64,000 bases of DNA, taken from the NCBI RefSeq assembly GCF_900102035.1, contig NZ_LT629689.1, positions 4,510,001-4,574,000 on the forward strand, in the 5' to 3' direction. The notes below the pieces were generated by a model that was not told where the DNA came from, did not search any database, and saw nothing but the letters and a program-made list of their open reading frames with translations. This stretch comes from Pseudomonas extremaustralis. Lineage in GTDB: Bacteria > Pseudomonadota > Gammaproteobacteria > Pseudomonadales > Pseudomonadaceae. The position numbers and the translations under genes are program-made. Every line of letters begins with the position of its first letter. Position 1 is the first letter of the stretch. Positions 1-64,000 of this stretch are shown here, in pieces.

Positions 1-1089
1 CAGGAACAGGATGAAAGACTTGAACGCCCCGAGGAACGAGTGCTGACCGAGCAACGCGATCAGGGTCGCCGTACCGACGATGACCAGTACGAACACCAGG
101 CGCTGCAAACGCGTGACCTCCAGGCGTCCGCGAAAGCCGCTGATGATGGTGGCGATGCACATGAAGCTGCCGTAGGAGTTCAGCGTGGAAATGGTCACCT
201 TGCCGAACGCGATGCTGAAATACAGCAGCGCCGCAGTGGCCCCCGTACCGCCCAAGCCGACGATGTAGGCCACTTCGTGACCGGCGAATTGGCCGTTGGA
301 CAGCGCGGCGGCAAACACACCGAGCACCATCGCCACCTGTGCGCCAATCACCGAACCCGCGCCGGCGGCCAGAAAGGTTTTCAGCGAGGACGTCCGGCTC
401 GGCAGGTAGCGCGAATAGTCCGCCACGTAAGGGCCAAAGGCGATTTGCCAGGAAGCCGCCAGCGACACCGCGAGCAGGAAGCTGCTCCAACTGAAGTGGC
501 GGATTTGCAGGAGCGCGCCAATGTCGGTCTGGCTCATCAGGCGGCTGAACAGGTAAACAAAGGCAATCACGCCAATGACGCTGGCGACACGGCCGATGAA
601 ATGGATCACCCGGTAACCCAGCACCGTGACCAGCACGATGACACTGGCGAACAGCAGGATCCCGACACTGTCGCTGACGCCAAACAGCTGGCCCAGCGCC
701 TGACCGGACAGCACGGTCCCCGTGGCGGTGAAGCCCAGGTACATCAAACACACCAGCACGATCGGAATGGCGGCGCCATACACCCCGAACTGGACCCGGC
801 TGGAAATCATCTGCGGCAAACCAAGCCTGGGCCCTTGCGCCGCATGCAACGCCATGACCCCGCCGCCGAGCAGTTGGCCGATCAACAGACCGATCAACGA
901 CCAGAACACATCACCGCCCAGCACCACGGCCAGGGCCCCGGTGACAATCGCGGTGATTTGCAGGTTGGCACCCATCCACAGGGTGAACTGACTCAATAGA
1001 CGACCGTGTCTTTCCGCTTCCGGGATGTAGTCGATCGAACGCCTTTCGATCAACGGGGTGGTGCTTGCACGCGCGTCATTCCCAGCCAT
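1..1089 (-). CDS. NCS1-family permease, probable urocanate transporter (partial, 3' end outside window)
   Basis: Inner-membrane permease of the NCS1 (cytosine/purine/allantoin) family; 363 codons are present and the C-terminus lies beyond base 1. The N-terminus (MAGNDARASTTPLIERRSID...) is hydrophilic, followed by TLWMGANLQITAIVTGALAVV, the typical first membrane segment of NCS1 carriers. The start ATG at 1089 lies 70 bases downstream of the hutU stop on the same strand, with one REP element between, so it is probably part of the hutU transcript. In P. fluorescens hut clusters a permease at this place is the urocanate transporter (often called hutTu); here that role is inferred from position, and a purine or cytosine carrier is the alternative. 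Confidence 0.75.
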   Translation of the reverse strand, partial: MAGNDARASTTPLIERRSIDYIPEAERHGRLLSQFTLWMGANLQITAIVTGALAVVLGGDVFWSLIGLLIGQLLGGGVMALHAAQGPRLGLPQMISSRVQFGVYGAAIPIVLVCLMYLGFTATGTVLSGQALGQLFGVSDSVGILLFASVIVLVTVLGYRVIHFIGRVASVIGVIAFVYLFSRLMSQTDIGALLQIRHFSWSSFLLAVSLAASWQIAFGPYVADYSRYLPSRTSSLKTFLAAGAGSVIGAQVAMVLGVFAAALSNGQFAGHEVAYIVGLGGTGATAALLYFSIAFGKVTISTLNSYGSFMCIATIISGFRGRLEVTRLQRLVFVLVIVGTATLIALLGQHSFLGAFKSFILFL

Positions 1090-1125
1090 TTATGTTCAAC
1101 CTCTGATGGATTGCTTACAGATCCT

Positions 1126-1153
1126 GTGTGGGAGGGGGCTTGCCCACTCCCCC
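1126..1153. repeat. REP element between hutU and the permease gene
   Basis: GTGTGGGAGGGGGCTTGC followed by partly complementary CCCACTCCCCC; a single copy of the same GTGGGAGGGGGCTTGC family that recurs at 3156, 13765, 17019 and 26641. On the minus strand it sits between two hut genes and could fold in the mRNA. Confidence 0.7.
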
Positions 1154-1159
1154 TATGTG

Positions 1160-2845
1160 TCACTTGATCATTGGAAGATTGAGGCCCTGCTCTTTGGCGC
1201 AGTCGATCGCGATCTGGTAACCCGCATCGGCATGACGCATCACCCCGGTGGCCGGGTCGTTGTGCAGCACGCGGGCGATCCGCTCGGCCGCTTCGTCGGT
1301 ACCGTCGCAGACGATCACCATCCCCGAGTGTTGGGAGAAGCCCATGCCCACGCCGCCGCCGTGGTGCAGCGAAACCCAGGTCGCACCGCTGGCGGTGTTG
1401 AGCAATGCGTTGAGCAGCGGCCAATCGGACACGGCGTCGGAGCCGTCCTGCATGGATTCGGTTTCGCGGTTGGGACTGGCCACCGAGCCGGAATCGAGGT
1501 GGTCGCGGCCGATCACTACCGGCGCGGACAGCTCGCCGCTGCGCACCATTTCGTTGAACGCCAGGCCGAGCTTGGCGCGTTGGCCCAGGCCGACCCAGCA
1601 GATACGCGCCGGCAGGCCCTGGAAGCTGATGCGTTCGCGGGCCATGTCCAGCCAGTTGTGCAGGTGCGCGTCGTCGGGGATCAGCTCTTTGACTTTGGCG
1701 TCGGTCTTGTAGATGTCCTGCGGGTCGCCGGAGAGGGCCGCCCAGCGGAACGGGCCGATACCGCGGCAGAACAATGGGCGGATGTACGCCGGTACGAAGC
1801 CGGGGAAATCGAAGGCGTTTTCCACGCCTTCTTCCTGCGCCATCTGACGAATGTTGTTGCCGTAGTCGAAGGTCGGGATGCCTTGCTTCTGGAAGTCCAG
1901 CATCGCTTTGACGTGCACGGCCATCGACTGCTTGGCGGCCTTGATCACCACCGCCGGTTCGGTCTTGGCGCGGGCGCGGTATTCGTCCCAGGTCCAGCCG
2001 GCTGGCAGGTAGCCGTTGAGCGGATCGTGGGCGCTGGTCTGGTCGGTGACCATGTCCGGGCGCACACCGCGCTTGACCAGTTCCGGCAGGATTTCGGCGG
2101 CGTTGCCCAGCAGGGCGATGGAGATGGCTTTGCCCTCCTGGGTGTACTTGGCGATGCGCGCCAAGGCGTCGTCGAGGTCGCTGGCCTGCTCGTCGACATA
2201 GCGGCTGTTCAGGCGGAAATCGATGCTGACCTGTTGGCACTCGATGTTCAGCGAGCACGCACCGGCCAGGGTCGCGGCCAGCGGTTGCGCGCCGCCCATG
2301 CCACCGAGGCCGGCGGTCAGTACCCAACGGCCTTTGAGGTTGCTGTCGTAATGCTGGCGACCGGCTTCGACGAAGGTTTCGTAAGTGCCCTGGACGATGC
2401 CCTGGCTGCCGATGTAGATCCAGCTGCCGGCGGTCATCTGGCCGTACATGGCCAGGCCCTTGGCATCCAGTTCGTTGAAGTGTTCCCAACTGGCCCAGTG
2501 CGGCACCAGGTTGGAGTTGGCGATCAGTACGCGCGGGGCATTGCGGTGGGTCTTGAACACGCCGACCGGTTTACCCGATTGCACCAGCAGGGTTTCGTCG
2601 TCGTTCAGTTGCGTGAGGCTCTCGACGATTTGGTCGTAGCACTCCCAGTTGCGCGCCGCGCGCCCGATACCGCCGTACACCACCAGTTCCTTGGGGTTTT
2701 CGGCCACTTGCGGGTCGAGGTTGTTCATCAACATGCGCAGCGGCGCTTCGGTCAGCCAGCTTTTGGCGGTGAGCGTGTTACCGCGGGCGGCGCGGATTTC
2801 GACGTCACGGTATTTGGTAGGCCTGGCTTTAGAAAAATCGGTCAC
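1160..2845 (-). CDS. hutU: Urocanate hydratase (urocanase) HutU
   Basis: Converts urocanate to imidazolone propionate, the second step of histidine degradation, using tightly bound NAD+. The 561-residue product starts (M)[20 protein letters not shown], and has the family glycine-rich segment [18 protein letters not shown] around residue 175-190. The start is GTG at 2845, chosen because it matches the family N-terminus and is preceded by GAGGAG; the frame stays open further upstream, which would put about 34 unrelated residues on the front. It has its own sigma-54-type promoter and HutC operator (2913-2947), so it is the first gene of a unit that continues into the permease. Confidence 0.96.
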
Positions 2846-2912
2846 GGCAGACTCCTCGGCATGATGCGCGAACGTGATGGGCGCGAAGGAGACTCTTACG
2901 CACACATCTTTA

Positions 2913-2926
2913 CTTGTACATACAAG
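2913..2926 (-). promoter_or_regulatory. HutC operator at hutU
   Basis: Perfect inverted repeat CTTGTACATACAAG containing TGTA-N2-TACA (2915-2924), the core known for HutC sites of Pseudomonas hut genes. It lies 68 bases upstream of the hutU start and where the transcript from the sigma-54 promoter at 2931-2947 should begin, so bound HutC would block initiation or escape. A second site with the same core is at 4563-4572. Confidence 0.85.
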
Positions 2927-2930
2927 CATA

Positions 2931-2947
2931 TGCAATCGAGCGGCCAA
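2931..2947 (-). promoter_or_regulatory. Sigma-54 promoter of hutU
   Basis: Read on the minus strand: TTGGCCGCTCGATTGCA. It has the invariant GG (-24) and GC (-12) with exactly 10 bases between and TTGCA at -12. This agrees with the CbrAB/NtrC-dependent control of hut genes known in Pseudomonas. The rest of the 341-base gap between hutU and hutD contains no gene I can support; the activator site was not identified. Confidence 0.8.
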
Positions 2948-3155
2948 CTTTTCTGGAGAGCCGGAGCAATTGTTTGCGCAGGCGCGGGTAAGCCTTGGAA
3001 ATTAAGGCTTCGAGGCTTGATGAAATTTCTTACGGGGAAGGTTTAGAGCGAGGAAGGCTTGTCACAACCGCGTGGTTTTGCGCCACGCTGGGGCGTTAGG
3101 TAACAAAGTGGTGCGGAAGGCTGGAAACAGATCGCAAGAACAATGGGAAACAAAT

Positions 3156-3181
3156 GTGGGAGGGGGCTTGCTCCCTCCCAC
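3156..3181. repeat. REP hairpin downstream of hutD
   Basis: GTGGGAGGG and CCCTCCCAC form a perfect 9-base-pair stem around GGCTTGCT, just after the hutD stop. It is a REP-family element and may act as an mRNA 3' structure for the hutC-hutD transcript. Confidence 0.75.
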
Positions 3182-3186
3182 CGTTT

Positions 3187-3747
3187 TTAACCGCGTTCGG
3201 TCAGTTCGATGATGCAGCAACGGCCGGTGACGGAGATATCCAGCAAGCCAGCGTTACCGTCCACTTGCAGGCAGTCGTGATGGCCCAGCATCTGGTCCAG
3301 CACCTTCACTTCATCCGCCACGCTGAACACCAGCACGGTCTGCGCAGTGCTGAAAAAGCGTTGCGTGCCGTCGATCCACTGCAACCGCGCGTGATAACGC
3401 TGGGGCGAGTAGATCAGGTTGAAATCGCGGATCGGCCCGGTGATCAGGCGGCACGACACTTGGCTGTCGCCCTTGAAGGCGAATGGCTGCAGCGGCAGCA
3501 ACCCACGCTGCTCCTCGCCATCGACGGTGAGTACCATGCCCGCGCCTTTGATCACGGTGATCACGCGCTGGTAACCGGCGAAGGTGGAAAACCCGCCCGA
3601 CTCGGCGATATCGGCAATCGACAGGCGCCAGCCGAAGCCATCCAGGCCGGTGCCGGCGTCGCGGCTGATTTCTTCGGTACTGCCGCCGCCGTTTTTCCAT
3701 GGCATGCGCACGTAATCGGCGGCGCGCCAGACTTTCACGGCACTCAT
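3187..3747 (-). CDS. hutD: HutD family protein
   Basis: 186-residue bicupin-like protein of the HutD family; the N-terminal MPWKNGGGSTEEISRD stretch is the family signature. HutD of P. fluorescens is reported to limit hut expression during growth on histidine; its ligand chemistry is not settled. The ATG at 3747 overlaps the hutC stop (3744-3746) in ATGA fashion, so the two genes are translationally coupled. It is transcribed away from hutF, with a REP hairpin right after its stop. Confidence 0.92.
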   Translation of the reverse strand: MSAVKVWRAADYVRMPWKNGGGSTEEISRDAGTGLDGFGWRLSIADIAESGGFSTFAGYQRVITVIKGAGMVLTVDGEEQRGLLPLQPFAFKGDSQVSCRLITGPIRDFNLIYSPQRYHARLQWIDGTQRFFSTAQTVLVFSVADEVKVLDQMLGHHDCLQVDGNAGLLDISVTGRCCIIELTERG

Positions 3748-4493
3748 TTACTGAAACGTCCTTCCAGGCTATGGCGCGAACCGGGGTGGATCAAACGCGC
3801 GGCAGTCACCGGCTGGCGACCGGACCAGGTGCGCCGGCGAATCAACAGACACGGTTCGCTCGGCTCGATCTGCAGCAACTCGCACTCGGCCGCATCGGCG
3901 AGGATCGCTTCGACCACATGCTCGCCTTCGGTCAGCGGCGCGACTTGGTTCAAATAGGCGTAGGGGGTTTGCTGGGTGAAATCCTGTTGCAGGTAATCCG
4001 GCGCGACCAGGGCGTTGACGAAACGGTCTTCGATTTGCACGGGAATGTCGTTTTCGTAATGCACGATCAGCGAATGGAACACTCGGCCGCCTTCACGCAT
4101 TTCCAGGGCGACGGCGCGTTCGGAACCGGCGGCCTCTTCGCCCAGGGTGATGACCTGGCAGGTATGCCGATGTCCGCGGGAGGCGATCTCATCGGCAATG
4201 TTGTGCACTTCGAACAACGCCGACTGGCTCTTGGGCTCAGCGACAAAGGTGCCCACGCCTTGCATACGCACCAGCAACCCTTCGGCGGTGAGTTCGCGCA
4301 GGGCGCGGTTGATGGTCATGCGGCTGAAGCCCAACTGGCTGACCAGCTCGCTCTCGGACGGCACGCGGTAATGGGGTGGCCAGTTACCGTTGAGGATCTG
4401 CTGGCTGATCATCTGTTTGACGCGGGCGTACAAGGGCGCCGGACTTTCGTCCATGTGGGCAGCCAGTGAAGACTTGGCGGGCGGAGTCGGCAC
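3744..4493 (-). CDS. hutC: Histidine utilisation repressor HutC (GntR family)
   Basis: GntR/HutC-family repressor of the hut genes; urocanate is the known inducer. The winged-helix domain is near the N-terminus (PLYARVKQMISQQILNGNWP, then VPSESELVSQLGFSRMTINRAL), followed by a UTRA effector domain ending SRHSLEGRFSK. I chose the GTG at 4493 (249 residues, starting (M)PTPPAKSSLAAHMDES) because AAGGA lies about 7 bases upstream; an ATG at 4454 inside it has no visible ribosome site, and the frame stays open far upstream without support. It is divergent from hutF, and a TGTA-N2-TACA operator in the shared gap suggests autoregulation and repression of hutF. Confidence 0.93.
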   Translation of the reverse strand: MPTPPAKSSLAAHMDESPAPLYARVKQMISQQILNGNWPPHYRVPSESELVSQLGFSRMTINRALRELTAEGLLVRMQGVGTFVAEPKSQSALFEVHNIADEIASRGHRHTCQVITLGEEAAGSERAVALEMREGGRVFHSLIVHYENDIPVQIEDRFVNALVAPDYLQQDFTQQTPYAYLNQVAPLTEGEHVVEAILADAAECELLQIEPSEPCLLIRRRTWSGRQPVTAARLIHPGSRHSLEGRFSK

Positions 4494-4562
4494 GGGGAAT
4501 CCTTGCAGGGGGAAAAGACGCATAGATTGCCGGAGTTTACCGAGCAGGCAAACGTCTGTATA

Positions 4563-4572
4563 TGTATATACA
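4563..4572. promoter_or_regulatory. HutC operator between hutC and hutF
   Basis: TGTATATACA, the same TGTA-N2-TACA core as at hutU, embedded in a longer TGTATATGTATATACA tract (4557-4572). It lies 30 bases before the hutF start and 70 before the hutC start, so one site could control both divergent genes. Confidence 0.8.
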
Positions 4573-4601
4573 AATAAACACACGACCGGAGTGTTCTGAT
4601 C

Positions 4602-5966
4602 ATGTCCGCTTTCTTTGCCGAACGCGCGCTGCTGCCTACTGGATGGGCCAACGATGTACGCTTTGAAGTCGGCGCCGATGGGCGGCTGACACAGGTGGAG
4701 GCCAACGCCAGCGCAGACGCCGCCGAACGGCTCAGGGGCCCGGTATTGGCGGGCATGCCGAACCTGCATTCCCATGCCTTCCAGCGCGCCATGGCGGGTT
4801 TGGCCGAAGTGGCCGGCAACCCCAATGACAGTTTCTGGACCTGGCGGGACTTGATGTACCGCATGGTCGGCAAGATCAACCCGGCGCAGCTGCACATCAT
4901 CGCTCGCCAGCTGTATATCGAGATGCTCAAGGCCGGCTACACCTCGGTGGCCGAATTTCACTACGTGCACCACGACGCCGACGGCCAGCCGTACGCCGAC
5001 CGTACGGAACTGTCACGCCAGATCAGCCAGGCGGCCGCCAGCAGCGGCATCGGCCTGACGTTGCTGCCGGTGCTCTACACCCATTCCGGGTTCGGCGGCC
5101 AGGCGCCCAATGACGGCCAGCGACGGTTTATCAACAGCACCGAACAGTACCTGGACCTGCAAGCGCGCCTGCAACCGATCCTCGCGGCGCAACCGGCCCA
5201 GCAACTGGGGCTGTGCTTTCACTCCCTGCGCGCCGTGACCCCGCAACAAATCACCGATGTCCTCGCCGCCAGCGACCCGGCTTGCCCGGTGCATATCCAC
5301 ATCGCTGAGCAGCGGAAAGAAGTCGACGACTGCCTGGCCTGGAGCGGCAAACGCCCGCTGCAATGGCTGTACGACAATGTCGAGGTCAATGAACGCTGGT
5401 GCCTGGTGCACGCCACCCATGCCGACCCCGACGAAGTCACGCGCATGGCCAAGAGCCGCGCGATTGCCGGCCTGTGCCTGACCACCGAAGCCAACCTGGG
5501 CGACGGGATTTTCCCGGCGGTGGAGTTTCTGGCCCAGGGCGGGCGCATGGGCATCGGCTCCGATAGCCATGTGTCGCTGAGCGTGGTGGAGGAACTGCGC
5601 TGGTTGGAATACGGCCAGCGCCTGCGCGATCAACGGCGCAACCGCTTGTATCGCAGCGATCAGCCGATGGTGGGCCGCACGCTGTTCGATGCCGCGCTGG
5701 ACGGCGGCGCCCAGGCACTGGGGCAGCCGGTCGGTCGGTTGGAAGTAGGGAAACGTGCGGATTGGGTCGTGCTGGACGGCAACGATCCGTACCTGGCCAC
5801 CGCGACCGATGACGGGATTCTCAATCGCTGGCTGTTCGCCGGCGGTGATCGCCAAGTGCGCGATGTGCTGGTCAACGGCCAGTGGGTGGTGCGGGACGGG
5901 CGGCATGCCGGCGAAGAAGACAGCAGCCGCGCATTTACCCAGGTGTTGCGAGAACTATTGGGATAA
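4602..5966 (+). CDS. hutF: Formimidoylglutamate deiminase HutF
   Basis: Hydrolyses N-formimino-L-glutamate to N-formyl-L-glutamate and ammonia in the five-step histidine pathway used by pseudomonads. The 454-residue product is an amidohydrolase-superfamily enzyme: metal-binding NLHSHAFQRAM near residue 57, HIHIAEQ near 230, HATHAD near 270, and GSDSHVS near 320. The ATG at 4602 follows a GGAG-type ribosome site. It is the only rightward hut gene here, divergent from hutC, and ends 5 bases before a strong terminator. Full length with all metal ligands apparent. Confidence 0.96.
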   Translation: MSAFFAERALLPTGWANDVRFEVGADGRLTQVEANASADAAERLRGPVLAGMPNLHSHAFQRAMAGLAEVAGNPNDSFWTWRDLMYRMVGKINPAQLHIIARQLYIEMLKAGYTSVAEFHYVHHDADGQPYADRTELSRQISQAAASSGIGLTLLPVLYTHSGFGGQAPNDGQRRFINSTEQYLDLQARLQPILAAQPAQQLGLCFHSLRAVTPQQITDVLAASDPACPVHIHIAEQRKEVDDCLAWSGKRPLQWLYDNVEVNERWCLVHATHADPDEVTRMAKSRAIAGLCLTTEANLGDGIFPAVEFLAQGGRMGIGSDSHVSLSVVEELRWLEYGQRLRDQRRNRLYRSDQPMVGRTLFDAALDGGAQALGQPVGRLEVGKRADWVVLDGNDPYLATATDDGILNRWLFAGGDRQVRDVLVNGQWVVRDGRHAGEEDSSRAFTQVLRELLG

Positions 5967-5971
5967 CGCAA

Positions 5972-6001
5972 AAACCTGAGCCGGCTTGCCGGCTCAGGTT
6001 T
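5972..6001. terminator. Bidirectional terminator between hutF and the lipocalin gene
   Basis: A 13-base-pair perfect stem (AAACCTGAGCCGG / CCGGCTCAGGTTT) with a CTTG loop and A/T tracts at both ends, placed between two converging genes. Confidence 0.9.
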
Positions 6002-6005
6002 TGGG

Positions 6006-6575
6006 TTATTGCGAGGTCTTGGCCATCTGCTTGTCCGACGTGCGCCAGATCAAGCGTGTGGTGTCATACCCCTGCTGCCGCGCCCGGCTCAGCAGATCTT
6101 CGCGGGTGTCGGCGCTGACCGTCGGCGTGCGCGACAGGATCCACATATAGCGCCGGTTCGGGCTGCCGACGAGGGCGGTCTTGTAGTCATCGCTGACGTA
6201 CAGCACCCAGTAATCCCCCTTGGCGACGCCCGGCAGCAGCGACGTGAACCAGTTATTGAATTCCACCCAGAGCTTGTCGGTCTTGCCCGGCACTTGCGGC
6301 GTGGCCGTGCCCTTGGCTTCTTCCCACTTCCAGTCGCTGGTCAGGCAGCGGTTGAACACCGACATATCGCCATCGGGCAGCAACGTGTAGCGGGCTTCGG
6401 ACTGTGCGCAGTTGCGCTGGAAGTACATCGGCAATCGCGCCAATTCATACCACGTGCCCTGGTAGCGCTTGAGGTTGACGCTACCAGCGGTCTTGGGTTG
6501 TAGATCATCGCCAGAATGGCTGGCGCAGCCCGCCAAAAACAGGCTGGCGCAAAGGAACACAACAAAACGCATCAT
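6006..6575 (-). CDS. blc: Outer-membrane lipocalin, Blc-like lipoprotein
   Basis: 189-residue lipoprotein of the bacterial lipocalin family, which binds lipids at the outer membrane and is linked to envelope stress. The signal peptide MMRFVVFLCASLFLAGC ends in a lipobox (LAGC, acylated Cys 17). The lipocalin signature follows: YQGTWYELARLPMYFQRNC near residue 39, and YWVLYVSDDY then WILSRTP near the C-terminus. AGGAG-like sequence precedes tandem ATG codons (6575, 6572); either could be used. It converges with hutF. Confidence 0.9.
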   Translation of the reverse strand: MMRFVVFLCASLFLAGCASHSGDDLQPKTAGSVNLKRYQGTWYELARLPMYFQRNCAQSEARYTLLPDGDMSVFNRCLTSDWKWEEAKGTATPQVPGKTDKLWVEFNNWFTSLLPGVAKGDYWVLYVSDDYKTALVGSPNRRYMWILSRTPTVSADTREDLLSRARQQGYDTTRLIWRTSDKQMAKTSQ

Positions 6576-6605
6576 TCTTCTTCTCCCGCAGGCTTTCGCC
6601 CCGGT

Positions 6606-6860
6606 TTACTTCAGGCCTTGCCCGGAAAACATCAGAACCTTGTCACCGGCATATTGAACGCTGATAAAGCTGTTTTTATCGCCCCAGGTGCAGCTGGACA
6701 TGCCCAGCGCGCCGGAACAATCGGTCGGCTTGCCCAACAGCGACTCCACCTCGGCCTTGGCCATACCAGCCGACAACTTCGCGTAGTTTTCTTGGTTGAT
6801 CTTGCTGCAAGCGGCCAACAGCACGCAAAAAGCCAGCAAAGCGAGACGGCGTAACGACAT
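6606..6860 (-). CDS. Small SmpA/OmlA-like lipoprotein
   Basis: 84 residues starting MSLRRLALLAFCVLLAAC, a lipoprotein signal with lipobox LAAC. The mature part (KINQENYAKLSAGMAKAEVESLLGKPTDCSG...) has the fold signature of SmpA/OmlA-like domains (AGM..AEVESLLGKPT). Start chosen at 6860 because AGGAG lies just upstream; the open frame extends further but with unrelated sequence. Function unknown; family members support outer-membrane protein assembly, but I do not claim that here. It lies 30 bases upstream of the lipocalin gene on the same strand, so they may be cotranscribed. Confidence 0.8.
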   Translation of the reverse strand: MSLRRLALLAFCVLLAACSKINQENYAKLSAGMAKAEVESLLGKPTDCSGALGMSSCTWGDKNSFISVQYAGDKVLMFSGQGLK

Positions 6861-7041
6861 GGAAAAACTCCTGGAGGGACAAAGCAGCGTGGGTATCTGC
6901 CAGAAGCTTAGAAGGGGAAACAGGTGTCTGGTTCCCGACAAGGGGTGGTATTTCTTTTTTCTGCGTTGAGGCCATTTTGAGCACATTTTTAAATGACCAA
7001 ATCCTCCTTTCGTCGCGGCCGCGCTACACAAGACCGAATAA

Positions 7042-7057
7042 GGACTAAAATCAGTCC
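7042..7057 (+). promoter_or_regulatory. Candidate operator of the toxin-antitoxin operon
   Basis: Inverted repeat GGACTAAAATCAGTCC (5-base arms, 6-base spacer), 23 bases before the antitoxin ATG. Its centre, TAAAAT, resembles a -10 box. Phd/YefM antitoxins bind such palindromes to autoregulate; assignment here is inference. Confidence 0.5.
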
Positions 7058-7080
7058 CATTGCCGAGCAAGGGTCAACCC

Positions 7081-7353
7081 ATGAAGTTTTCATCCCAGAT
7101 CAAACCGATCAGCTATTTGAAAAGCCATACCGCTGAAATTGTTAAAACGCTCACAGAAAGCCGAGAACCGCTGGTGATCACTCAGAACGGAGAGGCGAAG
7201 CTGGTGGTGATGGATGTGAAAAGCTTTGAAGAGCAAGCAGAAACCATGGCCTTGCTAAAGCTGTTGGCGTTGGGCAATCGCCAGATTGAACAGGGCCAGT
7301 TTCAAGCGATGGAGGACGTGTTCGCCGAACTGGATAAGGACGACGCTCAATGA
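7081..7353 (+). CDS. Type II antitoxin, Phd/YefM family
   Basis: 90-residue antitoxin: MKFSSQIKPISYLKSHTAEI and EPLVITQNGEAKLVVMDVKSFEE are the DNA-binding Phd/YefM fold signature, and the C-terminal acidic tail would wrap the toxin. The ATG at 7081 is followed, with a 4-base ATGA overlap, by the ParE-like toxin, the usual antitoxin-first order. The pair is alone between a lipoprotein gene and fbp, a common way for such modules to sit in core chromosomes. Confidence 0.88.
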   Translation: MKFSSQIKPISYLKSHTAEIVKTLTESREPLVITQNGEAKLVVMDVKSFEEQAETMALLKLLALGNRQIEQGQFQAMEDVFAELDKDDAQ

Positions 7354-7673
7354 CGTCCAGGGTTGTGATTCTGCACTCGGCAAAAAACGACCTTAAAGAC
7401 ATCAAGTCATACCTCATCCGACAATTCTCTGCGTCGACCTGGCAACAGACCTACGAAGCCTTGAAGCAGGCTATTCGCCACCTGGAAACGCAACCTTACG
7501 CGGGCTTCATACCGGAAGAAATCGAGCAGCTCAATCTGAGCCAGTACCGACAAATCATCAGTGGAATGAACCGGATCATCTATGAAATCCGTGATCAGAC
7601 TGTGTATATCCACATCATTGCTGATACGCGAAAAAACCTGCAGGCCCTGCTGTTAAAGAAACTCATGCAATAA
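7350..7673 (+). CDS. Type II toxin, RelE/ParE family
   Basis: 107-residue RelE/ParE-superfamily toxin. Visible family features are the start VVILHSAKNDLKDIKSYL, the middle ETQPYAGFIPEEIEQL and the C-terminal segment IIYEIRDQTVYIHIIADTRKN. ParE members poison gyrase and RelE members cut mRNA in the ribosome; the alpha-helical insert after the first strand favours ParE, but the target is not settled from sequence. It overlaps the antitoxin gene by 4 bases and appears intact. The hairpin that should terminate fbp from the other strand begins at its stop codon. Confidence 0.85.
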   Translation: MTSRVVILHSAKNDLKDIKSYLIRQFSASTWQQTYEALKQAIRHLETQPYAGFIPEEIEQLNLSQYRQIISGMNRIIYEIRDQTVYIHIIADTRKNLQALLLKKLMQ

Positions 7674-7704
7674 AAAGCCCCGGAACGCTTTCGCATTTCG
7701 GGGC
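7671..7704 (-). terminator. Terminator of fbp
   Basis: On the minus strand GCCCCG...CGGGGC with an inner extension (AATGC-GAAA-GCGTT), followed by TTTTTA; the T-tract overlaps the toxin stop codon on the other strand. Confidence 0.85.
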
Positions 7705-7723
7705 CTCTTCTGATCACAAGGTT

Positions 7724-8734
7724 TTACTGCTTGTGATAACCGGTCACACGCTCAACTTCTTCCTTCGAACCCAGGAACACCGCCACACGCTGGTGCAGGC
7801 CTTCTGGCTGGATGTCGAGGATGCGCTGGTGGCCGTCGGTGGACACACCGCCCGCCTGCTCAACCAGGAACGACATCGGGTTGGCTTCGTACATCAGGCG
7901 CAGTTTGCCCGGTTTGGACGGCTCGCGGCTGTCGCGCGGGTACATGAACACGCCGCCACGGGTCAGGATGCGGTGTACGTCGGCAACCATCGCCGCGACC
8001 CAGCGCATGTTGAAGTTCTTCTTCAACGGGCCTTCTTCGCCTTCCATCAACTCGTTGACGTAACGCTTGACCGGTTCTTCCCAGTGGCGCTGGTTGGACA
8101 TGTTGATCGCAAATTCCTGGGTGGAAACAGGAATGGTGATGTCTTCGTGGGTCAGGACGAAACTGCCCATTTCGCGGTCCAGGGTGAAGCCTTTGACGCC
8201 GTCGCCCAGGGTCAGCACCAGCATGGTCTGTGGGCCGTAGATCGCATAGCCGGCGGCGACTTGCTGGGTGCCTGGTTGCAGGAAGGCCTTTTCGTTCAGG
8301 GCTTCGTTCTGGCTCAGGTGTTCGTTCGGGCAACGCAGTACCGAGAAGATGGTGCCGACCGGGGCGTTGATGTCGATGTTGGACGAACCGTCCAGTGGGT
8401 CGAACACCAGCAGGTAGGCGCCTTTCGGGTATTTGCCCGGGATCTGGTAGGCATTGTCCATTTCTTCGGACGCCATGCCGGCCAGGTGACCGCCCCATTC
8501 GTTGGCTTCGAGCAGGATCTCGTTGGAGATGACGTCGAGTTTCTTCTGCACTTCGCCCTGCACGTTTTCAGTGCCCATGCTACCCAGGACGCCACCCAGT
8601 GCGCCTTTGGACACAGCGTGGCTGATTTCCTTGCAAGCACGCGCGACCACTTCGATCAGGAAGCGCAGATCGGCAGGCGTGTTGTTGCTGCGGGTCTGCT
8701 CAATCAAATAGCGACTCAAGGTAACGCGGGACAT
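7724..8734 (-). CDS. fbp: Fructose-1,6-bisphosphatase class I
   Basis: Hydrolyses fructose 1,6-bisphosphate to fructose 6-phosphate in gluconeogenesis; important in pseudomonads, which grow mainly on organic acids and lack a complete Embden-Meyerhof pathway. The 336-residue product has the metal-binding [20 protein letters not shown] (from residue 112), preceded by the EEM/SEEMDN segment, and GGVFMYPRD and [20 protein letters not shown] for sugar-phosphate binding. ATG at 8734. It is monocistronic, with a terminator right after. Confidence 0.97.
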
Positions 8735-8842
8735 GGAAGGCTCCGGAGAATGGGGGGCTGAAAACCCGCGCAGTTTAGCGCGAGTCTGGGCTGATTGCCT
8801 CTAATCAGAGGATTTAAACCCAATAGAGTTCATGGACTTTAT

Positions 8843-10198
8843 TTAACGTACCGCCGGGGGCTTGCGCAGCAAACTGAAGGCCATCGCCCCCAGCGCCGCC
8901 ACACCCAGCAGGAGCACGGCCCATAGACCGAGCTTCTTCCAGTCGGTGCCGGCTGCCGGCGATACGGCGACGACCGGCGATGCGACGGCCACCTCCCCCG
9001 CCAACGTGGCCTGGCCCAACGCCTTGAGGCGCTCGGCGCCGCCATCGGGGATCAGCGTCGACAGCGGCAAATTCGCCGCCTTCACCGAACCGTTGCCCAG
9101 CGCCAGGGTGAACGGCGGCTCACCCCGCGCCAGGAACACCAACTGCGTGGCGCGCACCGCAAACCGCAGGGCCGGCGCTTCGACACCCAGGCCGCCGCCG
9201 CGCTCGTCCACCTGCAGTTTGAGCTGGTTGACCACCTGGCCCGGCAAGCGCAACTCATCCTGCACCACGTCCTGACCGTTCTGGGTCAGGCGGTAGAGCA
9301 AACCATTGCTCAACGGCTGCCAGGCCTGATGGCTGTCGCGACGCCCCGCCAAAGTCACCGGCGCCAGACTGTTAGGCTGCTTGAGTTCGATACGCAACCG
9401 CTCGACATTCAGACCCACCGGCAACTGCCAACTGTACTCACCGGCCTCGAGCCGCGTGCCCGCCAACGGTTGCGACCACACCAACGGCAGCGGCTGGCTG
9501 CTGCTGGACGCGCTCACCAACTTGGCCGAGGTCAGCAGCGGCGCCGCCTGGCCTTGCCACACCAGGCGCAGGTAACGCGTCACACGCCCCGGCAGGCTGA
9601 CGTCGTGCTGCTCGACCCGCTCATCGGCAAACGACAAGCGCGCCACTTGCCCATCGCCCCAGGCGTCCCAATGCTGCAAGTCATCGCTGGCCTCGATGCT
9701 GAAACGCTGGAAACCTTCCTGCTCGTGGCTCCAGTCCAGGGTCAGTTGCTGCAGCGGGGCCTTGATCGCGCTGGCATCCAGCACCCAGCCGCGCAGCACC
9801 TGCTGGCCGGGCTTCGCTGCCGAAGACGGTTTGACCTCCACCAAGGTGCCTTCCGCAGTGGCCTTGAGCGTCACGCCAGGTACCGATTCACGGGCGTCGG
9901 CGGCGTATAGCGGGAACCACTTCACATCGGTGACGTGGCGGTTTTCGGTACGTTCGGCGGGCTGACGCGACAGCGCATAGGCTTGCGGCTCACCGGCGGC
10001 GTTGAACACGCGCACATCGCTCAGATCCGCCTGACGCGCCGCCAACTGCACCGACAGCGGCAACTCCAGGCGATACCACGGACCATTGCCACTCACCGCC
10101 AGCGGCACCTGCACGCTGAAGTCGGCGGGCGTCTCCTGGCCCCACGCCGACAATGCCGTACACACGCCCAGCACGGCCAGGCTCAACTTACCGATCAA
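8843..10198 (-). CDS. DUF3999 family exported membrane-anchored protein
   Basis: 451 residues; an N-terminal signal (IGKLSLAVLGVCTALSAWGQE), a long beta-rich periplasmic region, and one C-terminal membrane segment (WKKLGLWAVLLLGVAALGAMAFSLL) followed by RKPP. Matches the layout of DUF3999 proteins, whose role is unknown. The start is TTG at 10198: AAGGAG lies 8 bases upstream and the codon overlaps the stop of the DUF2339 gene (TTGA), so the pair is translationally coupled and probably works together at the inner membrane. Confidence 0.85.
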   Translation of the reverse strand: MIGKLSLAVLGVCTALSAWGQETPADFSVQVPLAVSGNGPWYRLELPLSVQLAARQADLSDVRVFNAAGEPQAYALSRQPAERTENRHVTDVKWFPLYAADARESVPGVTLKATAEGTLVEVKPSSAAKPGQQVLRGWVLDASAIKAPLQQLTLDWSHEQEGFQRFSIEASDDLQHWDAWGDGQVARLSFADERVEQHDVSLPGRVTRYLRLVWQGQAAPLLTSAKLVSASSSSQPLPLVWSQPLAGTRLEAGEYSWQLPVGLNVERLRIELKQPNSLAPVTLAGRRDSHQAWQPLSNGLLYRLTQNGQDVVQDELRLPGQVVNQLKLQVDERGGGLGVEAPALRFAVRATQLVFLARGEPPFTLALGNGSVKAANLPLSTLIPDGGAERLKALGQATLAGEVAVASPVVAVSPAAGTDWKKLGLWAVLLLGVAALGAMAFSLLRKPPAVR

Positions 10199-13100
10199 GA
10201 GGATGCTCCTTCAGTTTCCGACACAGGTTCGGCGCGCTTGGGCGGCAGCGGCGCAAAGTAACCCACCACCAACAACAGCCCGCCCACGCCAATGAACGAC
10301 ACGATCCGCGCCAGCCCGCCACGGTTGCTCAGCTCGACAAAAAACAGCTTGGCCACCACCACGGCAATCAACGCCGCACCGATCAGCCACACTTCGCGAC
10401 GATGACGCAGGTGGCCGCCGATCATCAGGCCGAGGGCGATCAGGGTCCAGACAATCGACAGACCCGCCTGAACCAGCATCGACGCCAGCAATGCATCCAG
10501 ATGGAAGGGCACGCCCCCCCAATGGTGGGCCGCGCGCATCACCAAGGCCGTGAAGAAGGCAAACAGCGAAATGCCCGCGACCGCCTGGGCGACCAGTTCA
10601 GCCCGTGCTCCGCGTTGCGGCGCCACGCCGCGCGACCACAAGTACACACCCAGCAGCGCAAACAACAGGCCCAGATCCAACGGACTGAGCAGCGGCACAT
10701 AAGGCAACGGCGTGGCGGTGCCGTCGCTGAAACTGTTCGCCAGCCAGAACCAACCCAGCATCAACACTGCCAGCGGCAGGGCCGCCAGCACGCGGTATTC
10801 ACGCGGATAAGCCGACACCGGCCACGGCCAAGCACGTGGCGCAGCTGCCAGCACCAGGTACAGGCTCGGCAGAATCGCCCAGCCCAGCCAGCGCCAGGCG
10901 TTGTATTCGCTCGACAGCAACAACAGGCCGTAGCGCAACTCCAGCGCCAGCACGCCGATCAACATCCAGCAACCCAGCACATGGGCAACGCTCAAGACCC
11001 TGGCCCCGGCCACCGTCGCCAAGCGGCGCAGCGAGATGAAATGCACGCCGAACACCGCCAGCCAGGCCAACCAGCCGAACTGCGCCGCCGGGTGATAGTA
11101 ATCATGGGCAGACACCAGCAACACCGCGCCCGCCGCCGGCATCAGCAGCGTGCAGAGCATACCCAGCGAAGCCCAGCGCAGACGCTGTGCCAACAGCGTC
11201 CAGATCGCCACGCTCACAGCCGCGATACCCAACAGGAACGAGCCTTGCAGTGCGCCGGGAACAAATCGCAGCACTTCGCCGATCAGCGCCACGGCCCACC
11301 ACGCCGCGCCCCACACCAGCAACAGGTCCGACAGCCGTTGCAGTTTCAGCACCGCAAACACCGGCGCATGGGGTTCACGCTGCAAGCGCCAGGCGCCGAC
11401 CAGAGCGGCCAGGCCCAACACCATCGGCGTCCAGAAACCGCTGTGCCCCAGCGGACGCAAACCTTCCTGGCTCAACGGCCCGAGCAGTTCCGGCACCGCC
11501 AGCAGGAACGAAGCACCGCCGATCAGTTGCAGCAGCAGACCGAACACAAAACTGACGCGCTGTTGCAGGTACAGGCTCAACCAGATGATCAGCAAACCAC
11601 TGGCCGCCCACACCCCGCTGGCGCTGTCCCAAGGCAGCACGAACAGCACAGCCAGGTTGATCAACGCCAGGCCGGCCAGCAGCACCAACGACAACCCACG
11701 CAACAGCCGCGCATCACTGCGCACCGTCTCGTCGCGGGCCGCCAGCAGCATGCCGCCGATCAGGGCCAGGCCGATCAACGATGCCGTCAGCAAACCGCTC
11801 CAGCCCGCGCTGAATACCGCCGCGCCGTCACCGCCCTGCAAGCGCAGCAGGAACAACGCACCGCCCAGCAACTGCACGCCGAACGCGGTGAACAAAAAGG
11901 TGCGCGAGCCGATGCGCAGGCCGATCAACAGCGTCACCAGACCGGCGATTGCCCAACTGATGGCGGTGCCTTGGGTCTGCAACAGCAACGGCGCGAGCAG
12001 GTACAGAAAGCTCAGGCCAAGGCTGGCGAGCACTGGCAGGCCTCGGCGTTCCCACTCGGCGGTGTGCTGCGGCGACGCTTGGCGCAACTGCTCGAAACTG
12101 AACAACAACGCGGCGCCGAGCAGCAGCGCACCCAAGGGCGCGCCATTGAGCAAAGTGTGTTCGCCGATGCGCAGTTCGCTGAGGAACGCCAGCGCCGAGC
12201 CCACTTGCAGCAACACGCCAAACGCCCGCGCCAACGGGCGCTGCTGACGCAAGCCGAGCCAGAAAATCCCGGCGCCTTCCACCGCCCAGGCGGCGGCGGT
12301 CCAGCGCGCATCCAGGCCCAGGGGGATGGCCAGGCTGGCAAAGATCACCCCCAAGGCCAGGCAGGTTTCCGCCAGCAACAAGGCGCGCCCGCCACTGAGC
12401 AGGCGGGCCAGGCCCATGTAGATAATGCCCAGGCCGAGCGCACTGAACGCGGCGGCGAACTCCAGGTGCTGCACCAACGCGAACTGCAAGCCAAAGCCCA
12501 CCAGCGGCGGGCCGAACAACAGGCTGCCGTCGACATAATCGCCCTTGGCTGCCGACCAGCGCAGCAGCGCCTCGCGGCTGTCGTTCTCGGGCGCGTCGTT
12601 CATTTCCAGCAATTTACGCCGGGTGAACAGCAGGCCGATCGCCAGGTACATCAAGAAAAACCCGATCAGGAACGGCTCGGTGCTCCACAGCAGCTGCGGG
12701 GCATACGAACGCAGGCCCCAGGCGAAGCCGATGCCGAAGGTGCCGACAAAACCGATCAGGTTGAGCAAGCGCCACGCCTTGAACCAGGCGATGGCGAGGA
12801 TGCCGGCGTTGAGCAAGGCGAAGTAACTGAACAGTGCCACATGGTTGCCGGCGCCGGTCGAGGTCAGAATCGGCGCGGCAAAACCGCCAAGCGCCGCCGC
12901 GCAGGCCAGCCCCAACGCATCCTGGGTAATCGCCAGAATCGCCGAGAACACCGTGACCGCCACCAGCAGGCCCAGCGCCGCGCTCGGGTCGATCAACGGG
13001 TGCAGGCGCATCGCGGCAAACACCGTCAGATACAGCACCGCAATACCGGTGCCTTGCAGCATCAAGCCGTAATTGCTGTTGCGCAGCCGCAGCCACCAGC

Positions 13101-13716
13101 CCAGGCCCAGCAGGCCCAAGGCGGCGGCGGCGACCCCGGCGTAACGCAGTTCGATCGGCACCACCATGCCTTCGGTGGCATAGCGCAGCAGGAACGCCAG
13201 GCCGAGAAACAGCAGCACCACGCCCACACGCAGCACGGTATTGCCGCCGAACAGCCAATTGCGTGCGCCGCGGATGGCGCGTTCGATCAGGTTAGGGCCG
13301 CGAGGAGCGGCAGGTGCTTTGGCAGGCGCAGGCGTGGGCGCCGGTGCCCAGGCATCCGCCGGCAGCGGCTGACTGGGTTCGGTGACCATGGCCACGGGCG
13401 CCAGTTCGGGGGGCAGCTCCCAAACCAGTTCGGTGGCCGGAGTGGCCGGCATCGGCTCGGGAACAGGCGGTTCGACAATGACCTGGCTCGTCGGCGCAGG
13501 CACCTCGAGTTGCCGCAGGCGTTCACCCAGGGCAATCAGCGCCTTTTGCGTGGACTCCAACTGATGAGCCTGTTGTTGCGCCTGTGCCGCAAGCTTGGTC
13601 AGACGAATCGCCTGTCCGATGCCCAACCCCAACAGCGCACCGATGCCCGCATCGCCGAACGACTCATCGAGCGTCCAGCCGAGCGCGAGGCCAATCAGCA
13701 TGAAAATCCATTGCAT
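10195..13716 (-). CDS. DUF2339 giant polytopic membrane protein
   Basis: 1173 residues. The start MQWIFMLIGLALGWTLDESFGDAG is a membrane helix, then a short coiled-coil (QQQAHQLESTQKALIALGERLRQ), a Pro/Ala-rich linker (about residues 85-135), and then many consecutive hydrophobic segments to the end, too many to count reliably by eye. This is the DUF2339 architecture; function is unknown, though such proteins are discussed as envelope or surface-polymer components. ATG at 13716; the open frame upstream runs into a REPIN. Overlaps the DUF3999 gene by 4 bases. Confidence 0.85.
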   Translation of the reverse strand: MQWIFMLIGLALGWTLDESFGDAGIGALLGLGIGQAIRLTKLAAQAQQQAHQLESTQKALIALGERLRQLEVPAPTSQVIVEPPVPEPMPATPATELVWELPPELAPVAMVTEPSQPLPADAWAPAPTPAPAKAPAAPRGPNLIERAIRGARNWLFGGNTVLRVGVVLLFLGLAFLLRYATEGMVVPIELRYAGVAAAALGLLGLGWWLRLRNSNYGLMLQGTGIAVLYLTVFAAMRLHPLIDPSAALGLLVAVTVFSAILAITQDALGLACAAALGGFAAPILTSTGAGNHVALFSYFALLNAGILAIAWFKAWRLLNLIGFVGTFGIGFAWGLRSYAPQLLWSTEPFLIGFFLMYLAIGLLFTRRKLLEMNDAPENDSREALLRWSAAKGDYVDGSLLFGPPLVGFGLQFALVQHLEFAAAFSALGLGIIYMGLARLLSGGRALLLAETCLALGVIFASLAIPLGLDARWTAAAWAVEGAGIFWLGLRQQRPLARAFGVLLQVGSALAFLSELRIGEHTLLNGAPLGALLLGAALLFSFEQLRQASPQHTAEWERRGLPVLASLGLSFLYLLAPLLLQTQGTAISWAIAGLVTLLIGLRIGSRTFLFTAFGVQLLGGALFLLRLQGGDGAAVFSAGWSGLLTASLIGLALIGGMLLAARDETVRSDARLLRGLSLVLLAGLALINLAVLFVLPWDSASGVWAASGLLIIWLSLYLQQRVSFVFGLLLQLIGGASFLLAVPELLGPLSQEGLRPLGHSGFWTPMVLGLAALVGAWRLQREPHAPVFAVLKLQRLSDLLLVWGAAWWAVALIGEVLRFVPGALQGSFLLGIAAVSVAIWTLLAQRLRWASLGMLCTLLMPAAGAVLLVSAHDYYHPAAQFGWLAWLAVFGVHFISLRRLATVAGARVLSVAHVLGCWMLIGVLALELRYGLLLLSSEYNAWRWLGWAILPSLYLVLAAAPRAWPWPVSAYPREYRVLAALPLAVLMLGWFWLANSFSDGTATPLPYVPLLSPLDLGLLFALLGVYLWSRGVAPQRGARAELVAQAVAGISLFAFFTALVMRAAHHWGGVPFHLDALLASMLVQAGLSIVWTLIALGLMIGGHLRHRREVWLIGAALIAVVVAKLFFVELSNRGGLARIVSFIGVGGLLLVVGYFAPLPPKRAEPVSETEGASS

Positions 13717-13764
13717 GGTCGATATCCCTGAGCAAACCGGCGCCCAGTATATCGACGCGGGCCC

Positions 13765-13858
13765 AATGTGGGAGGGGGCTTGCTCTCGATAGCGGTATAC
13801 CAGTCGACATCTCTGCAAACTGACACCCCGCCATCGGGAGCAAGCCCCCTCCCACATT
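13765..13858. repeat. REPIN (two inverted REP copies)
   Basis: Left arm AATGTGGGAGGGGGCTTGCT and right arm AGCAAGCCCCCTCCCACATT enclose about 55 bases, forming one long hairpin between the DUF2339 and glgP genes. The same doublet layout recurs at 17019-17099 and 26641-26731. Confidence 0.85.
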
Positions 13859-13872
13859 TGGGTTTGCGGTGC

Positions 13873-16323
13873 TTAGTCCAACGCTTTCCAGATCTCGGTG
13901 GCGTACTCGCGGATCGTGCGGTCCGACGAGAACCACCCCATCCGCGCGGTATTGAGCACCGCCGAACGCCACCACTCCTTGGAGTCATGCCAGTGCGCTT
14001 CGACCCGCGCCTGCGCTTCCCAGTAGGCGTCGAAATCGGCGCATACCAGGAAGCGATCGTAGTCGATCAGCCCGTCGATCAAGCCCACATAACGGCCCGG
14101 ATCATCTGGCGAGAACACCCCGCCGCGAATCGCCTGGAGCACATCGTTCAGACGATGGGACGCCGCGATGTCCGGCCCGGCATTGAACTCGCCGGCATGT
14201 TTGCGCGCCTCCACCTGCTGCGCACTGAGGCCGAAGATAAACATGTGCTCGCCGCCCACGCGCTCGTGCATCTCCACGTTGGCGCCGTCCATGGTGCCGA
14301 TGGTCAGCGCGCCGTTGAGGCCGAACTTCATGTTGCTGGTACCCGACGCCTCGAAGCCGGCCGTGGAGATCTGCTCCGACAAGTCCGCCGCCGGGATGAT
14401 GCTTTCGGCCAGGCTGACGTTGTAGTTGGGCAGGAACACCACTTTGAGCAAGCCGCGCACGGTCGGGTCGTTGTTGACGGTGCGCGCGATGTCGTTGGTC
14501 AGCTTGATGATCAGCTTGGCCTGGTGATAACTGGCAGCCGCCTTGCCCGCAAAGATCTTCACCCGCGGCACCCAATCGGTGCCCGGCTCGGCGCGGATCG
14601 CCTGGTACAGCGCGACGGTGTGCAACAGGTTGAGCAGTTGGCGCTTGTATTCGTGAATGCGCTTGACCTGCACGTCGAACATCGCCGCCGGGTTGACCGC
14701 AATGCCCAGGCGCTCGTGGATGATCTCGGCCAGGGCACGCTTGCTGTGCAGACGCTGCTCGGCGAACGCTTTGCGGAAGGCCTGTTTCTCGGCGAAGGTC
14801 TCCAACTCCGTCAGGCGCGTTTCCATGGTGTCGAGGATGTCCGGGCCCAGCGCGTCCACCAGCATGTCGGTGAGTTTCGGGTTGGCCTGGTACAGCCAGC
14901 GGCGGAAGGTGATGCCGTTGGTTTTGTTGTTGATGCGCTCTGGATACAACTTGTGCAGTTCGGAGAACACCGTGCTGCGCATCAGTTGGGTGTGCAAGCC
15001 GGACACGCCGTTGACGCTATGGGAGCCGAGGAACGCCAGGTTGCCCATGCGCACGCGGCGGCCGTTGTCTTCTTCGATCAGCGACACCGCGCGCAGCACG
15101 TCGAAATCGTGGATGCCCTTGGCCCGCAGCGAATCGATGTGCTGCGCGTTGATCAGGTAGATGATCTGCATGTGCCGCGGCAACATGCGCTCCATCAGAC
15201 CGACCGGCCAGGTTTCCAAGGCTTCGGGCAACAGGGTGTGGTTGGTGTACGACAGGGTTTCCACCGTGACATCCCACGCGGCGTCCCACGGAACATCGTG
15301 CAGATCGACCAGCTGGCGCATCAACTCGGCGACGGCGATCGACGGGTGGGTGTCGTTGAGCTGGATCGCTGCGTGTTCGCCCAGGCTGAGTACCGAGCCG
15401 TGCATGTTCTTGTGGCGGCGCAGCAGGTCCTGCAAAGAGGCGGCGACGAAGAAGTATTCCTGGCGCAGCCGCAGTTCCTGCCCCGCTTCGGTGCTGTCGG
15501 CCGGGTAAAGCACACGGGAGATGCTCTCGGCGCGGGCCACCTCGGCGACGGCGCCCAAGTGGTCGCCGGCGTTGAAACGCTCCAGGTGCAGGTCTTCCAC
15601 GGCGCGCGCACGCCACAACCGCAGGGTGTTGACGCTGGCACCGCGCCAGCCGACCACTGGGGTGTCGTAGGCCACGGCGCGCACGGTTTCGTTGGGCGCC
15701 CAGACCTGGATCATCTTGCCGGAAGCATCCGGCACGGTCTGGACGCTGCCGCCGAAGCCAATCGGGTAAATCACCTCGGCGCGCTCGAACTCCCATGGGT
15801 TGCCGAAATCCAGCCAGCGTTCGGTTTGCTCCTGCTGCCAGCCATCGACGATCGCCTGGCGGAACAGCCCGTGTTCATAGCGGATGCCATAACCGTGGCC
15901 GGCAATGCCCAGGGTCGACATGCTTTCCATGAAGCAGGCGGCCAGACGGCCCAGGCCACCGTTGCCGAGCGCCGCGTCGGGCTCCAGCACACGGATGCGC
16001 TCGAGGTCCACACCGAGCTCGGCCAGGGCTTCGCGAGCGATCTCCAGCACGCCGAGGTTGCTCAGGCTGTCGTAGAGCAGGCGGCCGATGAGAAATTCCA
16101 GGGAGAGGTAATAAACCCGCTTCTGGCCTTTGCGGTAGATACGCCGCGTATGGTCCATCCAGTGGTCGACCATCTGGTCGCGGGCGGCCAGGGCAATGGC
16201 TTCGAACCAGTCATGGTCGAAGGCATGATCCGGGTCTTTGCCCACCGCGTAGGTGAGTTTGGTCAAGACAGCATCGCGAAATGCGGCTACCTCTGCTTCT
16301 CGTGCAAGCGGTTCCTGAGACAT
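13873..16323 (-). CDS. glgP: Glycogen/starch/alpha-glucan phosphorylase
   Basis: Releases glucose 1-phosphate from alpha-1,4-glucans using pyridoxal phosphate. The 816 residues match the usual length. Visible features: YYLSLEFLIGRLL near residue 70, NGGLGRLAACFMESMS near 120, and the cofactor-lysine segment EASGTSNMKFGLNGALTIGT with Lys near residue 666, ending in NVEMHERVG. ATG at 16323. It is alone on its strand between a REPIN and the divergent Cys-cluster gene; no other glycogen gene is in the window. Confidence 0.96.
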   Translation of the reverse strand: MSQEPLAREAEVAAFRDAVLTKLTYAVGKDPDHAFDHDWFEAIALAARDQMVDHWMDHTRRIYRKGQKRVYYLSLEFLIGRLLYDSLSNLGVLEIAREALAELGVDLERIRVLEPDAALGNGGLGRLAACFMESMSTLGIAGHGYGIRYEHGLFRQAIVDGWQQEQTERWLDFGNPWEFERAEVIYPIGFGGSVQTVPDASGKMIQVWAPNETVRAVAYDTPVVGWRGASVNTLRLWRARAVEDLHLERFNAGDHLGAVAEVARAESISRVLYPADSTEAGQELRLRQEYFFVAASLQDLLRRHKNMHGSVLSLGEHAAIQLNDTHPSIAVAELMRQLVDLHDVPWDAAWDVTVETLSYTNHTLLPEALETWPVGLMERMLPRHMQIIYLINAQHIDSLRAKGIHDFDVLRAVSLIEEDNGRRVRMGNLAFLGSHSVNGVSGLHTQLMRSTVFSELHKLYPERINNKTNGITFRRWLYQANPKLTDMLVDALGPDILDTMETRLTELETFAEKQAFRKAFAEQRLHSKRALAEIIHERLGIAVNPAAMFDVQVKRIHEYKRQLLNLLHTVALYQAIRAEPGTDWVPRVKIFAGKAAASYHQAKLIIKLTNDIARTVNNDPTVRGLLKVVFLPNYNVSLAESIIPAADLSEQISTAGFEASGTSNMKFGLNGALTIGTMDGANVEMHERVGGEHMFIFGLSAQQVEARKHAGEFNAGPDIAASHRLNDVLQAIRGGVFSPDDPGRYVGLIDGLIDYDRFLVCADFDAYWEAQARVEAHWHDSKEWWRSAVLNTARMGWFSSDRTIREYATEIWKALD

Positions 16324-16559
16324 CGATGCGACCTCGAGCGAGATTGAAGGAGTTGCTAGAGCCTAGTCGGTCTGACCGATGGCAAACACTCTGGTTCGGC
16401 AGTTTTTTAACTCATTCACATTTGTGGGAATTTGATGCAGGGGTCGTGCCTGTTCAACGACCGAACCGCCTTCGGGCTGAAAATCAGAAAATATTGTTCA
16501 AAAAATCACCCATCCCGGTATGATCCCGCGCCCGGATACTGCCCCACCTTGGAACCCTG

Positions 16560-16994
16560 ATGAAGCCTCAACTGATCGCCGCCGCGGAACTCGACCGTCT
16601 CGAAACCTGGCAGAAATATTCTGCCCACATGTGCGGCGGCTGCGTGTCCAGCTGCTGCACGCTGCCGGTCGAGGTGAAGATCAAGGACCTGATCCGCATT
16701 GGCATCGTCGATGAGTTCGAGCGCGGCGACCCGCCGAAGAACATCGCCAAGCGCTTGCAGAAGGAAGGCATCGTCGAGCGCTTCAACTCCAAATCCGAAA
16801 TATTTACCCTGCAGCGCATGAGCAACAACGACTGCCTGTACCTCGATCGTAAGACGCGCTTCTGCACTATTTATGACAAGCGCCCGGACACCTGCCGCAA
16901 CCACCCGAAAATCGGCCCGCGGCCGGGGTATTGCGCGTACAAGCCCAAGGAAGTGGTGCGCGAGACCAATTTCAAGACTCTCGATAAGTTCTGA
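16560..16994 (+). CDS. YkgJ-family cysteine cluster protein
   Basis: 144 residues with the family cysteine pattern: CGGCVSSCC near residue 25, then CLYLDRKTRFCTIYDKRPDTC and a final C in GYCAYKPKE. Such proteins are thought to bind zinc or an iron-sulfur cluster; no reaction is established. ATG at 16560 directly precedes KPQLIAAAELDRLETWQ. It converges with typA, with a REPIN and a terminator between them. Confidence 0.85.
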   Translation: MKPQLIAAAELDRLETWQKYSAHMCGGCVSSCCTLPVEVKIKDLIRIGIVDEFERGDPPKNIAKRLQKEGIVERFNSKSEIFTLQRMSNNDCLYLDRKTRFCTIYDKRPDTCRNHPKIGPRPGYCAYKPKEVVRETNFKTLDKF

Positions 16995-17018
16995 TCCACG
17001 TTTTGCAGGGCTCTCAAG

Positions 17019-17099
17019 GGCCCTATCGGGGGCAAGCCCCCTCCCACGGTTTTGATTTGTGAACGCCTTCAAAATGTGGGGCTTGCCCCCGATAGGGCC
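17019..17099. repeat. REPIN between ykgJ-family gene and typA
   Basis: GGCCCTATCGGGGGCAAGCC...CCCAC (17019-17048) and its inverse ATGTGGGGCTTGCCCCCGAT...GGCC (17074-17099). The outer CCTATCGGGGGCAAGCC arm is extended compared with the copies at 13765 and 26641. Confidence 0.85.
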
Positions 17100-17130
17100 G
17101 GCATATTCAGCACAAAACCTGCAGGCATAA

Positions 17131-17166
17131 AAAAACGCCCCCGGCCTTTCGACCGGGGGCGTTTTT
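17131..17166. terminator. Terminator of typA (bidirectional)
   Basis: AAAAACGCCCCCGG / CCGGGGGCGTTTTT stem around CCTTTCGA, with A- and T-tracts on either side; lies 19 bases past the typA stop. Confidence 0.92.
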
Positions 17167-17184
17167 CATTCAGCCTGAGTTAAC

Positions 17185-19005
17185 TCAGTTCTTGGCTTTC
17201 TTGGCAGCGCGGGTACGCTCGCCTTCGTCCAGGATCTTCTTACGCAGGCGGATCGACTTAGGCGTGACTTCGCACAGCTCGTCGTCCTGGATGAATTCCA
17301 GGGCCTGTTCCAGGGTGAAGCGAACAGGTGGGACCAGAGCGATGGTTTCGTCTTTACCCGAAGCACGCATGTTGTCGAGCTTCTTGCCTTTGGTTGGGTT
17401 GACGCCCATGTCGTTGTCACGGCTGTTCAGACCAACGATCTGACCGTTGTAGATCTCTTGACCGTGTTCAACGAACAGCTTGCCACGCGCCTGGAGGGTT
17501 TCCAGGGAGTAGGTCAGTGCCTTGCCGGTTTCAACCGAAACCAGAACACCGTTCTGACGGCCGGACATGTCGCCGGACTTCATGGTGTCGTAGCGATCAA
17601 AGATCGAGGTCAGGATGCCAGCACCGTTGGTCAGGGTCAGGAACTGGTTACGGAAACCGATCAGACCACGAGCAGGGATGTTGTATTCCAGACGTACACG
17701 GCCTTTGCCATCCGGCACCATGTTGGTCAGGTCGCCTTTACGCAGGCCCATCTCTTCCATGACCTTGCCCTGGGATTCTTCAGGGGTATCGATGGTCACG
17801 TTTTCAAACGGTTCCTGCTTCACGCCGTCAACGGTACGGATGATCACTTCAGGACGACCAACGCCCATTTCGAAGCCTTCGCGACGCATGGTTTCGATCA
17901 GTACCGAGAGGTGCAGCTCACCACGGCCGGAAACCTTGAACTTGTCAGCCGAGTCGCCTTCTTCAACGCGCAGTGCCACGTTGTACAGCAGCTCTTTGTC
18001 CAGACGTTCCTTGATGTTACGGGAAGTCACGAACTTGCCTTCTTTACCGCAGAAAGGCGAGTCGTTTACCTGGAAGGTCATGGAAACGGTTGGCTCGTCG
18101 ACGGTCAGAGGCTTCATCGCCTCGACAGTGTCCGGCTGGCACAGGGTGTCGGAGATGAACAGCGAGTCCATGCCGCTGACGCACACGATGTCGCCGGCGA
18201 AAGCTTCTTCAACGTCGATACGGTGCAGGCCGTGGTGACCCATCAGCTTCAGGATACGACCGTTGCGCTTCTTGCCGTCGGCGCCGATAGCGACAACCGG
18301 GGTGTTCGGCTTGACGCTGCCACGGGCGATACGGCCAACACCGATAACACCCAGGAAGCTGTTGTAGTCCAGTGCCGAGATTTGCATCTGGAACGGACCG
18401 TCACGGTCAACCTTCGGTGGTGGAACGTGGTCAACGATGGCCTGGTACAGCGGGGTCATGTCTTCGGCCATGTCGGTGTGATCCAGACCGGCGATGCCGT
18501 TCAGGGCCGAGGCGTAGATCACTTGGAAGTCCAGCTGTTCTTCGGTAGCACCCAGGTTGTCGAACAGATCGAAGATCTGGTCCAGAACCCAATCAGGACG
18601 CGCGCCTGGACGGTCGACCTTGTTGATGCACACGATCGGACGCAGGCCGGCTTCGAAAGCCTTCTTGGTCACGAAACGGGTTTGCGGCATAGGGCCGTCT
18701 TGAGCGTCAACCAGCAGCAGCACGGAGTCGACCATCGACATCACGCGTTCTACTTCGCCGCCGAAGTCGGCGTGGCCCGGGGTGTCCACGATGTTGATGT
18801 GGTAGCCGTTCCAGTTGATAGCGGTGTTTTTAGCCAGGATGGTAATACCGCGCTCTTTTTCCTGGTCGTTGGAGTCCATCACGCGCTCGTCGTTGAGCTC
18901 GTTGCGCTCCAGGGTGCCGGATTGACGCAAGAGTTTGTCTACCAGGGTGGTTTTACCGTGGTCAACGTGAGCAATGATGGCGATGTTACGTAGATTTTCG
19001 ATCAC
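17185..19005 (-). CDS. typA: Ribosome-associated GTPase TypA/BipA
   Basis: Translational GTPase of the EF-G/LepA class that acts on 50S subunit assembly and growth under stress or cold. 606 residues. G1 is AHVDHGKT (residues 12-19), followed by switch [14 protein letters not shown] and G4 NKVD; the C-terminal BipA-specific part ends [19 protein letters not shown]. The start codon is GTG (19005), giving (M)[14 protein letters not shown], the family N-terminus; no ATG fits. Monocistronic, with its own terminator at 17131-17166. Confidence 0.96.
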
Positions 19006-19144
19006 TTGTGTATCTCGATCAGAGGATTCGGTGTGCTGACAGGTCGTGGCAGCGATTAACAGTAGAGTCAGGCCTTGCCGTTACAGCTTGACGGCAGAGT
19101 CGGGGGGCCGGTGACGCAGGCCACAGGCAAACAGCCCCGGGCTC

Positions 19145-20599
19145 TTAGCTCGGTCGATAAACGCGCACATTGGCATGCCCCTCACTGAGCAAATGGTGGG
19201 CATGCAGGCGACTCATCACGCCTTTGTCGCAATACAGCAGGTACTGACGGCTGTTATCCAGTTCCTTGAAACGCGCGTTCAATGCATAAAACGGCAGCGT
19301 TTGTACGTCGATGCCAGGGATGTCCAGCGGCTCGTCCTCAGCGGCATCCGGGTGACGGATGTCGATGACGATCTGACCGGCCAGGGCTTCACTGACTTCT
19401 TCGATCCGCAGATCCTGGCCCAGTTCGTCGATGACACGATCGATCGGGACCAGTTTGGCGTTCTCGAGCGCACGCTCCAGAATCGCCATATCAAACTGTT
19501 GTTCTTCGTACTCCACGCGGTTGCGCTTGGCGTGGGTCTTGGGGTTCACCGAAATGACCCCGCAATATTCAGGCATGTGCTTGGCAAAGTCGGCGGTGCC
19601 GATCTGTTCTGCCAGGTCGATGATGTCCTGCTTGTGGCTGGCGATCAGCGGCCGCAGCACCAGCTTCTCGGTCACGCAATCGATGAGCGACAGGTTCGGC
19701 AGCGTCTGGCTGGAAACCTGGGAGATCGCTTCACCGGTCACCAACGCGTCGATCTGCAATTGATCGGCGATTCGGGACGCAGCGCGCAACATCATACGCT
19801 TCAATACTACGCCCATATGACTGTTATCGACTTTACCGAGAATTTCGCCGAGGACTTCCTCGAACGGCACGCTCACAAATAGCACGCGCTGGGAGCTGCC
19901 GTATTTTTTCCAGATGTAGTGCGCGACTTCCATCACGCCCAATTCGTGTGCACGCCCGCCCAGATTGAAGAAGCAGAAGTGGCTCATCAGGCCGCGCCGC
20001 ATGATCTGGTAGGCCGCCACCGTGGAATCGAAACCGCCGGACATCAAGACCAGGGTCTGTTCCAGGGCACCCAGCGGGTAGCCGCCGATGCTGTTGTGCT
20101 GGCTGTGGATCACAAACAACCGTTGGTCGCGAATTTCCATGCGCACTTCAATTTGCGGCGCTTTCAGGGAAATTCCGGCGGCGCCGCACTCGCGACGCAG
20201 CTTGCTGCCGACGTATTTCTCGACATCCATGGAGCTGAATGGATGCTTGCCGGCACGCTTGCAACGCACCGAAAAAATCTTGCCTTCCAACTCACTGCCG
20301 AAGTGCAGTTTGCACTTCTCGGTGATGTCGTCGAAGTCGCCCAGCGGGTACTCGTCCACCTGCAGGAAGTGCGCGATGCCCGGCATGCAGCTCAGGCGCT
20401 CGGTCATGTCCTTCAAGGCTTTAGGGTCGGTGACACGGGTTTCCAGCTCGAGGTTGTCCCACACGCCGTTCACCACCACAGCCGGGTCCAGATCGCGGAG
20501 CACGGCACGGATGTTCTTGGCCAACTGACGGATGAAACGCATCCGTACCGGTCGGCTTTTGATGGTGATCTCGGGGAACACTTTAACGATTAATTTCAT
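19145..20599 (-). CDS. thiI: tRNA 4-thiouridylation / thiazole synthesis sulfurtransferase ThiI
   Basis: Adenylates U8 of tRNA and transfers sulfur to make 4-thiouridine; also feeds sulfur to thiazole synthesis. 484 residues in the order NFLD/THUMP domain, PP-loop ATPase with SGGFDS at residues 187-192, and a C-terminal rhodanese domain with the persulfide Cys near residue 457 ([11 protein letters not shown]). The start ATG at 20599 gives the family [19 protein letters not shown]; the frame is open 21 codons further up without a family match. It is divergent from glnA. Confidence 0.96.
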
Positions 20600-20696
20600 G
20601 GAAACAGCGCGCGCAGGGCCTGCCGAAAAAGGGGGGCGCGGATTATAGCGGAAATCGCTCAAGGTTTAACCAGTTAATATGCATCGCACTGCACTC

Positions 20697-20711
20697 GCAC
20701 CATATGAGTGC
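20697..20711 (+). promoter_or_regulatory. NtrC-like enhancer site upstream of glnA
   Basis: GCACCATATGAGTGC matches the NtrC dyad GCACY-N5-RGTGC. It lies about 105 bases upstream of the glnA sigma-54 promoter, a normal enhancer distance. The 334-base thiI-glnA gap holds this site, the promoter at 20816 and no gene I can support. Confidence 0.65.
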
Positions 20712-20815
20712 ATAGAGAGAGCGATGCGCCACATTGCGGTGCGCTATTTTTCGGCTTTTGTCGCCACGCACCTATATAGAGGCGCTTTTGGAGCAAAAAA
20801 CCCATGTTGGCGCAC

Positions 20816-20831
20816 TGGCATGCAATTTGCT
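20816..20831 (+). promoter_or_regulatory. Sigma-54 promoter of glnA
   Basis: TGGCATGCAATTTGCT: GG and GC separated by exactly 10 bases with TTGC at -12. Transcription should start near 20842, about 90 bases before the glnA ATG. Confidence 0.85.
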
Positions 20832-20933
20832 CTCTTGTGAGGCAGGTTGCCATGGCGGACTATCCGCGCCGGCATCACCCACATTCTAAGGGCTAACTCC
20901 ACTACCCCAGCCCGAAGCCACCCGGAGGACACT

Positions 20934-22340
20934 ATGTCGAAGTCGGTTCAACTCATCAAAGATCATGACGTTAAATGGATTGATCTGCGCTTCACGGACA
21001 CCAAAGGCACTCAGCACCACGTGACCATGCCGGCTCGCGACGCGCTGGATGAAGCTTTCTTCGAAGAAGGCAAAATGTTCGACGGTTCCTCCATTGCTGG
21101 CTGGAAAGGCATCGAAGCCTCCGACATGATCCTGATGCCGGACGACAGCACTGCCGTGCTGGACCCGTTCACCGAAGAAGCCACCCTGATCCTGGTGTGC
21201 GACGTGATCGAGCCTTCGACCATGCAAGGCTACGACCGCGACCCACGTGCGATCGCCAAGCGCGCCGAGGAATACCTGAAGTCCACCGGTATCGGCGACA
21301 CCGTATTCGTCGGCCCAGAACCAGAATTCTTCATCTTCGACGAAGTGAAGTTCAAGTCCGATATCTCCGGTTCCATGTTCAAGATCTACTCCGAACAAGG
21401 TTCGTGGATGTCCGACCAGGACGTGGAAGGCGGCAACCATGGCCACCGTCCAGGTATCAAAGGCGGTTACTTCCCGGTTCCACCGTTCGACCACGACCAC
21501 GAAATCCGTACCTCCATGTGCAACGCCATGGAAGACATGGGCCTGGTCATCGAAGTGCATCACCACGAAGTGGCCACTGCCGGCCAGAACGAAATCGGTG
21601 TGAAGTTCAACACCCTGGTGAACAAGGCTGACGAAGTCCAGACCCTGAAGTACTGCGTACACAACACCGCCGTTGCCTACGGCCGTACCGCGACCTTCAT
21701 GCCTAAGCCTCTGTACGGCGATAACGGTTCGGGTATGCACGTTCACCTGTCCATCGCCAAAGATGGCAAGAACACCTTCGCTGGCGAAGGTTATGCCGGC
21801 CTGTCCGACACCGCCCTGTACTTCATCGGCGGCATCATCAAGCACGGTAAGGCCCTGAACGGCTTCACCAACCCGTCGACCAACTCCTACAAGCGTCTGG
21901 TACCTGGCTTCGAAGCACCGGTAATGCTGGCCTACTCGGCCCGTAACCGTTCCGCCTCGATCCGTATTCCTTACGTGTCCAGCCCTCGCGCTCGCCGTAT
22001 CGAAGCTCGCTTCCCGGACCCGGCAGCCAACCCATACCTGGCCTTCGCTGCCCTGCTGATGGCTGGCCTGGACGGCATCCAGAACAAGATCCACCCTGGC
22101 GACGCCGCCGACAAAAACTTGTACGACCTGCCGCCTGAAGAGGCCAAAGAGATCCCACAAGTGTGTGGCAGCCTGAAAGAAGCCCTGGAAGAGCTGGACA
22201 AGGGCCGTGCGTTCCTGACCAAAGGCGGCGTGTTCAGCGACGACTTCATCGACGCTTACATCGGCCTGAAAAGCGAAGAAGAAATCAAGGTTCGCACCTT
22301 CGTACACCCACTGGAATACGAGCTGTACTACAGCTGCTGA
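20934..22340 (+). CDS. glnA: Glutamine synthetase type I
   Basis: ATP-dependent ammonia assimilation into glutamine; dodecameric type I enzyme. 468 residues. Motifs: [17 protein letters not shown] near residue 50, EPEFFIFD near 130, [11 protein letters not shown] near 265, and the adenylylation loop [14 protein letters not shown] with Tyr 397, so activity should be under GlnE control. CGGAGGAC precedes ATG 20934. It has an NtrC site and sigma-54 promoter upstream and a strong terminator downstream, separating it from ntrBC. Confidence 0.98.
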
Positions 22341-22370
22341 TCCGGTAGCGCTGCGTAACGTGGCGTGACG

Positions 22371-22400
22371 AAAAGACCTCCCTCGGGAGGTCTTTTTTTT
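22371..22400 (+). terminator. Terminator of glnA
   Basis: AAAAGACCTCC-CTC-GGGAGGTCTTTTTTTT: perfect stem and eight T, 30 bases past the glnA stop. Confidence 0.95.
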
Positions 22401-22450
22401 GCCCGCGCAAAACGTGCGCTCACCCCTTCCTGAACAGACTGTTCAAATCA

Positions 22451-22465
22451 GCACTATATTGGTGC
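22451..22465 (+). promoter_or_regulatory. NtrC-binding site upstream of ntrB
   Basis: GCACTATATTGGTGC is a full match to the NtrC consensus GCACY-N5-GGTGC. There is no correctly spaced sigma-54 box beside it (the nearest GG and GC are 11 apart), so it may be a repressor-type autoregulatory site like that of enteric glnL. The 325-base gap between glnA and ntrB holds this, the glnA terminator and no gene I can support. Confidence 0.75.
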
Positions 22466-22665
22466 GACGGGTTGCACCTTGCCCACCTGCCCAGCCCATT
22501 TTGGTTCGGAACTTCCCGAGCAAGCTGGCAGAACGCCACAGTTTTGTGCCTCAAACCCTTATTTCAGGGCTTCGACGCTTCTTTTCGGAGCCTTGGTTTG
22601 GTTTTTGCATTTTCCTTGTATCAGCGTGTGCCTCAAGCGCGCGCCTTGCTCCAAAAGAGGTCCTG

Positions 22666-23751
22666 ATGACCATCAGCGATGCACTGCACCGTTTGTTACT
22701 CGACAACCTGACCACCGCGACCATCCTGCTCAATGCCGACCTGCGCCTTGAGTACATGAACCCGGCGGCGGAGATGCTCCTGGCCATCAGCGGCCAGCGC
22801 AGCCATGGGCAGTTCATCAGCGAGCTGTTCACCGAGTCGGCCGAAGCCTTGAGCTCGTTGCGCCAGGCGGTGGAGCAGGCGCACCCGTTCACCAAGCGCG
22901 AAGCGATGCTGACGGCCCTGACCGGCCAGACCCTGACGGTCGACTACGCCGTGACCCCGATCCTGAGCAATGGCGCTACGCTGCTGCTGCTCGAAGTACA
23001 CCCCCGCGACCGCCTGCTGCGCATCACCAAGGAAGAAGCGCAGTTGTCCAAACAGGAAACCAGCAAGATGCTGGTGCGCGGCCTGGCCCATGAGATCAAG
23101 AACCCCCTCGGCGGGATTCGCGGCGCGGCGCAGCTGCTGGCGCGCGAGCTGCCGGACGAGCACCTCAAGGACTACACCAACGTCATCATCGAAGAAGCCG
23201 ACCGCCTGCGTAACCTGGTGGACCGCATGCTCGGCTCCAACAAGCTGCCGTCGCTGGCGATGACCAACGTGCATGAGGTACTCGAACGCGTTTGCCAACT
23301 GGTCGAGGCCGAAAGCCAGGGTTGCATCACCTTGGTGCGTGACTACGACCCGAGCATCCCGGATGTATTGATCGACCGCGAACAGATGATCCAGGCAGTG
23401 CTCAACATCGTGCGCAACGCCATGCAGGCCATCAGCAGCCAGAACGAGCTGCGCCTGGGCCGCATCACCCTGCGCACCCGCGCCCTGCGCCAGTTCACCA
23501 TTGGCCATGTGCGCCATCGCCTGGTGACCAAGGTCGAGATCATCGACAACGGCCCAGGCATTCCTGCGGAACTTCAGGAAACCATTTTCTTTCCCATGGT
23601 CAGCGGCCGCCCGGACGGTACCGGGCTGGGCCTGGCCATTACCCAGAACATCATCAGCCAGCACCAGGGTCTGATCGAATGTGAGAGCCATCCTGGCCAC
23701 ACCACGTTCTCGATCTTTCTGCCTCTGGAACAAGGAGCCCCATCGACATGA
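22666..23751 (+). CDS. ntrB: Nitrogen regulation sensor kinase NtrB (GlnL)
   Basis: Cytoplasmic histidine kinase/phosphatase that phosphorylates NtrC when nitrogen is short, governed by PII. 361 residues: N-terminal PAS domain (LLLDNLTTATILLNADLRLEYMN...), phospho-acceptor His 142 in RGLAHEIKNPLGG, and the ATPase boxes NIVRNAMQAI (N), IIDNGPGIP (G1) and GRPDGTGLGLAI (G2). ATG 22666 follows AGAGG; the open frame upstream is not homologous. The stop overlaps the ntrC ATG by 4 bases. Confidence 0.96.
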   Translation: MTISDALHRLLLDNLTTATILLNADLRLEYMNPAAEMLLAISGQRSHGQFISELFTESAEALSSLRQAVEQAHPFTKREAMLTALTGQTLTVDYAVTPILSNGATLLLLEVHPRDRLLRITKEEAQLSKQETSKMLVRGLAHEIKNPLGGIRGAAQLLARELPDEHLKDYTNVIIEEADRLRNLVDRMLGSNKLPSLAMTNVHEVLERVCQLVEAESQGCITLVRDYDPSIPDVLIDREQMIQAVLNIVRNAMQAISSQNELRLGRITLRTRALRQFTIGHVRHRLVTKVEIIDNGPGIPAELQETIFFPMVSGRPDGTGLGLAITQNIISQHQGLIECESHPGHTTFSIFLPLEQGAPST

Positions 23752-25184
23752 GCCGTAGTGAAACTGTGTGGATCGTCGATGACGACCGTTCTATCCGCTG
23801 GGTCCTCGAGAAAGCCTTGCAACAGGAAGGCATGACCACCCAGAGCTTCGACAGCGCTGACGGGGTAATGAGCCGCCTGGCGCGCCAGCAGCCCGACGTG
23901 ATCATCTCCGACATCCGCATGCCCGGCGCCAGCGGCCTGGACTTGCTCGCGCGCATCCGCGAGCAGCACCCGCGCCTGCCAGTGATCATCATGACCGCGC
24001 ACTCGGACCTGGACAGCGCGGTGGCGTCCTATCAGGGCGGCGCCTTCGAATACCTGCCCAAGCCGTTCGACGTGGATGAAGCCGTCGCACTGGTCAAGCG
24101 CGCCAACCAGCACGCTCAGGAGCAACAGAACCAGGAAGCCCCGCCGGCCCTGACCCGCACCCCGGAAATCATCGGCGAAGCGCCGGCGATGCAGGAAGTG
24201 TTTCGCGCCATCGGGCGCTTGAGCCACTCCAACATCACCGTGCTGATCAACGGCGAGTCGGGCACCGGTAAAGAACTGGTGGCCCATGCCCTACACCGTC
24301 ACAGCCCACGGGCGGCCTCGCCGTTCATCGCGCTGAACATGGCGGCGATCCCCAAGGACCTGATGGAGTCGGAGCTGTTCGGCCACGAGAAAGGCGCCTT
24401 CACCGGCGCTGCCAACCTGCGACGCGGGCGCTTTGAACAGGCGGACGGTGGCACGCTGTTCCTCGACGAAATCGGCGACATGCCGGCCGACACCCAGACC
24501 CGTCTGCTGCGCGTGCTGGCGGACGGCGAGTTCTACCGTGTGGGCGGGCATACGCCGGTCAAGGTCGACGTGCGTATCATCGCGGCGACCCACCAGAACC
24601 TGGAAACCCTGGTGCACGCGGGCAAATTCCGTGAGGACTTGTTTCACCGCCTCAACGTGATCCGTATCCACATCCCACGGATGTCGGACCGTCGTGAAGA
24701 CATCCCCACCCTCGCCCGCCACTTCCTCAGCCGCGCCGCCCAGGAACTGGCGGTCGAACCCAAGCTGCTGAAAAGCGAGACCGAGGAATACCTCAAGAAC
24801 CTGCCGTGGCCAGGCAACGTGCGCCAGCTGGAGAACACCTGCCGCTGGATCACGGTGATGGCATCCGGGCGCGAAGTGCATATCGGCGACCTGCCGCCGG
24901 AGTTGCTCAGCCTGCCGCAAGACTCGGCCCCCGTGACCAACTGGGAACAGGCGCTGCGCCAATGGGCCGACCAGGCCCTGGCACGCGGCCAGTCGAACCT
25001 GTTGGACAGCGCCGTGCCGGCCTTCGAGCGGATCATGATCGAGACCGCCCTCAAGCACACCGCCGGTCGCCGTCGCGACGCCGCCGTGCTGCTGGGCTGG
25101 GGCCGCAATACCCTGACGCGCAAGATCAAGGAACTGGGGATGAAGGTCGACGGTGGTGACGACGACGAGGGCGACGACGCCTGA
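23748..25184 (+). CDS. ntrC: Nitrogen regulation response regulator NtrC (GlnG)
   Basis: Sigma-54 enhancer-binding activator for nitrogen genes; glnA and possibly hut genes nearby are plausible targets. 478 residues: receiver domain with acceptor Asp 55 (ISDIRMPGASGLDLL), AAA+ domain with Walker A GESGTGKE (about 169-176) and the sigma-54 loop GAFTGA (about 216-221), and a C-terminal Fis-type helix-turn-helix (AAVLLGWGRNTLTRKIKEL). Coupled to ntrB; a hairpin at 25354 is the nearest terminator. Confidence 0.97.
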   Translation: MSRSETVWIVDDDRSIRWVLEKALQQEGMTTQSFDSADGVMSRLARQQPDVIISDIRMPGASGLDLLARIREQHPRLPVIIMTAHSDLDSAVASYQGGAFEYLPKPFDVDEAVALVKRANQHAQEQQNQEAPPALTRTPEIIGEAPAMQEVFRAIGRLSHSNITVLINGESGTGKELVAHALHRHSPRAASPFIALNMAAIPKDLMESELFGHEKGAFTGAANLRRGRFEQADGGTLFLDEIGDMPADTQTRLLRVLADGEFYRVGGHTPVKVDVRIIAATHQNLETLVHAGKFREDLFHRLNVIRIHIPRMSDRREDIPTLARHFLSRAAQELAVEPKLLKSETEEYLKNLPWPGNVRQLENTCRWITVMASGREVHIGDLPPELLSLPQDSAPVTNWEQALRQWADQALARGQSNLLDSAVPAFERIMIETALKHTAGRRRDAAVLLGWGRNTLTRKIKELGMKVDGGDDDEGDDA

Positions 25185-25353
25185 ATCTCAGGCCCACTGA
25201 AGAGCTAATGTGGGAGCAAGCCCCACACACATTTGGATCTGCACAAGGTTTGGCGACCATGCACCGCTTCAAGGCACCATGAACCGGCATCGGGCACGGC
25301 GCCAACCCCTGAAACCTCAGCCCCGCCGCCTGAAATCAGATAACCGAAAACAC

Positions 25354-25378
25354 CAAAGCCCCGTATTCCGGGGCTTTG
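25354..25378 (+). terminator. Hairpin downstream of ntrC, probable terminator
   Basis: CAAAGCCCCG / CGGGGCTTTG 10-base-pair stem with TATTC loop. The T-tract is weak (only within the stem), 170 bases past the ntrC stop. Confidence 0.6.
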
Positions 25379-25445
25379 CGCTTTCTGGAGAATTTTTTCG
25401 GGACAAATTGGCAAGCCTGGCACGCGCCCTGCAATAACCCTTGCA

Positions 25446-25740
25446 CAACCCAGTTTCGGGGACCTTGGTACAGGCAGGCCGAGAATCCCCTCTTTACACC
25501 CGGGGTGCTTGATGCGAACCGCGTCGCGCTCCACACCGCTTTGGGGAACCTTGGTACAGGCAGGCTGGGGATTCCCTCTTTAACACCGAAGCCACTGGCT
25601 TCACCCCGTTTTGGGAGCCCTGGTACAGGCAGGCCGGGAACTCCCTTCTTTACACCGGGGCTTATGGGGCACAGCGCCCATAGCCCAGCCCGTTTTGGGG
25701 ACCTTGGTACAGGCAGGCCGGGGATTCCCTCTTTTATTCC
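25446..25740. repeat. Four imperfect copies of an approximately 43-base intergenic repeat
   Basis: The core TTTTGGGGACCTTGGTACAG continuing as GCAGGCCGGGGATTCCCTCTTT occurs four times, with the GGTACAGGCAGG anchor at 25467, 25553, 25622 and 25706. Unit lengths are 86, 69 and 84 bases, so the spacers differ. It fills the 549-base gap between ntrC and the small membrane gene, along with a REP half-copy near 25209 and the hairpin at 25354. The minus strand stays open through all copies, but the repeated peptide looks like a by-product of the repeat. Confidence 0.85.
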
Positions 25741-26108
25741 TCCTGGAGATGGACCTCCAGCCGCCAGCGGCCATCGGCCTCCTCGCCCTTCCACTCCCCA
25801 CGCAACGGCCGAGCCGCCACCAGGTTCAACAGCAAGCCCGCATCGGTCTTGCGCACGCGCCAGTTCACATCCTTGTCATTGACCTTGAGTTGCCCACCGG
25901 CGGACTTACCTTGCGCGCCGAACAACAGCGCCACGGTGCCGTCGATGTGCTCGCCGTGCAGCTTGGGTTCGCGGCTGAACCACACCCGCACACCGTCCTG
26001 CATTGTCTCCACCTGCTGCAATTCGACCGGATCCGGTGTGGTCAGGCGGCCGATCATCAAGCCCACCATCAGGCCGACAATCGCCAACGAGCCCATGACC
26101 TTCGGCAT
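25734..26108 (-). CDS. Hypothetical membrane-anchored protein
   Basis: 124 residues if started at ATG 26108 (MPKVMGSLAIVGLMVGLMIGRL): one N-terminal membrane anchor, then a soluble domain with alternating strands (VRVWFSREPKLHGEHIDGTVALLF) ending in an acidic tail. An ATG at 26174 in the same frame would add 22 residues with a better-placed AAGGA, overlapping the divergent trmL start, so the start is uncertain. No known family recognised. It is divergent from trmL. Confidence 0.65.
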   Translation of the reverse strand: MPKVMGSLAIVGLMVGLMIGRLTTPDPVELQQVETMQDGVRVWFSREPKLHGEHIDGTVALLFGAQGKSAGGQLKVNDKDVNWRVRKTDAGLLLNLVAARPLRGEWKGEEADGRWRLEVHLQEE

Positions 26109-26172
26109 TAGCTTCGGCCTCGGGTCCTCTTCGGGGGTAGAATGCAGCGCATCTTTGCCTTCGGAGCCGTGC

Positions 26173-26628
26173 ATGTTTCACGTCATCCTTTTTCAACCAG
26201 AAATTCCGCCGAATACCGGCAACGTTATCAGGCTGTGCGCCAACAGTGGCTGCCACCTGCACTTGATCGAGCCCCTGGGCTTCGACATGGACGACAAGCG
26301 ACTGCGCCGCGCCGGGCTGGACTACCACGAGTATGCCACCCTGCAGCGCCACGCCGACCTGGCCAGTTGCCTGGAAAGCCTGGGCCACCCGCGGTTGTTC
26401 GCGTTCACCACCAAGGGTTCGCGGCCATTCCACGACGCCAGCTTCGCCGAAGGCGACGCCTTCCTGTTCGGCCCGGAAAGCCGCGGCCTGCCAGCCGAGG
26501 TGCTCGACGCCCTGCCCGACGGCCATCGCCTGCGTTTGCCGATGCGCGAGGGTTGCCGCAGCCTGAACCTGTCCAACACCGTGGCAGTCGCCGTCTACGA
26601 AGGCTGGCGCCAGCTCGGTTTCAAGTAA
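26173..26628 (+). CDS. trmL: tRNA (cytidine(34)-2'-O)-methyltransferase TrmL
   Basis: SPOUT-class enzyme that methylates the wobble ribose of tRNA-Leu with S-adenosylmethionine. 151 residues, typical length. Motifs: MFHVILFQPEIPPNTGNVIRLCAN at the start, LFGPESRGLP near residue 98 and the trefoil-knot end REGCRSLNLSNTVAVAVYE. A REPIN follows its stop and it converges with secB. Confidence 0.95.
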   Translation: MFHVILFQPEIPPNTGNVIRLCANSGCHLHLIEPLGFDMDDKRLRRAGLDYHEYATLQRHADLASCLESLGHPRLFAFTTKGSRPFHDASFAEGDAFLFGPESRGLPAEVLDALPDGHRLRLPMREGCRSLNLSNTVAVAVYEGWRQLGFK

Positions 26629-26640
26629 CACGCATAACGA

Positions 26641-26731
26641 ATGTGGGAGGGGGCTTGCTCCCGATGGCGGTGGTTCAGTCAAGTAGAGGTCGACTGACAC
26701 ACCGCCATCGGGAGCAAGCCCCCTCCCACAT
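26641..26731. repeat. REPIN between trmL and secB
   Basis: ATGTGGGAGGGGGCTTGCTC...CGATGGCGG and its inverse CCGCCATCGGGAGCAAGCCC...CACAT enclose about 35 bases. Near-perfect arms of about 28 bases, closely similar to the right arm of the 13765-13858 copy. Confidence 0.9.
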
Positions 26732-26754
26732 GGGGTCCTGCGTCAGGCTCGAGA

Positions 26755-27234
26755 TTACTGAACCGTCGACGAACCTTCCTGTTGCATGCGCTGCAGCTCT
26801 TGAGCGTACAGGGCATCGAAGTTCACCGGAGCCAGCATCAGCGCCGGGAACGAGCCACGGGTAACCAGGCTGTCCAGGGCTTCACGGGCATACGGGAACA
26901 GGATGTTCGGGCAGAACGCACCCAGGGTGTGGCTCATGGACGCTTCGTCCAGGCCCTGGATCAGGAAGATGCCAGCCTGTTGCACTTCAGCGATGAAGGC
27001 CACTTCTTCGCCGTTCTTGACGGTAACCGACAGGGTCAGCACGACTTCGTGGAAGTCGCCTTCCAGTGGCTTTTGACGGGTATTCAGGTCCAGCGCGACG
27101 CTTGGGGTCCATTCCTGGCGGAAGATGGCCGGGCTTTTCGGCGCTTCGAACGACAGGTCACGCACGTAGATGCGCTGCAACGAGAATTGTGGGCCTTGAG
27201 CTTCTGCTGCTTCGGTGTTCTGTTGGTCAGTCAT
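26755..27234 (-). CDS. secB: Protein-export chaperone SecB
   Basis: Tetrameric cytosolic chaperone that holds precursors unfolded and delivers them to SecA. 159 residues with the family segments [19 protein letters not shown] near residue 17, [16 protein letters not shown] near 103 and [17 protein letters not shown] near the C-terminus. ATG at 27234. It is the last of a leftward run rhodanese-grxC-secB, 39 bases behind grxC, the order usual in gamma-proteobacteria. Confidence 0.96.
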
Positions 27235-27273
27235 CTCAGATCCTTGATCTTGGGGTCTTTTAGGGGTTGGGAG

Positions 27274-27528
27274 TCAGACGAGCAGCAGCGCATCGAGTTT
27301 ACCGGCGCGCTCCAGAGCGAACAGGTCATCGCATCCACCGACATGCTTGGCGCCGATCCAGATCTGCGGCACAGAGGTGCGCCCCGCCTTCTGGGCCATC
27401 TCGGCACGCACCTGGGGTTTGCCGTCGACCTTGATCTCTTCGAAGGCAACCCCCTTCTTCTCCAGCAAGGCCTTGGCCCGCATGCAGTAAGGGCAATAAT
27501 CGCTGGAATATACGACAACCTGGCTCAT
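27274..27528 (-). CDS. grxC: Glutaredoxin 3
   Basis: 84-residue dithiol glutaredoxin; active site CPYC (Cys 12 and Cys 15), TSVPQIWIG cis-proline loop and GGCDDLFALE for glutathione binding. Reduces disulfides and mixed glutathione disulfides in the cytoplasm. Sits 1 base from the rhodanese-like gene and 39 bases ahead of secB, likely one transcript. Confidence 0.95.
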   Translation of the reverse strand: MSQVVVYSSDYCPYCMRAKALLEKKGVAFEEIKVDGKPQVRAEMAQKAGRTSVPQIWIGAKHVGGCDDLFALERAGKLDALLLV

Positions 27529-27529
27529 A

Positions 27530-27943
27530 TCACTTCACCAGCGGCAGGTTATCGGCGCGCCAGCTGCTGATACCACCCGACAGCTTGGCGGCGGTGAAGC
27601 CGGTCTTGAGCATTTCGCGGGCGTGGGTGCCGGAATGCTGGCCTTGGGCGTCGACCAGGATGATGGTCTTGGCCTTGTGTTTTTCCAGCTCGGCCAGGCG
27701 CGCGATCAGCTTGTCCTGCGGAATGTTGATGGCGCCGACGATATGGCCGGCGGCAAATTCCTTGCTCGGACGGATATCAACGACAACGGCCTCATCCTTG
27801 TTGACCAGCGCGGTCAGCTCCGACGTGCTCAGGCTGCGGCCACCACGGCTCAACTCATGAGCGATCAGCAGCGCCAGCAGGATGACGAAGGCACCCACGA
27901 GCAGGTAGTGGGCAGTGGCAAATGCAATCAGGTGATCAACCAT
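27530..27943 (-). CDS. Membrane-anchored rhodanese-like protein lacking the active cysteine
   Basis: 137 residues: an N-terminal membrane helix (HYLLVGAFVILLALLIAHEL) and a rhodanese fold (VVVDIRPSKEFAAGHIVGAINIP). Where sulfurtransferases have the CRSG-type loop, this protein reads ILVDAQGQHSGTH, with no cysteine, so it should not carry a persulfide. It corresponds to the YibN-type protein before grxC-secB in related bacteria. ATG at 27943 with AAGGAGG upstream. It is divergent from gpmI. Confidence 0.88.
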   Translation of the reverse strand: MVDHLIAFATAHYLLVGAFVILLALLIAHELSRGGRSLSTSELTALVNKDEAVVVDIRPSKEFAAGHIVGAINIPQDKLIARLAELEKHKAKTIILVDAQGQHSGTHAREMLKTGFTAAKLSGGISSWRADNLPLVK

Positions 27944-28094
27944 CAAGGAGGTTCCAGGGCGTTAAAATGGCGGTAAGTATACACAGCCGCCAGGGGGGGC
28001 CAACCCCCGTAAAGCGGTGACGTGGTCGGAACTTCGCTTTAAACTGCCACTCCCTTTTCAATTGCCTTCCTTTATTACCGCCGCGAGAGGATCT

Positions 28095-29621
28095 ATGACT
28101 ACTACGCCTAAACCCCTGGTCCTGATAATTCTCGATGGCTTCGGACACAGTGAAAGCCACCACGACAACGCCGTGTACTCGGCCAACAAGCCCGTACTGG
28201 ACCGTCTGACCGCCAGCCAACCCAACGGGCTGATCTCCGGTTCGGGCATGGACGTGGGCCTGCCGGATGGCCAGATGGGCAACTCGGAAGTCGGCCACAT
28301 GAATCTCGGCGCCGGACGAGTGGTCTATCAAGACTTCACCCGTGTCACCAAATCGATCCGCGATGGCGAGTTCTTCGAGAACCCGACCCTCTGCGCGGCG
28401 GTAGATAAAGCAGTCGCCGCCGGCAAGGCCGTGCACATCATGGGCCTGCTGTCGGACGGTGGCGTCCACAGCCACCAGGACCACCTGGTCGCCATGGCCG
28501 AACTGGCATTCAAGCGCGGCGCCGACAAGATCTACCTGCACGCCTTCCTCGACGGCCGCGACACCCCGCCGAAAAGCGCGCAGTCGTCCATCGAGCTGCT
28601 GGACGCCACCTTCGCCGCCCTCGGCAAGGGCCGCATCGCCAGCCTGATAGGCCGTTACTTCGCCATGGACCGTGACAACCGCTGGGACCGCGTTGCCCAG
28701 GCCTACAACCTGATCGTCGACGGCCAGGCCGAATTCAACGCCGCCACCGCCCAGGACGGCCTGGAAGCCGCCTACGCCCGTGGCGAAAGCGATGAGTTCG
28801 TCAAGGCCACCACCATCGGCGCACCGGTGAAAGTCGAAGACGGCGACGCCGTGGTGTTCATGAACTTCCGCGCCGACCGTGCCCGCGAGCTGAGCCACGT
28901 GTTCGTGGACGCCGGCTTCAAGGACTTCGAACGCGCGCGCCAGCCGAAAGTCGAGTTCGTCATGCTCACCCAATACGCCGCCAACATCCCGGCCCCCTCG
29001 GCGTTCGCCCCGGGCAGCCTGGACAACGTGCTGGGCGATTACCTGGCGAAAAACGGCAAGACCCAACTGCGCATCGCCGAAACCGAGAAGTATGCCCACG
29101 TGACCTTCTTCTTCTCCGGCGGTCGCGAAGAGCCGTTCCCGGGCGAAGAACGCATCCTGATTCCATCGCCGAAAGTCGCCACCTACGACCTGCAGCCGGA
29201 AATGAGCGCGCCGCAAGTCACCGACAAGATCGTCGACGCCATCGACCACCAGCGCTATGACGTGATCGTGGTCAACTACGCCAACGGCGACATGGTCGGC
29301 CACAGCGGCAACCTGGCCGCTGCCATCAAGGCCGTGGAATGCCTGGACCAGTGCGTCGGTCGCATCGTCGAGGCCCTGGAAAAAGTCGGCGGCGAAGCGC
29401 TGATCACGGCCGACCACGGCAACTGCGAGCAGATGTCCGACGAATCCACCGGCCAGGCCCACACTGCCCACACCACCGAGCCGGTGCCGTTCATCTATGT
29501 CGGCAAGCGCAATTTCAAAGTGCGCAGCGGCGGCGTGCTGGCGGATGTGGCGCCGACCATGCTGATGTTGATGGGGCTGGAGAAGCCGAAAGAGATGACT
29601 GGGACTTCGATCCTGGTCTGA
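28095..29621 (+). CDS. gpmI: Phosphoglycerate mutase, 2,3-bisphosphoglycerate-independent
   Basis: Interconverts 3- and 2-phosphoglycerate using two Mn ions. 508 residues. First metal site [13 protein letters not shown] (Asp 14), phosphoserine Ser 64 in [15 protein letters not shown], and [13 protein letters not shown] with [15 protein letters not shown] near the C-terminus. ATG 28095 follows AGAGGATC; 26 further open codons upstream lack homology. It ends before a strong terminator. Confidence 0.97.
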
Positions 29622-29634
29622 TCTGACGCGCACC

Positions 29635-29682
29635 ACAAAACCCAGGTGGGAGGGGGCCTGCTCCCACCCACCTGGGTTTTGT
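29635..29682 (+). terminator. Terminator of gpmI
   Basis: ACAAAACCCAGGTGGG pairs with CCCACCTGGGTTTTGT around a GC-rich loop that itself resembles a REP core; T-tract follows. Confidence 0.88.
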
Positions 29683-29818
29683 ACCGTTTGGTAGATGTCT
29701 TTTTGCCATACCACCGCCACTCGGCACCTATCTTGCGTTCCCGCCCGAATTGGGCGTTTTTTTTGCGGCGCTTGGCGGGCATACTAGGCCGTCCATTTCC
29801 CTGGTGTCGCCCGCCTCT

Positions 29819-31114
29819 ATGCTTCGCGCCTTGATTACCCTTGCTCTTGTCTGCCTGCTCCAACCGGCATTCGCCGATGAGCGCGCACAAACCCAACAAC
29901 AGTTGGACGCTACGCGTCAGGACATTGCCGAGCTGAAAAAACTGCTGGGCAAGCTCCAGGAAGAAAAATCCGGGGTGCAGAAAGACCTGCGCGGCACGGA
30001 AACCGAAATGGGCAAGCTGGAGAAGCAGGTCCAGGAGCTACAGAAAGAACTAAAGAAGAGCGAGTCGGAACTGGAGCGACTCGACGCTGAGAAAAAAAAA
30101 CTCCAGAGCGCACGCGTTGAACAGCAACGCCTGATCGCGATCCAGGCCCGCGCCGCCTACCAGAACGGCCGCCAGGAATACCTCAAGCTGCTGCTCAACC
30201 AGCAGAACCCGGAAAAATTCGCGCGCACCCTGACCTACTACGATTACTTGAGCAAGGCCCGCCTGGAGCAATTGAAAGGCTTCAACGAAACCCTGCGCCA
30301 GTTGGCCAACGTCGAACAGGAAATCGCCAACCAGCAGTCACAGTTGCAGGATCAGAAAAGCAGCCTCGACGCCCAGCGCGACGAGTTGGACAAAGTCCGC
30401 AAGGAACGCCAATTGGCCCTGGCCAAGCTCAATGACGACGTGAAGGCCCGCGACGCCAAGCTGCAGGCCCGCGAGCAAGACCAGGCCGACCTGGCCAAAG
30501 TCCTCAAGACCATCGAAGAAACCCTGGCCCGCCAGGCACGCGAGGCGGAAGAAGCACGGCAGAAAGCGCTGATCGCCCAGCAGGAAGCGGAAAAAAAGCG
30601 TCAGCGTGAGGCCGAACTGGCCGCCACCAGCGACGCTCCGGTACCGCGTAAACCGGTGCATGCAGCCCCTGGCCCGCTGGTTTCCAGCGCCGGCGAGTCG
30701 TTCGGCGGCCCTTTTGCTTCAGCCCGCGGCAAACTTCCATGGCCGGTTGATGGTCGATTACTGGCACGCTTCGGTGAAACCCGTGGCGATGACACCCGCG
30801 CCAAGTGGGATGGGGTGATGATCAGCGCCGCCGCCGGCAGCCAGGTCCACGCCGTCCATGGTGGCCGCGTGGTGTTTGCCGATTGGCTGCGGGGCGCCGG
30901 TTTATTGGTGATTCTCGATCACGGCAATGGCTATTTGAGCCTTTACGGCCACAATCAGACTTTGCTCAAGTCGGCAGGTGATGTTGTAAAAGCCGGTGAA
31001 TCCATCTCCACTGTCGGTAACAGTGGTGGCCAGGACACCCCGGCGCTGTACTTCGCTATTCGTCAGCAGGGTCGCCCGAGCGATCCCGCACAATGGTGCC
31101 GTTCCCAAGGATAG
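29819..31114 (+). CDS. EnvC-like murein hydrolase activator
   Basis: 431 residues: a signal peptide (MLRALITLALVCLLQPAFA), a long coiled coil (about residues 25-260, rich in E/K/Q heptads), a linker, and a LytM/M23 domain. The domain lacks zinc ligands: KWDGVMI stands where active enzymes have H..G.D, and ALYFAIRQ replaces the HxH motif, as in EnvC, which activates septal amidases rather than cutting peptidoglycan. Role in daughter-cell separation is inferred. It precedes ctpA by 30 bases, the gpmI-envC-ctpA order common in pseudomonads. Confidence 0.92.
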   Translation: MLRALITLALVCLLQPAFADERAQTQQQLDATRQDIAELKKLLGKLQEEKSGVQKDLRGTETEMGKLEKQVQELQKELKKSESELERLDAEKKKLQSARVEQQRLIAIQARAAYQNGRQEYLKLLLNQQNPEKFARTLTYYDYLSKARLEQLKGFNETLRQLANVEQEIANQQSQLQDQKSSLDAQRDELDKVRKERQLALAKLNDDVKARDAKLQAREQDQADLAKVLKTIEETLARQAREAEEARQKALIAQQEAEKKRQREAELAATSDAPVPRKPVHAAPGPLVSSAGESFGGPFASARGKLPWPVDGRLLARFGETRGDDTRAKWDGVMISAAAGSQVHAVHGGRVVFADWLRGAGLLVILDHGNGYLSLYGHNQTLLKSAGDVVKAGESISTVGNSGGQDTPALYFAIRQQGRPSDPAQWCRSQG

Positions 31115-31144
31115 GGCCGCATCTACATTAGGAGTTCGTTCGAC

Positions 31145-32461
31145 ATGCTGCATTTGTCCCGCCTCACTTCGCTGGCCCTGACGATCGCCCTGGTGATCGG
31201 CGCGCCTCTGGCTTTCGCCGACCAGGCCGCTCCAGCTGCACCCGCCGCCACGGCCGCGACCACCAAGGCACCGTTGCCGCTGGAAGAGCTGCGCACCTTT
31301 GCCGAGGTGATGGACCGGATCAAGGCAGCCTACGTCGAACCCGTAGACGACAAGACCCTGCTGGAAAATGCCATCAAGGGCATGCTCAGCAACCTCGACC
31401 CGCACTCCGCCTACCTGGGCCCGGAAGATTTTGCCGAGCTGCAGGAAAGCACCAGCGGCGAATTCGGCGGCCTGGGCATTGAAGTCGGCTCCGAGGACGG
31501 CAATATCAAGGTCGTCTCGCCGATCGACGACACCCCGGCGTCCAAGGCTGGCATTCAGGCCGGCGACTTTATCGTCAAGATCAACGGCCAGCCGACCCGC
31601 GGCCAGTCCATGACCGAAGCCGTGGACAAGATGCGCGGCAAGATCGGCCAGAAAATCACCCTGACCCTGGTGCGCGACGGCGGCAGCCCGTTTGACGTGA
31701 CGCTCACCCGCGCGACCATCACGGTCAAGAGCGTGAAGAGCCAGTTGCTGGAGTCGGGCTACGGCTACATCCGTATCACCCAGTTCCAGGTCAAGACCGG
31801 CGACGAAGTGGCCAAGGCCCTGGCCAAGCTGCGCAAGGACAACGGCAAGAAACTCAACGGCATCGTGCTCGACCTGCGTAACAACCCAGGCGGCGTGCTG
31901 CAGTCGGCGGTGGAAGTGGTCGACCACTTCATCACCAAAGGCCTGATCGTCTACACCAAGGGCCGTATCGCCAACTCCGAGCTTCGCTTCTCGGCCACCG
32001 GCAACGACCTCAGCGAGAACGTGCCGCTGGCCGTGCTGATCAACGGCGGCAGCGCCTCGGCGTCGGAAATCGTCGCCGGCGCCCTGCAGGACCAGAAACG
32101 CGGCGTGCTGATGGGCACCACCAGTTTCGGCAAAGGCTCGGTGCAAACCGTGTTGCCGCTGAACAACGATCGCGCGCTGAAGATCACCACCGCGCTGTAC
32201 TACACGCCCAACGGTCGCTCGATCCAGGCCCAGGGCATTGTCCCGGACATCGAAGTGCGCAAGGCCAAGATCACCAACGAGGTCGACAGCGAGTACTACA
32301 AAGAAGCCGACCTGCAAGGTCACCTGGGCAATGGCAACGGCGGCGCCGACCAACCGAGCGGCAGCGGCACCAAAGCCAAGCCAATGCCGCAGGACGATGA
32401 CTACCAGTTGGCCCAGGCGCTGAGCCTGCTCAAAGGCCTGAGCATCACGCGCAGCCGCTGA
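31145..32461 (+). CDS. ctpA: Carboxy-terminal processing protease, S41 family
   Basis: Periplasmic serine protease with PDZ domain; in Pseudomonas CtpA-type proteases degrade peptidoglycan cross-link hydrolases. 438 residues: signal peptide MLHLSRLTSLALTIALVIGAPLAFA, PDZ domain (ASKAGIQAGDFIVKINGQPT) and a catalytic dyad of Ser 305 (GGSASASEIVAGAL) and Lys 330 (TSFGKGSVQT), 25 apart as in Tsp. The C-terminal tail is low-complexity (NGNGGADQPSGSGTKAK). Its stop is 1 base from the deacetylase ATG. Confidence 0.95.
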   Translation: MLHLSRLTSLALTIALVIGAPLAFADQAAPAAPAATAATTKAPLPLEELRTFAEVMDRIKAAYVEPVDDKTLLENAIKGMLSNLDPHSAYLGPEDFAELQESTSGEFGGLGIEVGSEDGNIKVVSPIDDTPASKAGIQAGDFIVKINGQPTRGQSMTEAVDKMRGKIGQKITLTLVRDGGSPFDVTLTRATITVKSVKSQLLESGYGYIRITQFQVKTGDEVAKALAKLRKDNGKKLNGIVLDLRNNPGGVLQSAVEVVDHFITKGLIVYTKGRIANSELRFSATGNDLSENVPLAVLINGGSASASEIVAGALQDQKRGVLMGTTSFGKGSVQTVLPLNNDRALKITTALYYTPNGRSIQAQGIVPDIEVRKAKITNEVDSEYYKEADLQGHLGNGNGGADQPSGSGTKAKPMPQDDDYQLAQALSLLKGLSITRSR

Positions 32462-32462
32462 T

Positions 32463-33236
32463 ATGCGTTTTGCCCTGCTCATCGCTGTGCTGTGCAGCCT
32501 GGCAGGGGTCGCCCACGCGACTCCTGTCGGCGAATCCCACAAAGCCTACCTGACCCTGATCATCGACGACCTCGGGCAAAACCTGCCCCGGGACCGTCGC
32601 GTGCTGGCCCTGCCCGGCCCGGTGACCACGGCGATCATGCCCGACACGCCCCACGCCGCCGAATTCGCCCGCGAAGCGCACAAGGCCGGCAAGATCGTGA
32701 TCCTGCACATGCCCATGGACCCCGCCACCGGCCCATTCGCCTGGCACCCCGAGTTGCCCATCGAAGAACTCGACAAGCGCCTGGACGCTGCGTTCAAGGC
32801 CGTGCCCTACACCGCCGGCATCAACAACCACATGGGCAGCCGCATGACCGCGCAGCCACAAGCCATGGCCTGGTTGATGGCCGAGCTGCAACGGCGCAAC
32901 AAGTTCTTTGTGGACAGCCGCACCAGCGCGCAAACCGTGGCCGCCGCCGAGGCGCAGAAGATCGGTCTGGCCAGCGTGTCGCGAGATGTGTTCCTCGATG
33001 ACGAACGCACCGAAGCGGCGATCACCACCCAGCTGCAAACCGCGATCAAACTGGCCCACAAACAAGGCTCGGCGGTGATGATCGGCCATCCTTATCCACA
33101 GACCCTGGCAGTGCTGGAGCGCGAGTTGCCCAAACTCAAGGCCCAGGGTGTCGACTGGATCGATATCAAGCTGATGATCAGCGTGCGCAGCAACCAGGCC
33201 ATGAACGGCCATGGCAAAAATGGTCTCTACCGCTAG
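32463..33236 (+). CDS. Divergent polysaccharide deacetylase, YibQ family
   Basis: 257 residues: signal peptide MRFALLIAVLCSLAGVAHA, then the YibQ fold with LTLIIDDLGQNLPRDRRVLAL, HMPMDP, INNHMGSRMT and FVDSRTSAQTVAA. It resembles polysaccharide deacetylases but its substrate is unknown. It follows ctpA with 1 base between, so it is part of the envC-ctpA operon and likely acts in the periplasm on the wall or a surface polymer. Confidence 0.88.
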   Translation: MRFALLIAVLCSLAGVAHATPVGESHKAYLTLIIDDLGQNLPRDRRVLALPGPVTTAIMPDTPHAAEFAREAHKAGKIVILHMPMDPATGPFAWHPELPIEELDKRLDAAFKAVPYTAGINNHMGSRMTAQPQAMAWLMAELQRRNKFFVDSRTSAQTVAAAEAQKIGLASVSRDVFLDDERTEAAITTQLQTAIKLAHKQGSAVMIGHPYPQTLAVLERELPKLKAQGVDWIDIKLMISVRSNQAMNGHGKNGLYR

Positions 33237-33263
33237 ATAGCTACCACTCTCGCTTCGTGAACT

Positions 33264-33299
33264 CCTGAATAGTGATCTCGTATCGTTCAACTATTCAGG
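33264..33299 (+). promoter_or_regulatory. Inverted repeat covering a ribosome binding site
   Basis: CCTGAATAGT and ACTATTCAGG are perfect 10-base inverted arms with a 16-base loop. The right arm ends in the AGG just before ATGACCATG. There is no T-tract, so it is not an ordinary terminator of the deacetylase operon; in RNA it would hide the start region of the next small ORF. It could also be an operator. Confidence 0.5.
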
Positions 33300-33305
33300 A
33301 TGACC

Positions 33306-33595
33306 ATGAACACCACCCGCTCCATTCTTCCAGGATTGCTGCTGAGCGCCCTGCCCGCCTGCCTTGTCGCCGCCCCCCGGCGGCTCCGACATTCTCGCGC
33401 TGACCGCCCCGGATGGCACACCTTGCACCTCGCCGCCTGCACCCAGCAGTCTTCTCAGGAGTTGATCGGGCAGCCATTTGCCTGGCGATTCACCCTCAAA
33501 AACCAGTGCAAAAGCCGGTGAAGATCTGCACCTACACATTCGATCAGGCCGACCAGCCGTCCACGTTGCGGGTTGATTTGCTCAAACCACGCTAA
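33306..33595 (+). pseudogene. Small secreted protein ORF, apparently disrupted by frameshifts
   Basis: The ATG frame gives a clear signal peptide (MNTTRSILPGLLLSALPACLVAAP), then changes character at a C6 run (33370s); that frame ends at 33521. A plausible protein needs pieces from all three frames: GGSDILALTAPDG, then TLHLAACTQQSSQELIGQPF, then KICTYTFDQADQPSTLRVDL to the stop at 33595. I recognise no family. It may be a decaying gene, or an intact gene with sequence errors. It directly precedes the Vps62-like gene and may have been its partner. Confidence 0.4.
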
Positions 33596-33630
33596 CCCCC
33601 CCTTTTTCGAACAAACATGGAGAACCACAC

Positions 33631-34891
33631 ATGGAATCAATAAAATTTGGCAACCTGTTGATCAACTTTACGACAGAGTTCAATTGGATCTGGGACAACA
33701 AGGGCTCGCCCAATGCATCCCCCGTTGGCTTTTGGCGACCCGTACCGTCCGCCGATTTTCTGACAGATTATTTCCCGCTCGGCGACTACGCTGTTGCCGG
33801 ACACCACAACATCAACAAGAAAATCGTCATGGCCGTGGTGTGTGAAGCCCCCCCCACAAACCGAAGACGATCGCATCAACGGCAAAGCACTCATGCCTCC
33901 CGATGAGTTTGAACGGGTTTGGGATGACAAAGGCTCAAAAGCCTACTCGGACGGTTCCATATGGCGCCCCATTCCACCCTCCGGTTACGTAGCCATGGGG
34001 CTTGTCGCGTCCCGCGGTTACGACAGACCTTCACGTAACTCAGTTCGTTGCGTAAGAGCAGACCTGGTGATCGCCTCCTACATCAACGAGCTGATCTGGA
34101 ACAACAAACGCAGCCCCGCCAAACTTGACTTCAGCGCCTGGAGCATCAGCCCTCCAGGGGCTGCCGCAGGCGAGGTGTACCTGTCGCCAGGAACCTTCGT
34201 CGGGGCCGCCAGCTATACAAAACCATCGATGCACATTGCCGCTTATTCATTGCGCATGCAGATACCTCTTCATACGGCCTACCCGCCTCCAGCCCCGGCA
34301 CTCTCAGGAGATCGGCAACCTGCACCCTTTGAAAAGGCCGTAGTCTCCAATATCTCGAAACTGGCCTGGTTCACCGTTAAAGACCCCAACCTCTCTGCCC
34401 TTGAGCAACTGCGTACGTCCCCCACGTACCGCTTGGAAAGACTGGATAAATACGTACTGGTGGGGTTTGGTCATAACAAGAGTTCTCTTAACCAGTCATT
34501 CAAATGGACAGCCACCCGCGGACAAAACGGTAGCAGCCTTAAAACACTCACCCACACCACTGGCATCGAGATTGGCACCGAATGGGGTTTCAACGTATGG
34601 GGGGCGTCGGGCAAGGTCTCGGCAAAACTGAGCGGTGGCTTCACCCATACTCAAACGAGCTCCGAAGGGTGGACCACTTCAACAGCGTTTGAGATCAATG
34701 CCACGGTTCCAGCACACAAGGCTGTTGCCGTCTATCTGGTGCAAAGCGACTACAAGCTGCTGCGGGAAAACGGTACTCAAGTGGCAACAGACATCAGTTA
34801 CACCGATGGCGACAACGTGTATTGGAGCGAATATCCACCGGCAAGGGAGTGTGAGGTCACCTGCAAACCACTGCCAGCACCTGGCTCATAA
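33631..34891 (+). pseudogene. Vps62/DUF946 protein with aerolysin-like C-terminus, frameshifted at a C8 run
   Basis: Two overlapping frames join at a run of eight C (33848-33855); with seven C the product would be one chain of about 419 residues. The N-terminal half has repeated Vps62-type units: WIWDNKGSPNASPVGFWRPV, VWDDKGSKAYSDGSIWRPIP with GYVAMGLVASRGYDRPS and VRCVRADLV, and LIWNNKRSPAKLDFSAWSI. The C-terminal part (GIEIGTEWGFNVWGASGKVS, then TSTAFEINATVPAHKAVAVY) alternates like the stem of aerolysin/MTX-type pore formers. GGAG precedes ATG 33631. No signal peptide is seen. Function as a pore-forming or insect-active toxin is inference. Confidence 0.75.
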
Positions 34892-34895
34892 ACGG

Positions 34896-35651
34896 CTAGA
34901 GGTAGCGCCCCATGATCTCGTCCACCACGCCCTCTTTGCGCAGTTGATCCAGCGCTGCCTGCAGTTTGGCGACGATGTCGTCGGAGACGTCCTTGTTCAA
35001 CGCGAGATAGAGCTGGGCACTGTTGAAGCGCAGCACGGTCTTGAGCCCGCTCACACCGACCTGGCGCGCAAGATAACGCCCGGCCGGGTCGCCCGTGGCC
35101 CACAGGTCGATCTGACCATCCATGAGTTTTTGCGCGTTGTCCTGGTCACGTAACACCACCAGCGGCTTGAGCCCCTGTTTCTCCAGGGTTTCGGCGATGG
35201 CATCGCCTTTATAGGCGCCAATCCTGTAGTGGCGCGCCTGGTCGAGGTCGGCGAGCTGGATCTTGCTGTCGGCCTTGGCCAGCATCACCCAGTCGTCCGG
35301 GCCGATGGGGCCGACCCATTTGAACAATGCTTCGCGATCCGGCAGGCGCGCCATCACGAATACGCCATAGCCGGGTTTTTCCAGGGCGAGTTTGTAGATT
35401 CGCTCCCAAGGAAAACGCAGGGTGAGGTTGTAGGAAATGCCGGCACGCTGGAAGGTTTCGCGCACGATGTCCACGGCGATACCTTCGATGTTTTCTTCCT
35501 TGGCGAAGTTCTTGCCGTTTTTCGCCATGTTGTAGGGCGGGAAATTTTCCGTCAGTAACACCAGGGAGGCGTCGGACGATTCTTCGGCATGGGCCGAACC
35601 CGTCAATAGGAAGGAAGTACTGGTCAGCGCGAGCAGCAGGTGTTTGAACAT
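34896..35651 (-). CDS. Periplasmic amino-acid-type solute-binding protein (SBP family 3)
   Basis: 251 residues: signal peptide MFKHLLLALTSTSFLLTGSAHA, then LVLLTENFPPYNMAKNGKNF and GIAVDIVRETFQRAG, the lobe-1 signature of transporter subunits for polar amino acids, and VVDEIMGRYL at the end. No permease or ATPase gene is adjacent, so its transporter partner and ligand are unknown; it could also be a sensor subunit. The start ATG 35651 begins the signal peptide. It lies 66 bases downstream of hisF on the same strand. Confidence 0.85.
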   Translation of the reverse strand: MFKHLLLALTSTSFLLTGSAHAEESSDASLVLLTENFPPYNMAKNGKNFAKEENIEGIAVDIVRETFQRAGISYNLTLRFPWERIYKLALEKPGYGVFVMARLPDREALFKWVGPIGPDDWVMLAKADSKIQLADLDQARHYRIGAYKGDAIAETLEKQGLKPLVVLRDQDNAQKLMDGQIDLWATGDPAGRYLARQVGVSGLKTVLRFNSAQLYLALNKDVSDDIVAKLQAALDQLRKEGVVDEIMGRYL

Positions 35652-35717
35652 GAAAGTTACCGGAATCCATGGCAAGCGCAGAGAGTGCCGCGCACTTGCC
35701 ATGGTGTCCAGCAGCGT

Positions 35718-36488
35718 TTAGCGAACGACGATACCGCGCGCCGCCATGTAGGCCTTGGCCTCGGGAACGGTGTATTCGCCAAAGTGGAAAATGCTCGCTG
35801 CCAGCACTGCGCTGGCATGGCCTTCGATCACGCCGTCGGCCAGGTGCTGCAGGTTGCCGACACCGCCGGACGCGATCACCGGAATGCCCAGCGCATCACT
35901 GATGGCGCGGGTCACGCCGAGGTCGAAGCCGTTTTTCATGCCGTCCTGGTCCATGCTGGTCAGCAGGATTTCACCGGCCCCCAGGCCTTCCATCTTCATC
36001 GCCCACTCCACCGCGTCCAGGCCGGTCGGCTTGCGTCCGCCGTGGGTGAAGATCTCCCAGCGCGGGGGTTCGCCGGGGCCGGAGACTTTCTTGGCGTCGA
36101 TGGCGACCACGATGCACTGCGAGCCGAAGTGCTGCGCGGCTTCGCCGACGAACTCCGGGTTGAACACCGCGGCGGTGTTGATCGAAACCTTGTCCGCGCC
36201 GGCATTGAGCAGGTTGCGGATGTCTTGCACGGTGCGCACGCCACCGCCCACGGTCAGCGGGATGAACACCTGGCTGGCCATGCGCTCGACGGTATGCAGC
36301 GTGGTGTCGCGGCCGTCGACGCTGGCGGTGATGTCGAGAAAGGTAATCTCGTCGGCACCTTGCTCATCATAGCGACGTGCGATTTCCACCGGGTCGCCGG
36401 CGTCGCGGATGTTCTCGAACTTGACGCCCTTGACCACGCGACCGTTGTCGACGTCCAGGCAAGGGATGATGCGTTTGGCCAGCGCCAT
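35718..36488 (-). CDS. hisF: Imidazole glycerol phosphate synthase, cyclase subunit
   Basis: Forms IGP and AICAR from PRFAR using ammonia from HisH; a TIM barrel. 256 residues with catalytic Asp 11 ([14 protein letters not shown]), [11 protein letters not shown] with the second catalytic Asp near 130, and the phosphate loops [10 protein letters not shown] and [14 protein letters not shown] 36488, 9 bases after the hisA stop. Confidence 0.97.
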
Positions 36489-36497
36489 GGTCAGTCC

Positions 36498-37235
36498 TCA
36501 GCCGTTGTAGGCATCGCAGTAAGCCTGGGCTTCGGCGACGTCCAGGGTACCTTCGTAGATCGCGCGGCCGGTGATAGCGCCGATGATCCCAGGGGCCCGG
36601 GCGTCCAGCAGCGACTTGATATCGCCCAGGTTGTGAATACCGCCGGACGCGATCACCGGGATCCTGGTCGCAGCGGCCAGCGCGGCGGTGAACGGTACGT
36701 TGCAGCCCTGCATCATGCCGTCTTTGGCGATGTCGGTATAAACGATGGCGGACACACCGTCGGCCTCGAACTGCTTGGCCAGGTCGATCACCTGCACGGT
36801 GCTGATTTCTGCCCAGCCGTCGGTGGCGACGAAACCGTCCTTGGCGTCCAGGCCGACGATCACTTTACCGGGGAACGCGCGGCAGGCTTCGGCAACGAAA
36901 GCTGGGTCTTTCACGGCCTTGGTGCCGATGATCACGTAGCTCACGCCAGCCTTGACGTAGTGCTCGATGGTTTCCAGGGAGCGGATACCGCCGCCGATCT
37001 GGATCGGCAGGTTGGGGTAGCGCTTGGCGATCGCGGTGACCACTTCGCCGTTGACCGGCTGGCCTTCGAACGCGCCGTTCAAGTCCACCAGATGCAGACG
37101 ACGGCAACCACCTTCCACCCATTTGGCGGCCATGCTCACCGGGTCATCGGAGAACACCGTGGAATCTTCCATACGGCCTTGGCGCAGGCGTACGCAGGCG
37201 CCGTCCTTGAGATCGATAGCGGGGATAATCAACAT
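36498..37235 (-). CDS. hisA: ProFAR isomerase HisA
   Basis: Amadori isomerase of histidine synthesis, converting ProFAR to PRFAR; a TIM barrel related to HisF. 245 residues: [20 protein letters not shown] with catalytic Asp 8, [16 protein letters not shown] and [19 protein letters not shown] 37235, 39 bases after the DUF2164 gene. Confidence 0.97.
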
Positions 37236-37274
37236 CTGGCAAACCTTATTCGATATTCAGCAATGCTTGGGAAA

Positions 37275-37532
37275 TCAGGGTTTCTCAAGCGACCACAGGT
37301 CGCTTTCGATGCTTTCGAACCTTTCTTTAAGGAGCGTCTGCGTATCGAAAATCGCCCTGTTGTAATAGTGCGGAGCCACTTCGGTGGTGAACAACTCAAG
37401 AATCTCGGCCACCTCGAACGAACCCAGCTTGAGTTCGAACCGGTCTTCCATGAAGCGCTTGATCTTGTCGGTGGCCTCACGCTCCTGTTCGGGCGCGAGG
37501 TTCAGGATCGGCAACTTCGGCTTCCTGGCCAT
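37275..37532 (-). CDS. DUF2164 family protein
   Basis: 85-residue, charged, probably helical protein: APEQEREATDKIKRFMEDRFELKLGSFEVAEILELFTTEVAPHYYN, the DUF2164 signature. Function unknown. It sits exactly between hisH and hisA with 0 and 39 bases of spacing, an arrangement seen in other pseudomonads, so it is presumably cotranscribed with the his genes. Confidence 0.88.
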   Translation of the reverse strand: MARKPKLPILNLAPEQEREATDKIKRFMEDRFELKLGSFEVAEILELFTTEVAPHYYNRAIFDTQTLLKERFESIESDLWSLEKP

Positions 37533-38171
37533 TTACCAGCGACCGTCCCACGCGGCGAAGTTCTGCAGCAATTGCAGGCCATGGGTATGGCTTTTCTCCG
37601 GGTGGAACTGCACGGCAAAGCGCGAACCATCGGCCAGCGCGGCGGCGAAATCGACGCCGTAGTGCCCGCCACCCACCACCTGGCGCGGGTTACCGGCGGC
37701 GATGTAGTAGCTGTGTACGAAGTAGAAACGCGCCATGTCCGGGATGTCGTGCCACAGCGGGTGATCCACTGCCTGGCTGACCTCGTTCCAGCCCATGTGC
37801 GGGACTTTCAGGTGTTCGCCGTCTTCATGCAGGTCTTTGCCGAAGAACTTCACTTCGCCGGGAAACAGGCCGATGCAGTCGACGCCGTCGTTCTCTTCGC
37901 TGCGGTCGAGCAAGGCTTGCATGCCCACGCAGATGCCGAGGAACGGGCGGTCCTGGCTGACTTCGCGCACCAGGCTGTCAAAGCCCAGGCGACGGATTTC
38001 GGCCATGCAATCGCGAATCGCGCCCACACCGGGGAACACCACGCGGTCGGCTTCGCGAATCACCTTGGCATCGCTGGTGATCAGCACCTTGCCGGCCCCT
38101 ACGTGCTCGAGGGCCTTGGCCACCGAGTGCAGGTTACCCATGCCGTAATCGATAACCGCGACCGTCTGCAT
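37533..38171 (-). CDS. hisH: Imidazole glycerol phosphate synthase, glutaminase subunit
   Basis: Class I glutamine amidotransferase that feeds ammonia to HisF. 212 residues: oxyanion and nucleophile segment [21 protein letters not shown] (Cys near 83), and the His/Glu pair in [12 protein letters not shown]. The ATG shares one base with the hisB stop and the stop abuts the DUF2164 ATG. Confidence 0.97.
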
Positions 38172-38764
38172 TACAGCACGCCCTTGGTCGATGGCATTTG
38201 CCCGGCCATGCGCTCATCAAGCTCCACGGCCATGCGCAGGGCGCGGCCGAAAGCCTTGAACACGGTTTCGATCTGGTGGTGGGTGTTGGTGCCGCGCAGG
38301 TTGTCGATGTGCAGGCTGACCAGGGCGTGGTTGACGAAGCCCTGGAAGAATTCCTGGAACAGGTCGACATCGAAGCCGCCCACGGTGGCGCGGGTGTAGG
38401 GTACGTGCATCTGCAGGCCGGGACGGCCAGAGAAGTCGATGACCACTCGCGACAGTGCTTCGTCCAGCGGGACATAGGCGTGGCCGTAGCGACGGATGCC
38501 TTTCTTGTCGCCGATGGCCTTGGCAAAGGCCTGGCCCAAGGTGATGCCCACGTCTTCCACCGTGTGGTGGTCGTCGATGTGCAGGTCGCCCTTGCAGACG
38601 ATATCCAGGTCGATCAGCCCGTGACGGGCGATCTGGTCCAGCATGTGCTCAAGAAAAGGTACACCGATATCAAATCGGGCCTTTCCGGTGCCATCCAGGT
38701 TGATCGAGGCTTTGATCTGGGTTTCCAGAGTGTCGCGCTCGACAGACGCCTTACGTTCGGCCAT
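38171..38764 (-). CDS. hisB: Imidazoleglycerol-phosphate dehydratase
   Basis: Mn-dependent dehydration of IGP to imidazole acetol phosphate. 197 residues, the monofunctional form without the phosphatase domain. Metal sites: [31 protein letters not shown] and the repeated [21 protein letters not shown]. The ATG at 38764 ([14 protein letters not shown]) is preferred over a GTG one codon upstream. First gene of the hisB-hisH-DUF2164-hisA-hisF run. Confidence 0.97.
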
Positions 38765-38899
38765 CACCAGCTCCGCAAAATCATTGGGCGAAAAAGGCAG
38801 CCATTATAGGGGCGTGGGCGCTAAACAGAAACATCGGAGGGGATAAGACTGACGAGTTGAAGCGAGCGCCCCAGAATGGTGCGCCCGCCTGCATTCAAC

Positions 38900-40561
38900 T
38901 CAGTGGAACAGTACCGCCGTCTTCTGCAGGGTCACCCACACACCCCACGCCAACGGAATACCCACCACCAGCCACGCGGCGATGGCCAACGGCACTGTGC
39001 CGGGCGCTGCTTTCCACTCCAGGGAAGTGGTGGCATCAGCGCCTTTGTCATGGCCCAGCGCCTGCTCGGCGGCGAGCTCCGCGTCGGTCATGAAGTACTT
39101 CTCGGCCACCGGGCGTACCAGCATGTTGCAGATGAAACCCAGCACCAGCAGACCGGCGAGGATGTACAAGGTGATGTCATAGGCCGCGGCACGTTCGACA
39201 CCGATGCTCAACTGGTACTCACGCAGGTAGTTCACCAGCACCGGGCCCAGCACGCCCGCCGCCGCCCAGGCAGTCAGCAGGCGACCGTGGATCGCGCCCA
39301 CCATCTGGGTGCCGAACAGGTCGGCCAGATAGGCCGGAACGGTCGCAAAACCGCCGCCGTACATCGACAGGATGATGCAGAACGCCGCCACGAACAGCGC
39401 CACGTTGCCCAGGTGTCCCAGGTTCGGGATCAACGCGTACAGGGCGAAACCCAGGGCGAAGAACACGAAGTAGGTGTTTTTACGGCCCAGGTAGTCGGAG
39501 AACGACGCCCAGAAGAACCGGCCACCGATGTTGAACAGACTCAACAGACCGGTGAAGCCGGCGGCGATGGCAGCGATGGACGCCAACTGACCGGCGTCCA
39601 GTTGGCCGAACGGCACATCCACACCCAGCAGCTTGCCGCCGAACACTTCCTGCAGCAGCGGCGACGCCATGCCCAGGATGCCGATACCGGCGGACACGTT
39701 CAGGCACAGCACCAGCCACACCAGACGGAACTGCGGAGTCTTCCATGCCACGTTCACGTGCACGTGACGGTGGGTGATCATCGCATTGCTGGCTTTTTTC
39801 GCCGGCGCGGTCCAGCCCTCAGGCTTCCAGCCGGTGGGCGGCACGCGGTACGAGAGTGCGCCGCCGATCATGAACACGAAGTAAATCGCCGCCATCACCA
39901 GGAAACTCTGCCAGACGCCCACGCTGGTCGGCGTGGCAAAGTGACCCATCAACGCTGCGGCCAGGGGTGCGCCCACCATCGCGCCGCCGCCGAAGCCCAT
40001 GATCGCCATGCCGGTGGCCATGCCGCGCTTGTCCGGAAACCACTTGATCAGGGTCGAGACGGGCGAGATGTAGCCCAGGCCCAGGCCGATACCGCCGATG
40101 ACCCCGGAGCCGATCCACATCAGCCAGATCTGGTGCGTATAGACACCCAACGCCGAGATCAACAAGCCGCCGCACCAGCACAACGCCGACACGACACCGG
40201 CCTTGCGTGGCCCGGCATGCTCCAGCCAGCCGCCCCAGATCGCGGCCGAGCAGCCCAGGAAGATGAAGAACAGGGTGTAGATCCAGCCCAGCATGGAGAT
40301 GGGCCAGTCGCATTGCGACGAAAAGACTTGAGCGATAAAGCCCATGTCCGGCGCACAGGCCAGTGGTTTGGTGATCCCCAGCGCTTTGGACAGTGGCAGC
40401 CAGAACACGGAGAAACCGTAGGCCATGCCGATACACAGGTGAATGGCCAAGGCGGCCGGCGGAACCAGCCAGCGGTTGAAACCTGGCTTGGCGATGATGC
40501 GTTCCTTGGACAGGAACGCAGGCTGTACAGCAGGATGACCTGCCATAGTGCTAGTGTTCAT
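38900..40561 (-). CDS. OFA-type MFS transporter (oxalate/formate antiporter family)
   Basis: 553-residue major facilitator with about 12 membrane segments, beginning with GFNRWLVPPAALAIHLCIGMAYGFSVFWLPLSKALG, the OFA family N-terminus, and containing the MFS motif GGRFFWASFSDYLGRKNTYF near the middle. Family members exchange organic anions such as oxalate/formate or act in pyruvate-linked uptake; the substrate here cannot be read from sequence. ATG 40561. It is divergent from the AsmA-like gene. Confidence 0.88.
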   Translation of the reverse strand: MNTSTMAGHPAVQPAFLSKERIIAKPGFNRWLVPPAALAIHLCIGMAYGFSVFWLPLSKALGITKPLACAPDMGFIAQVFSSQCDWPISMLGWIYTLFFIFLGCSAAIWGGWLEHAGPRKAGVVSALCWCGGLLISALGVYTHQIWLMWIGSGVIGGIGLGLGYISPVSTLIKWFPDKRGMATGMAIMGFGGGAMVGAPLAAALMGHFATPTSVGVWQSFLVMAAIYFVFMIGGALSYRVPPTGWKPEGWTAPAKKASNAMITHRHVHVNVAWKTPQFRLVWLVLCLNVSAGIGILGMASPLLQEVFGGKLLGVDVPFGQLDAGQLASIAAIAAGFTGLLSLFNIGGRFFWASFSDYLGRKNTYFVFFALGFALYALIPNLGHLGNVALFVAAFCIILSMYGGGFATVPAYLADLFGTQMVGAIHGRLLTAWAAAGVLGPVLVNYLREYQLSIGVERAAAYDITLYILAGLLVLGFICNMLVRPVAEKYFMTDAELAAEQALGHDKGADATTSLEWKAAPGTVPLAIAAWLVVGIPLAWGVWVTLQKTAVLFH

Positions 40562-40874
40562 TGGTGTTTCCCCCAGTTATTAGTATGTGTCCGTCAGGCG
40601 CTCTCTCCCTCGGCCTTGCACGCAGAGCGTGGCCGTTTTGTTGAGTAAAGCTCCATCTGAGGCGCGACCTTAAGTCGCAGAAGGCGGACGAACCGGCGAA
40701 GATTAGCATCTGTAAGTGACAGAAAAACCAAAATGACATCACCTTTTTATTTTCTGACGCCAAAATCCTGCTCCGCTCGCGCTGGATACATTGTAACGAT
40801 CCGTGAACTGACGCCGGCCATCGGACGCTATACTCTGCGGCTAAATTTTGAAATCGACATACAAGGACTCGCCC
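40562..40874. other. 313-base intergenic region without a recognisable gene
   Basis: Divergent promoter region between the MFS gene and the AsmA-like gene. The only structure noted is a short dyad GCGACCTTAAGTCGC (40664-40678); no promoter was identified with confidence. Confidence 0.5.
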
Positions 40875-43085
40875 ATGAAAGCGTTCGGCAAAATCCTGGG
40901 TCTGGTACTTCTCGGGCTGTTGCTGATCATTGTGGCTCTCGGCTTTGCCCTGACCCATCTCTTCGATCCCAACGACTATAAAGACGAGATTCGCCAGATT
41001 GCCCGCGACAAGGCCCACATCGAGCTGACGCTCAATGGCGATATCGGTTGGAGCCTGTTCCCCTGGCTCGGTCTTGAACTGCACGAAGCCAGCGTCGCCA
41101 CCCTGACCAACCCGACCCAACCCTTCGCCGACCTGCAGATGCTCGGCCTGTCGGTGCGCGTGCTGCCGCTGCTGCGCCGCGAAGTGCAGATGAGCGATGT
41201 GCGTGTCGAAGGCCTCAACCTGCGCCTCAACCGTGACAAGCAAGGCCACGGCAACTGGGAAGACATCGGCAAGAACGCGCCGGTGGCCGCCGCCGATACG
41301 CCAAGCCCCGCGGAGCAACCTGCCGAGCAAGAAGCGGAAAAGCCGCCAAAACCGATCCGCCTGGATATCGACAGCCTGACCATCAACAACGCCCGCGTCG
41401 AATACAACGATGAGCAGACCGGCAAGCAATTCAGCGCCGAAAGCATCCAGCTGAGTGCCGGCGCGGTGCACGAAGGCGCCAGCATCCCGGTGAAGCTCAC
41501 CGCATTCTTCGGCAGCAACCAGCCGGTGATGCGCGTCAAGACCGAACTCAACGGCAACCTGCGCATCCAGCACGCCCTCAAGCGCTACCAGTTCGAAGAC
41601 ATGAGGATCACCGGCGAGGCCACGGGCGAACCGCTGCAAGGCAAGACCGTGACCTTCTCCACCCAGGGCCAGTTGCTGGTGGATCAGGCGGCCAATATCG
41701 CCGAATGGACCAACCTGAAACTCTCGGCCAACCAACTGCGCGCCCTGGGCGAACTGAAGATCAACAACCTGGACAAGACCCCGCAACTGAACGGCGCGCT
41801 GTCCATCGCGCAGTTCGACCTGGCCAAGTTCCTCGACAGCGTCGGCAACCCACTGCCGCCGATGGCCGAGGGCAGCCTGAGCAAAGTCGAGCTGGTCAGC
41901 CGCCTCCAGGGCACCCCCACCCGCCTGGCGCTGGAAGACCTGACCCTGAAACTCGACGGCAGCACCTTTACCGGTCGCGTCGCCGTGGACGACTTCGCCA
42001 AACAGTCGCTGCGGGTGCAGCTCAAGGGCGACACCTTCAACGCCGACAACTACCTGCCGGCCAAGTCCGAATCCGCCAAGGGCGCAACCGCCGCACGCCA
42101 GGCCGAAGTGCAGAACAGCGAAGCGGGCGCCATGGCCGCCGGCGGCACCACACCGTTGCCGGACGCGCCGACCAAAGGCGCCTGGAGCACCGACAAATTG
42201 CTGCCACTGGCGCGCCTGCGTACGCTGGACATCAACGCTGACCTCGCCTTCGGCGAATTGACCCTGGGCAAGCTGCCGATCCAGAACGCCGCGCTCAAAG
42301 CGTCCGGCCTCGACGGCCAGCTCAAACTCGACACCCTCAGCGGCGGTCTCTACAACGGTACGTTCCAGGCCAACGGCACACTCGATGTCCGCCAGGACAT
42401 CCCGGTACTGGCGCTGCAAAGCCGTATCAAGCAAGTGCCGGTCGAACGCATCCTGCAAGCCCAGGGGCAAACCCCGCCGGTCAAAGGCCAGATCACCCTC
42501 GACAGCAACCTCAGCGGACGCGGCAACAGCCAGAAAGCCCTGATCGACAGCCTCAACGGCACCGCCAGCTTCGCGATCAATAACGGCGTGCTGCTCAACG
42601 CCAACCTTGAGCAGCAACTGTGCACCGGTATCGCCCTGCTCAACCGCAAGACCCTGAGCAGCGAACCGCGGGGCAAGGACACACCGTTCCAGGAATTGAA
42701 GGGCAACCTGACGTTCCGCAACGGCGTGGCCAACAACCCCGACCTGAAAGTGCGTATTCCAGGCCTGACGGTCAACGGCAACGGCGACATCGACCTGCGC
42801 GTGCTGGGCATGGATTACCGCGTCGGCATCATCGTCGAAGGCGACCAGCGCGAAGTGCCAGACCCGGCCTGCCAGGTGGGTTCCAACTTCCAGGGCATCG
42901 AAATCCCGCTGCGCTGCCGTGGCCCGCTGGAACTGGGGGCCAAGGCCTGCCGCCTGGACAAGGACGGTCTTGGCCAGGTCGCGATCAAGGCCGCCGGCAA
43001 CCGCCTCAACGAGAAGCTGGAAGAGAAGCTCGACAAGGTCAATCCACAATTGAAAGACGCGTTGAAAGGCCTGTTCAAACGATGA
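40875..43085 (+). CDS. AsmA family protein
   Basis: 736 residues: one N-terminal membrane anchor ([26 protein letters not shown]) and a long periplasmic beta-rich body with the AsmA start motif ([40 protein letters not shown]) and the C-terminal AsmA_2 part ([21 protein letters not shown]). AsmA-like proteins are thought to carry lipids between membranes. A proline/glutamate-rich insert ([19 protein letters not shown]) lies near residue 145. The stop overlaps the mutY start by 4 bases. Confidence 0.92.
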
Positions 43086-44148
43086 GAAACGAGCAGTTTT
43101 CAGAGGCGGTACTGAACTGGTACGACCGCCACGGTCGCCACGACCTGCCCTGGCAACAGGGCATCACGCCTTACCGGGTGTGGGTCTCGGAAATCATGCT
43201 GCAACAAACCCAGGTGAGCACCGTGCTCAATTACTTCGACCGGTTCATGGCCTCCTTGCCGACCGTCGAAGCCCTGGCCGCCGCCCCGAAGACGAAGTGC
43301 TGCACCTGTGGACCGGCCTGGGGTATTACACCCGGGCGCGCAACCTGCAAAAGACCGCGAAGATTGTCGTGGCCGAATACGGTGGCGAGCTCCCCAGGGA
43401 CGTCGAGAAACTCACCGGACTGCCCGGCATCGGCCTGTCCACCGCCGGCGCGATCGCCAGCCTGAGCATGGGCCTGCGCGCACCGATCCTCGACGGCAAC
43501 GTCAAGCGCGTGCTGGCGCGCTTTACCGCCCAAGAGGGCTACCCCGGCGAACCCAAGGTGGCCAAGCAGCTGTGGGCCACCGCAGAGCGCTTCACACCCC
43601 ATGATCGCGTCAACGCCTACACCCAGGCGATGATGGACATGGGCGCGACCCTCTGCACCCGCAGCAAGCCCAGTTGCCTGCTGTGTCCGCTGGAAAAGAG
43701 CTGCGAAGCCCACATGCTCGGCCTGGAGACACGCTACCCGATCCCCAAGCCGCGCAAGACCATCCCCCAGAAGCGCACGCTGATGCCGCTGCTGGCCAAT
43801 GCCGAAGGCGCGATTCTGCTTTACCGCCGCCCATCCACCGGCCTGTGGGGCGGTTTGTGGAGCCTGCCGGAGCTGGACGGCCTGGAAGATCTCGAACACC
43901 TCGCCCACCAGCACGCCCTGGCACTGGGCAAGCAACAGGAACTGCCAGGGCTGATCCACACCTTCAGCCACTTCCAACTGGCCATCGAACCCTGGCTGGT
44001 GCAGGTCGAGGAATCGGCCCACCACGTGGCCGAGGCCGACTGGCTCTGGTATAACCTCGCCACCCCGCCGCGCCTGGGCCTTGCCGCCCCGGTCAAGAAA
44101 CTGCTCAAGCGCGCGGCCGAAGCATTGAACGCAGGAGTTCCGTCATGA
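43082..44148 (+). pseudogene. mutY: Adenine DNA glycosylase MutY, broken by a one-base frameshift
   Basis: MutY removes adenine opposite 8-oxoguanine. The first frame gives [20 protein letters not shown] with catalytic Glu 37 ([10 protein letters not shown]) and runs correctly to about codon 68; the rest ([31 protein letters not shown], the 4Fe-4S ligands in CTRSKPSCLLCPLEKSC, and the NUDIX-like C-terminus) is in another frame. Adding one base in GCCCCGAAG (43283-43290) restores [10 protein letters not shown] and a 355-residue protein, the normal length. As written, translation yields about 127 residues with a foreign tail. Either a true mutator allele or a sequence error. Coupled to the AsmA-like gene upstream and yggX downstream. 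Confidence 0.88.
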
Positions 44149-44417
44149 CCCGCACCATCATCTGCCGCAAATACCACGAAGAATTACCCGCACTGGAACG
44201 CGCTCCGTTCCCGGGCGCCAAGGGCCAGGACATTTACGACAACGTCTCCGCCAAGGCCTGGGGCGACTGGCAGAAACACCAGACCCTGCTGATCAACGAA
44301 AAACGCCTGAACATGATGAACGCCGAAGACCGCAAATACCTGCAGGGCGAGATGGACAAGTTCTTTTCCGGCGAGGATTACGCCAAGGCCGAAGGCTACG
44401 TACCACCTGCTCAATAA
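44145..44417 (+). CDS. yggX: Oxidative-damage/Fe(II) trafficking protein YggX
   Basis: 90 residues: [35 protein letters not shown], the YggX signature with its single Cys 7, then [19 protein letters not shown]. Linked to protection of iron-sulfur proteins from oxidation. The ATG overlaps the mutY stop by 4 bases, the standard mutY-yggX operon; its translation may depend on coupling and thus be affected by the mutY frameshift. Confidence 0.95.
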
Positions 44418-44520
44418 TTGATCAAAAACCGGGCTCGGCACGTAAGCGACGGTAATAATTAAATTTTTTTTGAAAACTTGCTTGACGACCCCCTGAAAAA
44501 CCCGTTTAATGCGCCCCGTT

Positions 44521-44596
44521 GCCCAGATAGCTCAGTCGGTAGAGCAGGGGATTGAAAATCCCCGTGTCGGCGGTTCGATTCCGTCTCTGGGCACCA
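44521..44596 (+). tRNA. tRNA-Phe (GAA)
   Basis: 76 bases with encoded CCA. Acceptor GCCCAGA/TCTGGGC, D arm GCTC...GAGC, anticodon stem GGGGA/TCCCC with loop TTGAAAA (GAA at 44554-44556), T arm with GGTTCGATTCC. The last half is the probable attachment site of the integrase encoded 210 bases downstream. Confidence 0.98.
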
Positions 44597-44638
44597 CCTT
44601 TCGTTTTCAGGTGATGCCAAGCACACCCGGAAACACAC

Positions 44639-44666
44639 AAAAAGCCCGCCTCGTGCGGGCTTTTTG
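44639..44666 (+). terminator. Terminator after tRNA-Phe
   Basis: AAAAAGCCCGC-CTCGT-GCGGGCTTTTT, perfect stem with T-tract, 43 bases past the tRNA. Confidence 0.9.
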
Positions 44667-44709
44667 CTTTCTATGGTTCCCCACCGTTCCCTTGTAAGCC
44701 CAAACAGAT

Positions 44710-44757
44710 GTGAGTAGATTCGTGAGTAGATCCAGTTCGGTCTAAAAATCTACTCAC
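44710..44757. repeat. Three copies of GTGAGTAGAT before the integrase gene
   Basis: GTGAGTAGAT at 44710-44719 and 44722-44731 (direct, 12 bases apart) and inverted ATCTACTCAC at 44748-44757. The position, between the attachment site and int, suits integrase arm-type sites or an operator for an AlpA-type excision regulator. Assignment is inference. Confidence 0.65.
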
Positions 44758-44805
44758 ACCACGTCGGCAGAACGCCCGCCTGGTGCGGCCTGCAAGGGGG
44801 CTGCT

Positions 44806-46011
44806 TTGCCACTGTCAGATACCACCATCCGTACCGCCAAGCCCAAGGACAAGCTTTATCGCCTGACCGATGCCAACGGTCTATGCCTTGAAGTCACCCC
44901 TACGGGCTCAAAACTCTGGCGCTACCGCTACCGCTTCAACGGTAGCGCGAAGATGCTGGCTCTCGGCACGTACCCAGCTGTAACGCTGCTCAAAGCCCGC
45001 CAGATGCGCGATGAGAGCCGTCAGATGCTGATTGAAGGCGTTGACCCCGGCGAGCAGAAGAAAGCCACCAAGCAAGCGCAGAAGGTCGAAGGGATCACGT
45101 TCGAAACGCTTGCACGTGAGTGGTTCGCCTATAACGCGCCGCGCTGGGCAGAAAGCACCACCTACAAAGCCAAGCTTTATCTGGAGAACGATCTGATCCC
45201 CGGTATTGGATCACGGGCTCTGAAATCTATTACCCGACCAGAACTGGTAGAGCTTGTTCGCAAGGTCGAAGCTAGAGGCACGTTGAATGCCGCTGGCAAG
45301 ATTCGCCAATGGCTTCACCAGATCTTTCGCTACGGCCTAGCCAAGGGCGTCGTTGATGCGAACCCTGCCACCGATCTGAGTGTGGTCGCAGCGCCAGCAA
45401 AGGCAGCTCGGCACCATCCACACGTGCCTTTCGCTGAGCTGCCGGAGCTTTTGAGCAAGTGCGAAGCCGCGAACGTCCACACCCTGACGCGCCACGCGAT
45501 CAAACTTTTGGTACTGACAGCAGTTCGTCCGGGCGAACTGCGTCAAGCGCCATGGGCTGAGTTCGACCTGGACAACGCCACCTGGACAATCCCGAAAGAA
45601 CGGATGAAGGCCCGCCGCCCTCACATCGTCCCTCTGCCCGACCAAGCGGTAGCCATCCTGCACCAACTTCAAGAGATTACAGGACGTTATTCGCTGGTGT
45701 TCGCTGGTGCCAATCCCCAAAGACCCATGAGCGAAAACACAGTCAACAAGGCTTTGCGCCAGATGGGCTACGAAGGGCGACAGACCGGCCACGGATTCCG
45801 CCACTTGCTCAGTACCGAATTGAACGGGCGCGGGTACAACAAGGACTGGATCGAACGGCAACTCGCTCACGGTGATACCGATGAGATCCGCGGGACTTAC
45901 AACCATGCCGCCTACGTGCCGCAACGTAGAGAGATGATGCAAGCATGGGCCGACTCGATCGATGCCATATGCGCTAGCGCGGACATAGTGAGTATTCAGC
46001 TGCGAGCCTAA
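44806..46011 (+). CDS. int: Tyrosine recombinase / integrase, P4 type (DUF4102)
   Basis: 401 residues. The N-terminal arm-binding DUF4102 region reads LSDTTIRTAKPKDKLYRLTDANGLCLEVTPTG; the catalytic domain has Arg 241 (AVRPGELR), His 329 and Arg 332 (HGFRH), His 355 and Tyr 365 (GTYNHA). The start is TTG at 44806 with AAGGGGG shortly upstream; no better ATG keeps the DUF4102 N-terminus. It points away from tRNA-Phe, which it presumably uses as target, with GTGAGTAGAT repeats in between. It appears fully functional. Confidence 0.95.
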   Translation: MPLSDTTIRTAKPKDKLYRLTDANGLCLEVTPTGSKLWRYRYRFNGSAKMLALGTYPAVTLLKARQMRDESRQMLIEGVDPGEQKKATKQAQKVEGITFETLAREWFAYNAPRWAESTTYKAKLYLENDLIPGIGSRALKSITRPELVELVRKVEARGTLNAAGKIRQWLHQIFRYGLAKGVVDANPATDLSVVAAPAKAARHHPHVPFAELPELLSKCEAANVHTLTRHAIKLLVLTAVRPGELRQAPWAEFDLDNATWTIPKERMKARRPHIVPLPDQAVAILHQLQEITGRYSLVFAGANPQRPMSENTVNKALRQMGYEGRQTGHGFRHLLSTELNGRGYNKDWIERQLAHGDTDEIRGTYNHAAYVPQRREMMQAWADSIDAICASADIVSIQLRA

Positions 46012-46059
46012 ACATTGGCTGGCCTATACAAATTGAGACTTAGGCCAGGGAGACATGAA

Positions 46060-47376
46060 ATGACCGACGACAATAGCTCTTCACCCGCCTCTCCAGAAGA
46101 TCCTCACCTTGCAGATCCGACAATGAGCCTATTCGTTAAAGAAGATGCACCACCCTCCTCGCCCCTACGGGAGCTGGAGGCGTTGATGCTCAGCCGAGTT
46201 GAGTCTGTTGGCCTGGACTCTGTCGCCCAGGCGATAGGCGGTAGTGCCGGCGAGCTTTTCAAAAGTTACAAGCAAGACGTGAAAAAGTGGGCAGAGCTTT
46301 TGGGATTGCTTGGGTTACAGGTTAGCCATGAACCGAGCGGTAGCTCGCCGGCGCAGCCGTACGCTCCCCTCTCCGCGCCTGCAATACTGCAGCTCGGCGA
46401 ACCGGAAGAGGTCTATCGCCATTTGGATTACCTTACGGCAGACCAAGCTCTCGACTGGATGGAGCGCATATCCGGTCATCACGTTGAGTGGCACACGCTC
46501 TGGGCGATGGTCGGCTTTGAAATGTGCGATGCCTTCATGGACTGCCGAGCTGTTCGGGGGCTCACATACGCCGCAGAGGGAGAGCATGAGCATCGAAAAG
46601 TCTTTGGGCTGGGCATCTGTCAGGTAATGAATGCGGTGAAGGGGGAAGGTGATCCGCTGCACCTATTGGGGGCAGCAATTCATGTCGATCGGTACGGTCT
46701 CGAAGAGATCGTGCCAAAACGCCGCTGGTGGATTAACGACCTGGAGGACTATGAAGTTCTGTTCCGGCCATCTGACATCGAACGGATGGGCCAGATTGTT
46801 GATGAACGCGGTGGCTGGTCTAGCGTTGAGCCCCACCAGCCTGATGAGCAGCCCCCCGAATACAACGGCTCGGAGCTGGCTCAGCGCCTTGGAAAGCTGC
46901 AGATCTCGATCAATCATTTCAACGATCGGTTGAGCTACTGCATCAAGTTTGAAGATGGTCGCTTATTGGCGGAGCTAGGCTCAGATTTGACCCCCTTGAG
47001 GGCAGGCCTTGAAAGCTCGCAGCAAGCCGGCACTACTTCTCATGCACATGAATCGGAAATATTGGATCTGAAGGAGCTTATCGCTGCGCAAAGCGAACAA
47101 CTGCTATCACTTCAGCAGTCGAACAACCCGGAGGCAGAGGGTGCTTCTTCAGGTATTAGCTTCCCATATTCCACAAGAGGGCTTGAGGCTCTGCGATCTG
47201 TAGCCATGGAAAAATGGGCGGGCTACACGCCAGACAAGCGCCAGCCGACTCAGAAGGAGATCGGGTATGCCATATGCGAAGCATTAGGCGTCGACTATCA
47301 GAAGACCAACGAGCCACCGCGCAAAGCGAAGGAACTAGCAACCATCATCAGACCTGATGACCTGCCAGACCTATGA
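46060..47376 (+). CDS. Unknown element protein with possible CII-like DNA-binding N-terminus
   Basis: 438 residues from ATG 46060, preceded by GGGAG. Residues about 40-85 (ELEALMLSRVESVGLDSVAQAIGGSAGELF...VKKWAELLGLLGLQV) resemble phage CII-type helix-turn-helix proteins in layout; this is a weak, by-eye match. The middle (WWINDLEDYEVLF...) matches nothing I know. The C-terminus (EALRSVAMEKWAGY, then PTQKEIGYAICEALGV, ending RPDDLPDL) looks like a separate helical module. It sits between int and AlpA, next to the direct repeats at 47396, so a regulatory role is plausible. Confidence 0.75.
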   Translation: MTDDNSSSPASPEDPHLADPTMSLFVKEDAPPSSPLRELEALMLSRVESVGLDSVAQAIGGSAGELFKSYKQDVKKWAELLGLLGLQVSHEPSGSSPAQPYAPLSAPAILQLGEPEEVYRHLDYLTADQALDWMERISGHHVEWHTLWAMVGFEMCDAFMDCRAVRGLTYAAEGEHEHRKVFGLGICQVMNAVKGEGDPLHLLGAAIHVDRYGLEEIVPKRRWWINDLEDYEVLFRPSDIERMGQIVDERGGWSSVEPHQPDEQPPEYNGSELAQRLGKLQISINHFNDRLSYCIKFEDGRLLAELGSDLTPLRAGLESSQQAGTTSHAHESEILDLKELIAAQSEQLLSLQQSNNPEAEGASSGISFPYSTRGLEALRSVAMEKWAGYTPDKRQPTQKEIGYAICEALGVDYQKTNEPPRKAKELATIIRPDDLPDL

Positions 47377-47395
47377 ATTCGCCTTTAGACACAGC

Positions 47396-47433
47396 GACAT
47401 GACTACATGTCAGGGTGACATGACGCCATGACA
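47396..47433. promoter_or_regulatory. TGACATG operator-like repeats upstream of alpA
   Basis: GACATGACTACATGTC (6-base arms, 4-base spacer, 47396-47411) is followed by TGACATGACGCCATGACA (47416-47433), giving four CATG-centred half-sites in 38 bases. It lies about 80 bases upstream of the alpA ribosome site (CTAGGAGG), where a repressor of the long rightward operon would act. Confidence 0.6.
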
Positions 47434-47509
47434 CCCCTTCCTGACATACCGCCATCCTCTCCAGCATTGCCATCGTCGATTACCCAAACCGCCCTAGGAG
47501 GCGCAGACG

Positions 47510-47731
47510 ATGGCAAGCGCAACCAATCAAGCCCCGCCCCGCAAGTTCATCAAAATCATCCACGTCAAAGAGCTGTCCAGTCTTTCGACGTCTGAGGTCT
47601 ATCGGCGAATTGCCGCCGGCACATTCCCGAAGCAAGTCACCCTGGGCCCTAAGTGCGTTGTCTGGATCGAGGCAGAGGTTTTGGCCTGGCTGGATGCCCG
47701 CATTGCCGAGAGTCGCGGTGAAGCGGCATGA
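47510..47731 (+). CDS. AlpA-family transcriptional regulator
   Basis: 73 residues of the AlpA/MerR-like winged-helix type: KIIHVKELSSLSTSEVYRRIAAGTFPKQVTLGPKCVVWIEAEVLAWLDARI. In P4-like elements such proteins activate integrase or late-type promoters and assist excision. AGGAGG precedes the ATG. It starts a nearly gap-free rightward gene run to 62893, and its stop overlaps the next ORF by ATGA. Confidence 0.92.
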   Translation: MASATNQAPPRKFIKIIHVKELSSLSTSEVYRRIAAGTFPKQVTLGPKCVVWIEAEVLAWLDARIAESRGEAA

Positions 47732-48186
47732 ATCGTTATCAGCGGTTCCCAACGCTTGCCAAGCCTTCTCAGGACGACTACAGTTCGCCTGTCACTGCAA
47801 ATTCAGTGGCCGGGTGTAGGAACCCGAGTAAGCAAAAGGCGCCCAGCGCCCAGAACTCTATCTCAGGCGTTTTTTTATGCCTGAAATATCGTTTTATGGC
47901 GGCTGTGTGTGGGAGGGCTTCGGCCCTGCCGGGTTCCTTTTGCCCCGGTATTCCTACCCTGCACACAGCTGCCACCCAATCCCGTAGGAAGGATCGTGGC
48001 AGCTCCTCAGCAGAAGGAGCTCCACCTATGCACGCCCTCACTCCGTCCAAAATTCGCGCCCTTGTTCATCGTCACCTGGCCTTGAGCGCTCTCCGCGCAA
48101 ACTCGTCCCTTGCAGTCCGCTTGAACCGCTACAACGCCCACATGGCAGCCGCTCGCACCCTGGATAATCTCGGAGGTGCGCAATGA
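47728..48186 (+). CDS. Ash-family-like ORF over a structured leader
   Basis: Open for 152 codons from an ATG that overlaps the AlpA stop. The middle reads MAAVCGRASALPGSFCPGIPTLHTAATQ, which follows the pattern of phage P4 Ash-type proteins (AG/R.S..P.SF..GI.T....AT). The frame crosses the RNA structure at 47898-47973. A second start at 48028, with AGAAGGAG upstream, would give only the last 52 residues (MHALTPSKIRALVHRHLALS...). Which start is used is open; I trust the C-terminal part most. No function is known for Ash. Confidence 0.5.
   Translation: MNRYQRFPTLAKPSQDDYSSPVTANSVAGCRNPSKQKAPSAQNSISGVFLCLKYRFMAAVCGRASALPGSFCPGIPTLHTAATQSRRKDRGSSSAEGAPPMHALTPSKIRALVHRHLALSALRANSSLAVRLNRYNAHMAAARTLDNLGGAQ
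47898..47973 (+). ncRNA. Candidate structured RNA: closed multibranch fold
   Basis: GGCGGCTGTGTG (47898-47909) pairs with CACACAGCTGCC (47962-47973) over 12 base pairs with one G-U. Inside lie two perfect hairpins: AGGGC-TTCG-GCCCT (47914-47927, a stable UUCG-type tetraloop) and CCGGG...CCCGG (47929-47948). The element is directly downstream of alpA and ahead of the small genes. P4 uses a processed leader RNA (CI) for immunity; a similar role here is a hypothesis. Confidence 0.55.
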
Positions 48187-48515
48187 GCACTGTGGACTCA
48201 ATCGCCATCAAACATGGCGAACTCCAAGCCCAGACAAACGCTAACGGCTCCGTCATTGGCCCCGTCTTGCTGTCCACGTCTGACCTGATCGGCCTGCGCA
48301 ATGCTCGCGTAATGTTCGACGAGTTGAGGTCGCTCCTTACCGATGCCGTCCTCCCCGCTATCGGCGGTGCACGCCATCCAGTGAGCGTCCGTCTCACAAC
48401 TCTGCTGAGCGAGGTTCATCTTCACTCGGCCGGTTTCCTTGCTCAGCACTGGCGTGAGGCTGATCGCTTCGCGGAAGCCAAGGAGGTGGCAAATGTCGAT
48501 CATCGCGATCACTAA
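48183..48515 (+). CDS. Hypothetical element protein
   Basis: 110 residues, MSTVDSIAIKHGELQAQTNANG..., no family recognised. Helical middle (TSDLIGLRNARVMFDELRSLLTDAVLPAIGG), His-rich end. ATGA overlap with the gene before and a 23-base overlap with the next one; both support a real gene in a coupled run. Confidence 0.7.
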   Translation: MSTVDSIAIKHGELQAQTNANGSVIGPVLLSTSDLIGLRNARVMFDELRSLLTDAVLPAIGGARHPVSVRLTTLLSEVHLHSAGFLAQHWREADRFAEAKEVANVDHRDH

Positions 48516-48798
48516 TCCTGGCGTAGCACGAGGTGACAGCTACTTCATGGTCATGACGCCGGCTAAGCAAGGCAATGGCATCCTCATTGCCAGAATCATT
48601 GCCCCGTTCGCGACAGAGGTTGATGCAACAGAGGCAGTAGAACTGCTGAACCGTCGCTATCCAGGCAGTAAATCAAGCATCGGCTCATCCCAATACACGG
48701 CCGATCACGATGCTGAGGATCTGGACTGGCTCTATTGCCAAGCTAGAGGCGACCTCGCCGAAGTTTTGACTGACCTCTCCAAGAGGGCCGCCCAATGA
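48493..48798 (+). CDS. Hypothetical element protein
   Basis: 101 residues, MSIIAITNPGVARGDSYFMVMTPAKQ..., preceded by AGGAGG that lies inside the previous gene. Contains an ATEAVELLNRRYPGSK segment and an acidic stretch; no family recognised. Overlaps the next gene by ATGA. Confidence 0.72.
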   Translation: MSIIAITNPGVARGDSYFMVMTPAKQGNGILIARIIAPFATEVDATEAVELLNRRYPGSKSSIGSSQYTADHDAEDLDWLYCQARGDLAEVLTDLSKRAAQ

Positions 48799-49097
48799 AC
48801 GCGTTGAAGCACTTACTGATCGACCCTGAACACTTCGGGGATGCCTCCACCGAAAAGCTGAAAACCATAGGTTCTGCCGCACATGACATGAGTGGAGCCA
48901 TTAGCCATGGCATTGCCGCTATAGGCGTGATGCTGGCAAGCGCCGCGATGAACGAGGATGCAGGCTTGAACACCGATAGCGTGGCCGATCTCGGCTGGCT
49001 GCTTCAAACCTTAGGAAAGCTAACTTCAAACATGTCGAGCATCGAAGCGGCGGCCAGCTCGCACATCGAACTGCGTAGCACCCAGAAAGAGGCTTAA
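48795..49097 (+). CDS. Hypothetical element protein
   Basis: 100 residues, MNALKHLLIDPEHFGDASTE..., helical (SHGIAAIGVMLASAAMNEDAG, then ADLGWLLQTLGKLTSNMSSIEAAA). No family recognised. Looks like the small Pseudomonas prophage proteins that precede replication genes. Coupled upstream by ATGA; 3 bases separate it from the next gene. Confidence 0.7.
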   Translation: MNALKHLLIDPEHFGDASTEKLKTIGSAAHDMSGAISHGIAAIGVMLASAAMNEDAGLNTDSVADLGWLLQTLGKLTSNMSSIEAAASSHIELRSTQKEA

Positions 49098-49100
49098 CCC

Positions 49101-49406
49101 ATGAAAATTCAAAACGGCGCCACAGCGTCGGCGGGATCGGCTTGCCTGAAAAAAGTCACTGAGCTGTTTTTCGTCACGCACCCCAAAGCACCGAAACCGC
49201 TCATGGGGCCCTTTCTGACTGCGTCTGACGCCGAATGTGGACGCGTAGTTATGCGTAGTCCTGGAGCTCTGGTGACATCGAGCCAGGTTGATTCCTTGGA
49301 CGAGCCGACCTATTGGCGCTGCATTAACAATGGGGCAATCGCACGGAAGTTCGCTGGCGCAGAACCTTCACAGCCAATCACAGTGGAGACACTGCCATGT
49401 CCGTGA
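49101..49406 (+). CDS. Hypothetical element protein
   Basis: 101 residues, MKIQNGATASAGSACLKKVT..., three cysteines, otherwise featureless; no family recognised. Overlaps the following gene by 10 bases. Confidence 0.65.
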   Translation: MKIQNGATASAGSACLKKVTELFFVTHPKAPKPLMGPFLTASDAECGRVVMRSPGALVTSSQVDSLDEPTYWRCINNGAIARKFAGAEPSQPITVETLPCP

Positions 49407-49615
49407 TCCCGTTCGATCCGACAATGAGCGTGTCAGCCAAAGAGCGCCCACATATCGACGCTCGTAGCCTGAGCATGATCAACGTTGGCCTAGATCATCT
49501 GATCAAGCTGCGTGATCGCGAGCAGGATCCTTTGGGCAAGCATTGCTTGGACGGCATGGTTGAATTGCTGACAGCAGTGGTTGAGCGGCACAACTCGCCA
49601 TTGGGTGCCGCATGA
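49397..49615 (+). CDS. Hypothetical element protein
   Basis: 72 residues, MSVIPFDPTMSVSAKERPHI..., with an amphipathic helix DHLIKLRDREQDPLGKHCLDGMVELLTAVVERH. No family recognised. ATGA overlap with the primase gene suggests it belongs to the replication module. Confidence 0.68.
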   Translation: MSVIPFDPTMSVSAKERPHIDARSLSMINVGLDHLIKLRDREQDPLGKHCLDGMVELLTAVVERHNSPLGAA

Positions 49616-50493
49616 CTGACGCAATCATCCTTTTCCGTGACGCACTCCAAGCTTCCTATGGCCAGCTTGACTGGCTTCCCGTGCCAGACGGGGCCATTCA
49701 TCGTTTCCGAGTTCCAGAGGACAAGCCCGGCACTCTCAATGGCTGGTATGTCCTGTACTTGGACGGAATCGCTTCCGGTGCATTCGGCAGCTGGAAATCC
49801 GGCAGTGCCAGCACCTGGTGCAGTCGTGAGCCTGTGGACGCCCGCGAGGCCGCACAGATCCGCGAGCGGGTTGACCAGGCACGACACCAGCGCAAAGCAG
49901 AGCAACTCCAGCGCCAGCAGAAGGCATCGGAACTTGCCGACCGCTGGTGGCGAAATGCGCGGCGCGCTAACCCAGATCATCCATACCTGGTCGCCAAGTC
50001 AGTGCGCCCTCATGGCCTGCGCCAGCGAGGTTCTGACCTGCTCATCCCTCTGTACTTGGATGGTCGCCTGATCAACCTGCAAAGGATCGCCCCTGACGGA
50101 GCCAAGCGCTTCCTACCTGGGGGCCGCGTGAAGGGCACCTATTCGCCGCTGGGCATCATCGAGCCAGGCTCAGTTCTCTGCATCTGCGAGGGATGGGCTA
50201 CGGCGGCCAGTCTCCACCAGCACGGTGGCTACGTCGTCGCCGCAGCCATGAACGCGGGGAACTTGATCCCGGCCGCCATGGGGCTGCGCGCCCGTTACCC
50301 AGGCCAGCCAATCGTTATAGCCGGCGATGACGACCGACTCACAGACGGCAACCCAGGTCGCTCAGCAGCAAATGCGGCGGCGGCGGCCGTAGGCGGCCAA
50401 GTGGCATTCCCAGAGTGGCCGGAAGGTGCACCCGATGACCTCACAGACTTCAACGACCTCGCCAACTGGAAGCTCACAAATGGCCAAGCCTGA
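49612..50493 (+). CDS. Toprim-domain primase, P4 alpha-like N-terminal part
   Basis: 293 residues. The first part lacks a visible zinc finger; a Toprim domain follows with Glu 193 (LCICEGWATAASLHQHGG) and Asp 239-241 (VIAGDDDRLTDGNPGRSAA), the metal-binding pattern of DnaG/alpha-type primases. It should make primers for element replication. In phage P4 primase and helicase are one protein (alpha); here they are split into this gene and the next, which overlap by 14 bases. Confidence 0.9.
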   Translation: MTDAIILFRDALQASYGQLDWLPVPDGAIHRFRVPEDKPGTLNGWYVLYLDGIASGAFGSWKSGSASTWCSREPVDAREAAQIRERVDQARHQRKAEQLQRQQKASELADRWWRNARRANPDHPYLVAKSVRPHGLRQRGSDLLIPLYLDGRLINLQRIAPDGAKRFLPGGRVKGTYSPLGIIEPGSVLCICEGWATAASLHQHGGYVVAAAMNAGNLIPAAMGLRARYPGQPIVIAGDDDRLTDGNPGRSAANAAAAAVGGQVAFPEWPEGAPDDLTDFNDLANWKLTNGQA

Positions 50494-52276
50494 CACCAAC
50501 GTGATCAACCTTCGGCCTGATGCCGCAGTAATTGCGCCTAATCGTCCCTGCTGGGCGGTGTACGACCAATGGGTCACCAACGAGAAAGGCCGCAAGCTCA
50601 AGCCTGGCGTTTACTGGCACGGTTTCAAGCGCGACTCAGACCAGGACGACGCTGATGGCGACAGCGATGACCGGGCAATCACTGATGAGTGGATCTCTAG
50701 CCCCGTCAAAGTCGTAGCTCGCACTACCAACAGCGATGACGGTAGTGAGGGCCGCTTGCTCCGTATGGTCACCGACAACGGGGTGAAGGACTGGATTATT
50801 GCCATGGAGGTGTTCGGCGGCAGCGGTGAGGAAGCCAGGCGAGCTCTGTTTTCTATGGGGGTGATCATTTCCCTCAAGAAGCGCAGCCACTTCATGGAAT
50901 ATCTGCTTGAGCAGCACCCGACCGAAGTTTTCGTCACCACGAGCCGGCCAGGCTGGCATGAGTCGGGGGCGTTTGTCTTGCCTGGGCGAACTATCGGGAG
51001 TGACAAGGTTCGCTACCAAGCCAGCAGCCAAGCGCAAAATCTGTTCAAGACGAAGGGCGACCTGGCCACCTGGCAACTGGAAGTCGCGGCCAAGTGTGCC
51101 GGCAACCCGGTACTGACACTTTCCATCGGCTGCGCGCTTGCTGGGCCACTGCTAAGCCTGGTCGGCGTACTCGGCGGTGGCGTTCACCTCGTAGGTGACA
51201 GCTCAAGCGGTAAGTCATTGGTTCAGTTGGTTGGATCATCAGTATGGGGTGACCCCGGTGTCTTCGCGGCATCGTGGGACATGACCAAGGGTGGTTTGGA
51301 AATTGAGGCGTCATCACGAAACGACACCCTCCTTCCATTGGATGAAATCAAGCGCGCCGATCCCAAGCGCGTTCAAGAAATGGCCTATGCACTGGCAAAC
51401 GGGCAAGGCAAAGGCACGATGACCCGGGAGCGTGAAGGCAGAGCCAGGCTGAATTGGCGCCTGCTTGCACTCTCAAGCGGCGAGCGGTCTCTGTCCGAGC
51501 ACGCTGCGATCTCGGGCAATGCCGCCCACGCCGGTGCCGAGTTGCGCATGGTCGACGTGAACGCGGGCACTCGCACCCACCGCGCCTTTGACGAACTGCA
51601 CGGACTTGAGGGTGCGGACTTCCACCGCCAACTGACCGTTGCTGTCACTCGCAGTCATGGCCACGTCGGGCCGGCGTTCGTTGAACGGCTACTGGCTAAC
51701 GATGATCGTCCAGGGTTACTGGAAGACTTCGCCAAGGTGCGCGCCACATTCGCGGAAGACAATGCACAAGCCGGACGAGTCGCCGACCGCTTTGCGGTCA
51801 TCGCGTTGGCTTGCGAAATGGCAGTCGCCTACGAACTGCTCCCATGGCCTGAAGGTAGCGCCCTGGCGGACTGCCAACTGCTGTACCGCGAATGGCTCAA
51901 CAGAGTTGGCAGTGGCAACGCTGAAGACCGCCAGATCTTGTCCGGCATCCTGGACTTCATTGACCGCCACGGTAGCAGTCGATTCTCCGATGTAGCCGAA
52001 GGTCAGTCAGAGGTGAAGGTTTCCAACCGTGCCGGCTATTGGGAAATGTCCGGCACCAAGCGGCTTTACCTATTCAACAAGTCCGCGTTGATCGAAGCGG
52101 CGCACGGTTATGGACTGAGCCGCGTCGTCAAAGCTCTTGAAGGCGCGGGAGCCCTTGCCAAACGCGACTCCGACAAGAAGCGCCATACCAAGAAATACCG
52201 ACTTCCAGGAGGGGGCACTAGCGGCCTGTACGTAGTCGACTCAGAGGCCATGGATCGCGAGGCACTCGGCCAATGA
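50480..52276 (+). CDS. DUF927-type replicative helicase
   Basis: 598 residues. An N-terminal DUF927 region is followed by an ATPase with Walker A GDSSSGKS (residues 239-246) and Walker B LLPLDEIKRAD, then an Arg-containing region and a C-terminal winged-helix-like part (FNKSALIEAAHGYGLSRVVKALEGAGAL). Predicted to load at and open the element origin. ATG 50480 lies inside the primase gene end. The GTGGGAAC repeat cluster begins 45 bases after its stop. Confidence 0.9.
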   Translation: MAKPDTNVINLRPDAAVIAPNRPCWAVYDQWVTNEKGRKLKPGVYWHGFKRDSDQDDADGDSDDRAITDEWISSPVKVVARTTNSDDGSEGRLLRMVTDNGVKDWIIAMEVFGGSGEEARRALFSMGVIISLKKRSHFMEYLLEQHPTEVFVTTSRPGWHESGAFVLPGRTIGSDKVRYQASSQAQNLFKTKGDLATWQLEVAAKCAGNPVLTLSIGCALAGPLLSLVGVLGGGVHLVGDSSSGKSLVQLVGSSVWGDPGVFAASWDMTKGGLEIEASSRNDTLLPLDEIKRADPKRVQEMAYALANGQGKGTMTREREGRARLNWRLLALSSGERSLSEHAAISGNAAHAGAELRMVDVNAGTRTHRAFDELHGLEGADFHRQLTVAVTRSHGHVGPAFVERLLANDDRPGLLEDFAKVRATFAEDNAQAGRVADRFAVIALACEMAVAYELLPWPEGSALADCQLLYREWLNRVGSGNAEDRQILSGILDFIDRHGSSRFSDVAEGQSEVKVSNRAGYWEMSGTKRLYLFNKSALIEAAHGYGLSRVVKALEGAGALAKRDSDKKRHTKKYRLPGGGTSGLYVVDSEAMDREALGQ

Positions 52277-52629
52277 CCAATCTTCGCCCCCCCATCCAGC
52301 CAAATTCGTGCAGCAGCTCTGTTCCCACCAATTCTCATAGTGGGAACAAGTGTGAACGCCTGGAGCCCTTACTGGCCGGGCTCGTTCCCCCGGTTCCCAC
52401 TGTTCCCACCGTTTTCAGAATCACAGAAACACATTGTGGTGATCGTGCTGAGAAGACTCGATTCGCGCCCCACACTTTCGAGCCACTGCATCGGGCAAAG
52501 GGAAAAAGTGGTGGGAACAGTGGGAACGGTGGGAACAGCCAGAGCGGCCGCGGGCTGCGAGCGTTCCCACTAAAACAAAGAAGTGTGAACAGGTGGGAAC
52601 ACACATCTGTTCTGGAGAACCGGCCATGA
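52273..52629 (+). CDS. Doubtful ORF across the iteron cluster
   Basis: 118 codons whose composition is dictated by the GTGGGAAC repeats (PVPTVPTVF, then GGNSGNGGNSQSG). It has an ATGA overlap with the helicase stop, the only point in favour. No family or domain is visible; I think it is non-coding origin DNA. Confidence 0.25.
   Translation: MTNLRPPIQPNSCSSSVPTNSHSGNKCERLEPLLAGLVPPVPTVPTVFRITETHCGDRAEKTRFAPHTFEPLHRAKGKSGGNSGNGGNSQSGRGLRAFPLKQRSVNRWEHTSVLENRP
52321..52600. other. Candidate replication origin with GTGGGAAC iterons
   Basis: Nine exact GTGGGAAC octamers in 280 bases: forward at 52340, 52511, 52520, 52529, 52593; reverse at 52321, 52393, 52402, 52563. Three near-copies are at 52350 and 52583 (GTGTGAAC) and 52384. 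Neighbours in a group are 9 bases apart. The reverse pair at 52393-52409 and forward triplet at 52511-52536 form an inverted repeat (GGTTCCCACTGTTCCCACC against GGTGGGAACAGTGGGAAC) around 100 bases. P4 alpha protein binds related GGTGAACA-type iterons at its origin, and the primase-helicase genes lie directly upstream. Confidence 0.7.
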
Positions 52630-52949
52630 CAGTCCTACGCGGCATGTTTGAGCGGTTGAGCGCGGTAGCGCCGCCAGAACAACCACAGCCAAATCTCGAA
52701 ATACAGCCCGATGCATACGCAGAGCCAATGGAGCCAAGCCATTCCCATTGGTGCGTGGTTCGAGCCGGGAAAGTGCTCTGCAGCATGATCGGAGAGCCCA
52801 TGACAGAAGCCCAGGCCGTGGAAGAAGTCCGGTACCGCTGGCCAGACGCCGAGGTTATCCGACCGGAGCCAGGCCCCGTTTCACCACTCACGTCCAGCTC
52901 TCGTCCTCAACCACAAGTCCAAGCACAGGAACCACGTCATGGGCATTGA
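52626..52949 (+). CDS. Hypothetical element protein
   Basis: 107 residues, MTVLRGMFERLSAVAPPEQP..., with a Pro/Gln-rich linker and a small domain HWCVVRAGKVLCSMIGEPMTEAQAVEEVRYRWPDAEVI. No family recognised. GGAG precedes ATG 52626. It bridges the origin and the ejection module; its end overlaps the GNAT start by 11 bases, so the junction shows no sign of a deletion scar. Confidence 0.68.
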   Translation: MTVLRGMFERLSAVAPPEQPQPNLEIQPDAYAEPMEPSHSHWCVVRAGKVLCSMIGEPMTEAQAVEEVRYRWPDAEVIRPEPGPVSPLTSSSRPQPQVQAQEPRHGH

Positions 52950-53400
52950 AACGATTATTCGAACCTGCACGGTGGCTGAGCTGGAGCAGGCCGGCGCATT
53001 GCCTAAGTTACTGACTGCCTATGGCGATGAATCGAGCATCCCTGAGTTAGGCAAGGTTGATGCCTGCTTTGCAACGTATCGGGCAATGGAGACGAGCGGC
53101 GCACTCCACATTCTCGGTGCGTTCGGCCCTGACTTGGTCGGGCTTGCCTCACTGCTGGTGTATGGGTTGCCGCACTACGCGGGCCGTCGCATCTGCGCGA
53201 TGGAGTCATTCTTCGTTGAGCCGCATGCACGCAAGGGCGGGGCAGGTATCAAGCTGTTGCGTGCAGCCGAGGCCCGCGCCCTAGCACTGGGCGCATCTGC
53301 CCTGATGATCAGCGCGCCCATTGGCAGCAGGCTGGCGATGGTTTTGCCCCGCTCCGGATACCGCGAAACCAACCAGGTATTCCTGAAGGTGCTCGCATGA
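52939..53400 (+). CDS. GNAT-type acyltransferase of phage origin
   Basis: 153 residues, with FVEPHARKGGAGIKLLRAAEARALALGA, the acetyl-CoA loop of the GNAT fold, and an end SGYRETNQVFLKVL. Genes of this type stand directly before the internal virion proteins in several podovirus genomes; the target is unknown. Overlaps neighbours by 11 and 4 bases. Confidence 0.8.
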   Translation: MGIETIIRTCTVAELEQAGALPKLLTAYGDESSIPELGKVDACFATYRAMETSGALHILGAFGPDLVGLASLLVYGLPHYAGRRICAMESFFVEPHARKGGAGIKLLRAAEARALALGASALMISAPIGSRLAMVLPRSGYRETNQVFLKVLA

Positions 53401-53855
53401 ACAGCATCGCCTCCGCGGCTCCATCACTCCCCGCTATGACAAGTGCCGACGTTGAGAAAGTCCGAGGGTTGGAGTCGCATTTGCTTGGTATGGAGCAAGT
53501 GGCCATCCAGACCCAGCACCACTTTCACGCGGGACTCTACTCCCGAACCATCCGCATTCCCGCCGGCGTAATGATCACTGGCGCCCTGATCAATATCCCC
53601 ACTCTGCTGATTGTCTCGGGCCACGTCACGGTTTTCATCGGTGGAGAAACACTTGAGCTGAAGGGATACCACATCGTCCCGGGACAGGCCGGCCGCAAGC
53701 AGGTGTTTGTAGCGCATGCCGATACCGACCTGACCATGACCTTTGCCACCCAGGCCAAAACGGTTGAAGACGCCGAATCTGAATTTACCAATCAACCCAC
53801 AGCACTCATGTCGCGCCAGCAAAGCAACGACCTGACCATCACCACTGGAGAATAA
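53397..53855 (+). CDS. Cupin-like phage protein
   Basis: 152 residues. The middle has cupin-like alternation: HHFHAGLYSRTIRIPAGVMI, TLLIVSGHVTVFIGGETLEL, then GYHIVPGQAGRKQVFVAHAD. Similar small cupin-like proteins accompany the ejection genes of podoviruses; role unknown. ATGA overlap with the GNAT gene. Confidence 0.7.
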   Translation: MNSIASAAPSLPAMTSADVEKVRGLESHLLGMEQVAIQTQHHFHAGLYSRTIRIPAGVMITGALINIPTLLIVSGHVTVFIGGETLELKGYHIVPGQAGRKQVFVAHADTDLTMTFATQAKTVEDAESEFTNQPTALMSRQQSNDLTITTGE

Positions 53856-53857
53856 CC

Positions 53858-54397
53858 ATGTCTGGATACACCACCGCTGTCGCTTTAGCCACTGCCGTTG
53901 CCGGTACGGCCTATTCGGTCTACTCAACGCAGCAGGCCGGTAAGCAGGCCAGCTTGAACGCTGACGCTCAGTCCGAGCAGGCACAGAACGACGCCAACGC
54001 GGCCGCCAGTGCCTCAATGGTACAGGCCGACCGTATCCGACGGATTGCCCGCAACCAGGCCAGTGAGGCCAACACGGCCCTTGCAGGGTCTGGTGTTGAA
54101 GTGGGTGAAGGCACCGCGGTCAACATCAACGAAGAAATCATCGGCAATGCCGAGGAAGACGCGGTGTTAACCATCTTCAATGGCCAGAACCAAAAGGCCC
54201 GCGGCTCCGTCGATGCCAGCAACTACAAGCTGGCAGGAAGCCAGGCCCGATCCAACGCGAACGCCCAATCCATTGGCACCGTGCTTTCCAGCGGGGCTCG
54301 GATCGCAAGCGGGTGGAAAGCATCCGCTGCAGGTCGGGACATGCAGGGCCAAACGCAAGAACTGAATACCAATCCAGCCTGGGTGAGGAATTCCTGA
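53858..54397 (+). CDS. Internal virion protein, T7 gp14-like
   Basis: 179 residues: an N-terminal hydrophobic segment (TTAVALATAVAGTAYSVYST), then a helical Ala/Asn/Gln-rich body (NADAQSEQAQNDANAAASAS, then IRRIARNQASEANTALAGSGVEVGEGT) as in gp14-type ejection proteins that form the outer-membrane part of the T7 ejection channel. Family assignment rests on size, composition and gene order. Overlaps the next ATG. Confidence 0.75.
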   Translation: MSGYTTAVALATAVAGTAYSVYSTQQAGKQASLNADAQSEQAQNDANAAASASMVQADRIRRIARNQASEANTALAGSGVEVGEGTAVNINEEIIGNAEEDAVLTIFNGQNQKARGSVDASNYKLAGSQARSNANAQSIGTVLSSGARIASGWKASAAGRDMQGQTQELNTNPAWVRNS

Positions 54398-56529
54398 TGG
54401 CACAGATACCACTTGGCCCGGGCGTACGTGTATTGCCAGAGGCGCCCCAAAATCGCGTTATTACACCAGACCCGAACAATCTGAATCGTGGCGGGCAACA
54501 GTTAGCCGGCACAGTTCAGAACGCAGCGCTTTCCTTCCTTGACCAGAAAAAAAAAGAAGACCAGGAGCTTTCTAAGGTCAAGGTAAGCAACGCTCTGTTG
54601 GACTATGAGAGCCAACTAGACACCGGGGTAAACGAGCTCAGCGGCAAGCTGAAAGCCCTGGAAGTGCAACCTGATCAAGGCGAATCAAGCTATCAGCAAT
54701 TCATCAGCAAGCTAGACCCGGTGAAAGTCGAAGGCCTGGATGCATCTGACCAAGAGCATTTGAATCTCGCCGTCCGCAAGATGCAGGCAAACAAGCTTCA
54801 ACAGATCCAAGGATCGGTGCTGGAAGCCCGCACAGGCGTGGCCAAAAGTGAGCTCAGGTCTCGCTTTGATCTGTTGGAGAATGCTGCTGCCAGGCCAGAT
54901 GCAGACCTTGGTCAGATCCTCAATCGAGCGCGGGCGGATGGTGTTCAGACCGTTGGCCGCAGTGCTTATGGCATCGACGGCTGGGATAAAGAGGTGCGCA
55001 CCTTTGAACAGTCGGCCTATTCCGCTAACGCACTGGCGCGTATCCACAGCGCCGGGAACAATCCGGAACAACTGCAGCAAATCCAGCGAGATCTGTCTAA
55101 CTGGGACGATGGCCCATATTCATCGCTTACCCTGAAGAACCGAGAAAGCCTGATCAAAACCCTGAACCCGCTACTGGATCGAAGCATCGGCGTCAGCGTT
55201 GGAGCACAGGCGGTCGAGCAAGCCAAAAGCGGGAGCGGATCGGTGTTTGCGGCAATGCTCCAGGCCGAGAGCGACGGTCGCCAGGTCGACGCATCCGGAG
55301 CGCCACTTACATCCAACCGTGGAGCGGTAGGCATCGCCCAGGTGATGCCAAGCACTGGCCCTGAGGCTGCTCAGGCTGCTGGCTTGCCATGGGACGAAAA
55401 GCGATTCAAAACCGACGCAGACTACAACCGTTCACTTGGAGAGGCGTACTACGGGAAGCTGCGCCAAACGTTCGATGGTTCGGACGCGCTGGCCGTGGCC
55501 GCCTATAACGCGGGCCCTGGAATGGTTAACGATTGGATCAACGGCACCAACACCACGGGCAAGAATGAAAGCAAGCTGAAACTGGGTGACCCCAGGAAGG
55601 GCGAAATCAGCGAAGCCGACTTCATCAAGGGTATCCCCTTCAAAGAAACGAAGGACTATACCCAGAAAGTTCTCAGCAGCGTCCAGCAGGAGGCCGAACC
55701 GACATTCGGCCAAATCGCCAAGGGTATTGATGCTCGCAGCGATCTAACCCCTGATCAGAAACGCATCGCCATCGCTGATGCACGCGACCGATTCAGTTGG
55801 CAGCAAGATCAGCAAAAGCAGGAGCACATTCAGAACCAAGGGCAGGCTTGGGACTTCATGCTCAAGGGCAACAAATGGCAAGACTTGGATCCCGACCTTT
55901 GGGCCAAGCTACCTGCAAAAGACCGCAAACAATTGATGGCCTACAAGCGGAATCAGCAAACCGATCCTGAGGTGTATACCCATGCCAGGGATCTCATCGC
56001 CCAAGGGAACGAAGTCAACCTGCTCGACATGCGTGACAAGCTGAGCAATGAGGACTTCACCCGCCTGACCGACCTGCAGATTAAGCGGCTGACCGGCGGG
56101 CCAGCAGCAACAGCATCGATCTCGACGAGCACAGCTCTGTTCAACGACGCTTTGCGCAACGCAGGCATGCCTTCCAGCCCTAAACCGGGATCAGCGGTAG
56201 CCAAGCAAGTGGCAACGGCACGTCGCTATGTGGATGACCAGATCCGGGGGCTAGAGGCGCAACAGAACAAGAAGGCCACACACGAGCAGGTGCAACAGAT
56301 CGTGGATCACGCCTTCATCGAAGGAACGGTTGAAGGGTCAGGACTGTTCGGTTTCTTCACCAACAAGCAACGCGCGTTTGAGCGGAAGCCTGGGGACAAC
56401 GTTCGGGTCACGGACATCAAGCAGATTCCGGCCGATGAGCACGAGCAGATTACCGCGGCGCTTAAGCGCCATGGCCGCACTGCGAGTGATGCCGAGATCC
56501 TCAACCTGTTCAATGAGGCCAACCAATGA
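54397..56529 (+). CDS. Ejection protein with lytic transglycosylase (SLT) domain
   Basis: 710 residues. The transglycosylase domain lies at about 280-380: catalytic Glu 291 in FAAMLQAESDGRQVD, GAVGIAQVMPST, and ALAVAAYNAGPGMVNDWING. It is flanked by long helical regions. In T7 the SLT activity is in gp16 and lets the ejected channel cross the wall; here it sits in the middle-sized protein. The ATG at 54397 shares a base with the stop before it; an open extension upstream overlaps the gp14-like gene and is not used. Confidence 0.88.
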   Translation: MAQIPLGPGVRVLPEAPQNRVITPDPNNLNRGGQQLAGTVQNAALSFLDQKKKEDQELSKVKVSNALLDYESQLDTGVNELSGKLKALEVQPDQGESSYQQFISKLDPVKVEGLDASDQEHLNLAVRKMQANKLQQIQGSVLEARTGVAKSELRSRFDLLENAAARPDADLGQILNRARADGVQTVGRSAYGIDGWDKEVRTFEQSAYSANALARIHSAGNNPEQLQQIQRDLSNWDDGPYSSLTLKNRESLIKTLNPLLDRSIGVSVGAQAVEQAKSGSGSVFAAMLQAESDGRQVDASGAPLTSNRGAVGIAQVMPSTGPEAAQAAGLPWDEKRFKTDADYNRSLGEAYYGKLRQTFDGSDALAVAAYNAGPGMVNDWINGTNTTGKNESKLKLGDPRKGEISEADFIKGIPFKETKDYTQKVLSSVQQEAEPTFGQIAKGIDARSDLTPDQKRIAIADARDRFSWQQDQQKQEHIQNQGQAWDFMLKGNKWQDLDPDLWAKLPAKDRKQLMAYKRNQQTDPEVYTHARDLIAQGNEVNLLDMRDKLSNEDFTRLTDLQIKRLTGGPAATASISTSTALFNDALRNAGMPSSPKPGSAVAKQVATARRYVDDQIRGLEAQQNKKATHEQVQQIVDHAFIEGTVEGSGLFGFFTNKQRAFERKPGDNVRVTDIKQIPADEHEQITAALKRHGRTASDAEILNLFNEANQ

Positions 56530-59500
56530 GCCAGTACGACAACATCCTCGCCGGCAAAGAAGAACCTCAGGGCATAGAGGCAAACAAGTACGACGTTGCC
56601 ATCCAGCGCCAGCAGAGCAAGCCCAACCCCCGCACGGCTCTGAGCTACGTTGCTGATACCAACCCGGATGAGCAAGCCAGCATTCAACGCCTGGCCGAAC
56701 TGACAGGGGTCGCTCCTGACATGGTTGTTCGCAACCGCAAGCAGGTTGAGCGACAAGCCAAGCTGGCATCCGTGGACTACGACGCCCTGATTGAGCGAGC
56801 GCCGGCCACTAACCAGTTCCTGACTGACCCGGACAACGCCAGCGTGGCCCACGACGATATCGATGGGCTGTCCAACGTCGAAGGTGCCTTTGATAACTTC
56901 GTCAAAGAGTCCGGTCAGCAGCACTCAACAAGTAAGAGCGATGCACTGACCAAGGGTTTTGGTCAACTGGGAATAATCGGTGAGGCCGGCGCCAACATGC
57001 TGGACAGGGCGCTGTCTTCGGTTGGTGGTTTTTTCGTGAACGCACTGGCACCGCAGAGCGCTTTGGATCGCAACAAGGGAGAAGAGCCGAACTATACGGG
57101 CCGCACGGAAAGCAACATCACTAGCACCGCCCAGGGATACCTGGCTCTACCACGCGACCAACGTATTGCTTTCGCAGGACAGATATTCGACAAAGCCCGC
57201 GACGGCGGTGCGGGTGTGGGTGGCGCGGCGAGTGATACCGCCCTGTACGCATTACGCAACCCTGGATTGATCGGCAGCGCACTAACTGAATCGCTACCTA
57301 GCCTTTTGGCAGGCGGGGTTATAGGCGGGATTGCGGCGCAACCGGTGAAGAACTTCGCTGTCAGTCGTCTTGCCAGCACCTTTGCGCAACGTGCTGCTGA
57401 GAAGGCAATCGTAGTGGGAGGGGTAAACCTCGGTACCGCCATCGCCGGCGGTGCAGGAGAGAACCTGGCCGAAGGACTCAAGAAAACCGGTGACTTAGAC
57501 CAGGCATACGCCTACAGCTTCAAGCGCACTGCAGCCGAAGCCGCGATCAACGCATTAGGCGGCATGGTGCCGATTCCGTTTGCCGGCCGCGGCATAGCAG
57601 GAAAGCTGGGCAACGTCGCAGTTGAAGGTGTAGCCCAAGCTGCAGGCGCTGTTGGTGGCACGGTCGCAGGTGCTGCTGCCGTCGGCGAGCAGGCAACTGG
57701 GGGAGAAATGTTCTTGAACGCCTTCCTGGGTTTGGCAACGTCGCCGGTTGATGTCGCTATCGCAAGTGCCAGCTCTGGCAGACGATATTGGCAAATCGAG
57801 AAAGATCTGACTGCCGTCCAACAACTGGGTGACATGGCTCAGAACTCCAAGATGTTCAAACGCTCACCACAGCGAGCGGAAGCACTCGTGGCCAGGCTGA
57901 AAGAGCAGGCCGGCGGCACTGTAGAAAACATCCTGGTACCCGCCGAGCAGTTCCAACGCTACTTCCAGGAGAACAACCTCGATCCTGAGCAGTTCGCCAA
58001 AGCGGCGACAGGCAACCCCGATGCCCTTGGAGAAGCCCTGGCCCTTGGTGCAGACATCTCAATCCCTTTGGAAAAGTGGGCGTCGGTCATTGCCAAGGAC
58101 GGGCACCACCGCGGTCTCGAGCAGGATATGCGCGCAACTCCCGACGCGATGACGCTACGAGAACTTGCTGAGTTCCAGCAACGCGCGCCTGAGGAGCTTG
58201 AGCGCCTTCGTGATCGTGTTGAGCAAGACCATGTCGCCGCATCGGATCGCCGAGTGTTTGAGGATGTTCGCGGTCAGTTGCTTGGCATTGGTCGCGAAGC
58301 ACAGACAGCAGACAGAGAGGCATCACTTTATCAGTCCGCCTTTCGCTCTCTGGGTGAGCGCTCAGGTATCGACCCTTACGACTTGTTCAACCAATATCGG
58401 CTCCGCATCGGCCAGGACATTCCCGAAGTGCTGCGCAAACCTGGCGGATCTGATCAGCTTGACCTGCTGATTGATCGCCTACGCGCCGCCGATGTTCCCG
58501 ACGACGCGAAGATCTATGGCGCATCGCTAATCGACTTCATCCGTGAGCGCGGCGGCATCCGCGACGATGGTGGCGAGCTGGCCGCCCGTGATGCTGATGT
58601 GGGCCGTAGAGGTAACAACCGAATTTCCAGGAAGGGTGGGCGCAGTCTGGACGACATGGCCACTCAAGCTGCTGAAGCCGGATACTTGGGTAATGTGCCA
58701 ACCGCAACGCCGGAAATGCTCTTGGCCTCACTGGACAAAGAACTTCGCGGCCAACGCCAATCAGCGCCCGGCAATCTCAACCAAGAGCTTCTCAATGCAC
58801 GCAGCTCGCTAGATGACCTGCAACGAGCACTTGACCAATCTGGCCTTGATTTGAACGTCTTGGACAACACTGCAGTACGAAAGGCATTACTCGGGAGCGA
58901 TGCCGTCCGCTTCGATCAATCGGAGGACGGGACACGCGGCTTTATCCAGTTCGGCGCCGACCGCAAGTTCGAAATCAAACTGACCGACAAGGCGAACCTT
59001 TCTACCTTCCTGCATGAAACCGGGCATTTTTATCTTGAAGTGATGGGTGATCTCGCATCGCGCACGGACGTTCCGGATCAGGTAAAACAGGACTACCAGA
59101 CAATTCTGGATTGGTTCGGCGTCAATGAGCGCACAGACATCAAAGTCGATCAGCACGAACAGTTTGCGCGCGGCTTTGAAGCTTACTTGCGCGAAGGGAA
59201 GGCCCCCAGCGCAGCATTGCAGTCGGCTTTTTCACGCTTCAAGGCGTGGCTGACCCAGATCTATCGCGATGCCAGTCGGCTCAACGTCCAACTCAATGAC
59301 GACGTGCGTCGGGTGTTTGATCGACTGTTGGCCACCGATGATGAAATTTCTGTTGCTCAAGCCCCCTTCCGCACCTTGTTCAGCGATGCCCAGGCCGCCG
59401 GCATGTCACCGAACGAGTTCGAGGCTTATTACTCAGCCGCTAACAAGGCTGGTCAGGCTGCCGAGGAACGGCTGACAGCCGAGTCGCTACGCGAGCTGAC

Positions 59501-62500
59501 CCGTGAACAGGAAAAGTGGTGGAAGGATGCACGCGAGAAGATGCTGGGTGACGTCACCAAAGAAGTCGACTCACAACCGGTGTACCGCGTCCAAGACTAC
59601 TTGCGCAAAGGGTTGCAGACCGATGGGACGATTGGAGAACCGGTAAAACTGCTGCGCGAGCCGTTGCTGGAACGCTACGGCAAGACGGTCGTAACACGCC
59701 TTCGTGGCATGACTGGCGATGAGGGGATTCATCCCGACCTGGTTGCCGAACAGTTCGGGTACACATCAGGTGATGAACTGGTGCAGGCTCTAGTAGGTGC
59801 CCGCGCACGTAGGGAGCTCATCCAAGCGGAAACAGACGCCAGGATGCGCGCCGAGTACGGTGACATGCTTAACGATGGCTCTTTGGCAGACCGTGCCATT
59901 GAGGCAGTGCACAACGATGATCGTGCCAGGGTTCTCCGCGAAGAGCTGCGCGCTATTGATCGTCTTCGCCGCCAGGTCGACAAGGTGCAGAGGGCTCAGG
60001 ATGCCGACTCTCGGGCTCTGCGCAACGATGCTTACGACGCTATACCGCCTCTGGAAGCTATCCGCTCAGTCGCCAAACAGGTGATCGCAGACAAGGTTGT
60101 ACGAGATATCCAGCCTCACCTGTACCTCAATGCCGAGCGCAAGGCCAACCGGGACGCCTTCAACTTCGCCACGAAAAACCGCTGGCAAGAGGCCGCCGAG
60201 TCCAAGCAACGGGAGTTGCTGAACCATTACTTGTTCCGGGAGGCGACAGCTGCGCGCAAAGAAGAAGACCGGATTTATACCTTCATGCGCCGCTTTGAGA
60301 AGCCAGCAACCCGGGAGCGCATAGGCAAAGCCGGGGCCAACTACCTAGAGCAAATCGAGGGGCTGCTGGATCAGTACGAGTTCCGCAAGGTCAGCGGCCC
60401 ACAGGTTGAACGTCGCCGTAGCCTCGCCCAGTTCGTCAGGGAGCAAGAGGCCGCCGGCAACATCGTCGCGGTACCGCAACACCTGATTGAACAGAGCGCC
60501 CGCGTCAACTATCGGGAACTGACATTCGAGGAGCTTGGCGGCCTACGTGACGCAGTGGCAAACATCGAGCATATGGCCAGGCTGAAAAACAAGCTGCTGA
60601 ACCGCAAGGACAAGCGCGATTACGAACAGGCAAGGACTGATCTCATAGCTGCGTTAGACACGAATGTGCCCGTACGCGCACGACAAGTGGCTGTATCCGA
60701 AAGCAGCGAAACCATCGGTGACAAGGCAGTAGGTCTTCTGCAGGGGCTGGATGCCTCATTGACGCGGATGGAGAACGTGATCAACCGCTTAGACGGCAGG
60801 GACACCAGCGGCCCCTGGCACCAGTTGATCTGGAGCCCACTCGCAGAGGCCCAAGCCAATGAGCGTCAGTTGTTCAATGCCGGCATCCGCACGATAGTTG
60901 AGCGCTTTGCGGACATGAACGCCGAACGCCTGGCAGATCGGTTCCACATCCCCAGCCTTGGAAAATCATTCAACCGCCGCGAGCTAATCATGCACGCGCT
61001 CAACACCGGCAACGAGTCAAACCGCAACAAGTTGTTGAAAGGGAACAAAGTCGACGAAGCATCACTGGCTGACATGCTGGGACGCCTCGACAAACAGGAT
61101 TGGGATCTGGTGCAGTCTGTATGGGACTCGTTCGACGACCTGTGGCCCGATATCGCTGCAATGTACAAACGCCTCTCCGGTGTGGAGCCACCCCGCATTG
61201 AGCCGAAACCAATCACAACCGCCTTCGGTGAATACCGCGGTGGCTACTTCCCAATCATCTATGACCGCAAGCGTGCAGGCGCACCGCCAGCGGCAGTCGG
61301 CGGCGAACTGTTCGGTGAAGGGTTCGAAGGAGCGCTACCGGGTAACGGATTCACCAACCAGCGTAACGAGAGCGTGTCAGGGCCACTACTGCTCGACCTC
61401 AGCGCCATCCCCCAGCGCCTGGCCCAGCATGTCCACGACCTGACCCACCGGGAAGCGTTGCAGGACGCCCACCGCCTTACGCAGGATCCCTACGTCCGGG
61501 CTGTGCTCATCAATAAGCTTGGCCCACGCGGAGCTGATGCATTCCTGCCCTGGTTGAGGGCCATCGCTAATGACCGAAACCCTCCGGAGACTGGCAACTT
61601 CAACCAGTTCCTCGACACGGCACGGACAAACACGTCCATCGTAGGACTAGGGCTTTCGACAACAACCCTACTGGCCCAGGCAGCTGGACTTATACCTGGC
61701 CTGCTGTACGTGAAGCCTCGTGAACTCGCTACGGCCCTGCTTGAAGGCGTGCGGTCGCCGGTTGATACCTACCGGATGATCACCGAGGCTTCTCCTGCGA
61801 TGCGCCTACGCTGGGACATGGAAGACGGCCGACTGCAATCAAACATTAGCGCCCTCATCGGCCGCAATGCGTTCTTCCGCAAGAAAGCCGACTTGGTGCG
61901 GTTCTCGTTCAATCTGCTGGGATACCTCGACCGAGGTATTTCGGGTGCGATTTGGCTAGCGGCTTACCGTGAAGGTGTTGCAGCAGGCAAGGAAAGCACC
62001 GCCGCAGTGTTGGATGGTGACAAGGCTGTACGCCAATCTCAGGGCGGCACCGGAGCCATGGACATCGCGGCAATCCAACGCAAAGACCAGGGCGCCGCAA
62101 TGCGCTTGCTGACGATGTTCTACACACCGTTCAGCGCCTACTACAACCAGAACCGAGACCTGGCCTTTGAGGCACGCCAAGGGACAAGAACTGTCGCCAG
62201 TGCCGCAGCTTCAATGCTGGCATTGGCGTTCTTCCAGGGAGTCATCGGCGATCTGCTGACGGGTAAGGGCCCAGAAGAGGACGAGAACACCGCAGCCTGG
62301 ATGGCGAAAAGCACACTGGGTTTCGGTGTCTCAGGCTTTCCGGTCATTCGGGACACTATCGGTTCCGCATTGAGCGGTCACGCAGGATCGTTGTCACCTG
62401 CATGGCAGGCAATCAATGCTGGCCGCCAACTAACCTCTGCGGTCGCCGGCGTAGCAAGTGGTGACAAAGACCCAGGGCAAGTGGTCAAATCCGCTGTAAC

Positions 62501-62639
62501 GGCAACTGGCTACCTGCTAGGCATCCCGGTCAAACCGCTCACCAGGCAAGGCACTTACCTGTGGGATATAACGGTTGGGGATGAAGAGCCGGAGGACGCT
62601 GCTGCGTTCATGAAAGGACTTCTCACAGGGAAAAAATAG
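56526..62639 (+). CDS. Giant 2037-residue ejection/polyvalent protein with HETGH motif
   Basis: 2037 residues, uninterrupted. An HExxH zinc-protease motif, FLHETGHFYLEVMGDLAS, lies at residues 830-834; long charged helical regions follow. The C-terminus (RLLTMFYTPFSAYYNQNRDL, a hydrophobic helix ASAAASMLALAFFQGVIGDLL, then FGVSGFPVIRDTIGSAL) resembles the LPD38-type end of large polyvalent phage proteins. Two Gly/Ala-rich stretches (about residues 200-450) could insert in a membrane. By position and size it corresponds to the largest internal virion protein of podoviruses. Protease activity is inferred from the motif only. ATGA overlap with the SLT gene. Confidence 0.85.
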   Translation: MSQYDNILAGKEEPQGIEANKYDVAIQRQQSKPNPRTALSYVADTNPDEQASIQRLAELTGVAPDMVVRNRKQVERQAKLASVDYDALIERAPATNQFLTDPDNASVAHDDIDGLSNVEGAFDNFVKESGQQHSTSKSDALTKGFGQLGIIGEAGANMLDRALSSVGGFFVNALAPQSALDRNKGEEPNYTGRTESNITSTAQGYLALPRDQRIAFAGQIFDKARDGGAGVGGAASDTALYALRNPGLIGSALTESLPSLLAGGVIGGIAAQPVKNFAVSRLASTFAQRAAEKAIVVGGVNLGTAIAGGAGENLAEGLKKTGDLDQAYAYSFKRTAAEAAINALGGMVPIPFAGRGIAGKLGNVAVEGVAQAAGAVGGTVAGAAAVGEQATGGEMFLNAFLGLATSPVDVAIASASSGRRYWQIEKDLTAVQQLGDMAQNSKMFKRSPQRAEALVARLKEQAGGTVENILVPAEQFQRYFQENNLDPEQFAKAATGNPDALGEALALGADISIPLEKWASVIAKDGHHRGLEQDMRATPDAMTLRELAEFQQRAPEELERLRDRVEQDHVAASDRRVFEDVRGQLLGIGREAQTADREASLYQSAFRSLGERSGIDPYDLFNQYRLRIGQDIPEVLRKPGGSDQLDLLIDRLRAADVPDDAKIYGASLIDFIRERGGIRDDGGELAARDADVGRRGNNRISRKGGRSLDDMATQAAEAGYLGNVPTATPEMLLASLDKELRGQRQSAPGNLNQELLNARSSLDDLQRALDQSGLDLNVLDNTAVRKALLGSDAVRFDQSEDGTRGFIQFGADRKFEIKLTDKANLSTFLHETGHFYLEVMGDLASRTDVPDQVKQDYQTILDWFGVNERTDIKVDQHEQFARGFEAYLREGKAPSAALQSAFSRFKAWLTQIYRDASRLNVQLNDDVRRVFDRLLATDDEISVAQAPFRTLFSDAQAAGMSPNEFEAYYSAANKAGQAAEERLTAESLRELTREQEKWWKDAREKMLGDVTKEVDSQPVYRVQDYLRKGLQTDGTIGEPVKLLREPLLERYGKTVVTRLRGMTGDEGIHPDLVAEQFGYTSGDELVQALVGARARRELIQAETDARMRAEYGDMLNDGSLADRAIEAVHNDDRARVLREELRAIDRLRRQVDKVQRAQDADSRALRNDAYDAIPPLEAIRSVAKQVIADKVVRDIQPHLYLNAERKANRDAFNFATKNRWQEAAESKQRELLNHYLFREATAARKEEDRIYTFMRRFEKPATRERIGKAGANYLEQIEGLLDQYEFRKVSGPQVERRRSLAQFVREQEAAGNIVAVPQHLIEQSARVNYRELTFEELGGLRDAVANIEHMARLKNKLLNRKDKRDYEQARTDLIAALDTNVPVRARQVAVSESSETIGDKAVGLLQGLDASLTRMENVINRLDGRDTSGPWHQLIWSPLAEAQANERQLFNAGIRTIVERFADMNAERLADRFHIPSLGKSFNRRELIMHALNTGNESNRNKLLKGNKVDEASLADMLGRLDKQDWDLVQSVWDSFDDLWPDIAAMYKRLSGVEPPRIEPKPITTAFGEYRGGYFPIIYDRKRAGAPPAAVGGELFGEGFEGALPGNGFTNQRNESVSGPLLLDLSAIPQRLAQHVHDLTHREALQDAHRLTQDPYVRAVLINKLGPRGADAFLPWLRAIANDRNPPETGNFNQFLDTARTNTSIVGLGLSTTTLLAQAAGLIPGLLYVKPRELATALLEGVRSPVDTYRMITEASPAMRLRWDMEDGRLQSNISALIGRNAFFRKKADLVRFSFNLLGYLDRGISGAIWLAAYREGVAAGKESTAAVLDGDKAVRQSQGGTGAMDIAAIQRKDQGAAMRLLTMFYTPFSAYYNQNRDLAFEARQGTRTVASAAASMLALAFFQGVIGDLLTGKGPEEDENTAAWMAKSTLGFGVSGFPVIRDTIGSALSGHAGSLSPAWQAINAGRQLTSAVAGVASGDKDPGQVVKSAVTATGYLLGIPVKPLTRQGTYLWDITVGDEEPEDAAAFMKGLLTGKK

Positions 62640-62641
62640 CC

Positions 62642-62893
62642 ATGATGCGACTACTCGGTATCGTTTTGAATCTGGCCCTGATCGGGGTGGTGTTATTCCT
62701 AATCAGCGAAGAAGGGATGCCGGGCGGAGGGTGGCAGATCGCTTTGGTTGTGCTGCTAGTGCTCGCCCCCTTGTTCAACCTGGTGCTTTTGCGAAGCCAC
62801 GCTGGTCAATCAACCGGTCAGGGGCTCTTGTCCCTTTACCTGGAGCGAAAGGCTTTGGAAGAGCGCCAGAAGATCGCTGAGTTGAAAAAGTAA
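62642..62893 (+). CDS. Small two-segment membrane protein
   Basis: 83 residues: two hydrophobic segments (MRLLGIVLNLALIGVVLFLI and WQIALVVLLVLAPLFNLVLL) and a charged tail (ERKALEERQKIAELKK). Two bases after the giant gene and last in the run. It has the shape of a holin or small membrane accessory, but no endolysin is beside it, so I leave the function open. Confidence 0.72.
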   Translation: MMRLLGIVLNLALIGVVLFLISEEGMPGGGWQIALVVLLVLAPLFNLVLLRSHAGQSTGQGLLSLYLERKALEERQKIAELKK

Positions 62894-62906
62894 CCTGATG
62901 ACGCAG

Positions 62907-62937
62907 AAAAGAAGACCCGCTGATGCGGGTCTTTTGC
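62907..62937 (+). terminator. Terminator of the element operon
   Basis: GAAGACCCGC-TGAT-GCGGGTCTTTTGC stem with T-tract, 14 bases past the last rightward gene; closes the run that starts at 47510. Confidence 0.9.
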
Positions 62938-62952
62938 TTCCTGCAGCCAGTT

Positions 62953-62981
62953 GTAACGAAGCCGTAACGTTTCATGTAACG
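62953..62981. repeat. Phased GTAACG repeats
   Basis: GTAACG at 62953, 62964 and 62976, spaced 11 and 12 bases, about one helical turn. Related CAACG-type elements (GCAAC, GTCAACG, TTCAACG) follow to about 63035. It lies in the gap (62894-63102) between converging genes, which contains no ORF I support. Could be a binding array for integrase, a partition or an AlpA-type protein. Confidence 0.6.
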
Positions 62982-63102
62982 GCGATGCAAGCTCGTTGCA
63001 ACACAGTGTCAACGAGCGTTCAACGACCGTTGGTTACTAATCCCACAATTTCCGAAGCAATTCCAACCGCAGAAGCCTACAGATCGCGCACTCCACCGCT
63101 AA

Positions 63103-63360
63103 CTAGCCTTGGTTGCTCATCGGTTGCTGATCATTAGGAGGAGGCAAACCATGCCCACGGGAGCGGTTGACTTGCTTTCGGTTCCACTCCAGCACCTCGG
63201 ACTTGACCCACGCCACAGAGCGGCCCCCCAACTTCACCTGATGCGGAAAACTGCCATCCTTTGCCATTTGATAAATCTTCGTGGTGCCGAGGCCGGTTAT
63301 CAATTTCACTGCCGGAAGACGAAGAAACTCAACAGGTTCATTCAACGAGTTAGCTGGCAT
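63103..63360 (-). CDS. AlpA-family regulator (second copy)
   Basis: 85 residues: FLRLPAVKLITGLGTTKIYQMAKDGSFPHQVKLGGRSVAWVKSEVLEWNRKQ. Start ATG 63360 is favoured because GAGG lies 7 bases upstream; another ATG at 63372 has no ribosome site. It overlaps the AlpA gene before it by 11 bases. The two leftward copies are clearly paralogous and less like the copy at 47510. Confidence 0.9.
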   Translation of the reverse strand: MPANSLNEPVEFLRLPAVKLITGLGTTKIYQMAKDGSFPHQVKLGGRSVAWVKSEVLEWNRKQVNRSRGHGLPPPNDQQPMSNQG

Positions 63361-63616
63361 GACGTACCTCATCGTTAGCGAAGTGAAGAGGATCAGCGCA
63401 ATTAATCTGGTGCCGGGTTCTAGCTATCTGCTCTCGACTCCATCGCTGAACTTCTGACTTGATCCAGGCCACGGCCTTGACCCCTAGCTTTACCTGTTTC
63501 GGAAAAGCACCGCTGGCCGACATCCGGTAGATAGTGCTGGTGCTCAGGCCTGTGAGCCTTTTTACCTCCAGCAAGCGGATGAATTCGATTGGTTGCTCAT
63601 CGGATGCATTGCTCAT
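63350..63616 (-). CDS. AlpA-family regulator (third copy)
   Basis: 88 residues: FIRLLEVKRLTGLSTSTIYRMSASGAFPKQVKLGVKAVAWIKSEVQRWSREQIA, a full AlpA fold. ATG 63616 preceded by GGAGAG. It overlaps the small gene upstream by ATGA and the second AlpA downstream, forming a three-gene leftward unit opposite to the main operon. Confidence 0.9.
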   Translation of the reverse strand: MSNASDEQPIEFIRLLEVKRLTGLSTSTIYRMSASGAFPKQVKLGVKAVAWIKSEVQRWSREQIARTRHQINCADPLHFANDEVRHAS

Positions 63617-63894
63617 CGTTCTCTCCAAATATCAAACGTCTGAATGACGGCCGTCGCTACCAACACCGAGCCGCCGACTAGGATGCTCCGCATTGGCATC
63701 AGAAGACCTTGAAGCCTGATAGCCGGCCACAGATGCGTGCGCCTGCTCCAATGATCTTCCACGGCACGTGGCGAACAACAAAGCTTGCTTTGTGTAGTGA
63801 GTACACAAGCTGAAGGCTTGGGGTGACTTGCGCTGATCTCTGCTCCACCTGCAGGCTGAAGATGAACACCGTCAGCAGGGGGCCGGTATGCCAT
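63613..63894 (-). CDS. Hypothetical protein coupled to the leftward AlpA pair
   Basis: 93 residues from ATG 63894: MAYRPPADGVHLQPAGGAEI..., basic middle, and a C-terminal hydrophobic segment (SILVGGSVLVATAVIQTFDIW). No family recognised. Its stop overlaps the AlpA ATG (ATGA), which is the main reason to accept it. Its coding region contains the TTGTGTA hairpin at 63790. Confidence 0.55.
   Translation of the reverse strand: MAYRPPADGVHLQPAGGAEISASHPKPSACVLTTQSKLCCSPRAVEDHWSRRTHLWPAIRLQGLLMPMRSILVGGSVLVATAVIQTFDIWRER
63787..63810. promoter_or_regulatory. TTGTGTA dyad in the leftward unit
   Basis: TTGTGTA-GTGAG-TACACAA: perfect 7-base arms, extended outward by GC/GC with one bulged T. Upstream of both leftward AlpA genes; an operator or RNA hairpin. 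Confidence 0.5.
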
Positions 63895-64000
63895 ACGCAA
63901 TACTAAGAACAAAAAAGCTCAAAACGATCACAGGGGTACTGGGATCGGGGCGGCACACATTCCGAGAGACGACAACGCCGAACTCCGATGGCACCCCCAG

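What the first reader, a model, noticed from the sequence alone, without database searches (positions are those of the whole stretch)
46060..62893. Satellite-like backbone joined to an intact podovirus ejection cassette, with no head, portal, terminase or tail genes
The element has integrase, AlpA, Ash-like ORF, primase, helicase and a candidate origin, then five intact genes of the phage ejection type. Between the helicase stop (52276) and the GNAT start (52939) there is room only for the origin and a 107-residue unknown. Gene ends overlap across the junction (52939-52949), and a 6.1-kb gene is still open, so recent decay is unlikely. One idea is a satellite that equips a helper podovirus particle with its own ejectosome, securing entry or host range. 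The other is an old deletion prophage.
Basis: partly seen in the sequence, partly recalled or inferred. Interest (0 to 1): 0.82.

Follow-up and report, generated by a model that had tools for sequence, protein, structure and literature searches.

The report
Phage satellite carrying borrowed injection machinery
This is a phage parasite (satellite) in a Pseudomonas chromosome that has no recognisable head, packaging or tail-tube genes but keeps a set of the proteins short-tailed phages use to inject DNA into a cell, which suggests that it may supply part of the entry machine for particles it borrows from another phage.

Summary
The element is a 25.7-kb island between an 18-bp tRNA-Phe repeat (44573) and its copy (70256); no terminase, portal, capsid or tail-tube gene was recognised in it. 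Its backbone (integrase 89%, primase 86%, helicase 82%; same att; P4-type C4 RNA; iteron origin) is that of phiAH14b, a Pseudomonas satellite found packaged in another phage's capsids. The GNAT–cupin–internal virion protein–transglycosylase–2037-aa block recurs head-less in another Pseudomonas species (at tRNA-Leu) and on three IMG/VR contigs (one cut before the helicase, one circularly permuted). The 2037-codon gene is intact, dN/dS about 0.05, so a decaying prophage is unlikely. In other prophages GNAT–cupin–IVP–SLT stand side by side after a tail gene, so no internal deletion is needed. In sibling islands the slot holds other virion parts: gpI-type tail assembly protein (21 of 42 loci), tape-measure protein (4), DNA-ejection protein (2); none recognised in 10. 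New reading: a satellite family with an exchangeable virion/entry-module slot, ours holding a podovirus ejectosome. That it works in helper particles is inference; interference or a post-entry role is not excluded.

The parts
44521..44596 (+). tRNA-Phe; its 3' end holds the 18-bp attL core 44573-44590 (copy at 70256-70273, outside the window, L002:10256)
   Evidence: same 18 bp named as att of phiAH14b in PMC4936722 (passage)
44806..46011 (+). tyrosine integrase, 401 aa; 89% to phiAH14b integrase
46015..47376 (+). 453-aa protein of unknown function, 57-59% in G270
47510..47731 (+). AlpA-type excisionase/regulator
47728..48186 (+). 152-aa ORF (weak phage repressor match) overlapping the C4 RNA region
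47778..47830 (+). c4-a1b1 target RNA element
   Evidence: 56.8 bits, cut-off 46.7
47892..47979 (+). C4 antisense RNA, P4/P1-type immunity
   Evidence: 83.2 bits, cut-off 45; also in G270, phiAH14b, two IMG/VR islands, G150, G090, G019, G226
48183..49615 (+). five small backbone ORFs
49612..50493 (+). Toprim primase; 86% to phiAH14b
50426..52276 (+). DUF927 helicase; 82% to phiAH14b
52318..52605 (.). candidate origin: many GTGGGAAC iterons in both orientations, kept in G270 and the permuted contig
52593..52949 (+). 118-codon ORF of unknown function, last gene before the module, overlaps the GNAT start
52939..53400 (+). GNAT acetyltransferase, 44% to BPP-1 Bbp24
53397..53855 (+). cupin-like protein annotated 'short tail fibre' (phrog_12032), 57% to BPP-1 Bbp23
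53858..54397 (+). internal virion protein (phrog_418); predicted two long helices
54397..56529 (+). virion lytic transglycosylase (SLT), motifs intact; mosaic: first ~265 residues like the G153-type SLT (37%), rest like Purivirus SLT (60%)
56526..62639 (+). 2037-aa giant ejection/polyvalent protein (phrog_9880; LPD22; HETGH at residue 830), 83% to Purivirus gp16
62642..62893 (+). 83-aa small hydrophobic protein; weak (34%) homologue after the tail spike in Purivirus
63103..63628 (-). two AlpA-like genes (63350-63628, 63103-63372)
63888..64000 (+). start of MobV (Mob_Pre) relaxase gene, continues to 64838

Best explanation
The island is a phiAH14b-like (P4-type) phage satellite. Shown by sequence: it has its own integration, RNA-immunity and replication genes, lacks recognisable packaging, head and tail-tube genes, and carries a conserved, selected block of podovirus ejection genes in a slot that, in most sibling satellites examined, holds other virion parts. 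Inferred: when a helper podovirus (related to Purivirus or to the G153/G176 prophages) grows in the cell, the satellite replicates, the helper's terminase, capsid, portal, tail and spike package and house its DNA, and the satellite's internal virion protein, transglycosylase and 2037-aa protein are built into the internal core of those particles, so that the DNA-entry machine (and whatever the giant protein does on arrival) is the satellite's own while receptor binding stays the helper's.
For: Backbone: left end 44573-45995 81% DNA identity to phiAH14b, int 89%, primase 86%, helicase 82%, part of the origin stretch 75%, right-end 29 bp 97%; C4 RNA in both. phiAH14b DNA was recovered from phiAH14a-type capsids; the authors infer headful packaging of permuted, probably trimeric concatemers (PMC4936722, section 17 read). 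Same head-less order in G270 at another tRNA and on three IMG/VR contigs, one of them cut before the helicase; one is permuted with an att junction and no tRNA beside it. Selection (NG86): 2037 gene dN/dS 0.047 vs G270 (dS 1.29) and 0.046 vs L026, 0.017-0.102 over ten 200-codon bins against G270; SLT 0.057-0.072. Helicase tree: the four full-module islands with helicase in view form one clade, 100/99. The block is contiguous in phages: tail-GNAT-STF-IVP-SLT in G153, G176 and five IMG/VR contigs. Slot contents in 30 of the 40 other genome loci scored are also virion parts (G090's partial block and three P2-type head genes counted among the 30; families).
Against: No helper shown; Purivirus portal and G153-type TerL are absent from G000 and G270. 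G090 has GNAT-STF-IVP without SLT and the giant protein, so the full set is not always kept. CHM02 carries a truncated remnant. 10 of 42 genome loci with this helicase have no recognised virion part. Particles of the phiAH14a/b strain were tail-less, which fits interference as well as help. Low dN/dS would also be expected of an interfering or post-entry protein; dS is near saturation, and the second method (YN00) failed for many pairs and gave higher values for IVP (0.18-0.26) and GNAT (0.15-0.27) where it ran.
Confidence: 0.55

Rival explanations
1. Interference: the satellite makes ejection (or gpI, or tape-measure) proteins that mis-assemble into or compete with those of invading phages, so helper or competing phage particles are non-infectious.
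For: Tail-assembly interference by genes of PICIs, prophages and P4-like satellites (Tai) is reported (PMC11364771, passages); phiAH14b carries a gpI homologue and its strain released tail-less heads; the island also carries a RelA/SpoT gene scored as a candidate defence protein (PDC-S33, E 9e-18).
Against: Full-length 2037-aa protein, SLT motifs and all three ejection parts are kept together under strong constraint; poisoning ejection would also harm the satellite's own particles (inference). Tai proteins were not compared with these here.
Confidence: 0.2
2. Post-entry role: the giant LPD22 polyvalent protein is injected with satellite DNA and protects or establishes it in the recipient, the other module genes serving its loading.
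For: LPD22 domain (E 4.8e-21) and HETGH motif kept in 4 of 4 sequences looked at; that polyvalent proteins enter with DNA is recalled, not from a call.
Against: SLT, IVP, GNAT and cupin would be a costly loading kit (inference); Pfam and PHROG matches of the sibling-slot proteins scanned are tail or ejection families, with no polyvalent domain listed.
Confidence: 0.13
3. Remnant of a podovirus prophage that lost head and packaging genes by deletion.
For: GNAT-STF lie beside TerL/portal in BPP-1, so a head-block deletion was my own first reading; a truncated copy exists in one relative (CHM02).
Against: Same head-less order at two different tRNAs with module frames open and dN/dS about 0.05 for the giant gene at dS above 1; satellite backbone and C4 RNA; the block is naturally contiguous in other phages.
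Confidence: 0.05
4. DNA-level retention: the block is kept as a packaging signal or homology for recombination with helpers, not for its proteins.
For: A DNA segment with the gpI gene is shared by satellite and helper in phiAH14a/b (passage).
Against: Synonymous sites are near saturation while protein is kept.
Confidence: 0.04

Closest known systems
Pseudomonas satellite phiAH14b (KU708005; PMC4936722)
   Same: 18-bp att, integrase, AlpA, C4 RNA, primase, helicase, iteron origin, no head/packaging genes annotated; carries a virion-related gene after the helicase
   Different: 16.8 kb with a gpI-type tail assembly protein and lipoprotein instead of a 5-gene podovirus ejection block; no MobV annotated or matched
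Enterobacterial satellite P4
   Same: integrase, AlpA-type regulator, C4-type RNA immunity, primase/helicase, iteron origin (P4 details recalled, apart from the homologies named in PMC4936722)
   Different: primase and helicase are separate genes here; sid, psu and delta were not searched for specifically
Pseudomonas phage UFJF_PfDIW6 (Purivirus, NC_070881)
   Same: 2037-aa protein 83% identical over its length; SLT C-terminal two thirds 60%
   Different: full podovirus with terminase, portal, capsid, tail, spike; no match to GNAT or STF; no significant BLAST match to IVP
Bordetella phage BPP-1 (Rauchvirus, NC_005357)
   Same: GNAT 44%, STF 57%, SLT 32%, giant protein 34% (C-terminal half)
   Different: GNAT-STF lie between TerL and portal, away from IVP-SLT-giant protein; full phage
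Prophages in G153 and G176 (unnamed Pseudomonas) and like IMG/VR contigs
   Same: contiguous GNAT-STF-IVP-SLT block (GNAT/STF/IVP 60-79%; SLT only its first third, 36-38%)
   Different: phage with portal, tail, TerL and spike; two other genes (637-638 and 822-846 aa) in place of the 2037-aa gene
cf-PICI (capsid-forming PICI)
   Same: satellite that carries virion genes
   Different: carries capsid, portal and terminase and borrows tails (as summarised in PMC10690885, passage); the reverse of what is seen here

Membership tests
phiAH14b-like / P4-type satellite | tyrosine integrase at a tRNA with direct repeats | tested here: met
phiAH14b-like / P4-type satellite | AlpA regulator and C4 antisense RNA immunity | tested here: met
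phiAH14b-like / P4-type satellite | own primase/helicase and iteron origin | tested here: met
   origin function not tested
phiAH14b-like / P4-type satellite | no terminase, portal, capsid or tail-tube genes | tested here: met
   (42 structural proteins of three podoviruses) and family searches of most ORFs; unrelated kinds in unmatched small ORFs cannot be excluded
phiAH14b-like / P4-type satellite | excises / forms permuted or circular DNA | tested here: inconclusive
   one relative's contig is permuted with an att junction; tandem copies or assembly error not excluded; not seen for this island
phiAH14b-like / P4-type satellite | helper-dependent packaging and transfer | not testable with these tools
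   needs induction and particle DNA; for phiAH14b packaging is reported
P4 proper | sid, psu, delta and cos matching P2 | not tested
   no specific search made
cf-PICI | capsid, portal, protease and terminase genes | tested here: not met
   (podovirus-type queries plus Pfam/PHROG on most ORFs)
Podovirus prophage (Purivirus/Rauchvirus type) | terL, portal, major capsid, tail, spike | tested here: not met
Podovirus ejection-protein set | IVP + virion SLT + giant ejection protein in phage order | tested here: met
   function in a virion not tested
Large polyvalent protein (LPD22) | LPD22 domain above Pfam cut-off | tested here: met
   75.2 bits, cut-off 28.6

The most novel reading that the evidence does not exclude
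A widespread group of Pseudomonas satellites keeps one exchangeable slot after the helicase for a helper-matched virion part that acts in DNA delivery (gpI-type tail assembly protein, tape-measure protein, P22-type ejection protein, or a whole podovirus ejectosome), so that satellite particles are chimaeras whose entry machine is satellite-coded while capsid and receptor binding are the helper's.
Probability: 0.35. Interest if true: 0.85.

Novelty: new variant of a known kind. Interest (0 to 1): 0.68.

Why it matters
Known satellites steal or redirect capsids (P4, SaPI), or carry capsids and steal tails (cf-PICI). One that carries only the DNA-injection machine would be a further division of labour and would separate receptor binding from DNA entry in one particle. 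It also offers a way to ask which part of a virion decides whether DNA gets in, and gives the single gpI-type gene of phiAH14b, reported in 2016, a family context: the slot is filled by different virion parts on near-identical backbones.

Tried and rejected
First reading after the phage comparison: a BPP-1-type late operon with the block between STF and IVP deleted. Rejected after G153 and G176 showed GNAT-STF-IVP-SLT side by side in phages with head genes.

Helper in the same genome: Purivirus portal absent from G000, G270 and G090, present in G235 and G237 as controls and weakly in G190 (29%). Purivirus TerL found nothing in 6 of 6 genomes, including the controls, so it is uninformative; G153-type TerL is absent from G000 and G270 (and G235, G237), present in G153 and G176. 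The host genome has a tape-measure gene elsewhere (G000:C1:404274), not followed.

Shared packaging sequence with Purivirus-type phages: outside the module the only DNA similarity found against 12 phage loci is a xis/AlpA-like ORF (67737-67949, minus), with L004 and L030. Plasmid relatives of the giant protein are distant, below 60%. PDB sequence search of the giant protein gave only hits at E above 0.6. The internal virion protein model (mean pLDDT 74, two long helices) has no PDB match at E below 0.001. tBLASTn of the 179-aa internal virion protein in phage records found nothing. Giant-protein tree: phages form one side at 85/98, but island grouping itself is weak (38/0), two distant rows being included. 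Rfam: among 7 sources, C4 was found in 5; L142 lacks the relevant stretch (found in L095 of the same genome) and L125 showed none.

Absence of head genes in siblings: 80 of 151 listed slot ORFs were given to the family search; I left out ORFs on the other strand, all ORFs of L101, L121 and L127, the three module ORFs of L095 and some further same-strand ORFs, and only the first 25 of 83 PHROG and 25 of 40 Pfam families are printed, so this is partial. P2-type capsid/scaffold genes were found there in 3 of 42 loci, all with a distant helicase (55-56%).

Literature: 9 searches of the open library. No paper in what those listings showed (searches listed only part of their hits) describes a satellite with podovirus ejection proteins or the slot pattern; most subscription papers are not in the library. 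Papers seen: PMC4936722 (abstract, passages, section 17), PMC11364771, PMC12595487, PMC10690885 and PMC8954989 (passages); others as listings only.
Full report
WHAT IS THERE. Right of 64000, up to that repeat, lie a MobV relaxase (Mob_Pre, E 5e-27), a RelA/SpoT-domain gene, an NA37 gene, a DNA-binding-like ORF, a xis-like ORF and small ORFs. Of 42 structural proteins of UFJF_PfDIW6, BPP-1 and the G153 prophage, only GNAT, STF, SLT and giant-protein queries match anywhere in the island; none of the terminase, portal, capsid, tail or spike proteins does.

BACKBONE. The helicase's only close phage record is phiAH14b (81%; the other four records are below 60%). Against that 16.8-kb record the island shares its left end (44573-45995, 81% DNA), integrase 89%, AlpA 59%, primase 86%, helicase 82%, part of the origin region 75% and a 29-bp stretch at the right end 97%. 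The 18-bp att is letter for letter the one named in the phiAH14b paper (passage). Rfam finds a C4 antisense RNA and its a1b1 target at 47778-47979; C4 is also found in phiAH14b, G270, G150 and two IMG/VR islands (5 of 7 sources) and in G090, G019 and G226 (3 of 4, the fourth being a cut contig). Between helicase and module there are many GTGGGAAC iterons, with related repeats in phiAH14b and G090. phiAH14b DNA was recovered from particles of the co-induced siphovirus phiAH14a; the authors infer permuted, probably trimeric DNA, and the particles lacked tails (PMC4936722 section 17).

THE MODULE. GNAT, a cupin-like protein annotated as short tail fibre (phrog_12032; PDB 1sfn E 5e-4), internal virion protein (phrog_418), SLT (Pfam E 4e-14) and a 2037-aa protein (phrog_9880, LPD22, HETGH motif). 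The giant protein is 83% identical to Purivirus gp16 over its length. The SLT is a mosaic: its first third matches the G153-type SLT (37%) and the rest the Purivirus SLT (60%), the two matches meeting at 55162-55167. Among phages, GNAT and STF are nearest to the G153/G176 prophages (65-79%) and more distant in BPP-1 (44%, 57%). So the left part of the block is of one phage type, the right part of another. In BPP-1 the GNAT-STF pair sits between TerL and portal, but in G153, G176 and 6 of 25 IMG/VR STF loci GNAT-STF follows directly after a tail gene; in those that extend beyond STF (all but L169, which ends inside it) IVP and SLT come next. The block therefore needs no internal head deletion.

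RECURRENCE AND SELECTION. The giant gene was found in 5 of 298 genus genomes: two islands (own, G270), two prophages with head genes (G235, G237) and one fragment (G190). STF was found in 5 of 398: own and G270 islands, G090 (island with GNAT-STF-IVP only) and two prophages (G153, G176). IMG/VR gave 12 giant-gene loci on 11 contigs: 3 island contigs and 8 in phage structural context. Of 25 STF loci, 3 are the same islands, 6 G153-type and 16 BPP-1-type. The named-genome scan gave 5 loci: two prophages (P. paralactis, P. lactis), two fragmentary pieces of such prophages (WS 5079, P. lactucae), and an island remnant in Pseudomonas sp. CHM02 with the left part missing. Of the three island contigs one (L026) starts just before the 118-codon ORF, so its helicase is not in view. 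The G270 island sits at tRNA-Leu with a 17-bp repeat 25.4 kb apart. One IMG/VR contig (24,454 bp) is permuted: the giant gene is split over its ends, about 22 bp apart by comparison with the window, and att is found without a tRNA next to it; an excised circle, packaged concatemer, tandem copy or assembly error could give this. NG86 dN/dS for the giant gene is 0.047 (G270, dS 1.29), 0.046 (L026) and 0.077 (permuted contig, residues 490-2037); SLT 0.057-0.072; IVP 0.070-0.124; STF 0.111-0.194; GNAT 0.125-0.164 (against G270 not computable). YN00, where it ran, gave 0.062-0.099 for the giant gene but 0.18-0.26 for IVP and 0.15-0.27 for GNAT; it failed for many pairs. In all ten 200-codon bins of the giant gene against G270 the NG86 value is 0.017-0.102. 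dS is near saturation, so these values are rough.

THE SLOT. The helicase was found in 47 of 398 genus genomes (52 listed places) at E 1e-60. I scored 42 of these places, from 41 genomes (40 fetched, plus the window and G270), within 13 kb after the helicase: gpI-type tail assembly protein in 21, tape-measure protein in 4 (one of these also has gpI), DNA ejection protein in 2, full BPP-1-type ejection block in 2, GNAT-STF-IVP only in 1, P2-type capsid or scaffold gene in 3, none recognised in 10. Families: gpI-type phrog_32 E 2e-58; tape measure TMP_2 E 6e-74 and phrog_339 E 3e-197; ejection protein phrog_26400 E 1.5e-33, its N-terminal part in L104 also matching a lytic tail protein family, phrog_2013 E 9e-40; the label P22-type is recalled. 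Some fetched stretches are shorter than 13 kb ('room'), so 'none' can be a contig end. On a helicase tree of 57 rows (genomes, IMG/VR and phiAH14b; 4 identical and 1 short row dropped) slot content needs 18 changes, the least possible being 5, shuffled mean 29.9: it is inherited, yet often exchanged. The four full-module islands form one clade (100/99); G090, with the partial block, sits among gpI-bearing rows with nearly the same helicase; the two ejection-protein rows (L104, L109) lie apart. Slot ORFs of siblings also include pyocin/colicin DNase, Fic, BstA and HEPN families, the sort of cargo satellites carry.

MECHANISM. Shown: a satellite-type replicon, a selected ejection block, no recognised head or packaging genes, slot exchange. 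Inferred: helper packaging, incorporation of island ejection proteins into helper particles, and a gain in entry. Interference is the strongest rival, because the phiAH14a/b particles were tail-less and tail-assembly interference by satellites is reported. The presence of all three ejection parts with intact SLT motifs, and the cost that poisoned ejection would have for the satellite itself, favour supply. The LPD22 domain leaves room for a role after entry. No computation here separates these.

NOVELTY. phiAH14b with its gpI-type gene was described in 2016. In nine searches of the open library I saw, in what was listed, no report of a satellite with a podovirus ejection set, or of the slot pattern. 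I file it as a new variant of a known kind.

Noticed in passing
window 63888-64838 (continues in L002:3888-4838): A MobV (Mob_Pre) relaxase gene lies right of the module; homologues are right of the module in G270, three IMG/VR islands and CHM02, so this satellite lineage may also be mobilised by conjugation.
   Followed up: partly
L002:4859-6900 (64859-66900): RelA/SpoT-domain gene (PADLOC candidate PDC-S33, E 9e-18) next to an NA37 nucleoid-protein-like gene; possibly a defence pair.
   Followed up: no
L002:7737-7949 (67737-67949, minus): A 70-aa xis/AlpA-like ORF is about 86% identical in DNA to one beside the integrase of Purivirus UFJF_PfDIW6 (L004:25843-26049) and 82% to L030: the only shared DNA found outside the module, a possible regulatory link to a helper.
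   Followed up: partly
window 55162-55167: Inside the SLT gene the similarity switches from the G153-type phage SLT to the Purivirus SLT, so the module is a chimaera of two phage types.
   Followed up: partly
IMG/VR 3300047470_000347 (L035-L037): A permuted contig of a related island whose ends fall about 22 bp apart inside the giant gene, with an att junction.
   Followed up: partly
L124-L126, L057; PP003922 (L132): Relatives with a more distant helicase (53-59%) carry P2-type major capsid or scaffold/protease genes; perhaps capsid-redirecting satellites. vB_Pae_U10 (10 kb, annotated GpN) is one.
   Followed up: partly
L095/L142 (G090): An island with GNAT-STF-IVP but no SLT or giant gene, on a backbone whose helicase is nearly identical to gpI-bearing ones.
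   Followed up: partly
L014 (Pseudomonas sp. CHM02): tRNA-Phe and att are followed almost directly by the last quarter of the giant gene: a deletion of about 16 kb or a contig misjoin.
   Followed up: no
L015 (P. lactucae MAFF 301380) 5779-12684: Integrase, AlpA and a C4-region ORF like the island's lie next to a Purivirus-type gp16 piece that matches in two frames, and a spike.
   Followed up: no
L005:6187-12345 (BPP-1 Bbp10): Bbp10 carries an LPD22 domain and a PBECR1 nuclease-like domain, so the giant ejection protein of this phage type may have enzymatic cargo.
   Followed up: no
window 46015-47376: A 453-aa protein of unknown function right after the integrase, fast-evolving (51% in the permuted contig although int, AlpA, primase and helicase are 92-97%), with only a weak CII-like match.
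   Followed up: no
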